Source of the DNA: a virus
IMG/VR virus record: IMGVR_UViG_3300023184_002538
Span: 1 to 63,671 of that record
DNA: 63,671 bases
Strand: one strand, 5' to 3'
Part shown: positions 1 through 63,671 of the stretch, piece after piece
Layout of the letters: every line of letters begins with the position of its first letter
Numbering within the stretch: the stretch's first letter is position 1
The notes under the pieces: generated by a model
What the model was told of the DNA's origin: nothing
Databases searched by the model: none
Seen by the model: the letters and a program-made list of their open reading frames with translations, nothing else
Made by a program: the position numbers and the translations under genes

Positions 1-2197
1 TGGCCAAAATCCAACTACCTGATGTTTTATTAACACTTGCTGGGGCACCTGTTATATTACTGTAAGCAACGGTTCCGGTATAGGCTGTGGTCTGTTGTGT
101 GTTATCTGGGAATGTTAAACCACCATCTCTACCAAATACCCATTCTAGGGTACCCATATCATCATTAATAGCCAAAGTAATATTAGTGCCTGTTGGGGAA
201 GGTCCTTGAACAAAATCATCAGTCATGCTGCCATCACCAGTACCAATCATGATACCAGCAACTGGACCATAAAACTCTTCTGGATAAGTTTGACTTCCGC
301 CCCACCAAAGTCCTAGATATTCTGTGTCATCTTTGGCCCATACAACACTTTCTTTATCACCCATTGGCATTGGGTCATCAGGCCACAATGTACCAATTAG
401 TAGATCCCCAGGGAATGTTACTAGACCTAGTTCAGATGATAATGTGCCGCCACTGGCTGTTGTCCAATATAAAACATTAGAATTTGTACTTACAGACAAT
501 ACCTGTCCTGCTGTGCCCACAGTGTTGGGCAAAGCATATCCTGCTGGGAATGTTAATGTACCATCTGTGCCAAACTCCCATACATTAGCACCACTTTCTA
601 TACTAACGGTTGCAGTGGTATCAACAGCAGATATAGTGGTATCACTTATGGTTAATCCATCAAGATATGTGCTAGGTGATGGAACTTCTGGTGGGCTTAA
701 ATCAACCCAGTTGTTTTCATATTTGATATAAGAACGGCCGTCTTCGGTGTTAAACCATAGTTGCCCATTTACTCTGGTAGGAGCTGTGCTAGTTGTTGCT
801 ATACGGATAACAGATCCGTTGGCATCTTGTATATCATCTGGGATATTCAAGTTACCGTCTGTACCAAAAGTCCACTGATTAGTATTTGTGTTAGTTCCAA
901 TGACAACATTGCCGGCGTTCCTTTCAATCTTAACATATTGATCATCATCACCTAAGTATAGATCATAGTTGGTAGGATTGCCTGCTACTAGATGTAGATG
1001 TCCGTGTTCTTCAACAGCATGTCCATCTAGAGTAACTGTAACTCCATCAGTCCCACCTGACCCAAAGTTGGTGGAGAGAATTGTAAGTGTAAACGAAGTC
1101 ATATCGGAATTTTCCGGTATAGTCCATGTTAGGCTTACGGTTCCACTATCATATACAACTAGTGTTCCAGTTGTTGACTGGTTAGGAGCATAATACTCAC
1201 TGTCGGATGGAGTTCCTAATTGTTCAGGGGTAAGCCCCAATATCTGCCATTGCAAATAAGTAAAACCGCTGCTAGGACTAGGGGTAGAAAAAGTTATTGT
1301 TATAGTTTCACCGGGGACAAATCCATTAGGATGATCGACAGTTATAGTTCGCGGGTTGACACCACCAGTTGGGCGAATTACTAAACCTTGACCTGCGGAT
1401 CCACCAGGTGGTGTGATAACTGTAGTATCAACTGTTTCACTAATAGTTCCACCCTGTGGCAATGTTAGTACGCCATCACCATCAAATATCCATGTGCTGC
1501 TGATAGTAGTTTGCGTATTAAACGCCTGTAGAGAAACTCCACCTGTCGTTGGTAGTTTAAGATTGTTAAAGTCATCACCAAAGAATAGATCCACCAGCGT
1601 AGGATCTTGTTTCATTATGTGGAAATGTGATGCGGCGGTAGGACCACAGATTTCAGGACTATTACCAAAAAATACTGTGCCACGATCTGTAGTCAATGCT
1701 ATACCATTACCGCCCAAAGTGTCGCCGGTTATATAGTTTGTGTTAAAATAACTACCAATATCCCAAGATCCATCGTCCCTGAAGAATAAATGATTTCTTG
1801 GTACTTGTACATCAAATGTAGTTGTAGTCAATGTAACATTGATTGGACAACCATTACCTTGTGATGTTAAATCCCAACTTGTGCCAGTTGAGCCGCCACC
1901 ACTAGATGTAGTCCATACCAATGTGTTGCCACTTGCGGGCCATGTTAAAACTTGACTAGTAGTACCAACGGTGTTTGGTAATATATAACTAGGAGTAACA
2001 AGATTACCACCTGTATCAACTTGTACTACATAACCACTATTGATAATAGCATCTGCATTAGCAGAAACTGCTACATTACGACCTAACCATTTAACTCCGT
2101 CGTATGTGTATATAACTCCATTGTCACCAGTATAGGTATCACCCTCTTGTAATGGGCTCCCGCCTGGTCTTGTGTTTGGAAAATTTAGTATCGCCAT
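1..2197 (-). CDS. Tail-fibre-like virion protein, partial (C-terminus beyond the window)
   Basis: An open minus-strand frame runs from ATG at 2197 off the left edge (about 732 codons visible) with no stop; AATAGGAAC lies just upstream as a ribosome binding site. The protein starts MAILNFPNTRPGGSP, followed by a YTYDGVKWLGR segment. It repeats a short motif of the type W-x-F-G-x-D-G-x-L-T-x-P at least four times. It shares the module GxLWxxxxGRxYIxxxxxWVDxSPP with the next gene upstream. Low-complexity Ser/Thr/Gly-rich beta structure like this is typical of T4-like marine phage fibre and baseplate-decoration proteins. That it is a virion protein is a family-level inference; its exact position in the particle is unknown. 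It follows the 862-aa fibre gene with 25 bp between them, so the two are probably co-transcribed. Confidence 0.75.
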   Translation of the reverse strand, partial: MAILNFPNTRPGGSPLQEGDTYTGDNGVIYTYDGVKWLGRNVAVSANADAIINSGYVVQVDTGGNLVTPSYILPNTVGTTSQVLTWPASGNTLVWTTSSGGGSTGTSWDLTSQGNGCPINVTLTTTTFDVQVPRNHLFFRDDGSWDIGSYFNTNYITGDTLGGNGIALTTDRGTVFFGNSPEICGPTAASHFHIMKQDPTLVDLFFGDDFNNLKLPTTGGVSLQAFNTQTTISSTWIFDGDGVLTLPQGGTISETVDTTVITPPGGSAGQGLVIRPTGGVNPRTITVDHPNGFVPGETITITFSTPSPSSGFTYLQWQILGLTPEQLGTPSDSEYYAPNQSTTGTLVVYDSGTVSLTWTIPENSDMTSFTLTILSTNFGSGGTDGVTVTLDGHAVEEHGHLHLVAGNPTNYDLYLGDDDQYVKIERNAGNVVIGTNTNTNQWTFGTDGNLNIPDDIQDANGSVIRIATTSTAPTRVNGQLWFNTEDGRSYIKYENNWVDLSPPEVPSPSTYLDGLTISDTTISAVDTTATVSIESGANVWEFGTDGTLTFPAGYALPNTVGTAGQVLSVSTNSNVLYWTTASGGTLSSELGLVTFPGDLLIGTLWPDDPMPMGDKESVVWAKDDTEYLGLWWGGSQTYPEEFYGPVAGIMIGTGDGSMTDDFVQGPSPTGTNITLAINDDMGTLEWVFGRDGGLTFPDNTQQTTAYTGTVAYSNITGAPASVNKTSGSWILA

Positions 2198-2222
2198 GTT
2201 TGTTCCTATTATCTTTTATATT

Positions 2223-4811
2223 TTACCAACTGCCTACGATTGCGCTTCTTACCCATGTATTAGTGTCAACACATACATATACGTATGTTGCATCACTAGA
2301 CACTTGTCCCGGTATACCATTTGACGAACTAGTTGTTGGAGGTGCTACCATCTTATATGTTGGACCACTACCCCTTGGTGGACTTGCATCTACCCATGTA
2401 TTTTCAAAATAAATGTACAATCTACCACTAGTTGAGTCGTACCATGTGGTACCAGTACTTGCTGTAGCAGGAGGATTAGGTCCTGCCTGTGTTGTCGAAT
2501 CAACAGTAACACCATAAGTTAATTCGTTAGTTAATGTGTTGTAGTATATAATATTACTAGTTGGACTATCAGTTCTTATTGGAGCAATGTATAATCCTGA
2601 ATAAGCATCACCGTTAACTGATGCTGTAGTAGCATTAAGGACAATAGAATTATCATGTTGATTGTTTCTTCCTGCTTGATATCCTAGTGCTAATGCATAT
2701 CGTCCTTGATTATATTCTCCTGCACGTATACCCATTGCAGTTGCATAGGCTTTCTGATTGCTATAACCTGCTGAACCACCAACCGCTATTCCTGCATAAT
2801 TTTGATAATCACTACCTGCCAGTATACCAACGGCAACTGAATAATCACCTTGACTCTCATAACCTGCGGTATCACCAATGGCCACAGATGATATACCTTG
2901 ACTAAAACGGGCTGCTCCTACACCAATAGCCACAGCGTAATTACTCTGTGTGTTTGCTCCTGCTACTGTACCAATAGCAACAGAATATCCTTGTTGATTA
3001 TGATAACCGGCATGGTCACCTATTGCAACAGAAAATTCACCCTGAGTTTCTGATCCTGCAAGGGTACCAATAGCAATTGAATGTTGATGTTGTGATAGTT
3101 CACCAGCCTTATCTCCAATTGCAACAGCTGATATGCCTTGACTAGTTTTTCCTGAAAGAGACCCAATAGCAACTGAAAAATCTCCTTGATTAGTTAGACC
3201 AGAAGAATCGCCTATTGCAACAGAACTAGTACCTTGACCAGTTTGACCTGCCAACGGTCCGATAGCAACTGAATAACTGCTCTGTGTACTGTATCCTGCA
3301 AAAAATCCCAAAGCAAGAGATTTATTCATTTGTCCAAATTCTCCTGCAAATTTTCCAATTGCTATAGAAGTGTCTCCTTGATTAGTATTGCCAGCATACA
3401 CCCCTATTGCTATAGAATCAATTTGTTGATTTAGATGTCCTGCAGATACCCCTATTGATATAGAACTAGTACTTTGAGCAAACTCGCCAGCACCATTACC
3501 AATAGATATTGCATCTTGTCTTTGGCTAAATTGTCCTGCATCGAATCCTATTGCAATTGCATAGTTGCTTTGAGTATTAGCACCGGCCTGCAAACCTATT
3601 GCTATTGCTGATGTTCCTTGGGAATCATTTCCGGCAAAATTACCAATTGATATAGCATCTTGTAATTGGTTACTCATTCCCGCACTATATCCAACTGCCA
3701 ATGCGTATAGATTTTGATTATCATTACCAGCATAATTTCCAATAGCAATTGCATTTGATTTTTGTGAGAAGTTGCCGGCTGCTAATCCTATTGCTAGAGA
3801 ATTAATACCTTGATCAGTTTGACCTGCAAGATTACCAACACTAATAATATCTCCACCAATGTATAAATTATTTCCAATAGCAAGTCTATTGCCACTCAGT
3901 GAAAGTAAAGTATTAGTAGAAAAATTTGACGTTATTATAAAATCATTTCCCAATGATTGTAATGTGTAAAGGCCTTCAGTTCCAGTAGTTAGAGAAACAG
4001 AATAAAATGTAACACTACTTGTAGTGTCTAAAAATTGATCTGCACCTGGACCTTGGCTACCAGTATATCCAAAATCGCCTTGTGTACCGGTTGAACCTGT
4101 ATAGCCAACCTCGCCTTGCGTACCAGTTGAACCTGTAAATCCTACTACACCTTGTGTACCGGTTGAACCTGTATAGCCAACTTCGCCTTGTGTACCGGTT
4201 GAACCTGTATAACCGTTAGAACCGTTGCTACCAATAGTTCCGTCGCTACCTTTACTACCAGTAAAACCAATAACGGTACTTGCAGATCCAGTATAACCTA
4301 CCTCGCCTTGTGTACCGGTTGAACCTGTATAACCATTTAGACCGTAACTGCCGGTAAATCCTTGATTACCTCGACTACCTGCATATCCTGCACTACCAGT
4401 ATAACCTACAGAACCCCAATATCCTTGACTACCTGTGAAACCCGACCCCTGGCTACCTGTGTACCCTATTCCAGCATATTCTCCGGGAATACCTTGACTA
4501 CCTACATATCCTGAAACTCCTCTACTACCTGTATAGCCTGATGCTGGTAGTGCTGGGTTTGTGTCAATCCAAGAAGAATCAAAATATATATAAGTTCTTC
4601 CACTAAAATCATCATACCATAATGTTCCTTCTATAGGATACTGCGGAGGAACAGCACCTACATTAGCAATAGATGTACTAGTAGTAGTAAGTGTGCTAAG
4701 ATAATCGTTTAATTTTAAGAAATTATCATTAACTTTGGTAAACGCAGATCGTATGCTGTCTCCATCTCTTGAGTTTGCGCCCGAACCTGTGTTTATAATC
4801 TGAATAGTCAT
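2223..4811 (-). CDS. Tail-fibre/adhesin-like protein with collagen-like and 16-aa AIGxxAG repeats
   Basis: This is an 862-aa protein. The N-terminus contains GDSIRSAFTKVNDNF, a motif common at the start of T4-like cyanophage structural proteins (residues about 16-31). A GTLWYDDFSGRTYIYF module follows (about 62-77). Residues about 92-255 are collagen-like Gly-x-x repeats rich in GYTGS and GFTGS. Residues about 338-721 are 24 consecutive repeats of exactly 16 residues with the core [AS]-[IV]-A-[IV]-G-x-x-A-G-x-x-x-Q, resembling YadA-head/Hep-Hag beta-roll repeats. Then come GLYIAPIR and YYNTLTNELTYG, which are seen near the ends of such fibres, and a second GTTWYDSTSGRLYIYF module. The layout suggests a trimeric fibre made of a triple helix followed by a beta-roll. 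Role in host binding is inferred. Confidence 0.8.
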   Translation of the reverse strand: MTIQIINTGSGANSRDGDSIRSAFTKVNDNFLKLNDYLSTLTTTSTSIANVGAVPPQYPIEGTLWYDDFSGRTYIYFDSSWIDTNPALPASGYTGSRGVSGYVGSQGIPGEYAGIGYTGSQGSGFTGSQGYWGSVGYTGSAGYAGSRGNQGFTGSYGLNGYTGSTGTQGEVGYTGSASTVIGFTGSKGSDGTIGSNGSNGYTGSTGTQGEVGYTGSTGTQGVVGFTGSTGTQGEVGYTGSTGTQGDFGYTGSQGPGADQFLDTTSSVTFYSVSLTTGTEGLYTLQSLGNDFIITSNFSTNTLLSLSGNRLAIGNNLYIGGDIISVGNLAGQTDQGINSLAIGLAAGNFSQKSNAIAIGNYAGNDNQNLYALAVGYSAGMSNQLQDAISIGNFAGNDSQGTSAIAIGLQAGANTQSNYAIAIGFDAGQFSQRQDAISIGNGAGEFAQSTSSISIGVSAGHLNQQIDSIAIGVYAGNTNQGDTSIAIGKFAGEFGQMNKSLALGFFAGYSTQSSYSVAIGPLAGQTGQGTSSVAIGDSSGLTNQGDFSVAIGSLSGKTSQGISAVAIGDKAGELSQHQHSIAIGTLAGSETQGEFSVAIGDHAGYHNQQGYSVAIGTVAGANTQSNYAVAIGVGAARFSQGISSVAIGDTAGYESQGDYSVAVGILAGSDYQNYAGIAVGGSAGYSNQKAYATAMGIRAGEYNQGRYALALGYQAGRNNQHDNSIVLNATTASVNGDAYSGLYIAPIRTDSPTSNIIYYNTLTNELTYGVTVDSTTQAGPNPPATASTGTTWYDSTSGRLYIYFENTWVDASPPRGSGPTYKMVAPPTTSSSNGIPGQVSSDATYVYVCVDTNTWVRSAIVGSW
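2649..3800 (-). repeat. 24 tandem 48-bp coding repeats (16-aa units)
   Basis: Twenty-four in-frame units of exactly 48 bp follow one another without insertion or deletion inside the 862-aa fibre gene. At the protein level the pattern is small-I/V-A-I/V-G-x-x-A-G-x-x-x-Q-x-x-x. DNA identity between units is moderate, so the array is held by protein-level selection and is not a recent expansion. One tetrapeptide context (GANTQSNY) recurs in units 5 and 18. Confidence 0.9.
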
Positions 4812-4843
4812 GCTAGATCCCTATTAATTTAAATCTATAACGA

Positions 4844-4851
4844 TATTTAGT
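4844..4851 (-). promoter_or_regulatory. Candidate late promoter box (ACTAAATA)
   Basis: On the minus strand ACTAAATA lies 33 bp before the ATG of the 862-aa fibre gene. It matches the T4 late box TATAAATA at 6 of 8 positions. The same octamer stands 30 bp before the start of the other structural operon (ATG at 51866), which supports a shared late signal. No experimental evidence. Confidence 0.35.
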
Positions 4852-4883
4852 TTGAATTTTTATAATCCGAATGTAAATACCTC

Positions 4884-5162
4884 ATGATCATTGAAACTAA
4901 AAGAGTTACTTCAACTCACACAAGATATAGCAAATTAAAAAATGCACACTCTTATAGTAGAACCAAAACCATGGTTGTAATCCAGTGTGATTGCTGTCAG
5001 TCCTTGTTCGAAAGAGAAAAAGGAACTATGGACTATAGAAGGCTCGACAACAATTACTTTCATGTATGCGTCAATTGTAATCCAAAACGTTTTGCTCAAC
5101 AAAAAGGAGTTGAACGTAGAACTATTTGGAATTTACCAGTGACCAGTGAACTAAAAATTTAG
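4884..5162 (+). CDS. Small zinc-ribbon-like protein
   Basis: This 92-aa protein has two CxxC pairs, CDCC (near residue 34) and CVNC (near residue 61). The second is followed by NPKRFAQQKGVERRTIWNLP. The spacing fits a small zinc ribbon. Similar four-cysteine proteins ending in RFAQQ...ERRxIW occur in T4-like marine phages, from memory of that family. The start is uncertain: there is no clear ribosome binding site, and an internal ATG at 4971 would still keep all four cysteines. It lies upstream of the HNH nuclease on the same strand, but a separate promoter sits between them. Function unknown. Confidence 0.6.
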   Translation: MIIETKRVTSTHTRYSKLKNAHSYSRTKTMVVIQCDCCQSLFEREKGTMDYRRLDNNYFHVCVNCNPKRFAQQKGVERRTIWNLPVTSELKI

Positions 5163-5163
5163 G

Positions 5164-5192
5164 TTGCTCATTTGTTATAAAAATGCTATAAT
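5164..5192 (+). promoter_or_regulatory. Sigma70-type promoter for the HNH gene
   Basis: TTGCTC and TATAAT are separated by exactly 17 bp, and the HNH start codon lies about 31 bp downstream of the -10 box. Unlike the promoters of the right arm, the spacer lacks the GGTAAAAC motif. Confidence 0.6.
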
Positions 5193-5223
5193 AGTACTGT
5201 TTTATACAAATAAATACACTATC

Positions 5224-5733
5224 ATGACTTGTCTAATACTTAATGCAGATGCTGCACCAATTTCCGTACTTCCACTGAGTGTAATTTCGTGGGAAGAATC
5301 TATACGATACCTAGTATCGGATAAGGCCACGGTTTTGGAATGGTATGAAGATTGGATTGTACATAGCGCGACTTGGGAAACCCGTGTGCCCGCTGTTATG
5401 ATCTTAAAAGAATACCAAAAGAAAAAAACTAGTGTGCGTTTTAGCAAACAGAATGTATTCCTGCGTGACCTATTTACTTGCCAATACTGCGGTACTGATG
5501 TAACAGGCAAGACTGCTACGTTAGATCACGTATTGCCAACTAGTCACGGTGGTAAGACTACTTACGAAAACTGCGTTTGTGCCTGTGCTAAGTGTAATGC
5601 TAACAAGGGAAATGACAAGCGTATTGTTCCTAAGGTTAAGCCATTCAAGCCTACATACTTCCAATTAGTAGATAAGCGGAAGAAGATGAAGTTTGATCTG
5701 CGCCACCCAAGTTGGGCAGCGTACCTAGAATAA
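5224..5733 (+). CDS. HNH endonuclease
   Basis: From ATG 5224 (MTCLILNADAAPIS) this is a 169-aa protein. The start was chosen because it gives the usual N-terminus of this HNH family; the frame extends further upstream but only through the promoter. The HNH core has a CxxC zinc pair (CQYC), the catalytic segment LDHVLPTSHGGKTTYENC and a second pair CAKCNANKG. Such proteins nick or cut DNA and are widespread in bacteria and T4-like phages, sometimes as freestanding homing nucleases. It has its own promoter upstream and a strong terminator right after the stop, so it is an independent transcription unit between oppositely oriented genes. Confidence 0.9.
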   Translation: MTCLILNADAAPISVLPLSVISWEESIRYLVSDKATVLEWYEDWIVHSATWETRVPAVMILKEYQKKKTSVRFSKQNVFLRDLFTCQYCGTDVTGKTATLDHVLPTSHGGKTTYENCVCACAKCNANKGNDKRIVPKVKPFKPTYFQLVDKRKKMKFDLRHPSWAAYLE

Positions 5734-5735
5734 AG

Positions 5736-5762
5736 AATAGCACCCAAGGGTGCTATTTTTTT
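5736..5762 (+). terminator. Rho-independent terminator after the HNH gene
   Basis: A 10-bp perfect stem, AATAGCACCC paired with GGGTGCTATT around an AA centre, is followed by a run of seven T residues. It lies just 3 bp after the HNH stop codon. Minus-strand genes converge on it, but the T-run favours plus-strand termination. Confidence 0.9.
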
Positions 5763-5949
5763 ATGTCCATCTTAATATAAACCAAGTTAGGTGTTTTTCT
5801 TTTGCAAAGTAAAAACTGAAACCACATCGATGATATTCATCAAATTTGAAATTTTTAACACACCAACGATCTTTTTCAAGCCAATTATCACCTTGATCAA
5901 CCTTGTAGCGCATCTTAACTCGCTTGGTTCCGTAGTCAACAACCACCAT
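5761..5949 (-). CDS. Hypothetical protein
   Basis: A 62-aa frame beginning MVVVDYGTKRVKMRYK, rich in aromatic and charged residues. Its ATG lies one base after the IF-1 stop (TGATATG), so it is probably translated by coupling as the last gene of the ligase-IF-1 operon. The stop lies within the T-run of the HNH terminator. No family recognised. Confidence 0.5.
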   Translation of the reverse strand: MVVVDYGTKRVKMRYKVDQGDNWLEKDRWCVKNFKFDEYHRCGFSFYFAKEKHLTWFILRWT

Positions 5950-5950
5950 A

Positions 5951-6169
5951 TCAGCGTTCTCTATAGGTAATCCGGCACTTTGTAAGATCGTATGGGCTCA
6001 TTTCAATTTTAACACGATCACCCGCTAAAATTTGGATCTTGTTCTGACGCATCTTGCCCGAGATGTGTCCAAGTATTGTAGGCCCTTGAGCCATTTTTAC
6101 CCTAAACATTGCGTTAGGTAATACTTCTTCTACCACTCCATCTGAAGTGATTAAATCTTCTTTTGCCAC
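5951..6169 (-). CDS. infA: Translation initiation factor IF-1
   Basis: This 72-aa protein is full length for bacterial IF-1. It begins [20 protein letters not shown] and carries the S1-type OB-fold signature: [31 protein letters not shown] and ITYR at the C-terminus. IF-1 binds the ribosomal A site during initiation and works with IF-2 and IF-3. The start codon is GTG, two bases after a GGAGAAAAAGTTTAA context that both provides the ribosome binding site and ends the upstream gene. Phage-encoded initiation factors are rare. The copy is intact and embedded in a ligase operon, so it is unlikely to be a stray host fragment. Whether it replaces or competes with host IF-1 is unknown. Confidence 0.92.
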
Positions 6170-6412
6170 TTAAACTTTTTCTCCTTTTAAACCTTTAATT
6201 ACCAATTCTTTGGCACGTTTGTCTAATGCCTTATCTTCGGCATCTTGTATGCGTTGAGTCATTTCAAGTGTGTATTCCATCAACACTCTCATACCTTTTT
6301 CAGTCCATTCACTATACTTAGAACCAACAGAACTTCGACGAAAATAATCTTTATTATTCATTAGTTCGTTGATACCACCATACATGATAGATTTTACTGC
6401 GTCTTTTTCCAT
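6170..6412 (-). CDS. Hypothetical protein between ligase and IF-1
   Basis: From ATG 6412 this is an 80-aa, highly charged and probably helical protein beginning MEKDAVKSIMYGGINELMN. A longer frame extends back into the ligase gene, but this ATG lies two bases after the ligase stop and has AGAAGAT upstream. It ends GLKGEKV, and its last codons supply the ribosome binding site for IF-1. No family recognised. Confidence 0.6.
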   Translation of the reverse strand: MEKDAVKSIMYGGINELMNNKDYFRRSSVGSKYSEWTEKGMRVLMEYTLEMTQRIQDAEDKALDKRAKELVIKGLKGEKV

Positions 6413-6413
6413 A

Positions 6414-7727
6414 TTAAATCTTCTCGCCAGCCATAAAGCCACGGAAGCGGAGGAAACGCGGAAAACGTAGACTATAAGTACCATCTTGATTTTGTGTAAC
6501 AGCATCTGCTCTTACTTCCACAATTTGACGAGTAAGACTATCGCGGTTATTCCAAAACTCAGTTCGATCAGCGTCACTAAAACCGCTACCAACATTGACT
6601 CGTACATCCCTACCATCGTCGACGCCGGAACAAACAAGAGCTCCCAATCGTCCCACATTCTTACCAGTGCCCTCTTCAACATTTGTGATCTCCAAACTTA
6701 CTTCAATAAATGGTTTCATTTTGAGCCAACTAGTGCTCCGCTTACATTGGTAAGGTGCGCTAACATCCTTAATCATAATACCTTCAAAGCCTGCTTCAAT
6801 GGCATCTTTGTTGTATTGCTTAAATTCTAATTCACCAACATAACTATCTAAATCAATTTCTATTTGTGGAATTATATCAATACTACCAACTTTATCAAAC
6901 ACAGCCTTCATTGTGCGTAATAGATTACTACGACGTTTTTGACCTAACATGCTCTCACCGTGTTGAAACTCGCTAAGTGGTATAATATCAAACAACATCA
7001 AACGAGCATCTTGACTTTGAACATCACTCTTACGATGTACTTGTTTCATTAATGCTTGGAAACTGCTACTAACCATTTCTCCATCAAGGACCATACTACG
7101 GTCAAACATATCAATGTTTGCTTCAATTGCTTTGCTGATATGTCCAAAATTTTCTAAAATTGTACCATTGCGGCTATACATTACTGCTGTCTTATTTTCA
7201 GCATTGATTACGGTAATTACACGCACACCGTCTAGTTTAGGTTCTAGTAGTTTCTTACCTGTAATCTTCTTTTCATGATTAGCACCATCGTGTGCCAACA
7301 TACATTCAAACACAGGAACAGATTTAATTTCAGAAAATGCCTTGAGAACTTTGTTTACAGTTTTTTCACTTACGCCACAACGTAGATCTTTAATAAGAAT
7401 ACGACGATACCAATCATTCCATTGTTTTTGTGTACTTGTAGATAATGCTAGTTCAATTGCATCTCGAGCATCATGCCCGGTAAGTTGTCTAGTGGCCAGC
7501 AGATGTGCTAGTTCTTTAAATGCGACCCAGGGTAAGCCTTGACCATCAGGTCCGCCATGTGTGGGTATTTTCTTTACACCAAAAGTATAAAGACTGTCTA
7601 AGGCCATACGCATACCTTCAAACAATTCCTGATTATCACTTTTGGCTTCTGCTTCCAAAATGCCTTCTTTGTTAAGGCGACTAGGATGATCCTCTAAGAT
7701 CCGAATAATACTATCGCAATTGCTCAT
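6414..7727 (-). CDS. ATP-dependent DNA ligase (T4 gp30-like)
   Basis: From ATG 7727 (MSNCDSIIRILEDH, with AGAGGA just upstream) this is 437 aa, close to T4 ligase length. Nucleotidyltransferase motifs are in order: motif I EPKLDGVR with adenylated Lys near 164, motif III VLDGEMV, motif IV FEGIMIKD and motif V WLKMKPF. An N-terminal all-helical segment with LIKDLRCGVS matches phage ligases. It seals nicks in double-stranded DNA during replication and repair in the cytoplasm. A promoter of the right-arm type (TTGACA, 17-bp spacer with GGTAAAAC, TATAAT) lies directly upstream, so this gene and the four-gene operon after it are probably expressed early. Confidence 0.95.
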   Translation of the reverse strand: MSNCDSIIRILEDHPSRLNKEGILEAEAKSDNQELFEGMRMALDSLYTFGVKKIPTHGGPDGQGLPWVAFKELAHLLATRQLTGHDARDAIELALSTSTQKQWNDWYRRILIKDLRCGVSEKTVNKVLKAFSEIKSVPVFECMLAHDGANHEKKITGKKLLEPKLDGVRVITVINAENKTAVMYSRNGTILENFGHISKAIEANIDMFDRSMVLDGEMVSSSFQALMKQVHRKSDVQSQDARLMLFDIIPLSEFQHGESMLGQKRRSNLLRTMKAVFDKVGSIDIIPQIEIDLDSYVGELEFKQYNKDAIEAGFEGIMIKDVSAPYQCKRSTSWLKMKPFIEVSLEITNVEEGTGKNVGRLGALVCSGVDDGRDVRVNVGSGFSDADRTEFWNNRDSLTRQIVEVRADAVTQNQDGTYSLRFPRFLRFRGFMAGEKI

Positions 7728-7759
7728 AAATCCTCTAGGGTGTTTGCTACAATACGACA

Positions 7760-7788
7760 ATTATACTATGTTTTACCAATGATGTCAA
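7760..7788 (-). promoter_or_regulatory. Early-type promoter of the ligase operon
   Basis: On the minus strand TTGACA and TATAAT are separated by 17 bp, and the spacer contains GGTAAAAC at the same position as in seven right-arm promoters. It lies 33 bp before the ligase ATG. It shows that this promoter family is not confined to the right arm. Confidence 0.85.
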
Positions 7789-7791
7789 CCA

Positions 7792-8145
7792 TTAATGGCT
7801 ATAATCTGGCTCAAATTCATCTGAAACACTAAAACTACTGCCGCATCCACAGGTTGTTTGGGCATTTGGATTAGTAACTACAAAATTGCTTCCGTGCAAA
7901 TCGTCTTTGTAGTCAATTGTAGATCCCGCCAAATATTGCATACTGATGCTATCGACCAACACCAATCCATCAGTATTATCTACTAGAAAATCGTCTTCGT
8001 TTTTTTCTTCATCAAGGGTAAATCCATAACTCATTCCAGAACAGCCCCCTCCTTGAACAAATGCACGGACACGCATTTCTGCATTATTTTCTTCTGCTAA
8101 TATATCTTTTATTTTATAAATTGCGTTAGGTGTTATGTTAATCAT
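7792..8145 (-). CDS. erpA: A-type iron-sulfur cluster carrier, ErpA-like
   Basis: A 117-aa protein from ATG 8145 (MINITPNA). It has the three cluster-ligand cysteines of A-type carriers: GGGCSGM (Cys near 35) and [11 protein letters not shown] near the end (two Cys). The NPNA...TCGCGSSF context is closer to ErpA than to IscA. A-type carriers take Fe-S clusters from IscU or SufBCD and deliver them to apo-enzymes. An ATG two codons earlier (8151) is possible, but it overlaps a perfect late promoter box, so transcription would start at about 8145 and give a leaderless mRNA. It adjoins a region with 14 radical-SAM genes, all of which need 4Fe-4S clusters, so a supply role is a reasonable inference. 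Confidence 0.9.
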
Positions 8146-8150
8146 AAACA

Positions 8151-8158
8151 TATTTATA
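8151..8158 (-). promoter_or_regulatory. T4-type late promoter box (minus)
   Basis: TATAAATA, a perfect T4 late consensus, ends 6 bases before ATG 8145. It faces away from a second perfect copy at 8172. Confidence 0.65.
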
Positions 8159-8171
8159 TGCTAAAGCATGT

Positions 8172-8179
8172 TATAAATA
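8172..8179 (+). promoter_or_regulatory. T4-type late promoter box (plus)
   Basis: TATAAATA, a perfect T4 late consensus, ends 7 bases before ATG 8186 of the PP-loop gene. This leaves no room for a leader, and no Shine-Dalgarno sequence is visible. Confidence 0.65.
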
Positions 8180-8185
8180 ATTTTA

Positions 8186-9073
8186 ATGTTTGAATACACA
8201 CAAAATAATCATATAATTACCGGAATAACAAACGGTGAGTACTTTTTTGAATATGGTAAAATAACAAAGCATAGCACATGGAGAGAAGAATGTAAACTTG
8301 CTGCTGCCGAACTATACGAAAAACATGGTGACAAGTTAATACTATGTCTTAGTGGTGGTGTAGATTCTGAAACAGTTCTCAATAGTTTTATAGCCAATGG
8401 CATAAAACCAAAAGTAGCAGTTATACGCTATGAACGAAACAATAATCTACACGATATAAATTATGCATTTAGAGCATTGGCTAAAAACTACATATCTCCT
8501 ATTGTTATAGATGTTAATGTTGAAACTTTCTTTAAAAATGATTTATTAAAATTTTCAGAAATATCTAAATGCTCAAGCCCGCAAGTTAATTTATTGATGT
8601 ACTACGCAAATAAACTTGACGGCATCCCTGTATTAGGAACAGGAGAAAATTTCTTAACTAGAAAGTACGGAGAACTTGAGGTATACGATTTAGAATGTCA
8701 AAAGGAAACCAATCTATATACATTTTTTCAATCAATTAAAAGAGAATGTATTCCTGCATTCTTTCAATACACACCTGCACAAATGGTTTCATTTTTACAA
8801 AAAGAATCAATTTACCAATGGGTAGAAACTGCCAAAAAGAATAGATATATTAGTACCAAAAAAATCAAACAAACAATCATGAGTGAAGACTTTGACTTAG
8901 AAGCAAGACCAAAACTTACTGGATTTGAAATGTATAATGATTTGGATAGTAAGTACAGAGAACTGCTAGTACAAAAGAATTACAACGACACTGGCGAAAT
9001 ATATACAGAATTTACAGAGTACATTAAATCATTTGGAATTGAACCGCTAAGGCCTATATGTTATGAAACTTAA
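8186..9073 (+). CDS. PP-loop (N-type) ATP pyrophosphatase family protein
   Basis: This 295-aa protein has the PP-loop LCLSGGVDSE (SGGVDS at residues 56-61), which binds the pyrophosphate of ATP in enzymes that adenylate a carboxylate or carbonyl. Relatives include asparagine synthetase, QueC, ThiI and NAD synthetase. No glutaminase domain, thiolase domain or Zn-cysteine cluster is visible, so the substrate is unknown. A segment ILGTGENFLTRKYGE downstream may form the acceptor pocket. It starts right at a late promoter box and overlaps the SET-domain gene by 11 bp, which suggests the two act together. It could activate a small acid or amino acid used in the neighbouring modification island. 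Confidence 0.75.
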   Translation: MFEYTQNNHIITGITNGEYFFEYGKITKHSTWREECKLAAAELYEKHGDKLILCLSGGVDSETVLNSFIANGIKPKVAVIRYERNNNLHDINYAFRALAKNYISPIVIDVNVETFFKNDLLKFSEISKCSSPQVNLLMYYANKLDGIPVLGTGENFLTRKYGELEVYDLECQKETNLYTFFQSIKRECIPAFFQYTPAQMVSFLQKESIYQWVETAKKNRYISTKKIKQTIMSEDFDLEARPKLTGFEMYNDLDSKYRELLVQKNYNDTGEIYTEFTEYIKSFGIEPLRPICYET

Positions 9074-9608
9074 ATTAATAGAGTATCTGAACAAAAACAA
9101 AATATCTTTAGGTTTGTCAAATAACAATAGTGAACTGCGATTTATAAACAATGATAAAGGTTATGGTAAATTTGCTATACAGGATATATCAAAAGATAGC
9201 ATAATATATAGATTTGGTGGACTTTGGATTAACAAAGAAGAACAAGCAACTTTTGATCAAGATTATTTTCATTTAGTTGATAATGCTTACTTTTTTCAAG
9301 GTGGGCTCGATCCTACATTAAATGGTACACATAATCACAGTTGCAGTCCTAACGCTTATATTGAAGATAATACTATACGAGCATTACGAGATATAGTAAT
9401 TGGAGAAGAAATAACTATAGATTATGGATCATTTATAGTACATGATTATATTATAGTTGATAAGTGCAAGTGTGGCTCTACTGATTGTAGGAAAACTATT
9501 ACTGGGCATGATTGGTTGAATTACAATCTTGCTAAAAAATATAATAATAGAGTTAGCGGGCAGGTGCGGCGTTTAACTGAAGATACTCAAAAAACTTTTG
9601 ATACTTAG
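9063..9608 (+). CDS. SET-domain methyltransferase-like protein
   Basis: This 181-aa protein shows a compact SET domain. It has GYGKFAIQDI (residues 33-42) for S-adenosylmethionine binding, NHSCSPN (91-97) and GEEITIDYG (114-122), the pseudoknot pair with the catalytic Tyr, and a post-SET zinc motif CKCGSTDCR (135-143). All main motifs are present, so activity is plausible. SET proteins methylate lysine on proteins such as histones, ribosomal proteins and cytochromes; the target here is unknown. It is coupled to the PP-loop gene by an 11-bp overlap. Its last 56 bp run antisense to the end of the aminotransferase gene. Rare in phages; a protein substrate made in the island or a host protein would fit. 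Confidence 0.85.
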   Translation: MKLKLIEYLNKNKISLGLSNNNSELRFINNDKGYGKFAIQDISKDSIIYRFGGLWINKEEQATFDQDYFHLVDNAYFFQGGLDPTLNGTHNHSCSPNAYIEDNTIRALRDIVIGEEITIDYGSFIVHDYIIVDKCKCGSTDCRKTITGHDWLNYNLAKKYNNRVSGQVRRLTEDTQKTFDT

Positions 9609-10611
9609 ATATATCTGATATAAACATAGGAACAAAAATTAGAGTATTTTCATAATTGCGTATTATGTATCCTAACTTCTTTAGTTCTCTTCTTGCTACA
9701 TCTCCATCTGGAACTTCTATACCAAATAACAATCCGTAGTTTCTAAATTGTACTGTTGTTAATTTATCAACTATCGCAGTTTCTAATTGTTTTCTATTGT
9801 TATAATTTGCTTTGTATAGTTCTAATGACTTTAATAATAATGCACTACCTATCGGATGTCCACTCATTGTGATCCCGTAATCAAATACTTCGTTGGTATT
9901 TTGAATATAGGACATTATTTCTTCAGTAACCATAGTAGCACTAAAAGGAAACAATCCGTTAGTGAGTCCTTTGCTAACAATAATGATATCGGGATTTATG
10001 CTTTTATCAATCTCAGTTCTTCCTAGTCCTGTTACTGTCTCATCAAATATAATAAGGAATTTATGTATTTTACGTAATCGATCTAATTCTAATAATCCTT
10101 CTTTAGGATATTCTAATACACCATTAGTAGTCATTACAGGCTCTATTATAACGGCTGCTGTATTTTCATTAACACACTCTGCAATATTATCACATAGTGT
10201 TGTTATATTATCGCTGCCGTGATATGCTTCTTTATGAGATAACACTTCTGTTTTTTTGTTGTTACAAAATCTAGTAATATAAATGGCTGTTCGTATAGCA
10301 TCACTGCCACCTGTACCAAAATATACTCCCGCCATGTTGTAGTGATCAGTTATAGCATTAGCAGCCTGTTCTGTTATATCAGTAGTTGACCAAAAACAAT
10401 TTGGGTAATATTGTAACTGATTATACTGCTTTTCGTATATACCTTTATAATGATCGCAGTTGTATCCGTAATTTACATTCCATAGCCCCGATGTAAGATC
10501 GTAGTATGTATTATCATTGGACTTTAATATATCGTCTTTACCATATACAAATATTTCAGGATGTTGCATCCTGGAATGATCCGTGTGTGAAAATAGTTGT
10601 TTACTTGACAT
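9553..10611 (-). CDS. Class III PLP-dependent aminotransferase-like protein
   Basis: This 352-aa protein has fold-type I, class III features: a GTGGSDA phosphate loop (99-105), AYHGSD (129-134), IIEPV (155-159), IIFDETVTGLGR (187-198) and the Schiff-base lysine in VSKGLTNG (Lys near 214). It resembles glutamate-1-semialdehyde mutase, BioA and ornithine-type aminotransferases but is about 70-100 residues shorter. Its N-terminus is a short DLTSGLWNVNYGY segment. It probably transfers an amino group to an aldehyde or keto substrate. It overlaps the B12-type radical-SAM gene upstream by 11 bp, so the two belong to one operon. The donor and acceptor cannot be read from the sequence. Confidence 0.88.
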   Translation of the reverse strand: MSSKQLFSHTDHSRMQHPEIFVYGKDDILKSNDNTYYDLTSGLWNVNYGYNCDHYKGIYEKQYNQLQYYPNCFWSTTDITEQAANAITDHYNMAGVYFGTGGSDAIRTAIYITRFCNNKKTEVLSHKEAYHGSDNITTLCDNIAECVNENTAAVIIEPVMTTNGVLEYPKEGLLELDRLRKIHKFLIIFDETVTGLGRTEIDKSINPDIIIVSKGLTNGLFPFSATMVTEEIMSYIQNTNEVFDYGITMSGHPIGSALLLKSLELYKANYNNRKQLETAIVDKLTTVQFRNYGLLFGIEVPDGDVARRELKKLGYIIRNYENTLIFVPMFISDISKYQKFFEYLQLNAAPAR

Positions 10612-12256
10612 TATACTTCAACACATCCTCATGATACTTAGCAATCCATTCCATATTTTGTTGATATACTTCTAGCGGTACTTCTTTAGCAGTAAGTATT
10701 TTTACAGTTTGTTTGTGATCGTATCCTAGGCTACGAACCCTTGGATATGCCCAAAAACTGGTATTAAAATTAGCGTGTCTTTCAAATAGAGTATGCGGAT
10801 GATCTTCCATTATATCTTCCCATTTTAATGCAATCTCTTTGCATTGCTCTAAGTTAAGAGTTTCGTGTTCCCAGTAATATTCTGGATGCCATTCTAATTT
10901 TGTAAATCCATATTTTTCTTTACGTTCACTAAAGTCATTTGTAGAGCGTCCCCCTGAATCAGATATGAATAAAATTTCATATTGTGCTTTGTCAAGATAC
11001 CGCTGGTCTCGTAACCAATGAACAGTATCCATTAATGACTCTTCTGTTTCGCCCACTAGACCTATAATAAAACTAGCCAGTATGAATATATCATCTCCTG
11101 CTGTTTCTTTTAACCATTTGATAATGTCTTTGATCTTATCAGGATGTAAACCTTTGCCGGCAATTTTTGCTGCTTTGTGATTAAATGTTTCAACCCCAAG
11201 GAACATTCCCCTGCATCCCATCTTGAGCATCTTGTCAAGCATCTGAGGATATTTATGAAACATGTCAGGGCGAGTATACGCAACCCATTCTATCTTAAAA
11301 GGTAAACTAGTTATAACATCATACATCATATCTATCTTTGCCATACTATCGTTAACTGTATCATCAGTTAATGTGTATCCTACAGTTCCAAAATTTTCGT
11401 AGTTATATATCAGTTCATTTCTTAAATGATCGCCGTCTTTAATCACTGTTCCGCTATGATCGTAAAAACAAAACTTGCAACCAAATCTACAACCCTTGCT
11501 GATCTCCAAAGGCAACCATTCTTTAGGTTGTATAGCATAATTTTTCTCCCACTTGTTAGGAATGATAATAGCACCTTTACCGGCAAGTAGAGGTTGGTCA
11601 ATAAACTTTACAGTTTCTCTTTCAAATATATCACTTGGGTCTATTTCATTTTTTAAGAACTTAATAATAGTTTCTTCGCCGTAGCCGTGAAATGCATAGT
11701 CAACATAATCAGTCATTCCTTTTGGTAAAGGCTTTTTGCTTTTATTTGTTATAAAGTTTTTAAAGAATGTATCAACTAATGCACCGCCAATAATAATTTT
11801 AGCCTTGGGTGCTATACTTTTTAATTTATCAAACCATTCACACAATTCCTCATGCGTGAAGAACCAAAGATTAAAAGCACTCTGACGTGGATTAAAAGGG
11901 TTATGCAAGAATGTTAAACTCAATGCTATGTACTCTAGATCATCAGTGACAAGTTGTTCAAATACTTCAAAGAAGTTATCTAACTTAGTAAAATAATCTA
12001 GTACCACAACATCATATTCTGGAATATGTTGTTTTATACTACCTGCCACGACATATGGACCTAAGTATCTACTCCAGAAATTGTATTTGTTTGCTACACC
12101 GTAATTACCAACCTTGTGTCCATCTTTACCTACTAAAGAATTTAACTCAGCAAAATATAATTTTTCTCTGTTCTCCTCGTTGAGGAAATGCGATCGTGGC
12201 ACACACTTTTGATTTTTTACATCAAATATATCATTTAGAAAAATTATTCTACTCAT
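10601..12256 (-). CDS. Radical SAM protein with N-terminal B12-binding-like domain (1)
   Basis: This 551-aa protein has the radical SAM cluster motif KGCRFGCKFCF (Cys 256, 260, 263; CxxxCxxC). It is preceded by about 240 residues with Rossmann-like strands (YDVVVLDYFT, AKIIIGGALVD, DYAFHGYGEETI) typical of cobalamin-binding radical SAM proteins. GVETFNHKAAKIAGKGL and IGLVGETEESL are normal class B strand motifs. Class B enzymes methylate unreactive carbons or catalyse ring changes. No classical DxHxxG cobalamin motif is obvious. It is followed in tandem by a paralogue (4-bp overlap) and precedes the aminotransferase. Its substrate is unknown. Confidence 0.88.
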   Translation of the reverse strand: MSRIIFLNDIFDVKNQKCVPRSHFLNEENREKLYFAELNSLVGKDGHKVGNYGVANKYNFWSRYLGPYVVAGSIKQHIPEYDVVVLDYFTKLDNFFEVFEQLVTDDLEYIALSLTFLHNPFNPRQSAFNLWFFTHEELCEWFDKLKSIAPKAKIIIGGALVDTFFKNFITNKSKKPLPKGMTDYVDYAFHGYGEETIIKFLKNEIDPSDIFERETVKFIDQPLLAGKGAIIIPNKWEKNYAIQPKEWLPLEISKGCRFGCKFCFYDHSGTVIKDGDHLRNELIYNYENFGTVGYTLTDDTVNDSMAKIDMMYDVITSLPFKIEWVAYTRPDMFHKYPQMLDKMLKMGCRGMFLGVETFNHKAAKIAGKGLHPDKIKDIIKWLKETAGDDIFILASFIIGLVGETEESLMDTVHWLRDQRYLDKAQYEILFISDSGGRSTNDFSERKEKYGFTKLEWHPEYYWEHETLNLEQCKEIALKWEDIMEDHPHTLFERHANFNTSFWAYPRVRSLGYDHKQTVKILTAKEVPLEVYQQNMEWIAKYHEDVLKYNVK

Positions 12257-13785
12257 ATGTTATTCAGTTTTAAATATTTATTGGCTAGGTTTCTATATCT
12301 CAAAGCGTGTTCATTTATCCACCATTGATTATGTTTGTTAGCAGATCTCAATTCATCATGTGTGAATCCTAAATTACTACATCTACTATAACCTAAGTAA
12401 GACGTCATTAATCTACGCTTCCAGGATTCGCTATTCTGAGCATATTCTATTAACTCAATCATCTTTGACTTTGATATGTCACCGTTGGTCCAGTCTTCAA
12501 CATAATACCCACTGGTATTTAATGCCATAGATACATTGTATCCAAATTTTTGAGGTTGTTTCTGTATTTTACTAAAGTTTATTGTGTATTCTTTACTAGG
12601 CGTATAAGATCCTATGTATAGTGGAGTTATTTCCCATGCATCTAACCATGTTTGAGTTTCAATCCAGTTTACTAGTGCTGTTGTAGATTGCATATCCTCG
12701 CCTGGCAACCCTAATATAAATCCACTGCCCATTATAATATCATCTTTCCATTTAGACTTACAGGCATCTAGGGAACTTTCTATAACATCACGTTTAGTTA
12801 TCTTTCCTATCAATGGGCCAACATCATCTGTTATAGTTTCAATGCCCCATTGAATGCTTTTACATCCACTTTCATAGATCATATCTATCATTTCTGTTTT
12901 GGTGTGTAGTATATCTAATCTACCAAATCCAGTCCATGTTATTTTAAAAGGCAAATTGGTAAACAATCGATGGATCATCTCCATCTTCTTCATGTTTTCG
13001 TTTATTTGAAAGTCTGTAGTCATATAATGACTTATTCCGAATCTTTCATAGTTTTCAAGTAATGTATCTCGAAGGACAGTTTCATCTAATGTCCAAGTGT
13101 TTACTTCTTTTTTTTGATAATCGCAAAACGCACAATTAAAAGGGCAACCTCTTGATATTTCTAAAGGAACTGCTTCGCCTGGAAATAAGAAGTCAGATTC
13201 ATTCCATAATATTTTACTGTTTATAAAATTATGTTCTGTTATTGATCCGTAATCTAATTCAGACTTAATTTTAAGAGGCAATGGTTTATTGTTAGCAAGT
13301 GATTCTGCTATTTGAACAATAGCAACATCTGCCATTCCTCCTACCCAATGATCAACAAATGGATAATGCTTTTGTAATGCTTCTTTCTGTGCAACTTTTT
13401 GGCCACCTACTATTATTTTTAACTTAGGGAATCGACCCTTGGCGTATGATATCCATTCTTGCATTTCATCTGCATTAAATGGGAAGTACACATTCCACAT
13501 ATCATTCTTGCGTGTTCTGCTATCTTTTGACCAATGGGTTTCCCAATCTTCGGGCATTAATTTGCTAAAGTGTGTTGAACTAAATCCAAGGAATAATGTT
13601 TCATTGGAAACAAAATTATCTAATACAGTTTTAAATCTATTAAAATTAAAATGACTAAAGAAATCAATTACCTTAGTTTGGTATCCTGCTTCCCTTAATC
13701 GTGAACTAACTGTATAACATCCTGCATCACGACCCCATCCTATACTACCGTTGCATTCTGTAAAAAATAAAGCATGATATGTCAT
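12253..13785 (-). CDS. Radical SAM protein with N-terminal B12-binding-like domain (2)
   Basis: This 510-aa protein is a paralogue of the next gene in the operon. Its cluster motif SRGCPFNCAFCDY holds Cys 214, 218 and 221. The N-terminal half has LKIIVGGQKVAQ and a DHWVGGMAD segment, as in cobalamin-binding radical SAM proteins, and the C-terminal half has GIETITDDVGPLIGK and FILGLPGEDMQST. The start MTYHALFFTECNGSIGWG overlaps the GNAT gene stop by 4 bp. A pair of tandem B12-type enzymes suggests two successive steps on one substrate (inference). DNA is markedly AT-rich, as in the whole island. Confidence 0.87.
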   Translation of the reverse strand: MTYHALFFTECNGSIGWGRDAGCYTVSSRLREAGYQTKVIDFFSHFNFNRFKTVLDNFVSNETLFLGFSSTHFSKLMPEDWETHWSKDSRTRKNDMWNVYFPFNADEMQEWISYAKGRFPKLKIIVGGQKVAQKEALQKHYPFVDHWVGGMADVAIVQIAESLANNKPLPLKIKSELDYGSITEHNFINSKILWNESDFLFPGEAVPLEISRGCPFNCAFCDYQKKEVNTWTLDETVLRDTLLENYERFGISHYMTTDFQINENMKKMEMIHRLFTNLPFKITWTGFGRLDILHTKTEMIDMIYESGCKSIQWGIETITDDVGPLIGKITKRDVIESSLDACKSKWKDDIIMGSGFILGLPGEDMQSTTALVNWIETQTWLDAWEITPLYIGSYTPSKEYTINFSKIQKQPQKFGYNVSMALNTSGYYVEDWTNGDISKSKMIELIEYAQNSESWKRRLMTSYLGYSRCSNLGFTHDELRSANKHNQWWINEHALRYRNLANKYLKLNNI

Positions 13786-14225
13786 AATTTAATTATTGCG
13801 TAACAGTTTTCATCTGATGTATCAGTTTTGAAAAACTCGCTTGATTTTTCAAAACCCGCAGATAGATAAGTAGACAGTGCTGTCTTTCGTGGGACGCTCC
13901 AGCAGTATTCGCACCCTTCTATCTTACCTAATTTAACTGTGTATTCCAATAGTTGTTTTCCTATACCTTTGTTCCTATATTCATCAAAAACATAAAGTCC
14001 TCTAGATCTAAACTCTGTTTGAGAACTTTTGTGAGCGCTATTAATGCCTACTATATTATTATCAATGTAATAGGCAAAAAAATAAGGTGTATATCTATTG
14101 TATATTTTAACATCATATCCAGAAAGATACTGCATAGAACTCATATTTTTTATATCAATTCTTCCAGGCCATAAGAATTGTTGCCAAATTGGAAGTATCT
14201 TACTGTACTCAATTAAGTCTATCAT
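13782..14225 (-). CDS. GNAT-family N-acetyltransferase
   Basis: From ATG 14225 this is 147 aa; an upstream TTG at 14243 is possible but has no ribosome binding site. The acetyl-CoA motif A reads EYRNKGIGKQLLEYT, and a later YLSAGFEKSSEFF segment corresponds to motif B. The family moves an acetyl group to an amine on an amino acid, sugar or protein end. The start overlaps the hydroxylase-like gene by 17 bp and the stop overlaps the radical SAM gene, so it is in the middle of a coupled operon. Substrate unknown. Confidence 0.8.
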   Translation of the reverse strand: MIDLIEYSKILPIWQQFLWPGRIDIKNMSSMQYLSGYDVKIYNRYTPYFFAYYIDNNIVGINSAHKSSQTEFRSRGLYVFDEYRNKGIGKQLLEYTVKLGKIEGCEYCWSVPRKTALSTYLSAGFEKSSEFFKTDTSDENCYAIIKL

Positions 14226-14799
14226 AATTATGTAATAAGTCAAATACTAAATGTATCCTAAATTCTTTCGAAGCATTCATTGCTGTATGCGGAACTGTTG
14301 TATTAGCAATCCACCACGAGTTTTGTTCTAAATGTAATACTTCGTCCTGGACTACCATTAAGCAACCTTCTTGTGTTTTTACAGGATAATGTAATCTATA
14401 TCCGGGATCCACATGCCAACTTAAACAAGTTTTAGATTCTGATTTCATTAATCTAGATCTACCAATCTTATATCTAGTATTCACTGTATTGTATATATCC
14501 TCAAATATAGTATTCTTAAATTGATTACATAATATTACAAATTCAGATTCATGTATAATAACATCCCTAAACGGAACAACTTGCTTGACTACACCATTTG
14601 GATCAACTTCTTCCCTTTTCTTATCCCAATCGTACTGTAAACTGCCTACACCAAGTTTATAGTTGTCAGGTTGATCAATAGTTGAGTTTAAACATATTTG
14701 TCCTGTATTCCATTCTATTGTATTTGATTTTAGTAATGCTGTCATTTCCTCAAATACTCCTGTGAAAACAGGTAGGTCTATTTTTTCAAAGTATTTCAT
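14209..14799 (-). CDS. Aspartyl/asparaginyl beta-hydroxylase-like 2OG-Fe(II) protein
   Basis: From ATG 14799 (AAGGAAATATAT just upstream) this is 196 aa. The Fe-binding pattern is SWHVDPGYRLHYPV (His and Asp of an HxD, then His) with a distal VPHTAMNAS...RIHLVFDL. This arrangement matches the Asp_Arg_Hydrox cupin-like fold of aspartyl/asparaginyl beta-hydroxylases. Such enzymes use 2-oxoglutarate, iron and oxygen to hydroxylate Asp, Asn or Arg in peptides or as free amino acids. ATGA overlap with the upstream kinase-like gene indicates coupling. A peptide or amino-acid-derived substrate for the operon would fit. Confidence 0.8.
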   Translation of the reverse strand: MKYFEKIDLPVFTGVFEEMTALLKSNTIEWNTGQICLNSTIDQPDNYKLGVGSLQYDWDKKREEVDPNGVVKQVVPFRDVIIHESEFVILCNQFKNTIFEDIYNTVNTRYKIGRSRLMKSESKTCLSWHVDPGYRLHYPVKTQEGCLMVVQDEVLHLEQNSWWIANTTVPHTAMNASKEFRIHLVFDLLHNYDRLN

Positions 14800-15374
14800 A
14801 TATATTTCCTTAATATAGTTTTTAAATTGGGATCTATTTTTGACAACCAATTATCAATAGAGTGTAGTTCCCAAACTTTAGATTCTTCTGTACGTGTTGT
14901 AGCATATTTAAAATCAAATGCTTTAATATTGCCATCTGCTCCTACAAGATTGCATAGAGCATTGTTAATCTTATGTACATTATGTTCTTGAAATAACGCA
15001 AACATTTCTTCAAGTTGATCTATAATTTTAGGAAATTGTATTTTTAAATTAGGAAATTGATCTTTTACTGTATGACCTCTCTCATGTAATAGATCAGGAC
15101 CAATCCATTCTTGCAGTAGATAATAGCCTTGTTCTTCAGTTAACTCTCCGTGCTCATATGTTTCTAATATAAGTTTAGATTTTAGTTTAGTTGACCAGTA
15201 AATCTCATTTTCAAATAACTTAGTTATTTCTTCCATACTGGTATGGTATATTTTTCCAGTGATAGTAGTATTGTTTGGTCTGTAATATTTTTTTACTAAT
15301 TTCTTTTCTCTATCAATCCATACTTCTGCTAACGATCCACGAGAACCAATATCAGTTTGGAATAGTTGATACAT
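14796..15374 (-). CDS. Protein-kinase-like-fold protein
   Basis: From ATG 15374 this is 192 aa. It opens with a glycine-rich strand (DIGSRGSLAEVWID) and a Lys-rich strand (KKLVKKYYR). Then come a hinge-like YYLLQEWIGPDLL, a helical segment ending HNVHKINNALCNLVG and FDFKYATTR. These resemble a kinase nucleotide loop, hinge, catalytic loop and a degenerate DFG-like site of the small-molecule and LPS-kinase type. The HRD-type catalytic Asp is not evident, so it may be a pseudokinase or a divergent phosphotransferase. The ATG lies one base after the upstream stop. Family assignment is tentative. Confidence 0.5.
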   Translation of the reverse strand: MYQLFQTDIGSRGSLAEVWIDREKKLVKKYYRPNNTTITGKIYHTSMEEITKLFENEIYWSTKLKSKLILETYEHGELTEEQGYYLLQEWIGPDLLHERGHTVKDQFPNLKIQFPKIIDQLEEMFALFQEHNVHKINNALCNLVGADGNIKAFDFKYATTRTEESKVWELHSIDNWLSKIDPNLKTILRKYI

Positions 15375-15375
15375 T

Positions 15376-16113
15376 TTAACAATCCATATTATTAATAACT
15401 TCTGAGTAATATACGTCAAGTAGATGGTTAACATATGGTATCTTGTCAGTACGGAAATTATTACCTATACTAGTTCGAAACCAGTTGATTATAGCATCGG
15501 TGTTTCTATCTACTAACAATGTACATAGATCAACTGACTGTGTTGGCCGCTTGTTATTAAAGTTAATAAAATAATCGTGCATGATTTCTTCGGGATGCGG
15601 ATAACATAACTGAAATCTATCGTGCTGATATCTAATTCCTCTATCAGTTGTCGGAACAATACTTATACATTTAACATTGTATCCTAATTCTCGTATCTCC
15701 TCATATGGTATTTTAGCATTCCATGAATGTATCCCATATAATATTCTATTACCTTGTATTGTATAATTTTCATCATCATAAAACTTTTGATTTTTAGATC
15801 CACGAACCCAACGCTGAGAAGATGCAACAAGGAATATGCTAAGAAATTCAAAAAATTGAATATAATCATATACACTAGTTGGTTCACATCTATTTAAAAA
15901 CCAGTTAGTGATTCGTTTTGGTATTTGAATATCATAATCGATTTCTTTTGATGCAGGATGATTTGTAATAGTATTGCTAGATAGCAAGTTTACATTATCA
16001 TAATTCATGGTAGAATCAAATTCTGACCAAATACGCATGAGAAGTTGCCCAGAGGATCCCGGTATATAATCAATTAACAAAAGTTCATTTTTTTCTAAAA
16101 ATGGATATTTCAT
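15376..16113 (-). CDS. Hypothetical protein with P-loop-like GSSG N-terminus
   Basis: This 245-aa protein begins with a strand-loop motif IDYIPGSSGQLLMRIW. It resembles the 5'-phosphosulfate or P-loop of sulfotransferase-like proteins, and it parallels MYRGGSGGEFL in the 306-aa protein at 19913. Later there is a conserved-looking YGIHSWNAKIPYEE and CISIVPTTDRGIRYQHDRF. No Walker B is clear. It overlaps the PLP-fold gene upstream by 4 bp. The function is unknown; a sulfotransferase-like or nucleotide-binding role is only suggested. Confidence 0.5.
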   Translation of the reverse strand: MKYPFLEKNELLLIDYIPGSSGQLLMRIWSEFDSTMNYDNVNLLSSNTITNHPASKEIDYDIQIPKRITNWFLNRCEPTSVYDYIQFFEFLSIFLVASSQRWVRGSKNQKFYDDENYTIQGNRILYGIHSWNAKIPYEEIRELGYNVKCISIVPTTDRGIRYQHDRFQLCYPHPEEIMHDYFINFNNKRPTQSVDLCTLLVDRNTDAIINWFRTSIGNNFRTDKIPYVNHLLDVYYSEVINNMDC

Positions 16114-16889
16114 TTTGTTTCATTCATTAAAGCAGTTAAGCATAACCTGTTCACACTGCCTCTTTTAAATTTAGAATATCTATCAGTATAGTCTAACCCA
16201 AATATTATTGTATTTGACGGTATTACATCTAATTCGTTACATATTTCTAATTGTTTAGAGAGGTGTTTGTTGACCATAGAATCCGGAGTCATTGTATCAA
16301 TAAGATCATAGTGATGTTCAGCAGCAGCAATGAAATGATAGTCCCATTCTGAATAAACTGATACAGGGTATTTGTCTACAGTATATAAAAGTCCAACTCT
16401 CCTCCATCCTGTACCAAAAGTTTTAGATAAACTAAAACAAACACTATGTATATTTTTATAAGGAGTTAGATCAAAATCTATACTGTGACATATTCCAAAA
16501 AAAGCACAATCTACAAATATAGGTTTATTATATGAGTCTGCAATTTTTAATTTATCATGTGAACTCATTCCATCTGCACTGAATGGATGACTTACTATTA
16601 TGACATCAGCATCATTAAGATCTTCTGTTACTCTATCTTCTATAACAAGTCTATGATATCCATATTCTCCTTTGAATATTCCAATCTTATCATACAATCC
16701 ATATGTTTGATTGAATGCATCCGTCAGACCAGATACAACATAATAATTATTAGGAAGACCATTAACTCGTTGAACTGAAGAATGTATCCATTTATCAAAT
16801 TTATTTTTAAATGTTAAAAAAGAATCAACGTCATAATTTGGGGCACCTAATGCTACTGCACCTTTTAAAATTTTACTTTGGTTAATCAT
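16110..16889 (-). CDS. Compact PLP-dependent (fold type I) aminotransferase-like protein (1)
   Basis: This 259-aa protein has the core of a fold-type I PLP enzyme: DVIIVSHPF, then PIFVDCAFFGICHSIDF with the Asp that contacts the pyridine N, then CFSLSKTFGTGWRRVGLLY with the presumed Schiff-base Lys. It is much shorter than typical aminotransferases (about 350-400 aa), lacking most of the small domain. It is a clear paralogue of the 275-aa protein at 26524, sharing the FSLSK-x-x-G-x-G-x-x-R-x-G motif. It starts beside one of two back-to-back late promoter boxes. Substrate unknown. Confidence 0.7.
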   Translation of the reverse strand: MINQSKILKGAVALGAPNYDVDSFLTFKNKFDKWIHSSVQRVNGLPNNYYVVSGLTDAFNQTYGLYDKIGIFKGEYGYHRLVIEDRVTEDLNDADVIIVSHPFSADGMSSHDKLKIADSYNKPIFVDCAFFGICHSIDFDLTPYKNIHSVCFSLSKTFGTGWRRVGLLYTVDKYPVSVYSEWDYHFIAAAEHHYDLIDTMTPDSMVNKHLSKQLEICNELDVIPSNTIIFGLDYTDRYSKFKRGSVNRLCLTALMNETK

Positions 16890-16893
16890 GGGC

Positions 16894-16901
16894 TATAAAT
16901 A
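16894..16901 (+). promoter_or_regulatory. T4-type late promoter box (plus)
   Basis: A perfect TATAAATA lies 28 bp before ATG 16929 of the QueC-like gene. A second copy on the other strand is only one base away. Confidence 0.7.
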
Positions 16902-16902
16902 A

Positions 16903-16910
16903 TATTTATA
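16903..16910 (-). promoter_or_regulatory. T4-type late promoter box (minus)
   Basis: A perfect TATAAATA on the minus strand ends 14 bp before ATG 16889. With the plus-strand box it forms a divergent pair. Confidence 0.7.
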
Positions 16911-16928
16911 AACGCAGGGTTACCCAAG

Positions 16929-17648
16929 ATGATTTTTGAAACGGTATATAAATGTAAGAATTCAAATAACAAAGTAATCATACCACTTGACCCAAATTGG
17001 AAAACATTAGGTATTCAACTTAGTGGAGGACTAGATAGTGCATTACTAACTTATCTTACGGCCAAAACTATTAAAGAAAACAACTTGCCAATTAATATAT
17101 GTTTACTCAGCAATGACTTAGGTAACAAACCTCCATACTTTCCTACAATACGCAATGTTAGAAATAAGTTACACGAAATAATGTTATCACGTTTTAATTT
17201 TAATCAATGGACAGCACCTTATGAATATAGTATACCTCTCGAAGAAAGTGTTAATCCTTTTAAACTCTACTGTTCTACTAATCATATAAAGGCCTTATTC
17301 AATATTGGATACATTGATTACGAATTTAATGGCATTACATTAAATCCGCCAATAGATATAAGAGAACAATTCTTGTATGATGATGCTAGACAAGTTGATA
17401 GAGATACTCCGGACACGATATATAGGAACTACAAATACTGTGCCAGACCATTAGCACTTTGTGACAAGCAAGGCATAATAGAACTTTATAAAGAACACAA
17501 TTTACTTTATGATATTGCTCCATTAACACTTAGTTGTGATGTTAATTTAGAACATATAGTCGATGACAAAGTTCCCTGTGGAAAATGCTGGTGGTGCGAT
17601 GAACGTCGATGGGGTATGGTAAGTAACGGTGAGGATCCTCTACTTTGA
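16929..17648 (+). CDS. QueC-like PP-loop ATP pyrophosphatase (1)
   Basis: This 239-aa protein has the PP-loop IQLSGGLDSALLTYL (SGGLDS at 32-37) and a C-terminal zinc-type motif CGKCWWCDERRWGM (Cys 217, 220, 223), with another Cys a few residues before it. The C-x2-C-x2-C plus R arrangement is that of QueC, 7-cyano-7-deazaguanine synthase, which uses two ATP to turn a carboxylate into a nitrile. The rest diverges and no queD, queE or folE is visible, so a related carboxylate-amidating or nitrile-forming reaction on another substrate is as likely. It overlaps the radical SAM gene downstream by 4 bp. A paralogue at 20830 also overlaps a radical SAM gene. Confidence 0.78.
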   Translation: MIFETVYKCKNSNNKVIIPLDPNWKTLGIQLSGGLDSALLTYLTAKTIKENNLPINICLLSNDLGNKPPYFPTIRNVRNKLHEIMLSRFNFNQWTAPYEYSIPLEESVNPFKLYCSTNHIKALFNIGYIDYEFNGITLNPPIDIREQFLYDDARQVDRDTPDTIYRNYKYCARPLALCDKQGIIELYKEHNLLYDIAPLTLSCDVNLEHIVDDKVPCGKCWWCDERRWGMVSNGEDPLL

Positions 17649-18817
17649 TCATACCAAGTAAAACATTTTGTTCTATGCCCTGGGATCATCAATTTATAGA
17701 TCCCACAGGAAGAGTCAAACCATGTTGCAGATTTGCAGAACAACATAGGCCAGTTGATCATAATCTAAAAACTAAATCATTAATTAATATCTTTCAAAGC
17801 GACTGGATGAGTGACATAAGAAATAACATGCTTGAAGGTAAGCAAGTTCCGGGATGTATACGCTGCTATCAAGAAGAAGAATCGGGTAAAAAGAGTTTAC
17901 GAGAACGCTATAATGATAATGAAGATTTGCCAATTGATGAATTAGTAAATTTAGATACCCCTACTATCAAGTGGATTGAATTAGCAATTAGCAACGATTG
18001 TAATCTTGCTTGTAGAATGTGTGATAGTAGATATTCATGGAAATGGTTTAAAGAAGAACAAGCAATATTTGGTAAAACTCAAAATACTACAGAGCATAGC
18101 AAAAGCGATATTGCTAATATATACCCTTTTATTAACGATCTTGTACATATAAAGTTTACCGGTGGTGAACCTTTAATGACACCCGATCACTGGGCGTTAA
18201 TTGATAAGTTAATTGAAGAACGTGATTGTAGTGACATACTATTAAATTACAGCACCAACTGTACTATCATGCCCAAAGACAGTTGGATTGAAAAATGGAG
18301 CAAATTTAAAAAAGTAGAGTTTGCTATGAGTTTTGATAGTTGCGATCCTTTAGAGAACGAATATATACGCTGGCCTTCTAAGTATTCTAATACTGAACTG
18401 GTTACTAAAAAGTTTTTAGAGTTAAAAAACAATCCAAAATTTTACGTATTTTTACGTAGCACCATTAGTGTATTGAATATATGGAATATGCCAGAAACAT
18501 TAATGTGGTGGTATGAAAATGATCCAACCGATGATAAATTTATGAATCCTACTCACTTAACATATCCAAGTGAGTTATGTGTAACTGTATTACCAAAAGA
18601 TGTTAAACGATCGATAACTGAAAAATTTACAGTATTCCAAAACAACTGCAAAATATCTAAAATTAATAATAACTTAGAATATATTAAAAATTTTATGAAC
18701 AGCACAGATGATAGTTATCTGTTGCCTACATTAAAAAACTATATTGACAAAACAGACAAATATAGAAATCAAAATTTCTTTAACTATTATCCGCAGTTTA
18801 CAACTCTCTTTGTTTAG
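17645..18817 (+). CDS. Radical SAM protein, N-terminal twitch type (1)
   Basis: This 390-aa protein starts at TTG 17645, overlapping the PP-loop stop (TTGA). The next ATG would remove part of the conserved N-terminus. An N-terminal auxiliary-cluster (twitch) segment reads FCSMPWDHQFIDPTGRVKPCC with a later CIRCYQEEESG. The radical SAM motif follows, SNDCNLACRMC (Cys 119, 123, 126), then FTGGEPL. The C-terminus RNQNFFNYYPQF matches a tail shared by most twitch proteins in this window. Such enzymes cleave SAM to a 5'-deoxyadenosyl radical and often act on peptides or sugars. Coupled with a QueC-like enzyme; substrate unknown. Confidence 0.9.
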   Translation: MIIPSKTFCSMPWDHQFIDPTGRVKPCCRFAEQHRPVDHNLKTKSLINIFQSDWMSDIRNNMLEGKQVPGCIRCYQEEESGKKSLRERYNDNEDLPIDELVNLDTPTIKWIELAISNDCNLACRMCDSRYSWKWFKEEQAIFGKTQNTTEHSKSDIANIYPFINDLVHIKFTGGEPLMTPDHWALIDKLIEERDCSDILLNYSTNCTIMPKDSWIEKWSKFKKVEFAMSFDSCDPLENEYIRWPSKYSNTELVTKKFLELKNNPKFYVFLRSTISVLNIWNMPETLMWWYENDPTDDKFMNPTHLTYPSELCVTVLPKDVKRSITEKFTVFQNNCKISKINNNLEYIKNFMNSTDDSYLLPTLKNYIDKTDKYRNQNFFNYYPQFTTLFV

Positions 18818-19916
18818 GTATCTTACTATCTGCACTACTTACGCAACTATTTGAAATACAAGGCATTGCTTTATCAAATAGTTTAAATCCTGTTTGTATA
18901 TTTCCTAACGGAGTATCTTTACAACTGTAACTACGTTTTATATTACCGTCAGGTTCTCTAATTATAATACCTTGATATCCTGCATTGCAGTTCCACCCTT
19001 TGAAGTTGTTGAATCCAAATGCATTAAATCGTTCTGCTTGATCCATATACCATTTTTTACCTTTGCTATCAGTTAACTCAACTTGCATGTGTGGTAGAAC
19101 TGATGCAAATACATCAACGGGTGATAATGAATTAGGTAGTTTATCAAATGTCGCACGTGGTCTACTGCTCCATTTTCTTTTATGTTCTGTATATGCCCTT
19201 TGTGGCATTCCGTTCCATAACTTCTTCATTTGGTCATCTGTATAACCTTCTACTATTCTACTAGCAGTAGGATCGCTTTGCGGTTTAAGAGTAACATTAA
19301 TTCCTTGTTCATGGAAGAATAATGCATTGTCATAATCTTTATCAAATTGGCTAGGCACCATTACCATATTAATAGTGACCTGTACATCGTTTTCTTGACA
19401 CAATATTAACTTGTCAGCAAACTCTTGCATCTTTTTATTACTATTAACATGTTCAGTATGTAGACTGGCAGTAACACTGGCACGATGAAATGGCTTTGCA
19501 TATTCTACATAAGTTTCAAACCATTTAGTATTCCTTGAGCAATTGCTGGTCATATGAATACTTGTGTAGTTTGTGTTTACTACATCATCTGCAAGGTGTT
19601 TAAGTATATCAAGATATCCCGGATGAAATGTAGGTTCTCCCCCACTAAAACTAAAATGGAAACTATTGAATTTATTTTCTCTTGCTTGTCTTTTAATTTC
19701 GTCAACAGTGCTAATACATAGGTCAGTTGGCCTATGATCTTTCGTATCGCTGCGAGCATATGGCCAACAGTAACTACATTTGTAATTACAAAATCTTCCT
19801 AATAGCCAACTGACGGTAAACATATCTCTGTAAAGGAGATTACGCTGTCCCACTTGTACTATATCGTCAAAGGGTATTTTAGTAAAATCGTAATCGCTGT
19901 ATTCTAATTCACTCAT
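18798..19916 (-). CDS. Radical SAM protein (3)
   Basis: A 372-aa protein. The cluster motif GRFCNYKCSYCW holds Cys 43, 47 and 50, and FSFSGGEPTFHPGYL is the usual GGEP SAM-binding strand. The C-terminal part has extra Cys residues (GWNCNAGYQG, RSYSCKD, MPCISNSCVSS), consistent with a SPASM/twitch-like auxiliary cluster. It converges on the plus-strand radical SAM gene with a 20-bp overlap and no terminator between them. It is a close relative in layout to the 400-aa protein at 21467 (both have a GWxCxAG and NI/G-D-I segment). Probably in one transcript with the next two genes upstream. Confidence 0.88.
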   Translation of the reverse strand: MSELEYSDYDFTKIPFDDIVQVGQRNLLYRDMFTVSWLLGRFCNYKCSYCWPYARSDTKDHRPTDLCISTVDEIKRQARENKFNSFHFSFSGGEPTFHPGYLDILKHLADDVVNTNYTSIHMTSNCSRNTKWFETYVEYAKPFHRASVTASLHTEHVNSNKKMQEFADKLILCQENDVQVTINMVMVPSQFDKDYDNALFFHEQGINVTLKPQSDPTASRIVEGYTDDQMKKLWNGMPQRAYTEHKRKWSSRPRATFDKLPNSLSPVDVFASVLPHMQVELTDSKGKKWYMDQAERFNAFGFNNFKGWNCNAGYQGIIIREPDGNIKRSYSCKDTPLGNIQTGFKLFDKAMPCISNSCVSSADSKIPKQREL

Positions 19917-20833
19917 GATAGTATATAAGGACTTATATCAAATCCGTTGTTAGACATTAATTTTAAATTATTTTTGTGCCAGTCAATTAACTTATCATGA
20001 AACTCATTTGACTCAATATCAAACATATCTTCTAGATATCCTTTATTAAACAGTTTGCTGAATTCGATAATGTTAACTTGATTTTTTAATTTAGGTTCAT
20101 AAAAATTATAATAATCTAAAAAGGAATTATCTACATGATTATATTTCTTAAATAGTTGCAATGCATCTTCAATAAAAATATCAGAAAATGGAATGTTTGT
20201 TGCTGCTATAATTTCAGCATGTACATTAGAAATTGATATGATGTTATTTTTAACTGCCCAATCTATAGAATCAAGCAATCTAGTATGTGCTTTTAAATTA
20301 TTAATAGAAGTGTCTATTTCATATTTAAAAACATCTTCTATTTCTTTTCTCGAAGTACATTGATACGTTTTGTTTGTTTTTAAAAATAATAATATCTCTC
20401 TATAATTATACCAATCAGGAGTATCTACTAAAATCATATGAGTATTCTGTTTATTGAAATATGAGTTTCTTGAAAGGTGTGTTCGAACTATAGGAATAGC
20501 ATCATCAATGAGTAAGAAAGATATTGCATCATCAGTTGATTGTTTTATATCAATACATTTAATTTTGTGAAGTCTTTCAATATCTGATATGAAATCATCT
20601 AAATTATTAGTTTTGGTCTTAACCATTGACACCATTTGATAAAAGATTGGTAATGTCAAATGAGTTCTATTTAATGATGTAGTTGATTTTTGAGATTGGG
20701 CGATCTTTCTAAATTTACTAGAATATTCTGATATATTATCAGTTAGAAATTCGCCGCCGGATCCGCCCCTATACATTAGATAGTATTGGGGATAATTTAA
20801 CAGCACATTGCGAATTAATTCAAAATTGTTCAT
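19913..20833 (-). CDS. Hypothetical protein with GGSGGEFL P-loop-like motif
   Basis: A 306-aa protein. Its N-terminus has YYLMYRGGSGGEFLTDNI, a strand-glycine loop-helix pattern like the phosphosulfate- or phosphate-binding loop of sulfotransferase-like and P-loop proteins. It recalls the PGSSGQLL protein at 15376. The remainder is Asn/Ile-rich and helical with no other family motif. It overlaps the radical SAM gene after it and the QueC-like gene before it by 4 bp each, so it belongs functionally to that three-gene set. Confidence 0.5.
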   Translation of the reverse strand: MNNFELIRNVLLNYPQYYLMYRGGSGGEFLTDNISEYSSKFRKIAQSQKSTTSLNRTHLTLPIFYQMVSMVKTKTNNLDDFISDIERLHKIKCIDIKQSTDDAISFLLIDDAIPIVRTHLSRNSYFNKQNTHMILVDTPDWYNYREILLFLKTNKTYQCTSRKEIEDVFKYEIDTSINNLKAHTRLLDSIDWAVKNNIISISNVHAEIIAATNIPFSDIFIEDALQLFKKYNHVDNSFLDYYNFYEPKLKNQVNIIEFSKLFNKGYLEDMFDIESNEFHDKLIDWHKNNLKLMSNNGFDISPYILS

Positions 20834-21510
20834 ATCCTATAACGGTATTGTATTGGTATGTTAAATCCCCAATGTCTCTCCTGACACCACCAACAGGTAT
20901 TACAACGGAATTCTTTTAGGTCAGTGCATGATCTAGTCATTAGCAGTATCCGTGCAGTGATCCGCTTTTGATTAGATATTTCACATACTCCCTGTTTATT
21001 AATTCCTGCAAATGGTCGTATTCTAAGCAATCCTCCGTGAGATACTTTTGTTTTTGGTATGTACACTTCTCTAAATTCTTCAGCAGGAACATGATGTTTG
21101 TTTGGATGTATAAAATTAAATGTGCTATCGGGATTCCTAGTTACGCCTTCAATATAGGCTTGTATCTCTCCTTTTTGATACATATCCAATATAATCTTAT
21201 CCGCGGTAGGTGCTTTAAAATCGCCTCCAAGAGATATAGATTTACAAATTTGTTCTATGAATACTGTAGGGAATCGTTTTCTTACAAAATTAACAACAAG
21301 GGTTGCTGTATGTGCTGCTACTGAATCACTCTTGTTGGAAATAGTAATCGGGTATAATTTTACATCTAATTTTTCAACAGTTACATATTCAGCCAAACAG
21401 TAGAATAATGTTGCACTGTCAGCACCACCTGATAAAGAAACTGCAACTCCAGTGTATCCTTTTAAATCAAATTCTATTGTGTCCTGGGATGTTACGATTT
21501 TGTAAGTCAT
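20830..21510 (-). CDS. QueC-like PP-loop ATP pyrophosphatase (2)
   Basis: A 226-aa protein with PP-loop VSLSGGADSATLFY (SGGADS at 27-32) and a C-terminal CNTCWWCQERHWGF (Cys 203, 206, 209) preceded by SCTD, giving four cysteines as in QueC. It is a paralogue of the protein at 16929: both share C-x2-C-W-W-C-x-E-R-x-W-G. The start ATG lies inside the end of the upstream radical SAM gene (44-bp overlap), an unusually deep overlap that points to strict co-expression. Likely adenylates a carboxylate; whether it makes a nitrile, an amide or something else is unknown. Confidence 0.78.
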   Translation of the reverse strand: MTYKIVTSQDTIEFDLKGYTGVAVSLSGGADSATLFYCLAEYVTVEKLDVKLYPITISNKSDSVAAHTATLVVNFVRKRFPTVFIEQICKSISLGGDFKAPTADKIILDMYQKGEIQAYIEGVTRNPDSTFNFIHPNKHHVPAEEFREVYIPKTKVSHGGLLRIRPFAGINKQGVCEISNQKRITARILLMTRSCTDLKEFRCNTCWWCQERHWGFNIPIQYRYRI

Positions 21511-22669
21511 GTACTAATTCCTTATACTTTTCTTCTTTATACTTTATTTGCCTTAAATCCATAGGATCAGTACATCTTTCTTTTTGACATATAACAGGGG
21601 TGTTTGGCAAACTTACAGTATTGTCTAACGTGTAAATGTTGGCTAATGGACCGCCTTGAAAGCAATTGGCTATAAAAATATCACCATTAGGAGCAACCTT
21701 TAAAAGTGTAACTCCTGCATAACAAGTCCATCCTTTAAAATTAGTCTTGTATTCGTAATTTAGACTATTGTAATGGAAGTCTTCTTTAATTATATTTCCA
21801 TCCTCGTTTTCAACAAACCCCTCTAACCATTTTCTTTCTGTATTTATAGTAGCATATAACTCTTGCAATACTTTTCGATCGTTGTCATCATACCAACGTT
21901 CTTCTCGAGACACTACTTCTGTAAATGTTTTATGATTATCTTGATTTGGAGATACTTTGGTTGTTTCATTTACATCTGTTTTGGTACGCTTTAATTTCCA
22001 ACTATAACTACCATCTGCATTTTGAATTTTATTTTCTTCTACAAAGAATTCAGACTGCGGTCTAATTACCCTATGCTCAATTTTTTCAATTCCATAATTT
22101 TTAAATAACTCTGTTATGTCTTTAATCTCTTTACCAAAGCCCGGTAAAACCATAAATCGTACTACTAAACGTTTTGGTTGTATTTGATCTAAGTCCCATC
22201 CTAATTTATCATCAGGGATAGAACTATTCCAATTTTTACGCCACATTTCAAGTTGTAGTGCTTTATCTGTATATTCTGTCAACCTAGGAGTAATGTGTTC
22301 AAAATGTAGACTGTATGTTATATTATCAACCAATGCATACATTCTCTGCATATATTCTATTGGCCTGCTGCCATTTGTGCATACACTTATCTCATGTTTC
22401 TTATCTTGCAGATATTCTAGTAATTGTATGAAGTCGGGATTAAGAGTAGGTTCGCCGCCGGTTAAACTCCAATGTATATTTGTGCCATATCGTTCTACTA
22501 TCTTGTCTACAAAAATTTTCATCTTATCAAACGGAACATGTGCGGAATAATTATCATGAATAAAGTCAGCACAATAACTGCAACTAAAATTACATCTTTT
22601 ACCTATGTACCAATCAATCATCATAGTATTAAGATGATTATGCTTATATTTTGTAGCAACTAATTTCAT
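21467..22669 (-). CDS. Radical SAM protein (4)
   Basis: A 400-aa protein with cluster motif GKRCNFSCSYC (Cys 26, 30, 33) very near the N-terminus and WSLTGGEPTLNPDF as the GGEP strand. It has auxiliary Cys near the C-terminus (FKGWTCYAGVTLLK, ANCFQGGPL, VICQKERC), which look like a SPASM/twitch-type second cluster. It overlaps the next gene (QueC-like) by 44 bp and the upstream twitch protein by 4 bp. It resembles the protein at 18798 in both layout and C-terminal cysteines. Confidence 0.88.
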   Translation of the reverse strand: MKLVATKYKHNHLNTMMIDWYIGKRCNFSCSYCADFIHDNYSAHVPFDKMKIFVDKIVERYGTNIHWSLTGGEPTLNPDFIQLLEYLQDKKHEISVCTNGSRPIEYMQRMYALVDNITYSLHFEHITPRLTEYTDKALQLEMWRKNWNSSIPDDKLGWDLDQIQPKRLVVRFMVLPGFGKEIKDITELFKNYGIEKIEHRVIRPQSEFFVEENKIQNADGSYSWKLKRTKTDVNETTKVSPNQDNHKTFTEVVSREERWYDDNDRKVLQELYATINTERKWLEGFVENEDGNIIKEDFHYNSLNYEYKTNFKGWTCYAGVTLLKVAPNGDIFIANCFQGGPLANIYTLDNTVSLPNTPVICQKERCTDPMDLRQIKYKEEKYKELVHDLQNRNIPGHNRI

Positions 22670-23955
22670 ACAAACATTTCTGTTAAATGTGGAAATGTAA
22701 TTGACACATTTTGATTTCTTTTCTTATCTAATACCTTGGTATATTCTATAAACTCATCATAACTACCTGTTTGGGGAAGTTGAGTACTTTTCAATGCATT
22801 TATTAAATTTAATATTGATTCATTAGTTTGCTGATCAGATGTACCTATCAACGGTATTAGTTTATCAACTGCCTTTAGGCGCAGATGCATAGGAACATGT
22901 TCTATTCTAACTAAATTTGGATTAACTACAGTATCCATACGCCATGACACATTTTTTATATTGTTAATGTCTACATAATTAATAAACCAATTAATTAGTC
23001 TATGCATGGTACAACTATTATATGCCATAACACTGCTAGTTATCCATTTGCTCCAATGACTGCCTAAGCGATTTAATAATTTTAAATTACGTTCAATAAC
23101 ATCCCAATTACTGCCGTATCTTATATATTCGTTTTCTTCAGCATATGCGTCTATACTAACTCCTATCCATCCACTTTTAAATTGGTCCCATAGATCTACA
23201 TGTCTTTCAGTTAAATTATGTATGTTTGTATGCACGTGAATATGCATATGTTTACTATGTCCCGACTCTACTACTCTTTCAACCAGGTTCCATAATGTTT
23301 TATCAGCAGTAGGTTCTCCACCGTGTAGTTCTAGATACTTTATATCTGATATGTTTTTCCAAAATTGATCTAAAAAATATTTGCTATTTCCAATATATCC
23401 ATGATTGTTGTATTGAATAATTGCAGAATCTACATTCTGCTTAACTGATACAGGTAATTCGTTTTTAAATTTTGCAAACTCATTTCGCATTTTGCTACTA
23501 GTTTGAGGAATACACATCCGACACGATTGATTACATATACTGCTTAATCGTAGTTCCCACCAAACTGGCATTGTAGACATTATACCGTTATTAGCAGCGG
23601 CTTCTTCAACTAGGTGTTTGTTATCACTATAGTAAGAGTCGATCACTGCTTGGCGCTTGCTTGTTACTCCCATCGCGTCTTCTTGATAGCATGTTTCGCA
23701 GAATTTTATATATTCGTTGTTAATTTTTTTCATCCTGAAGTCCTGCATAAATCTACTGTTCCATACGCTTTCAACTGTATCTTTAGTTAGGTTACATGCA
23801 GGGGAGGTAGATGATAATATTGTTTCTACAGTTGAGTTTTGTTTAATTCCGGGCATACCCATTACTTGGCTACAAGGTTTAACTTGTCCATTAGGGCGTG
23901 TGTTTAATGTAATAAAAGGCATTAAACAAAATTTTGAATTTTTATTATATTCCAT
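22666..23955 (-). CDS. Radical SAM protein, N-terminal twitch type (5)
   Basis: From ATG 23955 (sharing the A of the upstream TAA, TAATG) this is 429 aa. The N-terminal twitch segment reads FCLMPFITLNTRPNGQVKPC, followed by CETCYQEDAMG. The radical SAM motif SICNQSCRMC (about residues 141-148) and ELHGGEPTA follow. The C-terminus KKRNQNVSITFPHLTEMFV carries the tail seen in the related proteins. Family members use a radical SAM cluster plus N-terminal auxiliary cluster; the substrate is unknown. Confidence 0.9.
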   Translation of the reverse strand: MEYNKNSKFCLMPFITLNTRPNGQVKPCSQVMGMPGIKQNSTVETILSSTSPACNLTKDTVESVWNSRFMQDFRMKKINNEYIKFCETCYQEDAMGVTSKRQAVIDSYYSDNKHLVEEAAANNGIMSTMPVWWELRLSSICNQSCRMCIPQTSSKMRNEFAKFKNELPVSVKQNVDSAIIQYNNHGYIGNSKYFLDQFWKNISDIKYLELHGGEPTADKTLWNLVERVVESGHSKHMHIHVHTNIHNLTERHVDLWDQFKSGWIGVSIDAYAEENEYIRYGSNWDVIERNLKLLNRLGSHWSKWITSSVMAYNSCTMHRLINWFINYVDINNIKNVSWRMDTVVNPNLVRIEHVPMHLRLKAVDKLIPLIGTSDQQTNESILNLINALKSTQLPQTGSYDEFIEYTKVLDKKRNQNVSITFPHLTEMFV

Positions 23956-25391
23956 TAATAAGGCCCTACCGGAAGTGTCCTCCAAGGAACTGTTGCTTCG
24001 TATAACTCAGGGCATACTAATTTCCAATCTGTTTCTCTAAGTTGATCTAGTTTATCTAAAAAATGTATCATGTCTGCTCTGTGCTTAATTAACTCTTCTG
24101 AAGTATAATTAATTTGATGCATAAATTGAATGTAAGTGTCAATTATCCTACAGGCATTTTCTACTTTTTCATTCCATGATGCACCATTACTATTTCCATA
24201 TAACAACTGATAGTCGGTAGTTCTTAATTTCTCTTTATATTGTTCATACCTTACTTTTAGTTTTTCTTTAAACTCATCTGGCAATATATTAATATTTAAA
24301 TATGCAGGACGATGTACTGGATGAGCACTAAGCATTAGCGGTGACGACTTCCAATACTCCTTAATGTTCCTATTATTGATTATTAGATATTCAACAAATT
24401 CTGGAAATTGCCATACATTTAAAACTTGTACGGTACAGGTAACATGTAAACTAAAATTACCTTCAGCATTTGAAAACTTCTTATAATTCTCCTCAGTCTT
24501 CCACCATTTGCTAGGATATCTAATTAAATTATTAACATCTCCCATTCCGTCGATACTTGCTCCTATTATTATCAACTTAAAATGTTTCCACATGTTCCAT
24601 GCTTTAGTTGGAATATTTGTTATGTTAGTATTATATTCAATAGTTAAGTTTTTTGCATGTCCTTTGTCTATACACTTTTGTAAAAATTCATAATGAGAAT
24701 CAATTATAAGGGGCTCCCCTCCTACAATGTATACTTTCCTAAATTGACTTATATATTTTTCTATTTCTGTCCATAGATTAATATCATCACTCCAGTCAAA
24801 CGTATTAGTAGTAGTTTTGTAATCTCCATTTTCATTTTTTGTTAATTCAATTTTTCGATTAACATTTATAGAAAATCTTCTAGTGTTCCAAATACTTACA
24901 TAATCATTGTACCATTGATTAGAGTCTGCAGGAGAACACATAGTACATTTAAGATTACATAAATTTCCAAACCTAATATCTAAATATGTTAATGGAAAAT
25001 CGGCATTGCTGATAGTACCATCTGCTTGAGTTAGTCTTACTGCTTTATCATATGTAACATAAGACTCTGGTTCAACAATGACAGCAAGTGTATCCCGTTC
25101 ATATATGTTTCTAGACTTCATTCCGCTTTCAGATTCTCGCTTACAGCGAATACATACATCGGGCCATTTGCCTTCTAACATATCTTTTCGAACTGACTTT
25201 AATAAATCATTATTAATTACATCTTCAATTTTAGAAGTGGTAACATGAAGCGGGGTTGCATCTGCATCCAACAGGGTACCTTTATCATTACTAGAAGCAC
25301 TATGACAACATAGTTGGAAAGACCCGCTAGCCTTTATACTAGTATGCGTCCAGGGTAATGGGCACCACGATGTAGGTATTTTATTATTCAT
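23955..25391 (-). CDS. Radical SAM protein, N-terminal twitch type (6)
   Basis: A 478-aa protein starting MNNKIPTSWCPLPWTHTSIK, with CC at 28-29 and CIRCKRESESG near 80, which forms the N-terminal twitch. The radical SAM motif GNLCNLKCTMC holds Cys 145, 149 and 152, followed by VGGEPLII. It shares one base with the downstream gene's start and overlaps the upstream gene by 4 bp. The C-terminal tail has CPELYE in the place where relatives have FPEL. Confidence 0.9.
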   Translation of the reverse strand: MNNKIPTSWCPLPWTHTSIKASGSFQLCCHSASSNDKGTLLDADATPLHVTTSKIEDVINNDLLKSVRKDMLEGKWPDVCIRCKRESESGMKSRNIYERDTLAVIVEPESYVTYDKAVRLTQADGTISNADFPLTYLDIRFGNLCNLKCTMCSPADSNQWYNDYVSIWNTRRFSINVNRKIELTKNENGDYKTTTNTFDWSDDINLWTEIEKYISQFRKVYIVGGEPLIIDSHYEFLQKCIDKGHAKNLTIEYNTNITNIPTKAWNMWKHFKLIIIGASIDGMGDVNNLIRYPSKWWKTEENYKKFSNAEGNFSLHVTCTVQVLNVWQFPEFVEYLIINNRNIKEYWKSSPLMLSAHPVHRPAYLNINILPDEFKEKLKVRYEQYKEKLRTTDYQLLYGNSNGASWNEKVENACRIIDTYIQFMHQINYTSEELIKHRADMIHFLDKLDQLRETDWKLVCPELYEATVPWRTLPVGPY

Positions 25392-26527
25392 CTTAACTCT
25401 GCAATTTCTGGATATATAATTTTCCAGTTGGTCTTTCTGCTAATATCTAAATCATCTAGATAATTAAAAAATGTATCTCTTTGACTAGGCCATAAATCAT
25501 TGTCTAGCATATAATTTATAAAAAACTCAACTCCTGGTACATCTTTTGTTCTATTGACTATTTGCTGTTTAAAAGATAATGGTAAATTTTGAACACTCAT
25601 GTGCGATGGAGAGTTAACAAAATCTCCTAATCTAAAATCCATATTTTTAAAATTGTCAGAACAATATTTGTATGTTTCTGCTAAGTGGAAAAAATTCATA
25701 TTATAACAAGTCCATGTTAGATATGCTCCGTTAAATGAGTCGTTTATATACCTTACATTTTTTTCTAATTTATTCCAGTTGGTAGGAAACCTTACAAACT
25801 CTGCTCTATTATGTATATCATCTAAACTTATACCAAGTTCAACATGTCTAAACTTTTTTAATTTTTCTATAACTTTAGGATAAAGCAATGTGCCATTTGA
25901 TACATAACATAGATCTATATTAAGTTTATCGTGTTCAATTAACCAATCTATTAATTGATTATGCTCTTTACTTGCAAACGGTTCTCCACCTAGTATATTC
26001 AGTTCTTCAATAGTGTCACAATTATCTCTTACATATTGCCACACTGTGCCTTTTTCAGATATCCACTTATTGTTAATTTTGTAATTTTGTGTGTTCTCGT
26101 ACTTGTCTAACAATAGTTTATCTTCATACCACTTACTACTGTTGCCAGTCCAACAGTGAACACATTTTAAATTGCATATATTGCCAACTCGTATGTCTAT
26201 CCTACTTGGTTTAATATCAGTACTGCCGTCTGCTGCTGTCTTAGTTTTGTAATGTTCAACATCAAATGAAACTATGTCATTTATTTGCATACGTTTACTG
26301 TAACCACCTAACTGTTCTTGAAGATAGCATTTGTCGCAGTTCTTATTCTTTACTCCTGCTAACATATCTAATCGCAATTGCTTATAGTAAACACTATTCC
26401 ATGCTTCGTCAATTGATATATCTTTTAAACTAGGATTATTATTATCGGGAGAACTACGTCCACAAGCCCTAATCCGTCCAAATGAATTCATGCCTAGACT
26501 GGACCATGCGTGAATGCAGGCTGTCAT
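25388..26527 (-). CDS. Radical SAM protein, N-terminal twitch type (7)
   Basis: A 379-aa protein. The shortened N-terminal twitch has MTACIHAWSSLGMNSFGRIR, one Cys at 22 and CDKCYLQEQLGG near 64. The radical SAM motif GNICNLKCVHC has Cys 118, 122 and 125, then LGGEPFAS. The tail SRKTNWKIIYPEIAEL fits the shared C-terminal pattern. Only a single Cys stands where relatives have CC, so the auxiliary cluster may be altered. Overlaps neighbours on both sides by 4 bp. Confidence 0.88.
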   Translation of the reverse strand: MTACIHAWSSLGMNSFGRIRACGRSSPDNNNPSLKDISIDEAWNSVYYKQLRLDMLAGVKNKNCDKCYLQEQLGGYSKRMQINDIVSFDVEHYKTKTAADGSTDIKPSRIDIRVGNICNLKCVHCWTGNSSKWYEDKLLLDKYENTQNYKINNKWISEKGTVWQYVRDNCDTIEELNILGGEPFASKEHNQLIDWLIEHDKLNIDLCYVSNGTLLYPKVIEKLKKFRHVELGISLDDIHNRAEFVRFPTNWNKLEKNVRYINDSFNGAYLTWTCYNMNFFHLAETYKYCSDNFKNMDFRLGDFVNSPSHMSVQNLPLSFKQQIVNRTKDVPGVEFFINYMLDNDLWPSQRDTFFNYLDDLDISRKTNWKIIYPEIAELR

Positions 26528-27351
26528 TTAACTAGTGCTCGTAACAGTGGCCGTACACCGCAAGGCTTATCAACATCCCATGCTAAATGTATTGCTTTAG
26601 TTGGTTTTAAGTTATAGTCCCGGCATATTTGTTTATAAGCAGCACCATATTTGTTTTGCCAAAAATCTACACCAAACTTATCTATAAATTTAATTCCCAT
26701 CCAAACTAATATTTGAGTATTCATATTAAATTCATTTATGATACTAACGGGTCCTTTCCATCGTTGCTTACAATACCGCACACCTATTCTATTAGCACCC
26801 ATTCCTAATGCTTTGCTTAAACTAAATCCTACACTTTTAATACAAGGTTGATCAAAATTAAACACGATATCACGCGAGCAGCCAAACCAACAAGCATCAA
26901 TGTGTACATCGATATTCAATTTGTTACATTTAGATAATATTAAATCAGTATCAGGATGTATGTCTCCGTAATAAGGAAATGGCATACTCAATATTAAATT
27001 ATCTCCTGCTTGCAATGTGTTAACTGTACGCACAACAAGGTCATCACCATACAATCTCCAATGGTATCTATACTCGTGTTCTAACACACATACATTTGAT
27101 TTCATTTGATGAATGTCGTCTATAAATTGTGTTACTCCTGCAACGATATCTCTATCAGGAAACTTTTCTAGACCTGTTGCCTGATTTAATTTGCTAGATA
27201 TTATCCAGTTGTGAAACTTATCCTTAAACTCAATCCATAGCATATCTGGATTGTCTGCAAAATTATTTGACGTAATCAATTCAGCAATGTACGTATGTAC
27301 TTCGGAGTCATACATACTTTGTGGTCTATCATACTGAATTAGTTCTCGCAT
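26524..27351 (-). CDS. Compact PLP-dependent (fold type I) aminotransferase-like protein (2)
   Basis: A 275-aa paralogue of the protein at 16110. It has NLILSMPFPYYGDI, DVHIDACWFGCSRDI with the pyridine-contacting Asp, and SVGFSLSKALGMGANRIGVRYC with the presumed catalytic Lys. As in its paralogue the domain is short for the family. It sits between two twitch radical SAM genes with 4-bp and 1-bp overlaps. Possible roles are a transamination or beta-elimination step in the same pathway. No direct substrate evidence. Confidence 0.7.
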   Translation of the reverse strand: MRELIQYDRPQSMYDSEVHTYIAELITSNNFADNPDMLWIEFKDKFHNWIISSKLNQATGLEKFPDRDIVAGVTQFIDDIHQMKSNVCVLEHEYRYHWRLYGDDLVVRTVNTLQAGDNLILSMPFPYYGDIHPDTDLILSKCNKLNIDVHIDACWFGCSRDIVFNFDQPCIKSVGFSLSKALGMGANRIGVRYCKQRWKGPVSIINEFNMNTQILVWMGIKFIDKFGVDFWQNKYGAAYKQICRDYNLKPTKAIHLAWDVDKPCGVRPLLRALVK

Positions 27352-28763
27352 TATAATATATCTTTAAAAATAGGAAATGCTTTTGAAAACTTATCAGTCC
27401 ATCCACGTTGTTTGTTTACAAGATGAATATATTCTTTTGTTTCGGGTAATCTAGCAGTCCAATCTTCCGAATTCATAAAATTAATAATACCTTTATATCT
27501 TTTAATACCGTAGGGAGCAGTCAACCATTGTTCTTTACTAATTCCTAATTCTTCTACACCTGTAAATTTTTGCCAATTGTCTTCCATCCAAGGATACAAC
27601 TCTTCTTGATATTTTAATGTTATTTGTTGTTTAATATCATGTGGTAATACTTTGACATTTAATTGTGGCGGCCAATAGGCAAAATGCATATTAATGCCGC
27701 CTGCACCAAACGGCCATTTATTGATTTTCTTAAATCCTTGTTGAACTTTCCATTTAAGAAACTCCGGGATATATGCTACATTAAGAGCCATTAATGTAGT
27801 GGCAGTAGTAACTTCAACTTGTGCTGCTGTATTATCTAATTTCCAGAATATCTCTTCTTGATGTTGCCAAACAGACGGATATCGTATATAGTCGTTCTGT
27901 TCCCCATATGCATCTATGCTGTAGTGAAAACGTACTCTTTTAAATTGTGCCCACAGATCAAATAGATCGTCACGCCATTCTACTGCATTAGAGTTGTATC
28001 TAAGTTCTATGTTTTTAGCATAGCCACGTTTAATACATTCCTCTAGCAAATCATAATGTTCTTCTATGATAAGACTTTCGCCGCCCGCAAAGTATAATTG
28101 ATACATGTTTGGAATTTGATCATACAAGTCATTCCAAAATGTAGGATTGTTCTTATGCCAGTTATAACTTGCACCGTGGTTCTTTCCTTTGTTTTCCCAC
28201 GCACTAGTTCCTTTTAAATTATCATTAACTATGTTTGGATATATGCTATTCCAATCTTTAATCCATCCTGAACTATCGTGGGGACTACACATAACACATG
28301 CCAGTTGGCATTTGGATCCCATACGCAGATCAATGTATCTAATTTTAGGAGGTATCTTCCCTGTGTCAGTTGTTTCTGCTACTAATTCATCAAGGTCGAA
28401 TCGATCTCCCCAATACTCTGTTTCCCAATTACGTTTACTAAGATGTCCTGCATCTTCTTCCTTGTAGCATTTTAAACAACTAGCAGGCTTTTCACCTCGT
28501 AACATGGTTGTACGCACATTACGCATATAACTAGAATTCCATGCTTCTTCTAGACTTGTATGATTAAAGTTTGCAGGAATGCCATCATCGTTCCTTACAA
28601 CTCCTACCTCACCGCCTCCCACTTTTATACTAGAATTTGGATCTTGTACTGAACTTGCATTGCTTGTGCAACAGGTACGCATTTTCCCATCGGGCCTACT
28701 ACTTAGATGCATCCATGGTAATGCACAAAATGTAGGAGATGGTAAAGGTTTTTTGTTAGACAT
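27351..28763 (-). CDS. Radical SAM protein, N-terminal twitch type (8)
   Basis: A 470-aa protein. The N-terminal twitch reads TFCALPWMHLSSRPDGKMRT followed at once by CC (31-32) and later CLKCYKEEDAG. The radical SAM motif GSKCQLACVMC has Cys 152, 156 and 159, then FAGGESLI, where the usual P of GGEP is replaced by S. The tail KQRGWTDKFSKAFPIFKDIL matches the family end. Overlaps neighbours by 1 and 8 bp. Confidence 0.9.
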   Translation of the reverse strand: MSNKKPLPSPTFCALPWMHLSSRPDGKMRTCCTSNASSVQDPNSSIKVGGGEVGVVRNDDGIPANFNHTSLEEAWNSSYMRNVRTTMLRGEKPASCLKCYKEEDAGHLSKRNWETEYWGDRFDLDELVAETTDTGKIPPKIRYIDLRMGSKCQLACVMCSPHDSSGWIKDWNSIYPNIVNDNLKGTSAWENKGKNHGASYNWHKNNPTFWNDLYDQIPNMYQLYFAGGESLIIEEHYDLLEECIKRGYAKNIELRYNSNAVEWRDDLFDLWAQFKRVRFHYSIDAYGEQNDYIRYPSVWQHQEEIFWKLDNTAAQVEVTTATTLMALNVAYIPEFLKWKVQQGFKKINKWPFGAGGINMHFAYWPPQLNVKVLPHDIKQQITLKYQEELYPWMEDNWQKFTGVEELGISKEQWLTAPYGIKRYKGIINFMNSEDWTARLPETKEYIHLVNKQRGWTDKFSKAFPIFKDIL

Positions 28764-29838
28764 ATTGTGATCCCACTACATCAAATTCTTTGCTACATTT
28801 CATAGCACACACTTTTAGTTTACCACTGGCACAATTAGGTTTGTTCCAACTATCTTCAATGTCATCAAATATTCCAGATGCAAATACATTTTCTAATCCA
28901 ATTAGTTTTGCATTAATAGAGTCTTTGCCGCCTGCCTTATCAATAAATTTCCAAATTTGTTCTACCTTAGGATCTTCTTGCCACCATTTATACATGCGGC
29001 CAGCAGTCCAACAGCACGGCAACACTAATCCTTCAGCACTTAGGTATAAACTATTTGTTTCTTTAACTTTACATTCTACAGGAACAACATCGTAATAATT
29101 TTCCATACTACCATACTTGTCAATAAGAGCACTTTGGCTCTTAAGGGCTGTATTTTGAAATTCAACTGAGGGTTTTTTAATTTCAATGGTACGTTGACCT
29201 TTTTTATTAACTGCTTGGTGTGATTCTTTTGGAGCAGAATTACTACCTGCAATAAATCTAGAACTTTTCTTTACAGTAAATTTTTCAAATCCCCACTGCA
29301 CTGATAGTTGTCTTGCTTCTTCTACTTGATGTTGATTAAAGTCAAATACTAAAAAATCCCATCGTGCTCTACCGCCTGCTTCAATAAATGAATGCATTGA
29401 TCTTTCAACAATTTTCCAGTTTACATTTTGTCTGTAAAGATGGTTAGTATCTTCTAAACCATCTACACTGAATATAACAGTGCCTTTTTTATTAATTACT
29501 GATGCTAACTCACTCCACCATTCTTTGTCTCTTGCACCTGCGTTAGTATTCATACTTAACCACATATTAGGGTTGTGTTTTCTAAAATACCTAAAAATTT
29601 CAAGGGTGTCACTAGCAACAATAGGATCTCCATAGTTACCGCATATCTGTAATGATGTTAATTGACTTACAAAGTTAGGAGAAAATATATTCTGTATATC
29701 ATCTAATGTTAACTCGTCTAAGTTAATGTGAGGATTTATATCTCCACCGTTTTTACTCCTATCGCACATACTACAGGCTGCTTGGCAACGCTGCGTAACT
29801 TCTAGATGTATCTGTTTTATATCATTTATTTTGTACAT
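28756..29838 (-). CDS. Radical SAM/SPASM protein (9)
   Basis: From ATG 29838 (AAGGAT upstream; the longer frame runs back into the previous gene) this is 360 aa. The radical SAM motif TQRCQAACSMC (Cys 18, 22, 25) lies at the N-terminus. A C-terminal SPASM-like region reads VECKVKETNSLYL, LVLPCCWTAGR and NCASGKLKVCAMKC, enough Cys for an auxiliary 4Fe-4S cluster. SPASM enzymes often modify peptides, as in sactipeptide and PqqE-type pathways. It is a paralogue of the plus-strand protein at 31721 (both have GNYGDPIV). Confidence 0.9.
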   Translation of the reverse strand: MYKINDIKQIHLEVTQRCQAACSMCDRSKNGGDINPHINLDELTLDDIQNIFSPNFVSQLTSLQICGNYGDPIVASDTLEIFRYFRKHNPNMWLSMNTNAGARDKEWWSELASVINKKGTVIFSVDGLEDTNHLYRQNVNWKIVERSMHSFIEAGGRARWDFLVFDFNQHQVEEARQLSVQWGFEKFTVKKSSRFIAGSNSAPKESHQAVNKKGQRTIEIKKPSVEFQNTALKSQSALIDKYGSMENYYDVVPVECKVKETNSLYLSAEGLVLPCCWTAGRMYKWWQEDPKVEQIWKFIDKAGGKDSINAKLIGLENVFASGIFDDIEDSWNKPNCASGKLKVCAMKCSKEFDVVGSQYV

Positions 29839-29842
29839 ATCC

Positions 29843-31018
29843 TTATTTAAGGATGTGTTTGAGGTCGTATTGCAATTCAGGAACTTCATTCCAAATGTTA
29901 AATGACTTTTTCTTGTTTATCAAATTGGTATAATCAACAAACTGTCTTTGTAATTCAATATCCGGGTGTACTGGTAACTCTATGTAATCAATCAACTCTT
30001 TTAAGAAACGAGTTTTGTAGTTTAACTTTAATTTCCTAAGTCTTTGGGCTACTTTTAATCTACTTTCTAAAGGTACAATGCTGTTAACATTAAGTTGCGG
30101 AGGATTTATGCATATCTGTTTTAAATTTATCCACCAATTTGATTTAGAAAATTCTTCATCAAAGTCCAATAAAAACTCTGGCAACGTATACAGATTATAT
30201 GGCATTGTAACATGTACTAACGACCCGCCTGCATTTTGAAGCATTGACATTTGAGCAATATTGTCCTTAACTGTTTGATAACTACTAATCCTATCGTATC
30301 TTATCCAATCACTAATTTTATAACAACCATCAACACTAACTGAGAAGAACACATTTGGAAATTTTAAAAATGTTTTACTATATTTTTCAGTCCATAATGT
30401 TGCGTTAGTTACTATTTCTACACTTTGGCAATTTTTACTCAATAACCATTCTAACATATATTCAAAGTCTTTAAACGCAAATGGCTCGCCACCTTTAAAA
30501 GTGCAACGTTGAATTTCAATAAACATTTTATCCAATACATTGTCAATGTATCGACTTTTGAATCTAAAAGGTTTATATATATCTTGATTATTAATGCTAT
30601 GTAATATCCCCGTTGGATCTACTTTGGCCCATTTAGTACTATTTCTACTGCTGCACATAACACACCATAGATTACAAACATTGCCTAAATCAATATCTAT
30701 GTTAGTAGGTTTAGAATAATCCCAGTGATGCATACCAGCAGAATATCTTAATGCCTGTCGTTGACTAACAATATTCTTGTTTTCGTTAGATATACAATTT
30801 TTACATATGATGTTAGTTTTGCAATTTCCAGATTGTATTTCTACTTTGCTATCGATCCAAAGTTTACTATTAAAAAAATTACTCCAATCTATATTATCAT
30901 CTAAGTGGCATAATTTAGTAACGGTTCCACAGCAAACTTTTATATATCCTTGCGGATCGATATCTATGCCCATCTCCGGTGCTGGACAATATTTTTCTAA
31001 TACTAGTTGATTATACAT
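29843..31018 (-). CDS. Radical SAM protein, N-terminal twitch type (10)
   Basis: A 391-aa protein. The N-terminus has YCPAPEMGIDIDPQGYIKVCC and ICKNCISNENKN for the auxiliary cluster, then GNVCNLWCVMC (Cys 115, 119, 122) and FKGGEPFAF. The tail KKSFNIWNEVPELQYDL corresponds to the shared C-terminal motif. It begins one base into the methyltransferase stop context and ends 4 bp before the next gene. Confidence 0.9.
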   Translation of the reverse strand: MYNQLVLEKYCPAPEMGIDIDPQGYIKVCCGTVTKLCHLDDNIDWSNFFNSKLWIDSKVEIQSGNCKTNIICKNCISNENKNIVSQRQALRYSAGMHHWDYSKPTNIDIDLGNVCNLWCVMCSSRNSTKWAKVDPTGILHSINNQDIYKPFRFKSRYIDNVLDKMFIEIQRCTFKGGEPFAFKDFEYMLEWLLSKNCQSVEIVTNATLWTEKYSKTFLKFPNVFFSVSVDGCYKISDWIRYDRISSYQTVKDNIAQMSMLQNAGGSLVHVTMPYNLYTLPEFLLDFDEEFSKSNWWINLKQICINPPQLNVNSIVPLESRLKVAQRLRKLKLNYKTRFLKELIDYIELPVHPDIELQRQFVDYTNLINKKKSFNIWNEVPELQYDLKHILK

Positions 31019-31662
31019 TACTTAATTCCAATAAGCATATATCTATCATATTTGTCTAATGAAAGTGTACCTTGATATATAATTTTACTCATTGGAGCAC
31101 TATCAATAAATTCAGATAATGATTGCGAGCAATTAATATGTTCTTCTAATTCAAAATAGTTATTTGATTGTAGTATAACAGTTTTACCTTTGGGTATATT
31201 AGAATACCATTGATTAAAATTATCAATGTGCTCACAACTAGTATTAATTATAGTATCAGGCATTTCAGTTAAATCAACATGTGTACCGTTTGCTCTGTAA
31301 GTTCTATGTCTAGTGGGATATGACATGTTGTGTATATCTAATGTACTAGATTTAAATTGCCAGCCGTCTATAACCCAGGGTCTGTTAATAGTATCAGCAA
31401 TTTTATAACAAGATGGATCCATATCAAACGATCGTATCTTATCAAACTTATCTCGACAATTGTCAAACATCAAATTAGCCAATGTACCATACCATCCCGC
31501 ACATATAAAAACTAAACCCAAGTCATTGGGTAAATTTTCAACAAGCCATAATTTACTTTTTATCTGTCCTGTGCTATAGGCATCAGCCAATTGTTTTAAA
31601 TATTCCGGATTTTCGTTTGCTATAGATAATACCCTAGAAATGGTGTGCAGATTAGTAGTCAT
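31018..31662 (-). CDS. SAM-dependent methyltransferase-like protein
   Basis: A 214-aa protein with LGLVFICAGWYGTLANLMF as a Rossmann motif I (about 48-66) and IRSFDMDPSC as the acidic strand (Asp near 80). INTSCEHIDNFNQWYSNIP and VILQSNNYFE correspond to motifs IV and V. These fit a class I methyltransferase. It is the first gene of the long minus-strand run 31662-18798. A weak late-type box GTTAAATA ends 7 bases before its ATG, so the mRNA may be nearly leaderless. Target unknown. Confidence 0.72.
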   Translation of the reverse strand: MTTNLHTISRVLSIANENPEYLKQLADAYSTGQIKSKLWLVENLPNDLGLVFICAGWYGTLANLMFDNCRDKFDKIRSFDMDPSCYKIADTINRPWVIDGWQFKSSTLDIHNMSYPTRHRTYRANGTHVDLTEMPDTIINTSCEHIDNFNQWYSNIPKGKTVILQSNNYFELEEHINCSQSLSEFIDSAPMSKIIYQGTLSLDKYDRYMLIGIK

Positions 31663-31693
31663 GTAACATATTTAACTAGGTACAATACAACCT

Positions 31694-31701
31694 CATAAAT
31701 A
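31694..31701 (+). promoter_or_regulatory. Late-type promoter box (CATAAATA)
   Basis: One mismatch from the T4 late box TATAAATA, 20 bp before ATG 31721. It is the only promoter-like signal in the 58-bp divergent gap. Confidence 0.45.
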
Positions 31702-31720
31702 ATTTAAAAGATCATCAATA

Positions 31721-32830
31721 ATGGAATATGCAAATATAAATGAAATAAGGCACATATCTATAGATCATACCAGCAACTGCAATTTAAAATGCCCACAGTG
31801 TGCTAGGACTAATAATGAAATTCTTCCTATAGATGAGTTAACCTTAGGTGATTATAAAACATTTATAGAACCAATTGCGGGTAATCTTGAACGTATTCTT
31901 TATTGCGGTAACTATGGAGATCCAATAGTTAGTAATACTTTTATTCCGGCATTGACCTGGTTATATAATGAAAGTGGCTTTAAAGGACATGTACATTTAG
32001 TAACTAACGGATCGGCAAGAGATACGGTGTGGTGGACTAATTTAGCCAAATTAATGGGTAGCAAAGGATCAGTTGCATTTAGCATTGACGGACTAGAAGA
32101 TACCAATTATCTTTACAGGGTTGATTCAAACTTTAAAAAAATAATAGAAAACGCATCTGCGTTTATCAATGCAGGTGGATACGCCGAGTGGGAGTTTTTA
32201 GTTTTTAAACACAACGAACATCAAGTTGATCAGGTTATAGAATTGGCCAAACAAATGGGTTTCTACAATATAACCATAAAACAAACTAATAGGTTTGTTT
32301 CTGAAAAAAACTTAAACAATAATTCAATAAAGGTAGATAATAAGAAAGGTGAGTATGTTATTGAAATGGCAGAGAAACATAAAGGTACAGGTGAAACACA
32401 GTATAAATCAATAATTGATAAGCATAAAGATTGGAAAAACTATATCAATAATACTCATATAACATGCAAGACCAAAGCATACAATTCTATATTCATAGAC
32501 TATGAGGCCAAAGTATGGGCATGTACATGGGCCGCAGGTGGAGTATATTATGATGATCCAAAAGATCAACAATATATAGATGCTCGTAAAATTTTAGATA
32601 TATATGGATGGAATTTTAATAGTCTAAGACATCACTCATTAGCAGATGTTCTGTCTCATGAATATTATGCCAACAAGATATGCGATAGTTGGAAAGGAAC
32701 AATGGATGATCATATTCCTAAGTTAGAAGTATGCGGAAAGATATGCGGAAGTGAATTAGAATACTCTAGTGGGTGGACTGCTGGAAGATCTGACTCTAAT
32801 AAAAATAATCAAAAAATTAAACTAAAATGA
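31721..32830 (+). CDS. Radical SAM/SPASM protein (11)
   Basis: A 369-aa protein with DHTSNCNLKCPQC (Cys 20, 24, 27) at the N-terminus. A reduced C-terminal cysteine region reads ITCKTKAYNSIF, VWACTWAAGG and LEVCGKICG. It is a paralogue of the protein at 28756 (shared CGNYGDPIV, SIDGLEDTN and WEFLVFKHNEHQV-type segments), but has ACTW where that one has PCCW, so its auxiliary cluster differs. It forms a two-gene plus-strand unit with the SDR-like gene downstream (4-bp overlap). Confidence 0.9.
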   Translation: MEYANINEIRHISIDHTSNCNLKCPQCARTNNEILPIDELTLGDYKTFIEPIAGNLERILYCGNYGDPIVSNTFIPALTWLYNESGFKGHVHLVTNGSARDTVWWTNLAKLMGSKGSVAFSIDGLEDTNYLYRVDSNFKKIIENASAFINAGGYAEWEFLVFKHNEHQVDQVIELAKQMGFYNITIKQTNRFVSEKNLNNNSIKVDNKKGEYVIEMAEKHKGTGETQYKSIIDKHKDWKNYINNTHITCKTKAYNSIFIDYEAKVWACTWAAGGVYYDDPKDQQYIDARKILDIYGWNFNSLRHHSLADVLSHEYYANKICDSWKGTMDDHIPKLEVCGKICGSELEYSSGWTAGRSDSNKNNQKIKLK

Positions 32831-33381
32831 AAATACTAATAGCAGGCAATCCTAATTACGGATTAGCACAATCAATCAAACATATATTTCCAGATGCTAC
32901 ATTTGCTAGTCGATCTAGTGGTAACTGGGATTTAGAAGAACGATATAAAAGAAAAGAATTAGCCAAGTTAAGTTTAGAATACGATGTGTTTATCAGTGTA
33001 AGTTCTCTTTGGCATTATTATCAATCAGAACTGGTTCAAGAAGTAGCAGTGGCATGGGAAAAACAAAAACATAATGGCTATATTATAGCAATTGGTTCTA
33101 GTGCAGATACTCCTGTTAAATCAATTACTTGGGATTATCCCGCCAATAAAAAAGCATTAAGAAACTATTGTAGACAATTAAGTCAAATAGCGTCAAATGT
33201 TTTAGAAAAAACATTTAGAGTTACATACCTATCGCCTGGAAATCTTCATACACCATTACAAGATAAAAACATGCCAGATGTTCCTAAATTAGATTGTGCT
33301 TATGTAGCAGGAGTTATCAAGTGGTTAATTGATCAACCTGCTAATGTAAACATTAGCGAACTATGTTTAGATGCTTGTTAG
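32827..33381 (+). CDS. Short-chain dehydrogenase-like (Rossmann) protein
   Basis: A 184-aa protein starting MKILIAGNPNYGLAQSI, a strand-turn-helix that differs from the usual GxxxGxG. Then it has FISVSSL, IIAIGSSAD and YPANKKALRNYC, matching the SDR order of Ser, Tyr-x3-Lys (here Y-P-A-N-K), with LSPGNLHTPL after it. It is short for an SDR (about 250 aa). It may reduce a keto group or be a structural relative without activity. Its last 4 bp overlap a convergent methyltransferase gene. Confidence 0.65.
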   Translation: MKILIAGNPNYGLAQSIKHIFPDATFASRSSGNWDLEERYKRKELAKLSLEYDVFISVSSLWHYYQSELVQEVAVAWEKQKHNGYIIAIGSSADTPVKSITWDYPANKKALRNYCRQLSQIASNVLEKTFRVTYLSPGNLHTPLQDKNMPDVPKLDCAYVAGVIKWLIDQPANVNISELCLDAC

Positions 33382-34208
33382 TTTGCCTTGGTCCAAACGT
33401 AAACTCCGCCGTATGCACCATTAACTACTGTAAGATGTGATTTATGGGCATCGTCTAAGTTCCACTCGTCTATTAACCAAGGTATTACAACAGGTTCAGA
33501 TCCCAAGGCATTTGTAATTTCAGTAACAACATCTCTGTCAGGGATAAACTTTAAGGTACATATTAACTTACCACCTGTTTTTAAACTTCTTATTGCTTTT
33601 TGCCAATATGTTTCTTTTGGATATTCCCACATCCATGAGAATATAGATAATACTACATCAACATCCCCATCAGGCCAACTATCGGTTGGATCTAATTCTG
33701 TAAATCTTGTAGTGTTTATATCGGTTGCAGCAAATATATCTTCTACTATTCCAAATGAGTTTCTAAACCCCCAATCAACATAGCCCGGTGACACGCTATT
33801 GACGATTGGATTTTCAGCATGTAAAAATTTTTCAGGATATGTAATTTCTGATCTGTCAACTAGATACATGTGACAATCACTATTTAATTTACAGACTGCT
33901 GCTTCAAATGTAGATAACCCCGGGCCAATGCTTATTATTTTCTTTGGATTTTCATCAATTAAATATTTTCCATATCTTTCTAATCGTACAGCAAGATGTG
34001 CTTCTAATTCAGACAACATTTGCTCATCAGTGAAAGTAAATTCATGTGGAGGCAGTTCATCCCACGGAATTGATGTATCAATTTCGTCAATTGGCCAATG
34101 ATCGCTTTGAACTTGATAAGTGATCATTGTTCTAATCGCGTCGTTATTTGTCCATTTTACTTCAACTGGGGTGTTGTTGTATGTTGAAGAGATTTTGTGG
34201 TTTGCCAT
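33378..34208 (-). CDS. Class I SAM-dependent methyltransferase
   Basis: A 276-aa protein. Motif I reads IISIGPGLSTFEAAV (about 91-105), the acidic strand CHMYLVDRSEI, motif IV DVVLSIFSWMWEYP and motif V LKTGGKLICTLKF. The ATG is preceded by GGAGCAAACA and by the box GATAAATA 23 bp upstream, so it may head its own late transcript. The N-terminal 90 residues are a separate small domain. The target is not known. Confidence 0.78.
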   Translation of the reverse strand: MANHKISSTYNNTPVEVKWTNNDAIRTMITYQVQSDHWPIDEIDTSIPWDELPPHEFTFTDEQMLSELEAHLAVRLERYGKYLIDENPKKIISIGPGLSTFEAAVCKLNSDCHMYLVDRSEITYPEKFLHAENPIVNSVSPGYVDWGFRNSFGIVEDIFAATDINTTRFTELDPTDSWPDGDVDVVLSIFSWMWEYPKETYWQKAIRSLKTGGKLICTLKFIPDRDVVTEITNALGSEPVVIPWLIDEWNLDDAHKSHLTVVNGAYGGVYVWTKAN

Positions 34209-34230
34209 TGTTTGCTCCAGTAATTATACA

Positions 34231-34238
34231 TATTTATC
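34231..34238 (-). promoter_or_regulatory. Late-type promoter box (GATAAATA)
   Basis: One mismatch from TATAAATA on the minus strand, 23 bp before ATG 34208, in the 32-bp gap after the glycosyltransferase-like gene. Confidence 0.45.
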
Positions 34239-34240
34239 CA

Positions 34241-35116
34241 CTATATAGCAGAATAAAATTTAAAAAATCTGCTTTGTTGGGCATCAAACGGAGAACCTAA
34301 TTCTAATTGGTTTAACTCTAAAAGGTGTCCGTAAGCATCAATCATTGAGTGTATTTCTTCTTTATTAAGATGGTTAAATGTTTCTTTCCAATAGTTATTT
34401 AGATACTCAAAATCTCTAACATTAATGGGATCCCAATCTGTAAAATTGGTAAGATAACAGCCCTGTCTTGCTCCTAATATTGCCCACTCTCCATTAGGCA
34501 CATCCATACCTGCCATCATCCAAACACCCAAACGCTTTAGATTACCATCCCATAAATGTGAAATATCAGTTACCTTACTACCCCTATCTAAACTCATCTT
34601 TACACCTTCACGAAATCCGGCTCTCCATGCTTGTAACGGACTAGCATTATTATGTATTTCAGAGAAGCACTCTTCTACAGAAACATAATTAACATGCCAA
34701 CAAAAATCAACTTGTGTTGCAGGATCGTCATCTTCTGCATTTTCGTGTGTACGTATATCTAAAATTAACTGTCTCGGCCAACACTTAATGCCGCCGTTAC
34801 CGTATTGTAATCCATTAATGATATTATAACTAGGCCAGGATAATACACATTCTTTAGGATCTACACTGCCATCTAGTTCAATAACTTGATTAAAGAATGT
34901 TTTGTTTACTAAATTATCAGCATCAATTATAACTACTCTATCAGTAGTTGCTAACTGTGCTACAAATTTGTGTGCAGAGTCACTACCTTTAATACCATGC
35001 ACTCGTTTGGCATGTGGTACTTTAGTTAAAAGGTCTTCCCAATTTGCATCAGCATTGGGTTCATCGTAACTTAAGAATACAACATCGTAGTCAGCAATGG
35101 TTAGTATTGTGCTCAT
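34241..35116 (-). CDS. GT-A-like glycosyltransferase family protein
   Basis: A 291-aa protein that opens DYDVVFLSYDEPNADANW, followed by AKRVHGIKGSDSAH and VVIIDADNLV, a DxD-type metal and nucleotide-sugar motif (near 65-67). Its core is shared with the C-terminal domain of the 593-aa protein at 45976 (VFISYQETNAEENW, VVDGDAYL), so the two are paralogues. Probably transfers a sugar to a surface glycan or to a virion component. ATGA overlap with the carbamoyltransferase gene indicates a common operon. Confidence 0.7.
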   Translation of the reverse strand: MSTILTIADYDVVFLSYDEPNADANWEDLLTKVPHAKRVHGIKGSDSAHKFVAQLATTDRVVIIDADNLVNKTFFNQVIELDGSVDPKECVLSWPSYNIINGLQYGNGGIKCWPRQLILDIRTHENAEDDDPATQVDFCWHVNYVSVEECFSEIHNNASPLQAWRAGFREGVKMSLDRGSKVTDISHLWDGNLKRLGVWMMAGMDVPNGEWAILGARQGCYLTNFTDWDPINVRDFEYLNNYWKETFNHLNKEEIHSMIDAYGHLLELNQLELGSPFDAQQSRFFKFYSAI

Positions 35117-36585
35117 GTTATAACAGGAACATTATATTGTAAATAAAATTTATGGGCATCGTCAATGTTATTAACCATAGGATGCCCTTTTATGTTTAGG
35201 CTAGTGTTTAACAACATAGGACATCCGGTCTCCTGATACCAATTTTCCAGTAACTGCCTAAACCCCGGGCTATCTGTTTTGCTTACAGTTTGTACCCTAC
35301 TGGTTCCATCTTTGTGTATAATAGCAGGAAACTCATCCGGTTTAGTACAACGAGCAACAAACTGCATATAAGGACTAGCAGTAATACCCTTAGGCATTTC
35401 AAAGTATTCATGTACATGTTCTTCTAATATAGCAGGAGCAAATGGACGGAACTGTTGTCTACGTTTAATAGCATTAACTGTATCTTTAATAGTTGCACCT
35501 CTTGGATCAGCAAGCAGACTACGATGACCTAATGCTCTAGGACCATATTCTGCACGACCACTTGCGACTCCTACTATCTTATCTTTCTTTAGTATATCAA
35601 TAGTTTGACTAACTGGATATGTTGTTCCTATATCTGTTCCTAGGTATGCGCCGGGCCATTTAATATGTTCACCAAAGTATCCTGCCACAGCACCCACAGC
35701 ACTACCTGCATCACCCGGGTTAGGCATTATCCATACGTTATCCCAATCACCTGTTATAGTACTATTGGCTACACAATTAAGAGCACATCCTCCCATAAGG
35801 ATAAGATTATTACTAGATATATTTCTACGGGCCCATGTGCTAATGACTTGTAGTAATTCTGTATATATCTCTTGAGTTGCTGCTGCTATGTCAAACGTAT
35901 CTTGATCGCTGAGCAAATCCATTCTCCATTCTAAACATCCCTTGTGTAGATTTTGTTTAAATGATATCGAAGGACCGTTTATTGTTTTAAAGAAATCTTT
36001 GTATATATCTGCTTTGAGTCTGTTTGCATCACCATATGCTGCCATGCCCATTAATATATATTCTTCTTCGTTGGGCTTCAGTCCACAACGCTGTGTCATG
36101 GCACTAAACCATAATCCTAAACTATTAGGATATTCTTGTGCATATACTTTCTTTAGGTCATTACCTTGCCCATGCCATAGTGTAAGAGTTTCAAACTCTC
36201 CTATACTATCAATTACTACAACTGCTGCATCAGCAAATCCACTTGTGTAATAACCAGCGGCAGCATGGCTGTGATGATGTTTTCCAAAATGTATTTTTTG
36301 AGTTAGATTATATTTGGCAAGATATGTTCTTATATCATTTTCTTGTTCTGTATCACCCTGACCTGCTTTGAGTTGCCTTGCAGTTTTTAGTATAGGATCT
36401 TCATACCAAACTATTAGATCAGGCTGACCATACTGGCCGGCGTCTTCAAGTATACCTGGGCATAAATCTCCGTCATTTTTCTTACCACTATATCTTTCAC
36501 TATGAGCAGCAAATCGTAGATCTTTATCGTGCCACACACTAACGGCAGCATCGTGACTATTAGCACTAATTCCCCAAATAATCAT
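35113..36585 (-). CDS. NodU/CmcH-family carbamoyltransferase
   Basis: A 490-aa protein. The N-terminus is WGISANSHDAAVSV. The metal-binding KHHHSHAAAGYYTSGF (about 102-117), VVVIDSIGE and GGCALNCVANS belong to the Kae1-like ATP domain. GPRALGHRSLLADPR and RFRPFAPAI-type segments (here RQQFRPFAPAIL) belong to the carbamoyl-transfer domain. The family uses carbamoyl phosphate and ATP to carbamoylate a hydroxyl on a sugar or antibiotic. It is somewhat shorter than typical members but both domains are intact. With adjoining glycosyltransferase-like genes, a carbamoylated glycan is the simplest inference. Confidence 0.92.
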   Translation of the reverse strand: MIIWGISANSHDAAVSVWHDKDLRFAAHSERYSGKKNDGDLCPGILEDAGQYGQPDLIVWYEDPILKTARQLKAGQGDTEQENDIRTYLAKYNLTQKIHFGKHHHSHAAAGYYTSGFADAAVVVIDSIGEFETLTLWHGQGNDLKKVYAQEYPNSLGLWFSAMTQRCGLKPNEEEYILMGMAAYGDANRLKADIYKDFFKTINGPSISFKQNLHKGCLEWRMDLLSDQDTFDIAAATQEIYTELLQVISTWARRNISSNNLILMGGCALNCVANSTITGDWDNVWIMPNPGDAGSAVGAVAGYFGEHIKWPGAYLGTDIGTTYPVSQTIDILKKDKIVGVASGRAEYGPRALGHRSLLADPRGATIKDTVNAIKRRQQFRPFAPAILEEHVHEYFEMPKGITASPYMQFVARCTKPDEFPAIIHKDGTSRVQTVSKTDSPGFRQLLENWYQETGCPMLLNTSLNIKGHPMVNNIDDAHKFYLQYNVPVIT

Positions 36586-36998
36586 CTGTATATAAACGGA
36601 TCTCTTTTACGATACTCCGCTAATTTTTTCTTGTACATTACATCTCTAGAAACATCTTTAATTTTATGCCCATGCACTTCAACGATTTTATTATCATCAT
36701 TGAAGGTAATTACATCTAACAGGTGCAATGTTTCTTCAATACCCGGTTGTATCTTAAGTTCAACATATACAATATTTTCTGATGAGGCTGCAGATATGAT
36801 CTCCCCTGGGATTTCTAAATCTTTAATTGAACTAAAAACACGTTTTAATTCATTCAATACTGTTTGTTTTCCTTGGATATCAATTTCCCAATCTACAACA
36901 CGTATATTATCAGCAAACAAATTTTCTAATTCAAGTAGATTCTTTTGTCTAAATGCTTGAATGTATTCCTTGGATAAATTCTCAATAGTTTCACTCAT
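36582..36998 (-). CDS. SnoaL/NTF2-like fold protein
   Basis: A 138-aa protein with an N-terminal helix ENLSKEYIQAFRQKNLLEL, a LFADNIRVVDW strand and a TVLNELKRVF helix, then beta strands including IVYVELKI and LLDVITFNDDNKIVEVHGH. This order fits the NTF2-like cone fold of SnoaL and ketosteroid isomerase families. Such proteins are small isomerases, cyclases or binding subunits. It overlaps both neighbours by 4 bp. Confidence 0.7.
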   Translation of the reverse strand: MSETIENLSKEYIQAFRQKNLLELENLFADNIRVVDWEIDIQGKQTVLNELKRVFSSIKDLEIPGEIISAASSENIVYVELKIQPGIEETLHLLDVITFNDDNKIVEVHGHKIKDVSRDVMYKKKLAEYRKRDPFIYR

Positions 36999-37693
36999 GT
37001 AATATCTCCTCTGTTGACGGTAAACTCTGCGTTCATTGAATGAACATATATACTATTTGAAACAAAATAATGCGCTAAATGAGTATGCAAACAATCTCCT
37101 AGTCCATTCTGTATTTGTTCGGCTGTTGCTAATCGCATATATGGAACTGGTAACAATGTTTTAATTAATGTTTCTGGGGATGACATAAATGCTATATCAT
37201 GTACAGTAACAACAAATGGTAACGGTGGAGCAGTTATCCTTAAATTGCTCACACCATACATATTATTCGGATCTATACTTAATATAAAATTAGGAAACTC
37301 ATCTCCTCGAATTATCAAATCTGGTCTTGTTATTATAACATAATCGTATGAATAACGCAAATTAATTAATGCTGTTATTAACTTTTGCCAATGGTATACT
37401 TGTTTATTTCCCCTATGATCAAAATCAATTTCTTTTTCTATGTTTAGATATTTTGGCTGTTTGCCTATGACTGATAATATTTTATCTGCTGTTATTGATT
37501 CTTTTACGTTAGGATTTGATTCTTTGGTAAAATCTTCTGTAAAAGCAGTATATGCATCGGAATATCTATTTGACATATCCCATGTACTAAAAAATATATC
37601 ATAATCAAAATTATCTAAAAATTTCCAATACTTAAAACACGACGAAAACGTTCTATACTCTCCGCCTATAAGGATTGCCAAACGCTTTTTCAT
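36995..37693 (-). CDS. Glycosyltransferase-like protein of the SG-x-x-R type (1)
   Basis: A 232-aa protein starting MKKRLAILIGGEYRTFSSCFKY, with YDIFFSTWDMSNRY next and YDYVIITRPDLII further on. The same three blocks (a G-E/Q-Y/P-R loop, a FFS/CxxWxx strand and an R-x-D-I/L strand) recur in the proteins at 39283 and 41798. They are common in marine T4-like phages and resemble putative GT-A-type transferases. The R-x-D may correspond to the DxD-like site. Activity not shown. Confidence 0.6.
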   Translation of the reverse strand: MKKRLAILIGGEYRTFSSCFKYWKFLDNFDYDIFFSTWDMSNRYSDAYTAFTEDFTKESNPNVKESITADKILSVIGKQPKYLNIEKEIDFDHRGNKQVYHWQKLITALINLRYSYDYVIITRPDLIIRGDEFPNFILSIDPNNMYGVSNLRITAPPLPFVVTVHDIAFMSSPETLIKTLLPVPYMRLATAEQIQNGLGDCLHTHLAHYFVSNSIYVHSMNAEFTVNRGDIT

Positions 37694-37699
37694 AGATGG

Positions 37700-38485
37700 T
37701 TAAGTTTTAATATTTTCATCGTAGTATTCTCTATACAGAGTTTTTGTATGTTCCTTAACATAAAAGGAAAAATCAAAATTACTAGGTTTAATCATATCGC
37801 TAGTTGATACACTTACAATCTTTTTATTATTTTCAATTGCATCTATAATTAGATCGGCTATTACTTTGTTATTTTCTTCGGAAAAATGAAATTTACGCTG
37901 ACAGTCTAACCAACCAAAATCAAAGTTATTATATGCTTCTTCATTTACTAATTTTAATTCGTGTTTTGCAGCACTAAAAAGATCATCAGTTGTTTGTTCC
38001 ATTGAGTTTTCAAATGCAGGTATAACAATAGTATTAGGTGCAAGTCTCCATAAATTATTTACTAGTAGGTGTTGAACATGTGTCATCATTTCCCAATCGA
38101 CCCAATCTCGCAAATATATCTTAACACTTTTTAATATTTCTAAATGTATTTCTTTTCTAGGATACGGTGGTAACTTTGAAACCCTTTCATGTTCACTATC
38201 GGCCCAAGGCCACCCAAACATGCACATTCCATCTAATGCTTTAACATATAGTCGCTCTGGACTAGTTACTACAAAAATATTTAGATCAAAGTTTTTATGT
38301 TCTCTTAAAAAATGATCGTAACTGAACATAAATGCTGTTCCAGACTTTGCAAAATTAGAAATCGTATGTCCGTGATTTTCTAACAGTTCTCCCCAGGATA
38401 ATCCTTTCTCAGGTCGATCAGTTCCGGTATCTCCCCATTTTGTATTAATACAGGCAAAACTATCGCCATACAGTGCTATTCTCAT
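37700..38485 (-). CDS. SGNH/GDSL-hydrolase-like protein (1)
   Basis: From ATG 38485 (MRIALYGDSFACIN) this is 261 aa; a TTG three codons earlier overlaps the upstream stop. The GDS block lies at the N-terminus, a GTAFMFSYDHF helix follows, and a C-terminal WLDCQRKFHFSEENNK suggests a D-x-x-H-like catalytic pair. SGNH enzymes are esterases or O-acyltransferases that act on glycans and lipids. It is one of four SGNH-like domains in about 5 kb. Confidence 0.68.
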   Translation of the reverse strand: MRIALYGDSFACINTKWGDTGTDRPEKGLSWGELLENHGHTISNFAKSGTAFMFSYDHFLREHKNFDLNIFVVTSPERLYVKALDGMCMFGWPWADSEHERVSKLPPYPRKEIHLEILKSVKIYLRDWVDWEMMTHVQHLLVNNLWRLAPNTIVIPAFENSMEQTTDDLFSAAKHELKLVNEEAYNNFDFGWLDCQRKFHFSEENNKVIADLIIDAIENNKKIVSVSTSDMIKPSNFDFSFYVKEHTKTLYREYYDENIKT

Positions 38486-38486
38486 A

Positions 38487-39293
38487 TTACTCAAAATTAT
38501 TATTTTTTATATGTTCAATTAACCGTTCTGCAGAATCTACATGACCGCCATCGCCGGTATGCAAACTGTTTACAGTATCCGGCCACAATGCGGTACATCT
38601 TCCCCAATCTTGATTAAAAAAGTCTCTAGGTTCATCAACAAGGTTTCTAAAATCAGTATCTGCAGAAAATATAATACAGTTTATTCCTTGTTTTTTAATC
38701 ATACGATATGCCATCAGTATAACTCCGCGATCATATTCTCGTTTAATACCATCGTCAAACACATCAAAGAAGTATTTTTCTATCATTTCTAATTTTTCAA
38801 TTGACTCTGTCCACATGCGTTTGTAATAGTCTGCTTCTTGATTTGCTTTGGCAAATCTTAAGTAATCAGAAAATGCAACCACTTGCTCACTTAATATTTT
38901 TGGAGAATAGTTTGGATTATCTTGGAAATAGAAATCCATTGGCTTATCATGTAATGGTGGAGTATGATAGTGCGGAGGATACAAATGGTAATTTATATCT
39001 AATGCAGACGGTTGGTGTCCAGGTTCTATATTCTTACCAGTCTCTACCCATTCTATTCTATCATAGGATGTTGTGCCTAATATTATTAGATGAGGTTTTG
39101 GACGCATTTTAGCAGCATAAGCACCTTGTAAGTATATAGTAAAATTACTAGCACTTCCACGAGCCAATCTAACTAAATCCCAATCAAAATGTTGAGAAGT
39201 TAATACACCATATGGCTTTGTATGAAGATTGGTACATCCTATTCCATAATTAAAACTGTCTCCGCATACAACCATTAATTTTTTATCTGTCAT
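38487..39293 (-). CDS. SGNH/GDSL-hydrolase-like protein (2)
   Basis: A 268-aa protein with LMVVCGDSFNYGIGC at the N-terminus, LARGSASNFT as the block II Gly/Asn region, LIILGTTSYDR as the block III strand and HTGDGGHVDSAERL as the catalytic D-x-x-H at the C-terminus. Motif order is complete for an SGNH hydrolase. The start overlaps the fusion gene stop by 11 bp. Confidence 0.72.
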   Translation of the reverse strand: MTDKKLMVVCGDSFNYGIGCTNLHTKPYGVLTSQHFDWDLVRLARGSASNFTIYLQGAYAAKMRPKPHLIILGTTSYDRIEWVETGKNIEPGHQPSALDINYHLYPPHYHTPPLHDKPMDFYFQDNPNYSPKILSEQVVAFSDYLRFAKANQEADYYKRMWTESIEKLEMIEKYFFDVFDDGIKREYDRGVILMAYRMIKKQGINCIIFSADTDFRNLVDEPRDFFNQDWGRCTALWPDTVNSLHTGDGGHVDSAERLIEHIKNNNFE

Positions 39294-41058
39294 TGTTATT
39301 CCATTTGTTAATAAGTTTCAGGAACTCATCTTTTTCTAATAATTTATCATATATTTCAGATGCCATTTTAAAATGTGAATTTGGACCTTGATGAGCACAA
39401 TCTCTTGCAATATTCTCTTTGAATTTTTTATACTGTTCTTCAACATATATTTCGTTTTTCATAACTACAGGTATAAAATGTTCTTCTAACTCTTTTGGAT
39501 AGTCAATATTTCCAAAGTCGCCTGCCCAACAACTAAAAAACCAAGGAATATTTTTAGAGTTTAGATAATACTTTATAAAAAGCAAATTCTGAAAATAATC
39601 GTGATAACACTGCCGTAATTCCATAGTTCTTTCTAAATGATCAATTATCTCTTGTTTTTCAATTTCAGAAGGATTTGTAGACTTAGGTTGACCCGGTAAG
39701 AAATCTATAATGTATCCTTCTCCATTGCTATTTGTTGTTATTAGTTCTCTTCTGGTAAGGGGTGGTACCAATATATACACAAGGTCAGGCCTAGCACCTT
39801 TATGTTCTATAGAAACATATACGTATCGTATTGCAGCATCTGCACTAATACCTCCTCTACCTATATTAAATTTAGCAACAGGCAAATTAGTAAATTCAGT
39901 AAATTTATCTGTAAGGAATGTATGCCACAAATGATTTTCCGGCATACCTATTCCTTCAGTAACCGAACAGCCACTCACTAAAACTGTAGGATAATTATAT
40001 GCTTCTTCAAACTCTCGAAGTCCGTTCTCGGGAATTCTAAACCCATATGAATTATGTTGGTACCATATATCAGTTTCTCCATACGTTATATATTTTTTTG
40101 TTTCTCTCCAAAATTTTGTTGTTCTATCAAACGTGTATGGATCATCTGGACATAACCAATAAGATGTAGTATTAATGAATGCCCCTGGTTTAAAATTATA
40201 TTTGTTCCATAAGTTATGACTACTTACATCCTCTGCTGACCTAAATTTAAAATCAGGAGTAACAACTTCCCAAACATTATCTGCCATACTAAAAAATTTC
40301 TTATTTTTTGATTCAAACCACTCTTTGCATTTTAGTTTGGTTTCATTATAATTAATATTTCCAGCACCTCTGCAAGTGCTTCTTGCTATTGTCCACCGAG
40401 AAGGAATATTCATAAACCTATTGTAGTTTAATAAAAAATAATCTGCTAAAAATTTATGAATATCAACTACTGGTCCGGGCGAATATTTTGATGGTGGGTC
40501 TTCATATACATTTTTAAGAAATGGTTTTATTGATATATTAAGAAGTTTTAAAATACTGTTTTGAGTTCCTATAAACATTACATCTGAAACTTTTTGTATA
40601 GTGTCTATAGGAAAAGGTACATTTAATTGCCCTCCACACAGCCCGTATATATCATTATCATCATTTGATGTGTTAAACAAAAAATTTCTAAAAAACTCTT
40701 CATCATAATCTAACACAATATCCGGTCTTATTAGAATAACCCTATCATAAATTATACCAGACTTCTGCATTAATGAAATAACAGAATGCCAACGATCTAT
40801 CATATAACCGTTGTATCCAACTTTCATGTATTCATTTATATCAGCAATATCTAAATCTTTCAATTTAATTAAATTGCGTATTTGTTCTTCACTTATGTGT
40901 TCTTCTATTATAGGCGCTCCAAAACGTTTGTTTACAAATCTACTTTCATTCCACGTAGAAAAATAACAATCTACATTTTGCCATTTTAAAAATGACCAAA
41001 ATTTATGTGCAAATTCAAATTCTCTGTATTCGCCTGATATTAATACTGCAATTTTCAT
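39283..41058 (-). CDS. Fusion of glycosyltransferase-like and SGNH-hydrolase-like domains
   Basis: A 591-aa protein. Residues 1-230 repeat the GT-like blocks MKIAVLISGEYREF, VDCYFSTWNES and VILIRPDIVL. Residues about 355-580 form an SGNH domain with VLVSGCSVTEGIG, FNIGRGGISADAAI, LVYILVPPLTRRE and DCAHQGPNSHFKMA as the C-terminal His block. Between them is a linker of about 120 residues. The neighbours carry the same two domains as separate genes (GT-like at 36995 and 41798, SGNH at 37700, 38487 and 41055), so this looks like a gene fusion of partners. Likely acts in adding and acylating or de-acylating a sugar. Confidence 0.7.
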   Translation of the reverse strand: MKIAVLISGEYREFEFAHKFWSFLKWQNVDCYFSTWNESRFVNKRFGAPIIEEHISEEQIRNLIKLKDLDIADINEYMKVGYNGYMIDRWHSVISLMQKSGIIYDRVILIRPDIVLDYDEEFFRNFLFNTSNDDNDIYGLCGGQLNVPFPIDTIQKVSDVMFIGTQNSILKLLNISIKPFLKNVYEDPPSKYSPGPVVDIHKFLADYFLLNYNRFMNIPSRWTIARSTCRGAGNINYNETKLKCKEWFESKNKKFFSMADNVWEVVTPDFKFRSAEDVSSHNLWNKYNFKPGAFINTTSYWLCPDDPYTFDRTTKFWRETKKYITYGETDIWYQHNSYGFRIPENGLREFEEAYNYPTVLVSGCSVTEGIGMPENHLWHTFLTDKFTEFTNLPVAKFNIGRGGISADAAIRYVYVSIEHKGARPDLVYILVPPLTRRELITTNSNGEGYIIDFLPGQPKSTNPSEIEKQEIIDHLERTMELRQCYHDYFQNLLFIKYYLNSKNIPWFFSCWAGDFGNIDYPKELEEHFIPVVMKNEIYVEEQYKKFKENIARDCAHQGPNSHFKMASEIYDKLLEKDEFLKLINKWNNNDR

Positions 41059-41795
41059 AAGTCTGAGTTATCAAATAAATTATTTTGATTTATATAATCT
41101 AACAAGTGGGTTGCCCACAACGCATGGCCTTCCTCTAATGGATGAAGCATAGGACCTATTTCACATTTATTAGCAGCAGCAAATGCAGTAAAACTAGGAG
41201 AAACGTAATATCTTTTTTTATATATTTGATCTAATAATTCTTGCTGTAGAACTTTTTTCTGTATATCTTCTTCTATTCCCATTGAACTTGTAATTAGATA
41301 TGGAATTTTATTGGCCTTTAAAAAATTCTGCATACCTAATAATATCATTATGTCAAAAGTAAAATGTCCATAATCATAATTAAAATCTTTTACAAGAACT
41401 TCCCATAAATCGTGATGATGCTTATTAACATTAGATGGAGGTTCCCAAGCATTAAGATGTATATAATAAACACCTTCATTGTTAAAACAAAATTCTCTTC
41501 GTGTAGCATGAGTTAAACTTATATTAACAAATATTTCTTCAGGCTTATATATTTTAAGTTTTTTAGATATATCGTTAATTAGGTTTCTGTAAGCACGTTC
41601 ATTTGAGCCACCAGGACATCCGGTGTTCTGATAATCTTCTATGCCTAATTTATCAGTAATAATACCAGTATAACAATGTTTTCTCTTATATGGAGTAAAC
41701 TGGAATAAATGAATGTTTTCAGATTCCTCTCCCTTTTCGTTTAGTTCGTGCCCAAATACAAATGAATCGCCGGTAGCATAAAACGATTTAATCAT
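41055..41795 (-). CDS. SGNH/GDSL-hydrolase-like protein (3)
   Basis: A 246-aa protein starting MIKSFYATGDSFVFGHEL, with NTGCPGGSNERAYRNLI as block II, IFVNISLTHATRRE as block III and GPMLHPLEEGHALWATHLL with the catalytic His. Overlaps the fusion gene by 4 bp. Substrate unknown. Confidence 0.7.
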   Translation of the reverse strand: MIKSFYATGDSFVFGHELNEKGEESENIHLFQFTPYKRKHCYTGIITDKLGIEDYQNTGCPGGSNERAYRNLINDISKKLKIYKPEEIFVNISLTHATRREFCFNNEGVYYIHLNAWEPPSNVNKHHHDLWEVLVKDFNYDYGHFTFDIMILLGMQNFLKANKIPYLITSSMGIEEDIQKKVLQQELLDQIYKKRYYVSPSFTAFAAANKCEIGPMLHPLEEGHALWATHLLDYINQNNLFDNSDL

Positions 41796-41797
41796 AA

Positions 41798-42583
41798 TTA
41801 GTTTTTATAAAAAGATATAGAATAGTTTGCTATCTGACCGTAGTCAGTTAACGGATTCAAGTTAACAACTTCGGGCCTAAACACAGTTGTTGGAAGATAT
41901 ATAACTCGCAATCTCAAATTCCTATCTTCAGCATAATCAGACATCGACGCACCGGGACCAATCCATTCCCAATCATCTCCTCTAGTTGATATTGAGTTTT
42001 TAGTTAATCGTCTATATAGATCTGATAACATATCCATTGCTGTTGAAGAACCATAGAAGAACTCATCAGATACATTAATCCTGCTAAATTCAAAATCCAT
42101 TCTTGCTTCATTGGTACAAAATATATCAAGATGATTATCTCTATTAGCATAATCGTTTATTGTAAACCTATATGTGGGATCAAATATTATATCATATCTA
42201 GATCTAACAACAAAGTCGTATCTGAAATTGTTTTCAATTTCGTATTGTTTTTTTAGATTGTTAGCACACATCATTGAATATGATAACGAATCCCATGGAA
42301 ATCGCCTGTTGTTAAAAGTACCAACTGATTCAATTGTAAACTTTTTAGGTTTATAAAGATTGATCTTTTCTGTTAACCAATTTACATCCACACTTTCGTC
42401 ACCATCCCAATACACAGGATGTTCATCGGGTTCCGGGTTTGGTTTTTTTCTTTTATAGGTATTATAGTCCCACGAATGACAGAAAAAGTCATAGTCGTGA
42501 TCTCCAGAAAAATATTGTAAAATATTCGGAGCAGAGTAATCTATAGTCCTAGGTTGTCCGCTTAAACAAATCGCTATTCTCAT
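41798..42583 (-). CDS. Glycosyltransferase-like protein of the SG-x-x-R type (2)
   Basis: A 261-aa protein starting MRIAICLSGQPRTIDYSAPN. It has YDFFCHSWDYNTYKRKK and YDFVVRSRYDIIF, the same blocks as the proteins at 36995 and 39283, and a C-terminal GDDWEWIGPGASMSDY. Putative GT-A-type sugar transferase. The start overlaps the previous gene by 35 bp. Confidence 0.62.
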   Translation of the reverse strand: MRIAICLSGQPRTIDYSAPNILQYFSGDHDYDFFCHSWDYNTYKRKKPNPEPDEHPVYWDGDESVDVNWLTEKINLYKPKKFTIESVGTFNNRRFPWDSLSYSMMCANNLKKQYEIENNFRYDFVVRSRYDIIFDPTYRFTINDYANRDNHLDIFCTNEARMDFEFSRINVSDEFFYGSSTAMDMLSDLYRRLTKNSISTRGDDWEWIGPGASMSDYAEDRNLRLRVIYLPTTVFRPEVVNLNPLTDYGQIANYSISFYKN

Positions 42584-43091
42584 AATTTATACATTCAGTT
42601 TTTATTTTAAGTGTTTTTAAAAAATAATAAAAGTCTTCACCTATTGTTCCTAGTTTTCTATCTTTAGGTAGCGTATGCAGTTTTAATCCAAAATTACATG
42701 CTAGGTCAAAGGTAACAGAATTAGAGAAAAATATTTGAGGTGATGCGCCGGTTGATCCTTTTAAAGAAAAGAAATCACCTTTGGCAAAATAAATCTTATC
42801 TTTATTATAGTAGTGTATATTTAATAAAATTTTATGGTTTAAAAAAAGATCAGCAGTATCGTCACTAGTGTCAATTGCTAGACAAACATCAAAATCTTTT
42901 TTATTAATTAATTCAGTTTGTCTCTTTTTAAAGGAAACTTTCCAAAGATTGTTGTATATATCGTTGTCTTCATAATGATTGAAATAGTTAATATTATATA
43001 GATAACTGAGGTTATCTGCACAATACTGTTTTATAACATGTTCGTTAGTGTTTGATATTCCATATAGACATACTGCTAGATCAGGCTTCAT
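42549..43091 (-). CDS. Hypothetical protein, divergent relative of the GT-like family
   Basis: From ATG 43091 (GGGGATAT upstream) this is 180 aa starting MKPDLAVCLYGISN. It shares the first strand and YNINYFNHYED with the GT-like family. It lacks the R-x-D strand pattern in recognisable form (DVCLAIDTSDD may replace it). FAKGDFFSLKGSTGASPQIFF is a distinctive internal segment. It overlaps the radical SAM gene before it by 11 bp. Function unknown. Confidence 0.5.
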   Translation of the reverse strand: MKPDLAVCLYGISNTNEHVIKQYCADNLSYLYNINYFNHYEDNDIYNNLWKVSFKKRQTELINKKDFDVCLAIDTSDDTADLFLNHKILLNIHYYNKDKIYFAKGDFFSLKGSTGASPQIFFSNSVTFDLACNFGLKLHTLPKDRKLGTIGEDFYYFLKTLKIKTECINYENSDLFKRTT

Positions 43092-44514
43092 ATATCCCCG
43101 TTTCAAAATTTCTTATACCATCCTTGTGCAGTTCCATAATTTCAAATACCTTAGGTACTTCAATAGCGTTATACCATGGTGCAATTTCTGGAAATGATTC
43201 TAATATGTTTTTACCTCTACGTTTGTCGTATTGTGTGAAAAAACTTTTAAAATCTACAAGCAATAGTTTTTTATCATCAGGCGCAAATACATGTCCTTTG
43301 TCCAATACTTCTATATAATCAAGGAGACGCTGTATCTGTGCCATCTCTCCGCTTAGAAATAATTTAGAGTCTTTATTTTTATCATACCAAACTTTTAATT
43401 TAGCATGTAGTTCTTTCTTAACATCATCAGGTAATGTAAGCGGACTCATAAAACTTGGCCAACGTAACATATTTAAAGATAGGTTAGGTCTGTGATGTCC
43501 GTACTTGCTCTTTAATTCAATTACATCATCTAAAAATTCTGTTATACTAAACAAACATAGATTGTTGATAGTCATCATAATAGTCAATGCTCTAAAATTA
43601 GCATTTTCTATAAAAGTTGATAGATTGTTACGCCACTGTTTGTAATCTAATCCATCTCTAATATATTCAGCATGGGCTCCAAAACTTTCATTGCTTGTGT
43701 ATAAATCAAATTCTTTGATTGGCAATGTTTTGGTCATGTTGATTAATTTTTCAAGAGCCTTATCACTCATGCCCAAATTACTATTAACTGCAAATCTTAA
43801 ATTCGTAGATTTGTTTTCATGTAGTATATCAACAAATCTCCAGAAGTTTTGACTCACTGTGGCTTCACCTCCGGTAATTCTAATCTCATCTAATGTTTTA
43901 GATAGTTCAGGCCACCATGCAAAGAATGCATCCACATATGGATTGTTTTCCATATGTCTCCCGTTTATCTCTGTCCAACTGCCGTCCGATTGATATGCTC
44001 CACCACCACCTCCCGGTGATGAGAAATTCTGATATGCCCCATTCTTTTCTAAATCTTGTGCCCATGTAGAACTATATCCTGCATTGCAATAACTACAGGC
44101 AAAATTACATTGTCTATCAAAACTTATCTCTAATGTTTTTAAATTAACATCAGCATTCCAGGGTAGATCTTTTAGTTTCTTAATATCTTCTTCACTATAT
44201 ATTTCACTCTTGTATATCCTATCACTAGGATTGTTTCTACCTATTCCTTCAATTTTCCAACAGTAAGAACATTCAGCAGGTTTTGCACCTTCTAGCATCA
44301 TCTTACGCATATTCTTTTTATGATCAGTATTATGTATCGCAGAAGGATTTGTTTTGATCTGTTCTATATCAATAGGATGTGGCAAGGGTAAATGGCAACT
44401 CATAGTTTGCCCACTACCTAAGTGTATACTGGCATTGTACCACTTGGCCGCACAGAAACTAGGACTTATAGAGTTTAGGTTCTTATCACGCCATTCAATT
44501 TGTTCATCACTCAT
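43081..44514 (-). CDS. Radical SAM protein, N-terminal twitch type (12)
   Basis: From ATG 44514 (AAAGGACC upstream) this is 477 aa. The N-terminal twitch has SPSFCAAKWYNASIHLGSGQ with a single Cys at 40 and CSYCWKIEGIG near 82. The radical SAM motif DRQCNFACSYC holds Cys 136, 140 and 143, then ITGGEATV, where A replaces P. A Gly-rich insert FSSPGGGGGAYQ follows the cluster loop. The tail DKRRGKNILESFPEIAPW fits the shared C-terminal motif. A close paralogue of the next gene upstream. Confidence 0.9.
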   Translation of the reverse strand: MSDEQIEWRDKNLNSISPSFCAAKWYNASIHLGSGQTMSCHLPLPHPIDIEQIKTNPSAIHNTDHKKNMRKMMLEGAKPAECSYCWKIEGIGRNNPSDRIYKSEIYSEEDIKKLKDLPWNADVNLKTLEISFDRQCNFACSYCNAGYSSTWAQDLEKNGAYQNFSSPGGGGGAYQSDGSWTEINGRHMENNPYVDAFFAWWPELSKTLDEIRITGGEATVSQNFWRFVDILHENKSTNLRFAVNSNLGMSDKALEKLINMTKTLPIKEFDLYTSNESFGAHAEYIRDGLDYKQWRNNLSTFIENANFRALTIMMTINNLCLFSITEFLDDVIELKSKYGHHRPNLSLNMLRWPSFMSPLTLPDDVKKELHAKLKVWYDKNKDSKLFLSGEMAQIQRLLDYIEVLDKGHVFAPDDKKLLLVDFKSFFTQYDKRRGKNILESFPEIAPWYNAIEVPKVFEIMELHKDGIRNFETGIYEA

Positions 44515-44515
44515 A

Positions 44516-45979
44516 TTAGTAAGGTCCTTTAGTTTGCCATCTGGTTGTACACATTTTGCATTGTGTAAAGAATTCTTCAAATTCTGGAAACGTTTCTACA
44601 AAATTAGTTCCTCTACGCAGATCATATTGAACTATATAATCTGCAAACTGACTTCTTAGGTGATTTAACTTTGCTGAATTTTTCTTAGATCCTAACGATA
44701 TCATCTCATCTCTAATAACATAAAATAAACGTTCAAATCTATTTACTTCATAATCAAAAAAGCCCTTTCCACATAGTGGTGGCCAATTCATATGATGTAT
44801 GTTTTTAAACATGTGTGTTACCGAATCTTCTACAATTGGTAGAAATTCTGCAGATGCAACCCAAGGTGCTAAGAACTCGGGCCAACGAACGTAAGGAACA
44901 TCAATAGACACAGGATTCTTTCTTATCGGTTGTTCTGTATATTTCCATTTCATATCAATAACATCATCCATTAGTAATTTAAAACTAGGGATGCTTAGAA
45001 TGTTATAGGCGGCCATGACTGCTAGATGTACATCTGGAATCTCAGAAAGGACTCTGTGACAGTTCTTTAACCAACGATCATAGTTTAATCCATATCGTAT
45101 ATACTCTGCATGTTTCCCATGCGCTTCATTGCTGGTGTACAGTTTAAATGACTTTACCGCTTTCTTTTCTTGAATGATCTGCATCTTTTTAATGAAAGTA
45201 TTCATTAAGTTAGCAGGAACATCAAGATTAGAATTAATGTTAAATTCCATTTCAGGCTGCGGATTATCAATTAGATAGTCTAACACTCTAAACACTTGTT
45301 TGCTTAATAACGGCTCGCCGCCAGTGATCCTAAATACTCTTAGATCTTTAACAGCAGATGGCCACCATGCCCAAAATGCATCTATATATGGATTTGGTTT
45401 AGTTATGGGCAAAGGCATTGAGTCTGTTTCTTTAAGATACTCTAAACTATGTAACGTTAAATTATCTAACTTATAAGGTCCATACTGCTCTATCTCCTGC
45501 CTCCATGTTGATGAATATGATGGAGAACAATATGCACATTTAAAATTGCATGTTGTATCAAACGATACTTCTAAGTACGTGGGATTAACATCAGCATCCC
45601 AAGGCTGTTTGGTAATCTGTTCTAGATAAGGTCTTGCCCAATATTCTGAACTTTTAGTTATACGGTCACTGAATGCACCGCTTTCATCATCTTCTACTTG
45701 TGCATCTTCTGCTCGCCAACAGTAATCACATTCTGCAGGACGAATGCCTTCAAGCATTAGTTTACGTTGTTCTTTTTTATAATCAGTATTGTGTAATGCA
45801 CTTGGAGAACGTTTGATTTCATCTAGTGATATCTTGTGTGGACTGGGATGATGACAACTATGTGTTTGCCCTTGCCCAAGATGCATAGACACTTGGTTCC
45901 ATTTGGCTACACACATACTCGGACTGACAAGGTCTAACTCTTTTTTAGTGTTTTTAAATCTGGCTGCGTGATTGGTCAT
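44516..45979 (-). CDS. Radical SAM protein, N-terminal twitch type (13)
   Basis: From ATG 45979 (AAGGAACAT upstream, ATGA overlap) this is 487 aa. The twitch segment reads SPSMCVAKWNQVSMHLGQGQ, with CDYCWRAEDA near 84. The radical SAM motif DTTCNFKCAYC has Cys 144, 148 and 151, then ITGGEPLL. The tail YDLRRGTNFVETFPEFEEFF is the clearest form of the shared C-terminal motif. It follows a repeat-containing glycosyltransferase-like gene in the same operon. Confidence 0.9.
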   Translation of the reverse strand: MTNHAARFKNTKKELDLVSPSMCVAKWNQVSMHLGQGQTHSCHHPSPHKISLDEIKRSPSALHNTDYKKEQRKLMLEGIRPAECDYCWRAEDAQVEDDESGAFSDRITKSSEYWARPYLEQITKQPWDADVNPTYLEVSFDTTCNFKCAYCSPSYSSTWRQEIEQYGPYKLDNLTLHSLEYLKETDSMPLPITKPNPYIDAFWAWWPSAVKDLRVFRITGGEPLLSKQVFRVLDYLIDNPQPEMEFNINSNLDVPANLMNTFIKKMQIIQEKKAVKSFKLYTSNEAHGKHAEYIRYGLNYDRWLKNCHRVLSEIPDVHLAVMAAYNILSIPSFKLLMDDVIDMKWKYTEQPIRKNPVSIDVPYVRWPEFLAPWVASAEFLPIVEDSVTHMFKNIHHMNWPPLCGKGFFDYEVNRFERLFYVIRDEMISLGSKKNSAKLNHLRSQFADYIVQYDLRRGTNFVETFPEFEEFFTQCKMCTTRWQTKGPY

Positions 45980-47757
45980 ATGTTCCTTAGTTTGTATTGT
46001 TCTTCTATCCACTCACGACTATTGATCATTCTAAGTAAATCATAATCGTCTTTGTTAATTGTAACCCAATCTATTGCACATTGGGCAGCATCTTTTGAAT
46101 ACTTATTGAGTCTGTGGGAGGTATTACCTTTTAACCATGTTTTTAATCTGGCCTTACTGTCTTTGTCTTTAGAGTTCTGTAAAACATTATAGCACAGTTT
46201 TGCACATTCCCTAAATGTACTTCGCCAAACTGAAATAGGATCTGTGTCAAATGCTGTTATATTACTGATTGTATCTATTATCTTAAGTTTATCTATAACT
46301 GTAGTTGATAGGTCCAATGTAGTCCAAGACTTAGCAGACAACATTGCTTGCTTAGAAAATAACTTTACTCCTCCGTATCCATACACCAATCCATTGATAG
46401 GATTTTTAGCACGCCAAATATGTGTGCAGTCTCTATCATGTATGTTAGGCTGATGATCAAATTGAAATTCATCAGTTAGGTAAGCATCACCGTCTACTAC
46501 AAAAAACATATCAGTATCAACTAATTTGGCTGCGGCTTGATGAGCATTGAATATACCCGTTACTCCATTTACACGCTTAGCCTTTGGTGCTTTTTCTAAT
46601 ACACGTTGCCAGTTTTCTTCTGCATTTGTTTCTTGATAACTTATAAAAACAACTTCAGGAATAGGAACATACATTTCTTTAATACCTTTACTGTCTTCAG
46701 TAGTAGATACTTTAAGAGCCCAAGTATCGTATTCATCATCCATATACCATATATGCTCATAGGCTAAGTCATGCCAAGGTATGATATAATCAGGAGTGAA
46801 GTTTAATTTAGGTACTTCGGAATTATATTCAACATGGTGCGTAGGACTAATGTAGTCTACAATCTTACTGTCATATATAGTTGGTGTTACCCTGGCCTTT
46901 ATGGCCCATATTTCATCTTCACCATTTTTTAAATGCTTATTATCTAACATCCATACATGTTCATATGCCAAATCATGATAAGGTATTACATAATCAATCA
47001 CATAATCCATCTTGGGCAAATCTGGATTATATTCAATATGATACTGAGGAGATATCGTTCCATACCATTTCCAACTGTTAATCTTTTTGTAGGCAGCAGT
47101 AAATTTGACCACCCACATTTGTTTATATGGGATATGTATTGGATCTAATTCCCAAGCACATTCGCTTCCTAAATCCCAATAAGCAGGATAACATTGATTG
47201 ATATCGATACCTAAATCAGGCAAGTCTTCATTATACTCAACATCAATTAAAGGCATAACATATCCCATGTCTTTGATACCTTTAACTTCTTTACCATAAG
47301 GCTTGCAACTCATGACCCATATTTTATCATCCGTAGGATTGACCCTGGGATCCATATACCAAACTAATTGATATATACTGTCCCATGGCTCTGGTTCAAA
47401 CTGTCCGTATGGATCATTTTCAAAAGTCATTACCTTATCTATATCTGGATTTCTATTCCATAATAGTTTAGGTTTGGTTATTTCTAATATCTCATAACCG
47501 ATCTCTGGTGTCCAATATCCATTGAACAACTTAGCAACCCAATCTCCTTGATATTGCCAAACTACACATTTATTTGTTGATGGCATATCATCTATATATG
47601 CTTTTAGTGTATCATCTTTTAACCATGGATTGAATGCTATAAATTTACCATAGTCATTACCCAGTCGGTACAACTGTATATCATAATCTATATGGTCACC
47701 AGTCCACTCTATAGATTTAACATCGTTTGGATTTATCTGTACAATTTCATCATTCAT
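45976..47757 (-). CDS. Repeat protein fused to a GT-A-like glycosyltransferase domain
   Basis: A 593-aa protein. Residues about 90-360 hold about four degenerate repeats of roughly 80 residues. The best two share EYNxDLPK, then IPYHDLAYEHVWMLD or IPWHDLAYEHIWYMD, and then a W-A-I/L-K strand. The C-terminal 220 residues start with PEVVFISYQETNAEENW and contain AKRVNGVTGIFNAH and FFVVDGDAYL, matching the GT-like protein at 34241. The repeats may bind a glycan or form a scaffold. It heads the operon that includes two twitch radical SAM genes. Confidence 0.65.
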   Translation of the reverse strand: MNDEIVQINPNDVKSIEWTGDHIDYDIQLYRLGNDYGKFIAFNPWLKDDTLKAYIDDMPSTNKCVVWQYQGDWVAKLFNGYWTPEIGYEILEITKPKLLWNRNPDIDKVMTFENDPYGQFEPEPWDSIYQLVWYMDPRVNPTDDKIWVMSCKPYGKEVKGIKDMGYVMPLIDVEYNEDLPDLGIDINQCYPAYWDLGSECAWELDPIHIPYKQMWVVKFTAAYKKINSWKWYGTISPQYHIEYNPDLPKMDYVIDYVIPYHDLAYEHVWMLDNKHLKNGEDEIWAIKARVTPTIYDSKIVDYISPTHHVEYNSEVPKLNFTPDYIIPWHDLAYEHIWYMDDEYDTWALKVSTTEDSKGIKEMYVPIPEVVFISYQETNAEENWQRVLEKAPKAKRVNGVTGIFNAHQAAAKLVDTDMFFVVDGDAYLTDEFQFDHQPNIHDRDCTHIWRAKNPINGLVYGYGGVKLFSKQAMLSAKSWTTLDLSTTVIDKLKIIDTISNITAFDTDPISVWRSTFRECAKLCYNVLQNSKDKDSKARLKTWLKGNTSHRLNKYSKDAAQCAIDWVTINKDDYDLLRMINSREWIEEQYKLRNI

Positions 47758-47803
47758 ATATACTAATTATCCTAGTATATAATGATCAATTTAACTTCTT
47801 GAA

Positions 47804-49261
47804 TTAGATAGGTAATTCTACAATAGAGGTATTAATATCTGCTAACTTGTCTCTATAATTGTAATTAAATCCAGCAAATAAATATGTTGTAGCAGTATTA
47901 GTATCAATAGGAGCACTATATTCTGCCGGTAGTGGTGCATATCTACCATTTAAATCCACACTAGAGTAATAATGGAATGCTCTGGTTAGATTTCTTAGTG
48001 TGGTCGTTAGACCTTCATCAAGATCACTACTTAAATCTCTTAAATGATTTATTTCAATTTTAAGAGAACCGTAACCATCATCTTCCACTATAAACATAGA
48101 ACCAGGAGCAAGGTACTCTCCAAAATAACTGCTATAATCTGATGCTGTGGTAGTTTTTACTACATAGTCATTACTGTAATATACTTGTGCATTTGTTCCT
48201 GTACTAAATGGAATTTTATAAACTTTAGACCAAAATGGATACGCTGGAATAAGAGATTCTGTACCTAATCCAAGAGAAGCCACATTAGCATATACACTTC
48301 CACCACTACCATATATAGGTACACCATCCCCGCCCATACCTACACCGATTGTGAGATATCGTTGATTATCCATTAGATCATAACTTATACCTACAATGCT
48401 GTTGTAATGACTTGCTGGACTTGTCCAACTGCCAATATTTTTATTTGCATTATGATCTATGTTTATAGTTCCAGTATTTACAACACTAACTAAAGCGTCA
48501 AGACCTCTAACTGTTAATGTTGATACATAGTTACCATTTACATTATTAACTTCATACGGATTAAATTGAAGATATATACGATTAGTACTTGTGCTTTCTA
48601 TTGTCCAAGCATTGCTGCCGGTTATCGTAGCAGTAAAACCAATTGGCCAATCTGGCCACGGCGCGGTATCGTATATAGGAATAATTTTATAAGTAACACG
48701 CTGTACTTGACCATAATGATTTGTAGATGTTGAATAGCCAGATGGATCTATTTCAATTCCTGTACTAATACCAATTACTTGATGTGTGAGAACTCTATAA
48801 TAACCACCGATACTGTTTGAACCCAATATGAAATAGTTATTGTATACACCTTGGGCGGTACCTCTATAGGCTATTTCAAATGTACTTGTAGTGCCTGGTT
48901 GTACGGTGATGGTACCAGTTCCTAGCAATGCTGCTCCTGGTTGATAATAGAATCTAGGACCTATTTCTTCTTCAAACGAATAGGTTAATGATGTGATCGT
49001 TAATACAGCATTTCCTATATTTGTTAGATAAACAGTTTGTCTCGAACTAGTTGTATATGCAGGAGTTACAAAATCATCTAGTGTATTAACTTGTAATAAG
49101 GGACCACTATATGCAGTAAATGACGAGGTGGTAAAATCTTGTCCATCTAAATTATGCACAGTTTGTATTTGAGGGGCGCCACCACGAATTATTCCACCAC
49201 CGACTATGTTAAATGATAGCAGACTACCTAATCTTGTATTGACATCAAATGAGGTTGCCAT
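47804..49261 (-). CDS. Virion structural protein (T4-like phage type)
   Basis: A 485-aa protein starting MATSFDVNTRLGSLLSFNIVG with AGGAAATTAAT upstream. It is rich in Ser, Thr, Gly and Tyr with many beta strands. Segments such as VYLTNIGNAVLTITSLTYSF and TVQPGTTSTFEIAYRGT look like Ig-like (abnormal-spindle/choice-of-anchor type) domains. It is in one operon with two other virion-type genes (1-bp gap). Placement in the tail or on the capsid surface is not decidable here. Confidence 0.6.
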   Translation of the reverse strand: MATSFDVNTRLGSLLSFNIVGGGIIRGGAPQIQTVHNLDGQDFTTSSFTAYSGPLLQVNTLDDFVTPAYTTSSRQTVYLTNIGNAVLTITSLTYSFEEEIGPRFYYQPGAALLGTGTITVQPGTTSTFEIAYRGTAQGVYNNYFILGSNSIGGYYRVLTHQVIGISTGIEIDPSGYSTSTNHYGQVQRVTYKIIPIYDTAPWPDWPIGFTATITGSNAWTIESTSTNRIYLQFNPYEVNNVNGNYVSTLTVRGLDALVSVVNTGTINIDHNANKNIGSWTSPASHYNSIVGISYDLMDNQRYLTIGVGMGGDGVPIYGSGGSVYANVASLGLGTESLIPAYPFWSKVYKIPFSTGTNAQVYYSNDYVVKTTTASDYSSYFGEYLAPGSMFIVEDDGYGSLKIEINHLRDLSSDLDEGLTTTLRNLTRAFHYYSSVDLNGRYAPLPAEYSAPIDTNTATTYLFAGFNYNYRDKLADINTSIVELPI

Positions 49262-49262
49262 A

Positions 49263-51059
49263 TTAATTTCCTATCTTAGATTTTTTAGGATTTCTGTAGT
49301 CTTCTACAGTTAACTTTATATCTATCGGTTGCCATGCTGTATAATCAAAATCATCTTCACGAACCCAGGCGGTATGTGCATAACCGTTAATCATGATTGT
49401 ATGGCTACCACCAACTACACAATTATAAAGATCAGTTTCTGGAGGTAGATAGTAGGGTTCAAATGTTTCTAACTTTCTACCTCCATTTGTAGTTTGTATT
49501 TCAATACCTGTAGTCGCTTTATGTAATTCAATATCAACTTGTCCAATAGACCAAGGAGATGTCCAAATATCAGTTGTGCCGTTACCCAAATCCATTTCGT
49601 ATGATTCTTTCCAACCTGCAAGTACTCCATCAGTTCCTGGACTAGGATCTATACAATAGAATTTCTTATCAGTAGTTACAAATACTTCGTCATTGGTACA
49701 ATCATGATCATCGTTGATCTTGTACATTGGAATATTACCCATTTTGCTATAATACAAGGCCAATACAGGATTACATTCGCCAAATGCTCCAACAACCATG
49801 TCACCTACTCTAAGATCTCTAAAGTTCTTAACACTACCGTCGGCCATAGTAATTTTAGCATCTGGTAAGAAACATTCTCCTGCGCCTGGACCCGCTGGTC
49901 CACCATTTGCACCAGTGGCACCACCGCCACCATTATTGCCTCCGTCAGCGCCGTGTGGTGTAGCAGCACCTATATTGGCACCAGATGTGTACCCACCACC
50001 TCCAAGACTGCCGCCGCCACCATAACCACCGCCGCCACGGCCGCCGCCGCCGCCAGTTGGAGCATAGACTATAGGTACAGGTTTGGCGCCTATACCAACA
50101 TAATTATTAATTTTTAAAATTACTGGACCAACTAGATTACCATTGATAGTTACCGCAGAACTATAATTCCCTAATACACTAGTTGAATTGGTATAATCTA
50201 AAGAGAATACAATAGAACTTAATGGAGCAAGTGTATATATAGGAATTATTGAATTGGTAAATTCAATAGCATCACCGACTACTGGACCACTGCCCGGAGG
50301 AGCACTCATTATAACAGTATCGCCATTGATACTTTGTATTTGTTGAGTACCATCATAACCATTACCAGTTGCTTCCCATCCTATATCAAGACCAGTTGTA
50401 TTGTTTAAGGTTAAAAAGTTAGTGGATGATGTAAAAATATTCGGATTACCTGCACTAGTTGATGGAGTAGTGTCTGCTAATGCACTAACAACAATAGTAC
50501 TGCCATCTTTTACTGATGTTACAGTTCCCGGAACAGTATATCCATTTCCGCTGATTGTCCAACCTGCTCCAAGTCCAGTGGTATTAGATAATGTTATTTC
50601 TTTGGTAGATGTAGAAAATATAACACTTCCACCGGGTGTGGGAGCACCCGATGGCACAGAACTCATAGTCAATGTATTTGTTCCGCCAGATATACCAATA
50701 ATATATACACCTGCCCAAACTCCATTGCCTTGCCAACCTGTGACCAATCCAGTAACATTGGTCACTGTTAATAAACTAGAGGTAATATATGCACCAGGCG
50801 GACTACTGGCAATTGTCTTGGTTATGGGTCTAGTGTCTGATACAAAAGTTTTTCTTAAAGGACTTCCCGTTACATAAGTTTTAGATCGAGTTTGTACTGT
50901 GGTGTTTGGAGTGTGGTTAGTATTTCCTGTGAAAATACCACCAAAGTTAGAAAAATCACTGTGATGCTCTATACCCGATTGATCAACAAACGTTACACTA
51001 CGTATGTCTGCAGATGTGTCAGTACTAAGGTTTTGTATAGTGTACGGTGTATATGCCAT
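49263..51059 (-). CDS. Virion structural protein with C-terminal Hint domain
   Basis: A 598-aa protein. Residues about 95-265 carry three beta repeats of about 55 residues with a core N-T-T-G-L-x-x-G-W-x-x-x-G-N-G-Y. Residues about 335-392 are Gly-rich (GGGGYGGGGS type). From about 393 a Hint (hedgehog/intein) domain follows: GECFLPDAKITMADGSVKNF, LRVGDMVVG, a DEVFVTTDKKFYC strand pair and YNCVVGGSHTIMINGYAHT. The N-terminal nucleophile Cys is present. The usual C-terminal Asn of inteins is absent, so autocleavage or cholesterol-like transfer, not splicing, would be expected. AGGAACATA precedes the ATG. Confidence 0.78.
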   Translation of the reverse strand: MAYTPYTIQNLSTDTSADIRSVTFVDQSGIEHHSDFSNFGGIFTGNTNHTPNTTVQTRSKTYVTGSPLRKTFVSDTRPITKTIASSPPGAYITSSLLTVTNVTGLVTGWQGNGVWAGVYIIGISGGTNTLTMSSVPSGAPTPGGSVIFSTSTKEITLSNTTGLGAGWTISGNGYTVPGTVTSVKDGSTIVVSALADTTPSTSAGNPNIFTSSTNFLTLNNTTGLDIGWEATGNGYDGTQQIQSINGDTVIMSAPPGSGPVVGDAIEFTNSIIPIYTLAPLSSIVFSLDYTNSTSVLGNYSSAVTINGNLVGPVILKINNYVGIGAKPVPIVYAPTGGGGGRGGGGYGGGGSLGGGGYTSGANIGAATPHGADGGNNGGGGATGANGGPAGPGAGECFLPDAKITMADGSVKNFRDLRVGDMVVGAFGECNPVLALYYSKMGNIPMYKINDDHDCTNDEVFVTTDKKFYCIDPSPGTDGVLAGWKESYEMDLGNGTTDIWTSPWSIGQVDIELHKATTGIEIQTTNGGRKLETFEPYYLPPETDLYNCVVGGSHTIMINGYAHTAWVREDDFDYTAWQPIDIKLTVEDYRNPKKSKIGN

Positions 51060-51071
51060 TATGTTCCTCGA

Positions 51072-51866
51072 TTAAACAAGTATAGACCAAGTTGCTACTG
51101 TTGGGCTTACTATTAATGTTGCAGTAGCATTGTTGGCGTAGGATATAATGAATTCTACACGGGTCTCATCAAGAGATTTATTGGCTACTACACTTACTGA
51201 TAATGTTCCACTGTTCCAATTGGTTGTGGTAGAGGTATAATTTACAAACTCATATCTTCTGTAGGTATATTTTCTTTCAGGCACACTAAGATAATCAATA
51301 AAATTGGCCCACTCAGCATCAAGATCATTTAATGCTGTAGTGTCATCATAATAAGGTGTCCATGTTAGATAAGAACCTAAATTAAAATAATATCTTGCTG
51401 CTAGTCTATTTGGAAAAGATGCTATTAGACGATGTGTTACTTTATTAGTGCCATTGGCACCCCACGGTAATGTTCTAGTGCTGGTGCTGTCTGCTCCAAC
51501 AAATGTTGATGTATTACCACTGAAATAAAATTGACTAGGATGACATGTATATCTGCGAGTATCATCTAATAACCAGGTTGATGTGGTTAACAATGCATCT
51601 ATGGGAGATGCACTGATTATCGATGTGCCTGTTACCAATACAGCAATATTGGTGTTGGTATTGGTTATGTGACGATTTACTAAGTTTACATCATTTAATA
51701 AATTATTCCAGGCCTGGGTCCAGGCTATTTGTTTTTCCTCTGCTGGAACACTGCTTATTAAGGCAAGACCGTACCCATCTTCTCCAAGACCTAGAATCTC
51801 TTCCATGTTAGATTGGATTAGATTAAAATCAAGATGAGTGGCAGTGGTTCCTGCTGTAATTGTCAT
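51072..51866 (-). CDS. Virion structural protein (tail/baseplate type)
   Basis: A 264-aa protein starting MTITAGTTATHLDFNLIQSN, an N-terminus typical of T4-like marine phage structural genes. It has no enzymatic motifs. It is the first gene of the structural operon, preceded at 30 bp by the octamer ACTAAATA that also precedes the fibre gene at 4811. Exact role unknown. Confidence 0.6.
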   Translation of the reverse strand: MTITAGTTATHLDFNLIQSNMEEILGLGEDGYGLALISSVPAEEKQIAWTQAWNNLLNDVNLVNRHITNTNTNIAVLVTGTSIISASPIDALLTTSTWLLDDTRRYTCHPSQFYFSGNTSTFVGADSTSTRTLPWGANGTNKVTHRLIASFPNRLAARYYFNLGSYLTWTPYYDDTTALNDLDAEWANFIDYLSVPERKYTYRRYEFVNYTSTTTNWNSGTLSVSVVANKSLDETRVEFIISYANNATATLIVSPTVATWSILV

Positions 51867-51895
51867 GGTTAGATATGAATCCCAGTATTAACGAG

Positions 51896-51903
51896 TATTT
51901 AGT
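51896..51903 (-). promoter_or_regulatory. Candidate late promoter box (ACTAAATA)
   Basis: Same octamer and nearly the same distance to the start codon (30 bp) as at 4844. It matches the T4 late box at 6 of 8 positions. Confidence 0.35.
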
Positions 51904-51921
51904 CATTATTTTTTTTGATGC

Positions 51922-51951
51922 TTGACCTAATCAATTAAATACGTATATAAT
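51922..51951 (+). promoter_or_regulatory. Sigma70-type promoter of the gmd operon
   Basis: TTGACC and TATAAT with an 18-bp spacer, 25 bp before the gmd ATG at 51977. An AAAAGGTG ribosome binding site follows. Confidence 0.65.
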
Positions 51952-51976
51952 AAAACAATCTCACAAAAAGGTGACT

Positions 51977-53005
51977 ATGACAAACAAATCAGCATTAATA
52001 ACAGGTATTACCGGACAAGATGGATCCTATTTGGCAGAACTACTACTGAACAAAGGCTACGATGTCTACGGTATGGTGCGTAAAACCACTAATTGGGATG
52101 TTATGCCCAATATACAACATATACGACATCGGCTCAAACTACACTATGGAGATGTTACTGATTCTGGTAACATTATGAACGTGCTGCTAGAGACCCAACC
52201 AGATGAGGTCTACAATCTAGCAGCCCAAAGCCATGTACATGTGAGTTTTGCATTGCCCGGCCTTACAGCAGAAGCAAATGGTGTAGGGGTACTACGTATG
52301 CTTGAAGCTATACGTACACTGAACAAAAAGAAAAACGTTAAATTCTACCAAGCATCAACTAGCGAGATGTTTGGACAGGTGCAGGAAGTTCCACAAAAGG
52401 AAACTACTGCATTCTACCCACGTAGCCCTTATGGTGTGGCCAAACTGTTTGGACATTGGATCACTGTTAACTACAGAGAAAGTTATGGTGTCTACGGCTG
52501 CTCAGGTATACTATTCAATCACGAAAGCCCACGTAGAGGCGAAACATTCGTTACACGTAAGATCACACTGGGGGTAGCCCGTGTACGTGCTGGCCTGCAA
52601 CCTTGCGTTGAATTGGGCAATATCGATGCCCTTAGAGATTGGGGACACGCTGAAGACTTTGTGGAGGGCATGTGGCTTATGCTACAACAGGAAAAGGCCG
52701 ACGACTATATACTCAGCACTGGTAAACAACATAGTGTCCGAGAATTCTGCGAACTAGTGGCTAAATGGCATGGTATGAACTTACAATGGCAAGGCCAGGG
52801 TACAGACGAAATAGGCGTTGATCTAAACACAGGTAATACCATATATAAAGTTAACCCAGAATTCTATAGACCCGCTGATGTTAATACCCTGCTAGGTGAT
52901 AGCACTAAGGCCCGAACACAAATGGGCTGGAACCCTAAACATACATTGGAATCACTGGTTAACGATATGTGTACACAAGATTGGAATAATCAAAATGGCA
53001 AGTAA
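51977..53005 (+). CDS. gmd: GDP-mannose 4,6-dehydratase
   Basis: From ATG 51977 (AAAAGGTGACT upstream; a GTG at 51971 is less likely) this is 342 aa. An N-terminal NAD-binding GITGQDGSYLAELLL, YGMVRKTTNWDV, YNLAAQSHVHVSF, the catalytic YPRSPYGVAK (Tyr-x3-Lys) and NHESPRRGETFVTRKIT identify GMD. It converts GDP-mannose to GDP-4-keto-6-deoxymannose, the precursor of fucose, rhamnose, perosamine and colitose units. It heads a plus-strand operon with a GT9-like protein and a DUF6165 protein. Codon use is less AT-rich than in the radical SAM island. Confidence 0.95.
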   Translation: MTNKSALITGITGQDGSYLAELLLNKGYDVYGMVRKTTNWDVMPNIQHIRHRLKLHYGDVTDSGNIMNVLLETQPDEVYNLAAQSHVHVSFALPGLTAEANGVGVLRMLEAIRTLNKKKNVKFYQASTSEMFGQVQEVPQKETTAFYPRSPYGVAKLFGHWITVNYRESYGVYGCSGILFNHESPRRGETFVTRKITLGVARVRAGLQPCVELGNIDALRDWGHAEDFVEGMWLMLQQEKADDYILSTGKQHSVREFCELVAKWHGMNLQWQGQGTDEIGVDLNTGNTIYKVNPEFYRPADVNTLLGDSTKARTQMGWNPKHTLESLVNDMCTQDWNNQNGK

Positions 53006-53753
53006 ACGATTGGGGATTATACAGACTAGAGGCCTGGGCGATATCATTATTGCCTTGCCCATTGCTCTACACTATCAAGAACAAGGATACGATATCCATT
53101 GGCCCATTACAGATGTTTGGGTCGAACAAATGAAACATTATGCTCCTTGGGTTAAATGGATTCCTATACCCGCCGATGCTGGCCCATTCTTTTACGATAT
53201 ACCCTTGGAACGTCTAAAGAACTTTAAATGCGATGAGATCATCTGCTTGTACAACGCACTGACCGGCCACCCTGAATTCTCAAACGAACCATTCTTCCAA
53301 TTTACCACTTTTGATCAATACAAATACGTGCAAGCAGGTGTGCCATTCTTAGAGAAATGGCGCTTGAACGAATGTATTGAACGCGACCCAGAAAGAGAAC
53401 AGGCCCTATACGATCGTAAGGTTAAGAACCCTAACTATGTGGTAACACACTTGAAATCCTCTGCTTTTACTGCACCATTTGACACTAGCACAGTACCCGA
53501 GGGCTGGGATATAGTTAATATAGACGATGATGGATATGTGTTCGATTGGATTAAGATCATTGAGGGCGCTCAGAGCATTATTATGACTAACTCAGTGTTT
53601 GCTAATATGACAGATCAACTTAAACTGGGCGATGACAAATACTTTATACCATTACATCACTTGAACTGGCAACCAGTGTTTGGTACACAATGGACTTGGC
53701 TTGCCAATCCCACCCTACCAGCACAGCATAAGACAGTGGGTACTCCGGGATGA
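52995..53753 (+). CDS. Heptosyltransferase-like (GT9-like) protein
   Basis: From ATG 52995 (11-bp overlap with gmd) this is 252 aa. It begins RLGIIQTRGLGDIIIALPIA, the GDxI-type N-terminal nucleotide-sugar loop of GT9/GT-B transferases, and ends with an AQSIIMTNSVFANMTDQL segment like the C-terminal donor site. It is shorter than most GT9 proteins (about 330 aa), and the middle is divergent. Likely transfers a sugar in surface glycan assembly. Confidence 0.72.
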   Translation: MASKRLGIIQTRGLGDIIIALPIALHYQEQGYDIHWPITDVWVEQMKHYAPWVKWIPIPADAGPFFYDIPLERLKNFKCDEIICLYNALTGHPEFSNEPFFQFTTFDQYKYVQAGVPFLEKWRLNECIERDPEREQALYDRKVKNPNYVVTHLKSSAFTAPFDTSTVPEGWDIVNIDDDGYVFDWIKIIEGAQSIIMTNSVFANMTDQLKLGDDKYFIPLHHLNWQPVFGTQWTWLANPTLPAQHKTVGTPG

Positions 53754-54124
53754 TGGTGTTTGCTCCAATATCTGTGGGCGAACTGATCGATAAGATCACC
53801 ATACTGGATATCAAACTAGAACAGATCATTAACCCATTTAAATTGGCCAATGTACGCAGAGAACGAGAAGAACTCACCCTTATATACGATCAACTGACCT
53901 TGCCAGAAGAGATTAAACATAAAGAACAAGAACTATATGCTACTAATCTAGAACTGTGGCATATAGAGAACTATAAACGTGCGTGTGAACACAAGGCACA
54001 ATTTGATCAATCATTTATAGATGCTGCCCGTAATGTGTATATTAAAAACGATGCTAGAGCCAATATCAAACGTGAGATTAATCTAATTTGCGGTAGCCTT
54101 ATACTAGAAGAAAAACAACACTAG
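53750..54124 (+). CDS. DUF6165 family protein
   Basis: A 124-aa protein with ISVGELIDKITILDIKLEQI and KLANVRREREEL, which I recognise as the DUF6165 signature. Highly charged and helical. Family members are often found in sugar and LPS gene clusters; the molecular function is not known. ATGA overlap with the GT9-like gene. Confidence 0.75.
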   Translation: MMVFAPISVGELIDKITILDIKLEQIINPFKLANVRREREELTLIYDQLTLPEEIKHKEQELYATNLELWHIENYKRACEHKAQFDQSFIDAARNVYIKNDARANIKREINLICGSLILEEKQH

Positions 54125-54183
54125 TTACACACATGATACTAGCGCGAAGCGCCAGCGCAGATAGTTTTTGATACCCTACACAT

Positions 54184-54783
54184 ATGAACACGAATAAACA
54201 CTTTATGTCACAGTGGTATTTGACCCAGAATAACCACACTCCTTGGGCCATACTGAATAACGCATTTACTCCACTAGAATGCGATCTGATTAAATCTACT
54301 TTGGAGAAATATCCACAACATAAGGCACTGGTGGACACTGCTGACGAAAATACATTGGTGAGAAAGAATACACTGCGTTGGGCAAATAGCACCGACCCAG
54401 ACACACATTGGATTTATCAACGCTTGACAGACCAAATAACAGCCGCTAATCAACAGGTTTTTAAATTTGATATAGACTACATAGAATGCTTACAATATAC
54501 AGAATATCTAGAACTGGGCGATCGCTATGAACAACACGTAGATATGCAGGAAAGAAGTCTACACAATAGAAAACTTAGTTTTAGTCTCCAATTGACAGAT
54601 CCCACACGGTATAAAGGCTCTGACCTAGAATTCATTACAGGATATAATACTGCACAATCTGCAAGTAGACAGCAGGGCGCTTTGATCGTATTCCCTAGTT
54701 ATCAAATGCATCGTGTGACCCCACTCCTTGAAGGACAACGTATAAGTTTGGTTGGATGGGTGGCTGGCCCACATTGGCGTTAG
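54184..54783 (+). CDS. 2-oxoglutarate/Fe(II)-dependent oxygenase (PKHD type)
   Basis: A 199-aa protein. The double-stranded beta-helix has YEQHVDMQ (His-x-Asp), then LSFSLQLTDPTRYKGSDLEF and GALIVFPSYQMHRVTPLLEGQRISLVGW, with the distal His and Arg that bind 2-oxoglutarate. This layout is that of PiuC-like and prolyl-hydroxylase-like proteins found in many T4-like marine phages. It hydroxylates a protein or small molecule in the cytoplasm. No clear ribosome binding site is visible, and an ATG at 54205 is an alternative start. Confidence 0.85.
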   Translation: MNTNKHFMSQWYLTQNNHTPWAILNNAFTPLECDLIKSTLEKYPQHKALVDTADENTLVRKNTLRWANSTDPDTHWIYQRLTDQITAANQQVFKFDIDYIECLQYTEYLELGDRYEQHVDMQERSLHNRKLSFSLQLTDPTRYKGSDLEFITGYNTAQSASRQQGALIVFPSYQMHRVTPLLEGQRISLVGWVAGPHWR

Positions 54784-54793
54784 ATTAAACCAC

Positions 54794-54822
54794 TTGACAA
54801 CAATAGGTTTCGACTGTATAAT
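54794..54822 (+). promoter_or_regulatory. Consensus sigma70 promoter of the second HNH gene
   Basis: TTGACA, 17 bp, TATAAT: both boxes perfect. It begins 11 bp after the oxygenase stop and 29 bp separate its -10 box from the start at 54851. The spacer lacks GGTAAAAC. Confidence 0.85.
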
Positions 54823-54850
54823 CAATATATACACACAGAAAGGTCCCGCT

Positions 54851-55273
54851 ATGCCAGGAAAAGCACTAGAAGGTAGCATTACCTCTTGGAAAAACCGCCC
54901 ACAATGTCAAATAGAAGGATGTTGCAATCCTGCTATGTATATGTATCAATATGACGATGGAGATTGGAAATGGCGTGTTCGTCATGGAAAGATCATATGC
55001 TCAGCACATCATAATAAAGCGTGGCATCCTACACTTCGACATCGCAAAGATCACTGTGAAAATCGCATTGGGTTTTTGGGTTTCAAATGTACTACTAATA
55101 TCTTCTGGGAAGGTATGCTGGATGTAGACCATAAGAATGGTGATCCCAGTGATAATAGACCTTCTAATCTACAAACTCTGTGCAAATGCTGTCACTCATA
55201 TAAGACACACAGCAACAAAGACTACTTGACAGATGGGCGTAAAACTTTGGGGTTTACTAGTAGTTACAAGTGA
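54851..55273 (+). CDS. HNH endonuclease-like protein
   Basis: From ATG 54851 (AGAAAGG upstream) this is 140 aa; the open frame runs further upstream through the promoter. Two CxxxxC/CxxC zinc pairs lie near the start (CQIEGCCNP) and around the core, which reads LDVDHKNGDPSDNRPSNLQT followed by LCKCCHSYKT. The D-H...N...N pattern is a normal HNH core. It is an independent transcription unit and stops beside the first of three direct repeats. Probably a freestanding homing-type nuclease. Confidence 0.85.
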   Translation: MPGKALEGSITSWKNRPQCQIEGCCNPAMYMYQYDDGDWKWRVRHGKIICSAHHNKAWHPTLRHRKDHCENRIGFLGFKCTTNIFWEGMLDVDHKNGDPSDNRPSNLQTLCKCCHSYKTHSNKDYLTDGRKTLGFTSSYK

Positions 55274-55384
55274 ATACCCCGCTGTAGCACTCTACAAAAT
55301 GAGTATCTACAGCGTGATCCCTACTGTATATACACTATACCCAAATACCCCGCTGTAGGCCATGCACACAATACCCCGCTGTAG
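55273..55384 (+). repeat. Three direct repeats AATACCCCGCTGTAG with one inverted partner
   Basis: The 15-mer AATACCCCGCTGTAG occurs exactly at 55273-55287, 55344-55358 and 55370-55384. An inverted CTACAGCG at 55307-55314 can pair with the end of the first copy. A 10-bp inverted match of ATACCCCGCT is also present at 61344-61353. No gene covers the region beyond the HNH stop. Possible roles are iterons, operator sites or RNA structure. Confidence 0.75.
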
Positions 55385-55723
55385 GGGTCCCTATATATAC
55401 AAGAAGTCGATCCCACGTAGTGAAAGGTTGAGATTTACTTTGGTATTGGGCGTAGATCTACTTTGGTATTACTGTGGGAACACTTTGAGATATGGTGAAA
55501 GTATGGTAGAGTATCTTACGATAGCCTCTCATCCCCACCACCTTCCATTCTAAAATCACTATAAATTTCAGGGTAATTCACTGTGAAAATGGTGGAGATC
55601 TGAGTCAAACCGGGGTGAATTTGGACCGTTTTCCCACCGTTTCGTGACGATTCTGCCACGGTTCTATCACTGAGTACACTGTGGTTCTATGTTGTATATC
55701 AACTACAGTATGTGAGTAATCAG
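55385..55723. other. Non-coding stretch with short repeats
   Basis: No convincing gene is visible; a 63-codon frame at 55362-55553 has no ribosome binding site and no protein-like composition. The stretch contains duplicated short words: TACTTTGGTATT (two copies near 55435-55470), ACCGTTT (two copies near 55626-55642) and GGTTCTAT (two copies near 55659-55690). These, with the 15-mers before it, could mark a replication origin or a long 5' part of the RNA downstream. Undetermined. Confidence 0.4.
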
Positions 55724-55752
55724 TTGTCCATAATAGTCCCTTATGTTATACT
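55724..55752 (+). promoter_or_regulatory. Promoter of the candidate structured RNA
   Basis: TTGTCC and TATACT with a 17-bp spacer. No gene starts downstream before the terminator at 56034, so a short non-coding transcript is predicted. Confidence 0.5.
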
Positions 55753-55758
55753 AGTATG

Positions 55759-56068
55759 TATACAGTGAGTCAGACTCGTAGAGTTATCTAACACACAAAG
55801 AACTTGCTGTCGAGTGTAAACCATAAACTTGATGATAGACAAAGTGATCTGGAACAGGGGCCGGAAGCCTGGGAGTTCTATAAACTGTGTTGAGTACTAG
55901 TTATAAACTGTACGCTAGTCGAGTTGAATCAGTGACCAAAACCTTCCGGTGGTCAAGCATGTTGTAGGGGACTATGACGGAACACGCTGAGTGGGCTGTG
56001 CTAGGGAAACTTGCCCAGAGCATGGACTGGAAGACCCTATAGTTGAGTAGGCTATAGGGTTTTCTTTT
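55759..56068 (+). ncRNA. Candidate structured non-coding RNA (about 310 nt)
   Basis: Between a promoter and a strong terminator lies a segment with no gene and several pairings. TGACCA (55933-55938) pairs with TGGTCA (55950-55955). Its loop contains CTTCCGG (55943-55949), which is an exact complement of CCGGAAG at 55861-55867, giving a pseudoknot or kissing interaction. TGGGC and GCCCA form another hairpin near 55991-56016. TATAAACTGT occurs twice (55879-55888 and 55902-55911). I cannot match it to RNase P RNA, tmRNA, 6S or SRP RNA. The start is inferred from the -10 box and could be earlier. Confidence 0.55.
56034..56068 (+). terminator. Rho-independent terminator of the candidate RNA
   Basis: ACCCTATAG (56034-56042) pairs perfectly with CTATAGGGT (56052-56060) around a 9-nt loop and is followed by TTTCTTTT. 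Confidence 0.9.
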
Positions 56069-56144
56069 GGCATTATGTTAAGAATCGCAGGAGTGCCGGG
56101 TCGTGTGGCTCTTTGACAACAAAGACCCTACGAGAAATAAGTTA

Positions 56145-56173
56145 TTGACAAAGTGGTAAAACCTTGTTATAAT
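56145..56173 (+). promoter_or_regulatory. Early-type promoter (spacer with GGTAAAACC)
   Basis: TTGACA, 17 bp including GGTAAAACC, TATAAT. The -10 box ends 6 bp before ATG 56180, so transcription should start at or next to the start codon. Confidence 0.9.
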
Positions 56174-56179
56174 TATGGC

Positions 56180-56524
56180 ATGAACAAAGAAACTGCAACT
56201 CGTAAGAAACGTGTAGATCGCAATCATATCATATATGAGCTTGTGGTCAATGGGTTAAACTACATTGGGGTCACTGCCAAGACTGAGAGCACTGTACTCA
56301 AGAGCGTTCGGGCACGGGCGGCTAAACACTTCTATCGTGCTAAGACTGAGAACAAGGATTGGGCATTGTGCGTGGCTCTGCGTGAGTTGTCTGACAAGAG
56401 CGAGATTGAGATCCGCGTACATGAGATCATCCGTGGTAAGGCTGCGGCTCATCGACGTGAAGTTGAGATCCGGCGTGCCATTAACCCTGCGCTGAACACG
56501 GACATTCGCGGTGACTTGACATAG
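56180..56524 (+). CDS. GIY-YIG nuclease-like protein
   Basis: From ATG 56180 this is 114 aa; the open frame back to a GTG at 56153 lies inside the promoter and is rejected. NHIIYELVVNGLNYIGVT contains the IY and YIG strands (residues 18-30). Arg residues follow in KSVRARAAKH, and HRREVEIRRAINPALNTDI holds the Glu and Asn of the family. GIY-YIG proteins cut DNA and are common homing nucleases in T4-like phages. There is no ribosome binding site and the predicted transcript is leaderless. The stop overlaps the next promoter by 9 bp. Confidence 0.75.
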   Translation: MNKETATRKKRVDRNHIIYELVVNGLNYIGVTAKTESTVLKSVRARAAKHFYRAKTENKDWALCVALRELSDKSEIEIRVHEIIRGKAAAHRREVEIRRAINPALNTDIRGDLT

Positions 56525-56544
56525 TGGTAAAACCACTGTATAAT
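56516..56544 (+). promoter_or_regulatory. Early-type promoter (spacer dyad AGTGGT-AAA-ACCACT)
   Basis: TTGACA, 17 bp, TATAAT. The spacer contains a perfect 6-bp inverted repeat, AGTGGT and ACCACT, around AAA. A CACTAAGGAGCA leader follows. Confidence 0.92.
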
Positions 56545-56571
56545 ACACGCATAGACACTAAGGAGCAGACT

Positions 56572-56784
56572 ATGAAGACTTGCATGGTACATGACGTTCT
56601 AGTTAAGATCGGCGATACTGTGGCTTTCAAAAGCGATCACGAGCAGTGGGGTGTGGTCATTGACATCAAAAAGTCCCAGAATGGTGATCAACTGGTCTTA
56701 GAGAACAAACACGGGTTTGATGGCCACTACATTGGTGGGCAGACAATAACCACACAACTAGCCAGGGATTGTTGGGCTGATTGA
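56572..56784 (+). CDS. Hypothetical small protein
   Basis: From ATG 56572 this is 70 aa beginning MKTCMVHDVLVKIGDTVAFK; the longer frame runs into the promoter. The VKIGDTVAFKSDHEQWGVVIDI pattern resembles a small SH3/KOW-like barrel, as in proteins that bind nucleic acid or ribosomes. It has its own promoter and AAGGAG site. Function unknown. Confidence 0.7.
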   Translation: MKTCMVHDVLVKIGDTVAFKSDHEQWGVVIDIKKSQNGDQLVLENKHGFDGHYIGGQTITTQLARDCWAD

Positions 56785-56809
56785 CAAGCCCGGTAAAACC
56801 AGTTATAAT
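56781..56809 (+). promoter_or_regulatory. Early-type promoter (GGTAAAACC)
   Basis: TTGACA, 17 bp with GGTAAAACC, TATAAT; the -35 box overlaps the preceding stop codon. CACACTAAGGAGCAG leader follows. Confidence 0.92.
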
Positions 56810-56837
56810 TAATGCTTAAACACACTAAGGAGCAGAG

Positions 56838-57128
56838 ATGAACATCACTCAAATCAACACTGCGATTCTGCAGGGTACATTTACTAACACAGAACTAGGC
56901 TCGATCATCGATGCTGTCAAGTTCGCTCGAGCACGACTCACTGAGCAGAACAAACGAAGCCTGCGTATCGGTGACGAGGTGCTCTTTACTAGTTCCAAGA
57001 CCGGCCGCACCGTGCAGGGTACGGTAACCAAGATCGCTATCAAGTATGTCACCGTTAGCACCAACACTGGTCTATGGCGAGTGCCTGCTAATATGTTGTC
57101 ACTGGTTGCAGAGAAAGAGGTTGCATAA
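56838..57128 (+). CDS. Hypothetical small protein
   Basis: A 96-aa protein. It has an N-terminal helix region with FTNTELGSIIDAVKFARARL, then a barrel-like SLRIGDEVLFTSSKTGRTVQG and VTVSTNTGLWRVPANML. The second half looks like a small beta barrel similar to the product at 56572. It shares its last A with the next ATG (TAATG). Confidence 0.72.
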   Translation: MNITQINTAILQGTFTNTELGSIIDAVKFARARLTEQNKRSLRIGDEVLFTSSKTGRTVQGTVTKIAIKYVTVSTNTGLWRVPANMLSLVAEKEVA

Positions 57129-57505
57129 TGAGTCACTATGATCTAATTGAGCGTTTTGAACGTGATGGCTTTACCGTAATTGTGGATAAGACCTATGAAG
57201 ACATGGACCCCAGGGACAGTTTCGACGACTCAGTCACTGATATCAACGAGATCATCAAAGACATTGATCGCGGGCACCTCGAATGGTTCATGTTGCGAGT
57301 ACGTGTTCTCTTTGAAGGGCTCGAACTCGGTTCGGCCTATTTGGGCGGATGCTTATACGAAGATCCCCGCGAAGTCCTTAGTGACGGGACTGCCGAGGAC
57401 TTCATTAACGAGGCTATGAAAGAAGCCAAGGCTCAAGTATATCGTTTGAGTAAGAAGTTCGCTGCATTGAGCGAGCAGATTGATCGGGAGAACTCTTTTG
57501 CCTAA
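57128..57505 (+). CDS. Hypothetical acidic protein
   Basis: A 125-aa acidic protein beginning MSHYDLIERFERDGFTVIVD. Mixed alpha/beta, with no family recognised. It is translated by TAATG coupling from the gene before it and overlaps the membrane-protein gene after it by 8 bp. Confidence 0.7.
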   Translation: MSHYDLIERFERDGFTVIVDKTYEDMDPRDSFDDSVTDINEIIKDIDRGHLEWFMLRVRVLFEGLELGSAYLGGCLYEDPREVLSDGTAEDFINEAMKEAKAQVYRLSKKFAALSEQIDRENSFA

Positions 57506-57740
57506 TATTAATAAAGATGAAGTACTACAATGGACAGGGGCGTTCTTTATCACAGCAGGGCACGTTTTAAACACCATGGGCAGTGCCTATCACAAGGATG
57601 TTTGGAACATCATTGCCTTTGCTGTGGGGACTTTGTTGTTCTTAACCTGGACCATACGTGTGGCAAATAAGCCACAGATGGCAGTTAACGTTGCAGCATT
57701 AGCCACAATGAGCGTAGGGTTATTCCGGGCATGGGCTTGA
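57498..57740 (+). CDS. Small membrane protein
   Basis: An 80-aa protein from TTG 57498, which has GGGAG 8-12 bp upstream; an earlier TTG at 57480 is possible. Two or three hydrophobic segments (WTGAFFITAGHVL, WNIIAFAVGTLLFLTWTI and VAALATMSVGLF) suggest an inner-membrane location. It is the last gene of a three-gene unit. Function unknown. Confidence 0.6.
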   Translation: MPNINKDEVLQWTGAFFITAGHVLNTMGSAYHKDVWNIIAFAVGTLLFLTWTIRVANKPQMAVNVAALATMSVGLFRAWA

Positions 57741-57765
57741 CAGGGTGGTAAAACCTCTGTATAAT
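57737..57765 (+). promoter_or_regulatory. Early-type promoter (GGTAAAACC)
   Basis: TTGACA, 17 bp with GGTAAAACC, TATAAT; overlaps the previous stop. CACACTAAGGAGCAG leader follows. Confidence 0.92.
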
Positions 57766-57793
57766 TAAGGCTTACACACACTAAGGAGCAGAG

Positions 57794-58078
57794 ATGTTTT
57801 CAACAGAGAATCAAAATGCACTCAAAGATCAGTTGAACCTTATGTTCAGCGAGCAGGGTGCCGCATTCACAGCAGGCTACACCAACCAACTGGCGCAGGA
57901 GATGCTGCGCCTTTTGCCCAAACGCAAGCAGAAAGAGTTCATTAAGACTGTAGAAGCATTCAACGGTCGCCAGTTGGTCACCGTAAAGAACTGCCTGACT
58001 GGGCAAGAAGTTGAGATCCGCCGTGAAGATCTGGGCACGGTATGCGATCCTAGCACAGAGCGATTCCACTCAATGTGA
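57794..58078 (+). CDS. Hypothetical protein
   Basis: A 94-aa protein starting MFSTENQNALKDQLNLMF. It is helical at the N-terminus with a KRKQKEF basic patch and has LTGQEVEIRREDLG at the C-terminus. The usual promoter and AAGGAG leader are present. No family recognised. Confidence 0.72.
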   Translation: MFSTENQNALKDQLNLMFSEQGAAFTAGYTNQLAQEMLRLLPKRKQKEFIKTVEAFNGRQLVTVKNCLTGQEVEIRREDLGTVCDPSTERFHSM

Positions 58079-58080
58079 GG

Positions 58081-58109
58081 TTGACAGGGGAGCAATCCCC
58101 TGCTATAAT
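58081..58109 (+). promoter_or_regulatory. Early-type promoter (spacer dyad CAGGGGA-GCAA-TCCCCTG)
   Basis: TTGACA, 17 bp, TATAAT. The spacer and the end of the -35 box form a perfect 7-bp inverted repeat of a sequence unrelated to GGTAAAACC. Confidence 0.92.
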
Positions 58110-58136
58110 ACACACATAGACACTAAGGAGCATGGT

Positions 58137-58295
58137 ATGGGACATTGGGAATTTGGAGAGTTCCGCATTGGACGCTTGTTTCACTGCAACGGCAACGACT
58201 ACATCAAGCAAAGCACTCGCACTGCCCGAATGCTCAGCAACGGACGGGTCTTCTACTTTGGACAGCGTGAAATTATTCACGCAATCGCTTGGTAA
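58137..58295 (+). CDS. Hypothetical microprotein (52 aa)
   Basis: ATG 58137 (MGHWEFGEFRIGRLFHC) is 6 bp after AAGGAG and gives 52 aa. An ATG at 58132 in another frame would give a 60-aa peptide but lies too close to the AAGGAG site. Rich in aromatic and basic residues. Function unknown. Confidence 0.6.
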   Translation: MGHWEFGEFRIGRLFHCNGNDYIKQSTRTARMLSNGRVFYFGQREIIHAIAW

Positions 58296-58299
58296 ACGG

Positions 58300-58328
58300 T
58301 TGACAAGTTGGTAAAACCACGCTATAAT
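58300..58328 (+). promoter_or_regulatory. Early-type promoter (TGGTAAAACCA)
   Basis: TTGACA, 17 bp with TGGTAAAACCA, TATAAT. CACACTAAGGAGCAG leader follows. Confidence 0.92.
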
Positions 58329-58354
58329 ATACACTTACACACTAAGGAGCAGAG

Positions 58355-58627
58355 ATGAAAGAACTTAACGCATACATAGAGCAAGCCAACAAGTGGAACG
58401 CTCTGTTCAAAGGTGAGCAATTCACCCTAGCCACAGCAGAAGGTCGTCGCCGTGTTGCACAGAAGTTGGATGCAGATCTGAGCCCTGAGAACTTGACCTG
58501 CGATGGTGAACTGCCCCGTGCAGAGGTTGCTCGTCGTCACAAGTACCTTACCGCTTGTGCTTTACAATTGAACAAGTTGGATCCTGAAGCGGCCAAAGCC
58601 ATCTACGAACTTTACACTGGAGAATAA
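58355..58627 (+). CDS. Hypothetical protein
   Basis: A 90-aa, largely helical, charged protein (MKELNAYIEQANKWNALFKG). The start follows the usual leader. It is the first gene of a three-gene unit with the two downstream genes. No family recognised. Confidence 0.72.
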   Translation: MKELNAYIEQANKWNALFKGEQFTLATAEGRRRVAQKLDADLSPENLTCDGELPRAEVARRHKYLTACALQLNKLDPEAAKAIYELYTGE

Positions 58628-58628
58628 T

Positions 58629-58841
58629 ATGAAAGCAATGGTAACTACTATCATCCGGCAGGAGTTGGAAGTGCCTGATCATTGGGATCGCTTGGAAGTC
58701 TTTGACTTTCTGGCAGAGCATCAATCATTCCGCACTGCCTTCCAGGGTGTGAGCAATGAAGATCAAACAGCCCGCATCGTTGATGTAGGTGTAGTGGAAG
58801 AAGAAATCACTGAACTTGGAGAGGAGAGTTTCGATGCCTAA
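58629..58841 (+). CDS. Hypothetical acidic protein
   Basis: A 70-aa protein starting MKAMVTTIIRQELEVPDHWD, one base after the preceding stop. It has a DWDRLEVFDFLAEHQSFR-like hydrophobic-acidic centre and an acidic tail. Overlaps the next gene by 8 bp. Confidence 0.7.
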   Translation: MKAMVTTIIRQELEVPDHWDRLEVFDFLAEHQSFRTAFQGVSNEDQTARIVDVGVVEEEITELGEESFDA

Positions 58842-59325
58842 TTGGTGCAATAACACGCTGAACCTGCGTCACGAAGATCCTGCTATGGTTGAGCGGGCTA
58901 AGACTGCCTATCGAGCAGGCAATTTCTTACAAGAGTTTGTTCCATTCCCTAACGGTGAGTGGGACTACAATTGGTGTGTCCATAACTGGGGCACCAAGTG
59001 GGATATAGGTGGTGAAGATGCTCACATGGTAGAACAGGATGCCAATGGTGTTGTGTTCAACTTTGAAAGTGCCTGGGCTCCTCCTACTGGTGCCTATGAG
59101 CAGTTGATGGAGCAGGGCTTTGAGATCATTGCCTACTACTACGAACCTGGCATGGCCTTTGCCGGCAAGTGGGAGAACGGTGATGATGACTACTATGAAT
59201 ATGGTGGTATGACCAGCGATCAGATCGCCGAAGAGTTGCCCGATGACTTGGATGAGACCTTTGGCATCAGCGATGCTGTGGCAGAGTACGAAGCAGAGAA
59301 CGCAGAGGAGGACTACGATGAGTGA
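58834..59325 (+). CDS. Api92-like (DUF1281/YubB ferredoxin-like) protein
   Basis: From ATG 58834 (GAGGAG upstream) this is 163 aa. It begins MPNWCNNTLNLRHEDP, which I recognise as the N-terminus of the Api92-like/DUF1281 group found on plasmids and phages. FVPFPNGEWDYNWCVHNWGTKWD and FNFESAWAPPTGAYEQL are also typical. The C-terminal 50 residues are strongly acidic. The group has a ferredoxin-like fold and unknown function. Confidence 0.8.
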   Translation: MPNWCNNTLNLRHEDPAMVERAKTAYRAGNFLQEFVPFPNGEWDYNWCVHNWGTKWDIGGEDAHMVEQDANGVVFNFESAWAPPTGAYEQLMEQGFEIIAYYYEPGMAFAGKWENGDDDYYEYGGMTSDQIAEELPDDLDETFGISDAVAEYEAENAEEDYDE

Positions 59326-59362
59326 AGCTATTGAGTGGATGGTTAAGATCCTAACCCGATAA
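59318..59362 (+). CDS. Possible 14-residue leader peptide or remnant
   Basis: ATG 59318 with GAGGAGGAC upstream opens a frame of 14 codons ending TAA at 59362. It overlaps the end of the Api92-like gene. It may be a real coupled peptide, or a chance frame. Confidence 0.2.
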   Translation: MSEAIEWMVKILTR

Positions 59363-59370
59363 CCCTACGG

Positions 59371-59399
59371 TTGACAGGGTTTCTATTTGGTGCTATAGT
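59371..59399 (+). promoter_or_regulatory. Early-type promoter (TATAGT variant)
   Basis: TTGACA, 17 bp, TATAGT. The spacer has no clear dyad. It is followed by an unusually long leader with a hairpin. Confidence 0.8.
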
Positions 59400-59405
59400 A
59401 TACAC

Positions 59406-59435
59406 TTACACACACTAAGTTCTTAGTGTGTGTAA
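59406..59435 (+). promoter_or_regulatory. 14-bp perfect hairpin in a 5' leader
   Basis: TTACACACACTAAG (59406-59419) and CTTAGTGTGTGTAA (59422-59435) are perfect complements around TT. The stem copies the usual leader word ACACACTAAG. A second TTACACACATTAAGGAGCAG follows and supplies the ribosome binding site. It may be a translation-control element or an mRNA stabiliser. Confidence 0.75.
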
Positions 59436-59457
59436 TTACACACATTAAGGAGCAGCG

Positions 59458-59670
59458 ATGACAGACTATGATATGTACACCGACCAAGGCAACCTGGTTG
59501 CGGGAAAGATTGTTGAATTAGCCAAGGCAGCCGGGCTCAATTGGCAGCAAACTATGAGCATTATGCGCTTCATAGGTGATCAAAAGGAAGAGTATAGCGA
59601 GCTCACAGACACAGCAGTACGTGAAATGGTCTATAGCCGTTGTAAATTTACAACAGAATTTTACGTTTAA
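59458..59670 (+). CDS. Hypothetical protein
   Basis: A 70-aa protein, MTDYDMYTDQGNLVAGKIVE, with a helical middle that includes AAGLNWQQTMSIMRFIGDQ. The only gene behind the leader hairpin. No family recognised. Confidence 0.7.
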   Translation: MTDYDMYTDQGNLVAGKIVELAKAAGLNWQQTMSIMRFIGDQKEEYSELTDTAVREMVYSRCKFTTEFYV

Positions 59671-59674
59671 TTGG

Positions 59675-59703
59675 TTGACAAGTTGGTAAAACTGTTGTAT
59701 AAT
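59675..59703 (+). promoter_or_regulatory. Early-type promoter (AGTT-GGTAA-AACT)
   Basis: TTGACA, 17 bp, TATAAT. GGTAAAAC has its right arm changed to AACT, which pairs with the AGTT on the left. Confidence 0.92.
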
Positions 59704-59729
59704 TACTGCTTAAACACTAAGGAGCATGT

Positions 59730-59993
59730 ATGTCTAACTACCCAAATATGTCTTACTGCATGTGCGAGAACACTCTTGCCGCAATGAAGCAGATCGTTGA
59801 AGCCATGCAATCAGAAGGCCCAATGTTCCTCAAAGAAATGAGCAGAGACGAGCGCCGTGCGTTTGAGGCAATGTTCGACATGTGCGAGGCTTTCATGACT
59901 ATGACCGAAGAGTTGGAGTACGAAGAGCGCCAAGAGCGTGACGGACAGCCCGACGAAGCCCAGGAATGGGCGGACTTTGACCCTGACTGCTAA
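59730..59993 (+). CDS. Hypothetical acidic protein
   Basis: An 87-aa protein with Met- and Glu-rich helices (MSRDERRAFEAMFDMCEAFM) and an acidic C-terminus ending FDPDC. It has the usual leader (ACACTAAGGAGCA). No family recognised. Confidence 0.7.
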   Translation: MSNYPNMSYCMCENTLAAMKQIVEAMQSEGPMFLKEMSRDERRAFEAMFDMCEAFMTMTEELEYEERQERDGQPDEAQEWADFDPDC

Positions 59994-60004
59994 AGGGTCT
60001 TTGG

Positions 60005-60033
60005 TTGACAACTTGGTAAAACCTTGTTATAAT
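60005..60033 (+). promoter_or_regulatory. Early-type promoter (AAC-GGT-AAA-ACC-GTT symmetry)
   Basis: TTGACA, 17 bp, TATAAT. The spacer reads as an imperfect dyad, AAC, GGT, AAA, ACC, GTT. CACACTAAGGAGCA leader follows. Confidence 0.92.
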
Positions 60034-60061
60034 ATAGTTTTAACACACTAAGGAGCACACT

Positions 60062-60529
60062 ATGGGAACACGATCACGCATTGGAGTCATGCACGGCGAC
60101 AAGGTAAAGAGCATTTATTGCCATTGGGACGGCTACTTGTCGCACAATGGTCGGCTACTGCAGGACCATTACGATAGTGCCAAGGCTAACAACCTCGTAG
60201 CCATGGGCGATATGAGTTCGCTGGGTCGGGTAATTGGCGAAGCACATCCGTTCAGCCCACACGGTAGCCCAGAGGATTCAGCCCTGTACGAACACGCCAA
60301 GGACCAAGGCTACTGCACATTCTACGGACGTGACCGTGGTGAGACTGGTACTGAGTTCCGAGTGGCTCACACGTTTGCAGAGTTCCTGGAACAAGCAGAC
60401 GGCTGTGGTGCTGAGTACTATTACATTATGAAGGACGGTGTTTGGTATTGTGGCGACACATACGATCACAGCCCGTTGAGCAAGCGTTTGACATTATTAA
60501 CTGAAGCATTAGAAAAGGAAACAGCATGA
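60062..60529 (+). CDS. Conserved phage protein of unknown function
   Basis: A 155-aa protein starting MGTRSRIGVMHGDKVKSIYC, then HWDGYLSHNGRLLQDHY. GTRSxIG...I-Y-C-H-W-D-G-Y is a pattern I recall from many phage and plasmid proteins with no assigned activity. YYYIMKDGVWYCGDTYDH lies near the end. It leads a three-gene unit joined by ATGA overlaps. Confidence 0.75.
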   Translation: MGTRSRIGVMHGDKVKSIYCHWDGYLSHNGRLLQDHYDSAKANNLVAMGDMSSLGRVIGEAHPFSPHGSPEDSALYEHAKDQGYCTFYGRDRGETGTEFRVAHTFAEFLEQADGCGAEYYYIMKDGVWYCGDTYDHSPLSKRLTLLTEALEKETA

Positions 60530-60678
60530 GCAAGGCATTAGTCGAACTACTAGATGGTTATAGTGAACTATTAACTATGACTCTTGATATGAGAAACGAT
60601 ACCAAAGATCGGTTGACCAAGGTGCTAATTGATCTTGAGTACACCCAATTTTTAATTGATAAAGGACTACTGCGATGA
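60526..60678 (+). CDS. Hypothetical microprotein (50 aa)
   Basis: ATG 60526 overlaps the preceding stop (ATGA) and the stop at 60678 overlaps the next start (ATGA). It gives a 50-aa helical peptide beginning MSKALVELLDGYSELLTMTL. The two-sided coupling and AAAAGGAAACAGC upstream support it. Function unknown. Confidence 0.6.
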   Translation: MSKALVELLDGYSELLTMTLDMRNDTKDRLTKVLIDLEYTQFLIDKGLLR

Positions 60679-60857
60679 GCAAGATGAGCGAACTAGCCTA
60701 CGACATTGAACAACTGTACATTGAGGGCTATAGTGCCCGCAGCATTGCAGTTCAGTTGAAGTGCCCCATAGACATTGTTTATGGTTGGATTGAATCGAAT
60801 AGTGTGGCAGATCAGCCACAGGAGGAGCATAGCCCATTCGAAACAATAAATTCCTAA
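60675..60857 (+). CDS. Small helix-turn-helix protein
   Basis: A 60-aa protein whose centre, YIEGYSARSIAVQLKCPIDIV followed by YGWIES, fits a resolvase/homeodomain-like helix-turn-helix (helix, GYS turn, recognition helix). It has no dimerisation or catalytic domain. It could regulate phage promoters. Last gene of the three-gene unit. Confidence 0.7.
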   Translation: MSKMSELAYDIEQLYIEGYSARSIAVQLKCPIDIVYGWIESNSVADQPQEEHSPFETINS

Positions 60858-60866
60858 AAATAATGG

Positions 60867-60895
60867 TTGACAACGGACCATAACCGTTGTATAAT
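60867..60895 (+). promoter_or_regulatory. Early-type promoter (spacer dyad CAACGG-...-CCGTTG)
   Basis: TTGACA, 17 bp, TATAAT. CAACGG (overlapping the -35 end) and CCGTTG are a perfect 6-bp inverted repeat around ACCATAA, unrelated in sequence to GGTAAAACC. The leader is about 60 nt and lacks the usual CACTAAGGAGCA. Confidence 0.9.
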
Positions 60896-60954
60896 TAACA
60901 TATGGACACGCAATTATGCATCCATATTTTTACACACAGAGAAAGAGGTTTATT

Positions 60955-61338
60955 ATGTCAGTTTTTTCACATGCAGGTGTTAGCCGTCTCAACGGTGAGT
61001 TCAAAGTTCGTTTCGCTAATGATGCTCTTCGCGTCAAGGTCTTGGCCAAGAATGGTCACAAGGACATTGACATCATCGAGCTCAAAGAGCCAATGACTAA
61101 GGAAGATGCTATCGCGTATCTTATGAGCATTGACTTCGCTACTCAAAACGGTGTTACCAACGCCGAAGTTGAGATGGCATTGTTTGAGGCTGTAGACAAG
61201 CGTGCCGTTAAGCCCGCCAAAGCGCCTAAGGCTCCCAAAGCTACTAAGGCCAAGCCTACGATGGAATCCATCAAGGCTAAGGCTGTTAAGGCCACTGCAC
61301 CCAAGGTTGATGCAGCCTTGGAAGATGCACCCTTCTAA
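60955..61338 (+). CDS. Hypothetical protein with Ala/Lys/Pro-rich tail
   Basis: From ATG 60955 (AAAGAGG upstream) this is 127 aa. Residues 1-80 form a compact domain (MSVFSHAGVSRLNGEFKVRF, VKVLAKNGHKDIDIIEL, ATQNGVTNAEVEMALFEAV). The rest is a basic tail with repeats of KAP, KAT and KAK, ending in an acidic EDAPF. The tail may bind nucleic acid. Frames opening at 60902 and 60916 are leader sequence. Confidence 0.7.
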   Translation: MSVFSHAGVSRLNGEFKVRFANDALRVKVLAKNGHKDIDIIELKEPMTKEDAIAYLMSIDFATQNGVTNAEVEMALFEAVDKRAVKPAKAPKAPKATKAKPTMESIKAKAVKATAPKVDAALEDAPF

Positions 61339-61354
61339 GTAATAGCGGGGTATC

Positions 61355-61426
61355 TGGGCCCTAGTGGCCCACTTAGTTAAACAGAGTGCCGAGCGACGAA
61401 GGAAATGAGTACTCTGTTTAACTAAG
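61355..61426 (+). promoter_or_regulatory. Tandem hairpins in an intergenic leader
   Basis: First hairpin: TGGGCC (61355-61360) with GGCCCA (61366-61371). Second: CTTAGTTAAACAGAGT (61372-61387) with ACTCTGTTTAACTAAG (61411-61426), a perfect 16-bp stem around a 23-nt purine-rich loop. A CACCTAAGGAGCA ribosome binding site follows. There is no T-run, so an RNA control or processing element is more likely than a terminator. Confidence 0.75.
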
Positions 61427-61444
61427 ACACCTAAGGAGCAAAAG

Positions 61445-61690
61445 ATGAGTAGACTAGCATTCTATGGTAGACAATGGACAGTATTTGAGGCTGGCAACAA
61501 GAATCATCGACAATGGTTCGCAGAGTTCCAACGATCAGGTACATGGAGCAAATGCCCAGTGAGATTCATTGTGGATGATGATCACGGCGATCTAATCACT
61601 ATGATTCAACGTAAGTTGATTGAATACTACACTGATCAAGAATTTGGCAAAATACGTAAGACTGGACCGTTGACATTGATCAAAGACTAG
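61445..61690 (+). CDS. Hypothetical protein
   Basis: An 81-aa protein starting MSRLAFYGRQWTVFEAGNKN, rich in aromatic and charged residues, with RFIVDDDHGDLITMIQRKLI near the middle. It follows the tandem hairpins and carries the next promoter at its 3' end. No family recognised. Confidence 0.65.
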   Translation: MSRLAFYGRQWTVFEAGNKNHRQWFAEFQRSGTWSKCPVRFIVDDDHGDLITMIQRKLIEYYTDQEFGKIRKTGPLTLIKD

Positions 61691-61701
61691 TGTACACTAG
61701 T
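61670..61701 (+). promoter_or_regulatory. Promoter with a 16-bp perfect palindrome over the -10 box
   Basis: TTGACA and TACACT are separated by 17 bp. ACTAGTGTACACTAGT (61686-61701) is a perfect 16-bp palindrome covering the -10 box. This is the layout of a repressor operator. The promoter drives the winged-helix-like gene at 61742, so autoregulation is possible. Confidence 0.65.
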
Positions 61702-61741
61702 TCTAACTGCTGATGCAGTATAAACACAAAGGAAAACAAAA

Positions 61742-62017
61742 ATGCAAACTTATAAAATCAACGAGGGCACCAAGACCCACAAACTCTTTACTGCTCTTAA
61801 GAGTGGTGACAAAGTAACTGCTAGCCAAGCAGAGAAGCGTTTCGGTATCAAGAACATCAGTGCCGATGTTAGCCGTATTCGTCAAGCAGGTTTCGCAGTG
61901 TACGCAAACACACGTACCGCTGGCAATCACGTAGAAGTTACCGAATACGTTATCGGTCAGCCATCACGTAAGTTGATCGCTGCCGGTTACCGCGCTATGG
62001 CTCTTGGCCTAGTTTAA
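61742..62017 (+). CDS. Winged-helix/HTH-like small protein
   Basis: A 91-aa protein with HKLFTALKSGDKVTASQAEK followed by RFGIKNISADVSRIRQAGFA and a beta wing YANTRTAGNHVEVTEYVIG. The order fits a small winged-helix DNA-binding domain, similar to proteins found in many phages. AAAGGAAAAC precedes the start. It is the best candidate to bind the palindrome upstream. Confidence 0.75.
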   Translation: MQTYKINEGTKTHKLFTALKSGDKVTASQAEKRFGIKNISADVSRIRQAGFAVYANTRTAGNHVEVTEYVIGQPSRKLIAAGYRAMALGLV

Positions 62018-62030
62018 GAACGCTCCGAAC

Positions 62031-62116
62031 GTCTGATGTCGCGTATCAGACACAAGTCCCGGGGGTAGTGTCCCGGGCAAACCCCAGAACCCTGTATGCC
62101 TTTAGTGTACGGGGTT
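62031..62116 (+). ncRNA. Three-hairpin intergenic element
   Basis: GTCTGAT pairs with ATCAGAC (62031-62051). CCCGGG pairs with CCCGGG (62058-62077). AACCCTGTA pairs with TACGGGGTT (62088-62116) with one G-U pair. No T-run follows. It lies between the winged-helix gene and the next promoter, so it could be a 3'-end stabiliser, a processed small RNA or a protein-binding site. Confidence 0.45.
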
Positions 62117-62155
62117 CACCTATTCAGGTCAACCTCTTTTGAAAGACCCTACAGG

Positions 62156-62184
62156 TTGACAGGAAAATACTTTGAGACTATAAT
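62156..62184 (+). promoter_or_regulatory. Early-type promoter (no spacer dyad)
   Basis: TTGACA, 17 bp, TATAAT. The spacer lacks GGTAAAACC and any clear inverted repeat. The leader has AACGGAGAACACT. Confidence 0.88.
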
Positions 62185-62207
62185 AATAGCATACAACGGA
62201 GAACACT

Positions 62208-62558
62208 ATGAAACAGATCATTGCCCTTGCAATCGGATTGACCTTAGTCGGTGCTGCACAAGCAGATTACTACCGTGAATACCGCCATCAGCCACGCACC
62301 GTGATCGTTGAGCGAGTTCAGACCGGCGGAGACGTCCTAGTGCCCTTGATCATCGGCGGCATCTTTGGTGCAGCGATCGCCAATGCCAATCAACCGCAAC
62401 CTGTTGTAATTCAACAACAACCTCAAGTCTATGTGCAACCACAAGCACCACAAGGGTTCGTTCAATGCCCTCCTGGAACCATGCCCTTCGAGCAGCGAGG
62501 TTGGGTTCGTAACCCTTGGGGTCAATGGATCCAATCTTCCTACATTGATTGCCGATAA
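62208..62558 (+). CDS. Exported or membrane-associated protein
   Basis: A 116-aa protein with a classical signal peptide, MKQIIALAIGLTLVGAAQA followed by DYYREYR, and likely cleavage after AQA. A glycine-zipper-like segment VLVPLIIGGIFGAAIANA lies at about 44-61, followed by a Gln/Pro-rich stretch and FVQCPPGTMP with a second Cys near the end. A periplasmic or outer-membrane location is predicted. It may alter the host envelope, for example in superinfection exclusion; that is inference. Confidence 0.72.
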   Translation: MKQIIALAIGLTLVGAAQADYYREYRHQPRTVIVERVQTGGDVLVPLIIGGIFGAAIANANQPQPVVIQQQPQVYVQPQAPQGFVQCPPGTMPFEQRGWVRNPWGQWIQSSYIDCR

Positions 62559-62568
62559 CCCTTACAGG

Positions 62569-62597
62569 TTGACAGGGTTCTCCAAACCTGTTATAAT
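62569..62597 (+). promoter_or_regulatory. Early-type promoter (spacer dyad ACAGG-...-CCTGT)
   Basis: TTGACA, 17 bp, TATAAT. ACAGG and CCTGT are a 5-bp inverted repeat around the spacer. AGCAAGGAGCA leader follows. Confidence 0.92.
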
Positions 62598-62621
62598 ACA
62601 CACATAGACAGCAAGGAGCAC

Positions 62622-62822
62622 ATGATGATCAAAGTAGCAAAGATGACAGACGGCCGGGTGGTTGAAGTCGTTCGGGTTGCAGAGACCGTGGGCTTCAGCC
62701 CTGAGCCAGGTTGGGTCATGGTCTGCATGGACTTTGAAAAGACCTATGGCAAGCGGACTGAGTTCAAGTGGGTGCCAGCCGCTACCCAATTTGAGTGGGT
62801 TAGAGAATACACTTTCGGTTGA
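62622..62822 (+). CDS. Hypothetical small protein
   Basis: A 66-aa protein starting MMIKVAKMTDGRVVEVVRVA (ATG 62622 or 62625), mostly beta, with FSPEPGWVMVCMDF and TEFKWVPAATQFEWV. No family recognised. It ends within the next promoter. Confidence 0.65.
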   Translation: MMIKVAKMTDGRVVEVVRVAETVGFSPEPGWVMVCMDFEKTYGKRTEFKWVPAATQFEWVREYTFG

Positions 62823-62847
62823 CAGGGTCTTAGGATCCTGCTATAAT
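62819..62847 (+). promoter_or_regulatory. Early-type promoter (spacer dyad CAGG-...-CCTG)
   Basis: TTGACA, 17 bp, TATAAT. CAGG and CCTG flank the spacer, with AGGATCCT inside. The leader ends CACACACTAGGAGCAG, in which the usual TAAGGAG is TAGGAG. Confidence 0.92.
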
Positions 62848-62883
62848 ACACACATAGACAGCAACACACACTAGGAGCAGAAA

Positions 62884-63084
62884 ATGACAGCAATAACAGT
62901 AGCAGCGATGATAGAGGCATTGAGCCGTTTGCCCGGAGACGCAGAGTTGGTAGTAACCGAAAGCGGTTATTACTGCTATGGCGAATTCGCAACGATCATG
63001 TTGCCAGAGCCTTACACACCGGACACAGAAGAGACTGTGCCCACTGTGATGTACCGCATCGGTCACAGCCACCAATCTTACTAA
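62884..63084 (+). CDS. Hypothetical small protein
   Basis: A 66-aa protein starting MTAITVAAMIEALSRLPGDA, then ELVVTESGYYCYGEF. The A-L-S-x-L-P-G-D-A-E-L-V pattern is a common small phage motif of unknown use. The stop is 3 bp from the next ribosome binding site. Confidence 0.65.
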   Translation: MTAITVAAMIEALSRLPGDAELVVTESGYYCYGEFATIMLPEPYTPDTEETVPTVMYRIGHSHQSY

Positions 63085-63094
63085 GGAGCACAAG

Positions 63095-63178
63095 ATGACA
63101 GACTTTCAAATGTGGATGACAGTGGCAGTGATCATAGGGATCTTTGCCATTAAGGTTTGGATACTGACTAAGATCTAA
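63095..63178 (+). CDS. Single-span membrane microprotein (1)
   Basis: ATG 63095 after ACTAAGGAGCACAAG gives 27 aa: a short MTDFQMWMTV start, a hydrophobic AVIIGIFAIKVWIL span and a Lys-Ile end. It is followed 9 bp later by a near copy. Likely an inner-membrane peptide. Confidence 0.6.
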   Translation: MTDFQMWMTVAVIIGIFAIKVWILTKI

Positions 63179-63187
63179 GGAGCAGAT

Positions 63188-63274
63188 ATGATAGCAGACT
63201 TTGAAATGTGGATGACAGTGGCAATGATCGTAGGGGTCTTGGCCGTTATGGGTTGGATGATTACTGAAGTTTAA
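63188..63274 (+). CDS. Single-span membrane microprotein (2)
   Basis: ATG 63188 after CTAAGGAGCAGAT gives 28 aa: MIADFEMWMTVAMIVGVLAV then MGWMITEV. It is a tandem duplicate of the gene at 63095, with DF-x-MWMTVA identical. Each copy keeps its own AAGGAG site. Confidence 0.6.
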   Translation: MIADFEMWMTVAMIVGVLAVMGWMITEV

Positions 63275-63284
63275 GGAGCAAGAT

Positions 63285-63518
63285 ATGCAAGCAGAAGCAA
63301 CACGGTATGACACACGGCATGGTGGCCCCTATGATCGGGGCAGTGCCGACAGTTACTACGGTCGTGGATATCATCCGCACTACTTTGAAGGTGCCACAAG
63401 CACCACACCTCGCGTGGACTTGGAGAACATGACTGCCGCTGAGATCACAGCCTACACCGCAGGCTTCAACGACAATGAATCGTTTGGTGAGAAAAAAGAT
63501 TGGGGCAGAGACAAATAA
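63285..63518 (+). CDS. Conserved small phage protein (GGPxDRGxADxYYGR type)
   Basis: A 77-aa protein with RHGGPYDRGSADSYYGRGY near the N-terminus and ENMTAAEITAYTAGFNDNES later. The GGPYDRGSADxYYGR motif is one I recall from small proteins of many phages; no function is assigned. Last gene of a four-gene unit with the two microproteins. Confidence 0.75.
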   Translation: MQAEATRYDTRHGGPYDRGSADSYYGRGYHPHYFEGATSTTPRVDLENMTAAEITAYTAGFNDNESFGEKKDWGRDK

Positions 63519-63521
63519 AGG

Positions 63522-63550
63522 TTGACAGGTCAGCGTTTTGGACATATAAT
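63522..63550 (+). promoter_or_regulatory. Early-type promoter
   Basis: TTGACA, 17 bp, TATAAT, with a weak GTC...GAC symmetry in the spacer. AAAGGAGCACAAG leader follows. Confidence 0.9.
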
Positions 63551-63580
63551 ACACACATGAAACAAACAAAGGAGCACAAG

Positions 63581-63671
63581 ATGTCAGATGAAATGTACGA
63601 GATATTAGCCGCATTGGACAAAGCCGCAGAACTTATGTTCGCATACGGACTCAACGGCTATGCCGAACAAG
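63581..63671 (+). CDS. Hypothetical protein, partial (C-terminus beyond the window)
   Basis: ATG 63581 (AAAGGAG 9-15 bp upstream) opens a frame of 30 codons that runs off the right edge. It begins MSDEMYEILAALDKAAELMF and appears helical. Too little is visible to assign. Confidence 0.6.
   Translation, partial: MSDEMYEILAALDKAAELMFAYGLNGYAEQ

Follow-up and report, generated by a model that had tools for sequence, protein, structure and literature searches.

The stretch analysed here (the window) is one whole IMG/VR record, linear and 63,671 bp long; it is a fragment, and the number of radical SAM genes given below is that of the window and not of a genome. A Pfam search placed the radical SAM domain (PF04055) at exactly 14 sites spanning 10.6-46.0 kb, none of the 14 genes carries an internal stop, and each of the 14 proteins has a single CxxxCxxC motif. 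By the domain together with the intact motif, all 14 belong to the radical SAM superfamily, as the initial annotation had counted; among them, g19, g22, g26 and g40 score 20.0-28.8 bits in hmmscan, under the Pfam threshold of 29.5, and keep CxxxCxxC. Radical SAM chemistry is within reach of few other enzymes, and these genes account for 48% of an island that spans 38 kb without gaps, at a coding density of about 100%. When the longest open reading frames are taken, neighbouring genes overlap by 1-65 bp at 30 of the 33 junctions between genes on the same strand. The coupling of genes by overlap proposed earlier, with a range of 1-44 bp, is borne out; the island placed at 9553-46012 is real, but it extends to the end of g41 at 47757.

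The island is adjoined by g01, an A-type Fe-S carrier (IscA/SufA-like; 7792..8151, -; PF01521 Fe-S_biosyn, 1.9e-18), and the following genes are a PP-loop ATPase (g02, 8186..9073, +; weak NAD_synthase/QueC match under the cut-off), a SET-domain protein (g03, 9063..9608, +; PF00856, 2.6e-13) and a class III aminotransferase (g04, 9553..10611, -; PF00202, 5e-39). Two B12-type radical SAM genes, g05 (10601..12256, -; PF04055, 1.1e-15) and g06 (12253..13785, -; 6.8e-12), precede a GNAT acetyltransferase (g07, 13782..14243, -; PF13508), an aspartyl/asparaginyl hydroxylase-like protein (g08, 14209..14850, -; PF05118, 5e-11), a protein that is kinase-like by eye (g09, 14796..15434, -) and g10 (15376..16113, -), the last two without a Pfam or PHROG match. 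The PLP-enzyme-like g11 (16110..16889, -; weak Aminotran_1_2) is a paralogue of g21 (26524..27351, -; blastp 1.5e-18). The divergent gap between g11 and g12 (16890..16928) carries the T4-late-promoter-like TATAAATA on both strands, at 16894-16901 (+) and 16903-16910 (-). T4-late-type motifs are present in the divergent gaps, although the late-promoter signal is modest, and a scan for sigma-70 promoters and terminators performed no better than on shuffled sequence.

Beyond this gap, the QueC-like PP-loop gene g12 (16929..17648, +; PF06508, 21.8 bits against a cut-off of 22) overlaps the N-twitch radical SAM gene g13 (17645..18817, +) by 4 bp. On the opposite strand lie g14 (18798..19916, -; PF04055, 1.4e-15), a radical SAM protein with C-terminal cysteines; g15 (19913..20833, -), without a Pfam or PHROG match; a second QueC-like PP-loop gene (g16, 20830..21510, -; weak PF06508); g17 (21467..22669, -; 3.1e-15), also with C-terminal cysteines; and the N-twitch genes g18 (22666..23985, -; PF04055), g19 (23955..25391, -) and g20 (25388..26527, -). 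After g21 come the N-twitch g22 (27351..28763, -; AF2 pLDDT 90), the SPASM-like g23 (28756..29889, -; PF04055, 7.6e-8), the N-twitch g24 (29843..31018, -; PF04055, 2.2e-7) and the methyltransferase-like g25 (31018..31662, -), which has no Pfam match. A further SPASM-like gene, g26 (31721..32830, +; PF04055, 20 bits, under the cut-off), is a paralogue of g23 and is followed by a short-chain dehydrogenase-like gene (g27, 32827..33381, +; weak PF00106).

The remainder of the island begins with a methyltransferase-like gene (g28, 33378..34208, -; weak PF08241), a GT-A-like glycosyltransferase paralogous to g41 (g29, 34241..35116, -; blastp 6e-24), a carbamoyltransferase (g30, 35113..36585, -; PF16861, 3e-54, and PF02543, 3e-37) and a SnoaL-like gene (g31, 36582..36998, -; PF12680, 1.3e-6). 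By eye, g32 (36995..37693, -) is glycosyltransferase-like and matches part of g35 (blastp 1.3e-19), g33 and g34 (37700..39293, -) are SGNH-hydrolase-like, and g35 (39283..41058, -) appears to be a fusion of both types; none of these has a Pfam match. A DUF6071 protein (g36, 41055..41795, -; PF19547, 4e-13) and two genes that are glycosyltransferase-like by eye (g37 and g38, 41798..43106, -; weak DUF7796 for g37) lead to the N-twitch genes g39 (43081..44580, -) and g40 (44516..46012, -), which are 38% identical. The core glycosyltransferase g41 (45976..47757, -) consists of N-terminal tandem repeats and a C-terminal GT-A domain. It is adjoined by the tail-type proteins g42-g44 (47804..51866, -), of which g43 has a C-terminal Hint domain and the other two match no family, and these are followed by a GDP-mannose 4,6-dehydratase (g45, 51971..53005, +; PF16363, 1.5e-139). 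Ten unassigned island genes gave zero matches in PHROGs.

The radical SAM proteins fall into the sub-types first assigned to them: two of B12 type (g05 and g06), two whose motif lies early and which carry cysteines near the C-terminus (g14 and g17), the SPASM-like pair (g23 and g26) and eight of N-twitch type. The B12-binding match of g06 is weak (PF02310, 21 bits where 32.1 are required) and g05 has none; g05 falls well short of the PhpK-type P-methyltransferases, its nearest NCBIfam, TIGR04479, scoring 97 bits where 600 are needed. Membership of the N_Twi_rSAM family (NF033640) requires a full-profile score of 170 bits or more, and this cut-off is exceeded by g13 (313), g18 (295), g19 (347), g20 (297), g22 (407), g39 (308) and g40 (312); g24 matches across its whole length at 146 bits, under the cut-off. 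Sequence searches of the radical SAM groups against solved structures matched the generic core only. When the full-length N-twitch proteins of 80 relatives and the window were compared, CxxxCxxC was present in 330 of 330 and the four auxiliary cysteines in 323, more than expected by chance. These proteins form 40 clusters. The family is also found in bacteria, with 6-33 copies per genome or MAG in 18 of them.

Relatives of g22 are encoded on at least 183 stretches of IMG/VR. Of these records, 41 contain 5-25 radical SAM genes each; the six genomes of cultured T4-like or jumbo phages used for comparison have from 0 to 6 PF04055 matches. Thus, the density lies far above that of cultured phages, as had been claimed, but this phage is not exceptional among uncultured ones; moreover, a T4-like genome described with 12 such genes was published in 2017. 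Conserved gene order in other viral contigs had been set in advance as the test for one pathway, and the order g41>g25>g23>g22 is kept in 68 of the 68 loci that hold all four genes. Across 80 loci, which cluster into 52 groups at 97% identity, g23 occurs in 79 and g25 in 77; g14 occurs in 35 of 41 viral records. The family counts are bimodal: five families are found in 61-80 of the 80 loci, every other family in 25 or fewer. The cassette has a small constant core, formed by g41, g25 and the radical SAM trio g22/g23/g14, while the N-twitch paralogues, B12 enzymes and tailoring enzymes change from phage to phage. The core order agrees with the earlier idea of a multi-step pathway, although a single linear route of 14 steps does not fit the variable accessory enzymes. 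Longer runs are nevertheless shared: g21-g20-g19-g18-g17-g16 recurs in locus L028, and L011 and L055 share the greater part of this run. The relatives also carry sugar genes (UDP-sugar dehydrogenase, DegT aminotransferase, cytidylyltransferase), an amidinotransferase-like family recognised by eye, and, in 66 of 80, a conserved 75-aa protein between g25 and g23.

A gp23-type major capsid gene is absent from the window fragment; of 23 records searched for it, 7 carry one. These capsid-bearing relatives are T4-like, and one capsid is approximately 71% identical to those of jumbo phages. DNA ligase was uninformative as a lineage marker, with less than 60% identity to many phages. In relative G002, tail-fibre-type genes flank the island on both sides, and a tail-region protein of G002 is 26% identical to g44. 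VrlC and gp14, the landmarks between which the host recognition cluster of pelagimyophages lies, were not seen in the window. Near-identity searches of the island against INPHARED phages and tblastn searches of g40 and g41 against cultured phages gave no match, and g22 gave only a weak Vibrio phage match and one marine virus record.

A novel finding is that Bdellovibrionota carry islands of this kind on their chromosomes, made up of orthologues of g22, g14 and g23 and of some ten further genes of the phage island, with 14 and 12 reciprocal best matches in two of them. The g22 orthologues are 52-61% identical. Among 192 genomes screened, g14 occurs in 12: in all 11 that hold a close g22, and in 1 of the 181 that do not, where it lies at a contig end (Fisher p 5e-17). 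Identities to the genes of the G052 island are 58% for g13, 39% for the QueC-like g12, 41% for g21, 42% for g23, 41% for g25 and 42% for g27. The bacterial islands also carry GT2, PMT_2 and UDP-sugar dehydrogenase genes. Since the outgroup paralogues have very long branches, the tree gives no direction for transfer between phage and bacterium.

The AF2 model of g41 is mostly confident for residues 355-593, and residues 364-525 resemble GT-A and nucleotidyltransferase folds (Z 10-11); Foldseek matches glycosyltransferases at E about 1e-4, and D424 is invariant. With a GT-A fold and a metal-binding acidic motif, g41 is predicted to be an active GT-A glycosyltransferase. The repeat number differs among relatives, whose lengths range from about 220 to 1066 aa; the model of the repeats was dropped for low confidence. 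The closest folds to g22 are CteB, BlsE, SkfB, viperin, SuiB and anSME, tied at Z 10.5-12.1 (rmsd 3.5-5.2 Å over 190-230 residues, 10-15% identity).

Based on the results presented above, we tentatively favour, at somewhat short of even confidence, the interpretation that the island is a tail-region cassette in which a constant radical core and variable tailoring enzymes produce a hypermodified surface glycoconjugate in a marine T4-like phage that is probably a jumbo phage; the cassette would be the viral version of a pathway also found on Bdellovibrionota chromosomes. Glycosyltransferases would use nucleotide sugars to build a saccharide-like scaffold attached to a carrier or a protein, and the trio g22/g23/g14 would introduce an invariant radical modification. 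The variable N-twitch enzymes, the hydroxylase, the acetyl-, methyl- and carbamoyltransferases, the QueC-like ligases and the PLP enzymes would then decorate the scaffold in each phage, and the A-type carrier g01 plausibly helps to supply Fe-S clusters. The product would be made late in infection and may be displayed on virion tail fibres or on the infected-cell surface, where it could alter adsorption or shut out rival phages. The core order, the bimodal families, the recurrence of g14, its co-occurrence with g22 and the reciprocal best matches in Bdellovibrionota, and the intact cysteines all argue for this reading, as do the GT-A fold of g41, the sugar theme of the GDP-mannose dehydratase, the carbamoyltransferase and the sugar genes of relatives and bacteria, the flanking tail-fibre-type genes and the late-type motifs. 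On the other hand, nothing in the window was recognised as a substrate, an acceptor, a flippase or an export gene, and the tied folds of g22 give sugars no preference. The by-eye basis of the glycosyltransferase assignments for g32, g35, g37 and g38, the low-confidence model of the g41 repeats and the modest late-promoter signal also count against it. Alternatively, the phage could use the island to act on a host metabolite that has nothing to do with surfaces.

Further against a sugar product, SPASM/twitch radical SAM enzymes of known function act mostly on peptides or proteins, and SET and Asp hydroxylase enzymes usually modify proteins. It is conceivable, though unlikely, that a phage protein is the target of the radical SAM enzymes, the hydroxylase, the SET protein and the acetyl- and methyltransferases and is glycosylated by the glycosyltransferases, whether the adjoining tail fibres, the g41 repeats or a small precursor as in proteusin-type RiPP clusters; CteB, SkfB, SuiB and anSME among the best folds of g22 are consistent with this. 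The conserved 75-aa protein of relatives also speaks for this, but it is conserved end to end, not in the manner of a leader and core, and is missing from the window and from the Bdellovibrionota loci, and it was rejected as an obligate substrate of the trio. Furthermore, the fully coding island leaves no room for a precursor gene, and none lies beside the putative maturases. Carbamoyltransferases, QueC-like proteins, PLP enzymes and B12 radical SAM enzymes are also common in clusters for nucleoside- or aminoglycoside-like small molecules, and one of the folds tied for closest to g22 is BlsE, a cytosylglucuronate decarboxylase; a diffusible product of this kind, serving as an antimetabolite against competitors or as a host-takeover effector, would also accommodate the amidinotransferase-like family. 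We regard it as rather improbable, given that no transporter or self-resistance gene was seen, the QueC-like genes fall under family cut-offs and the island is consistently placed among tail-fibre genes.

The weak QueC matches of g12 and g16 bring to mind hypermodification of phage DNA or tRNA bases, since QueC-like PP-loop, PLP, GNAT and radical SAM genes occur in known DNA-modification pathways. This appears very improbable: PF06508 scores are 16.2-21.8 bits against the cut-off of 22; FolE, QueD, canonical QueE and thymidylate hydroxymethylase-type genes are absent among the annotated island genes, where 7-deazaguanine (preQ0) synthesis would call for QueC above cut-off with QueD, QueE and FolE; and envelope glycan genes lie next to one of the bacterial islands. 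Finally, a hypervariable region could have gathered unrelated radical SAM genes with no single pathway, as the widely differing accessory families, the 40 N-twitch clusters and the hypervariable host-recognition islands with radical SAM cassettes in pelagimyophages (PMC7029224) would allow. There seems little chance of this for the core, in which random order and independent presence were checked and not seen, in which g22 and g14 co-occur almost perfectly in two unrelated settings, and around which longer shared runs and gene overlaps are found; the accessory genes may still be mosaic.

If the product is a surface molecule, a new chemical layer of ocean phage-host recognition, with first candidate functions for the N_Twi_rSAM family, would follow. 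Spending half of a 38-kb island on radical SAM genes implies that the virus gains something large. The trio, conserved in phages and Bdellovibrio-like bacteria, reduces a phage rich in radical SAM genes to a system of three defined enzymes, amenable to expression and testing. It is possible, though we hold this with more reserve, that jumbo T4-like phages and Bdellovibrionota share an undescribed class of system, in which the g22/g23/g14 core and a repeat-bearing glycosyltransferase make a new glycoconjugate scaffold diversified by a combinatorial set of N-twitch enzymes; phages would then vary a radical-modified surface molecule much as O-antigens are varied by bacteria.

Many radical SAM genes in a T4-like phage have been known since 2017, without a pathway: the environmental genome TARA_ERS488813_N000010 was described with 12 of them and an A-type Fe-S carrier, read as Fe-S metabolism (Nishimura et al. 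2017, PMC5332604). By that description, it is a T4-like marine genome that resembles the window in its A-type carrier and its many radical SAM genes (12 against 14), and the parts of the account that describe it mention neither an ordered island nor a core trio, and neither a link to glycosyltransferases nor a counterpart in bacteria. The pelagimyophage host recognition cluster, a hypervariable part of the structural/tail-fibre region, holds glycosyltransferases and radical SAM cassettes (PMC7029224, mSystems 2020); here, the relatives' capsid is closest to jumbo phages, radical SAM genes are more numerous, and the core is common with Bdellovibrionota. The cultured T4-like Pelagibacter phage Mosig EXVC030M (MT647606) has an island between tail fibres and VrlC/gp8 with a putative methyltransferase 28% identical to g25, a carbamoyltransferase, Asp hydroxylases and three MoaA-type annotations, but only two PF04055 matches, and homologues of g22 and g41 were not found in it. 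The QueC-like genes of KVP40 are not significant matches to g12 or g16 (E 0.1-0.9), and its radical SAM protein matches g17 weakly, through the radical SAM motif only. The N_Twi_rSAM family name has no function attached; it has seven members in the window, and the trio partners g14 and g23 lie outside it. Compared with its nearest solved folds, the RiPP maturases CteB, SkfB and SuiB and also BlsE, anSME and viperin, g22 has its auxiliary-cluster cysteines at the N-terminus. No functional account of the Bdellovibrionota islands was found in the literature searched; they share with the window the trio, glycosyltransferase, methyltransferase, short-chain dehydrogenase, PLP, QueC-like and g13 orthologues, and differ in lying on bacterial contigs of 350-937 kb, one with envelope GT2 and PMT_2 genes. 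This chromosomal counterpart of the phage island is new here.

A PF04055 search of the window returned 14 genes for radical SAM (rSAM) proteins, located at 10.6-46.0 kb, with zero stop interruptions, and each of the 14 proteins carries a single CxxxCxxC motif. At the sequence level, all 14 genes are intact. The sub-types proposed in the initial annotation were borne out, namely B12-type (g05, g06), early motif with C-terminal cysteines (g14, g17), SPASM-like (g23, g26) and eight N-twitch proteins, of which seven exceed the N_Twi_rSAM cut-off and g24 falls just under it. In an all-against-all comparison of window proteins, these sub-type groups are paralogous, and the PLP, QueC-like and glycosyltransferase-like genes likewise fall into paralogous pairs. 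The natural island extends from 9553 (g04) to 47757 (g41), with a coding density of approximately 100%, overlaps at 30 of 33 same-strand junctions, and a GC content of 0.33 compared to 0.38 and 0.43 in the flanks. Disabling mutations in the cluster cysteines, which the initial annotation had named as a refutation of its own reading, do not refute it: among full-length N-twitch proteins of the window and 80 related viral loci, CxxxCxxC is kept in 330/330 and the four auxiliary cysteines ahead of it in 323/330. In a 48-sequence alignment, residues C13, C31, C96, C99, C152, C156 and C159 of g22 (N-twitch) are invariant.

The window makes up the whole of a linear IMG/VR record of 63,671 bp and so represents a phage-genome fragment; no hallmark phage genes were found in these 63,671 bp. 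In related records, a T4-type gp23 capsid gene was present in 7 of the 23 searched, and the capsid protein of one viral relative (G002) is 71% identical to those of the jumbo phages Vibrio 2.275.O (349 kb) and Sinorhizobium Phosso (469 kb); two relatives have contigs >300 kb. The island of G002, which contains homologues of g41, g25, c4, g23, g22 and g14, is flanked on both sides by tail-fibre-type genes. In the window, a large tail fibre (2223-4811) carries collagen-like GFTGS repeats and, after them, repeats of the AIGxxAG type. The tail-type protein g43 (49263-51059) is rich in glycine and has a Hint (intein/hedgehog-like) domain at its C-terminus, an unusual feature on a tail protein. The composition shifts at approximately 52 kb, and the right end (55500-63671) differs from the island, with many small plus-strand ORFs and a GC content of approximately 0.47.

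The T4 late-promoter consensus is TATAAATA. It occurs five times in the window, below the expected 12.4, and four of the five occurrences lie in two divergent gaps (8152-8185 and 16890-16928), on both strands. When the 56 A5T3 octamers were ranked by occurrence ≤80 bp upstream of a gene in de-duplicated relatives, ATAAATAT came first (18) and TATAAATA second (15), against a mean of 4.5. This modest signal suggests that the island may be expressed late, with the tail genes.

Relatives of g22 are encoded in at least 183 IMG/VR stretches, the best 80 of them at 67-84% identity; since several contigs are the same virus, these 80 loci reduce to 52 groups at 97% identity. The rSAM density claimed to be unusual is so relative to cultured phages, as six T4-like or jumbo genomes of 141-469 kb have 0, 4, 0, 2, 6 and 5 PF04055 matches, whereas among uncultured relatives it is common (5-25 rSAM genes per record in 41 records with g22 relatives). 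Previous publications report 12 rSAM genes, together with an A-type carrier, in a T4-like environmental genome (PMC5332604), and cassettes of radical SAM genes within host-recognition islands of pelagimyophages (PMC7029224); the passages of these papers that concern the genes describe no pathway for them.

Gene order had been proposed to distinguish a single pathway from a random mixture, and both are found, as separate layers. In 68/68 viral loci with all four core genes, these run in the order g41 > g25 > g23 > g22 on one strand, and g14 is present in 35 of 41 viral records, the other six of which may be truncated. Family counts are bimodal: g22-, g23-, g25- and g41-type genes and c4 occur in 61-80 of 80 loci, and every other family in at most 25. 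At the sequence level, then, the core is constant, and the accessory enzymes around it vary between phages, with 40 N-twitch clusters among them across the 80 loci and the window. The window run g21-g20-g19-g18-g17-g16 also occurs in one other locus (L028), and a large part of it in two more (L055, L011). The small protein c4 (72-77 aa, with conservation throughout) is encoded between the homologues of g25 and g23 in 66/80 viral loci (e.g., L004:8693-8920) and is absent from the window, INPHARED and the Bdellovibrionota loci.

With an N-twitch alignment as a genome-scan query, matches were found mainly in Bdellovibrionota, and 18 genomes and MAGs found by this route carry 6-33 N_Twi_rSAM genes each. 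Bdellovibrionota loci hold adjoining orthologues of g22 (47-60%), g14 (57-65%) and g23 (41-47%), clearly apart from bacterial paralogues (≤36%, ≤24% and ≤32%, respectively). Reciprocal best hits between the window and bacterial chromosomes number 14 for an island on a 937-kb contig and 12 for one on a 350-kb contig. They include g13 (58% and 49%), g12, g19, g25, g26 and g29 for both islands; g21 and g27 are matched in one. Across a sample of 192 Bdellovibrionota genomes, a close g22 orthologue is present in 11, all of which have g14; g14 occurs in 1 of the other 181, there 611 bp from a contig end (Fisher p = 5e-17). The existence of bacterial orthologues and the joint occurrence of g22 and g14 are established at the sequence level. 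In the g22 tree, whose outgroup branches are very long, phage sequences form one well-supported group, joined by those of two low-GC contigs that were binned as Chloroflexi and Acidimicrobiaceae and are probably of phage origin. Low-GC, rSAM-rich contigs in MAGs named Acidimicrobiaceae, Chloroflexi and Gammaproteobacteria (L102, L112, L096, L108) look like phage contigs, i.e., binning contamination or infection. On a bacterial chromosome (G053, contig 1, 745-775 kb, L119-L121), a 30-kb stretch holds approximately 15 N-twitch rSAM genes that match the phage set only distantly; it represents a second, different type of N-twitch island.

The C-terminal domain of g41 (45976-47757) has a GT-A fold, preceded by tandem repeats of approximately 100 aa; up to approximately 9 copies occur, the number varies among phages, and proteins are approximately 220-1066 aa long. 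By eye, the repeats resemble degenerate copies of the N-terminal half of the GT domain. A repeat-bearing relative is found at L003:4374-7574. The core is joined by sugar-type genes, in the window a carbamoyltransferase and, at 52 kb, a GDP-mannose dehydratase; viral relatives have UDP-sugar dehydrogenase, DegT aminotransferase and cytidylyltransferase, and the bacterial islands UDP-sugar dehydrogenase, GT2 and PMT_2. The g22 model, although confident (pLDDT 90), does not select a substrate class, because its best folds are tied across peptide, nucleotide and sugar enzymes. The window island leaves no room for a precursor gene, and c4 is missing from the window and bacterial loci. For these reasons a surface glycoconjugate is tentatively ranked first, ahead of a peptide product, which is less likely, and a soluble product, which is less likely still; we infer one product, of saccharide nature, displayed on the virion or host surface.

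In the cultured Vibrio phage KVP40 (132061-138921), a QueC-like gene lies near two rSAM genes. In sequence comparison, its similarity to the window QueC-like genes is not significant; in arrangement, the set is a small analogue of the QueC-like and rSAM pairs g12-g13 and g16-g17.
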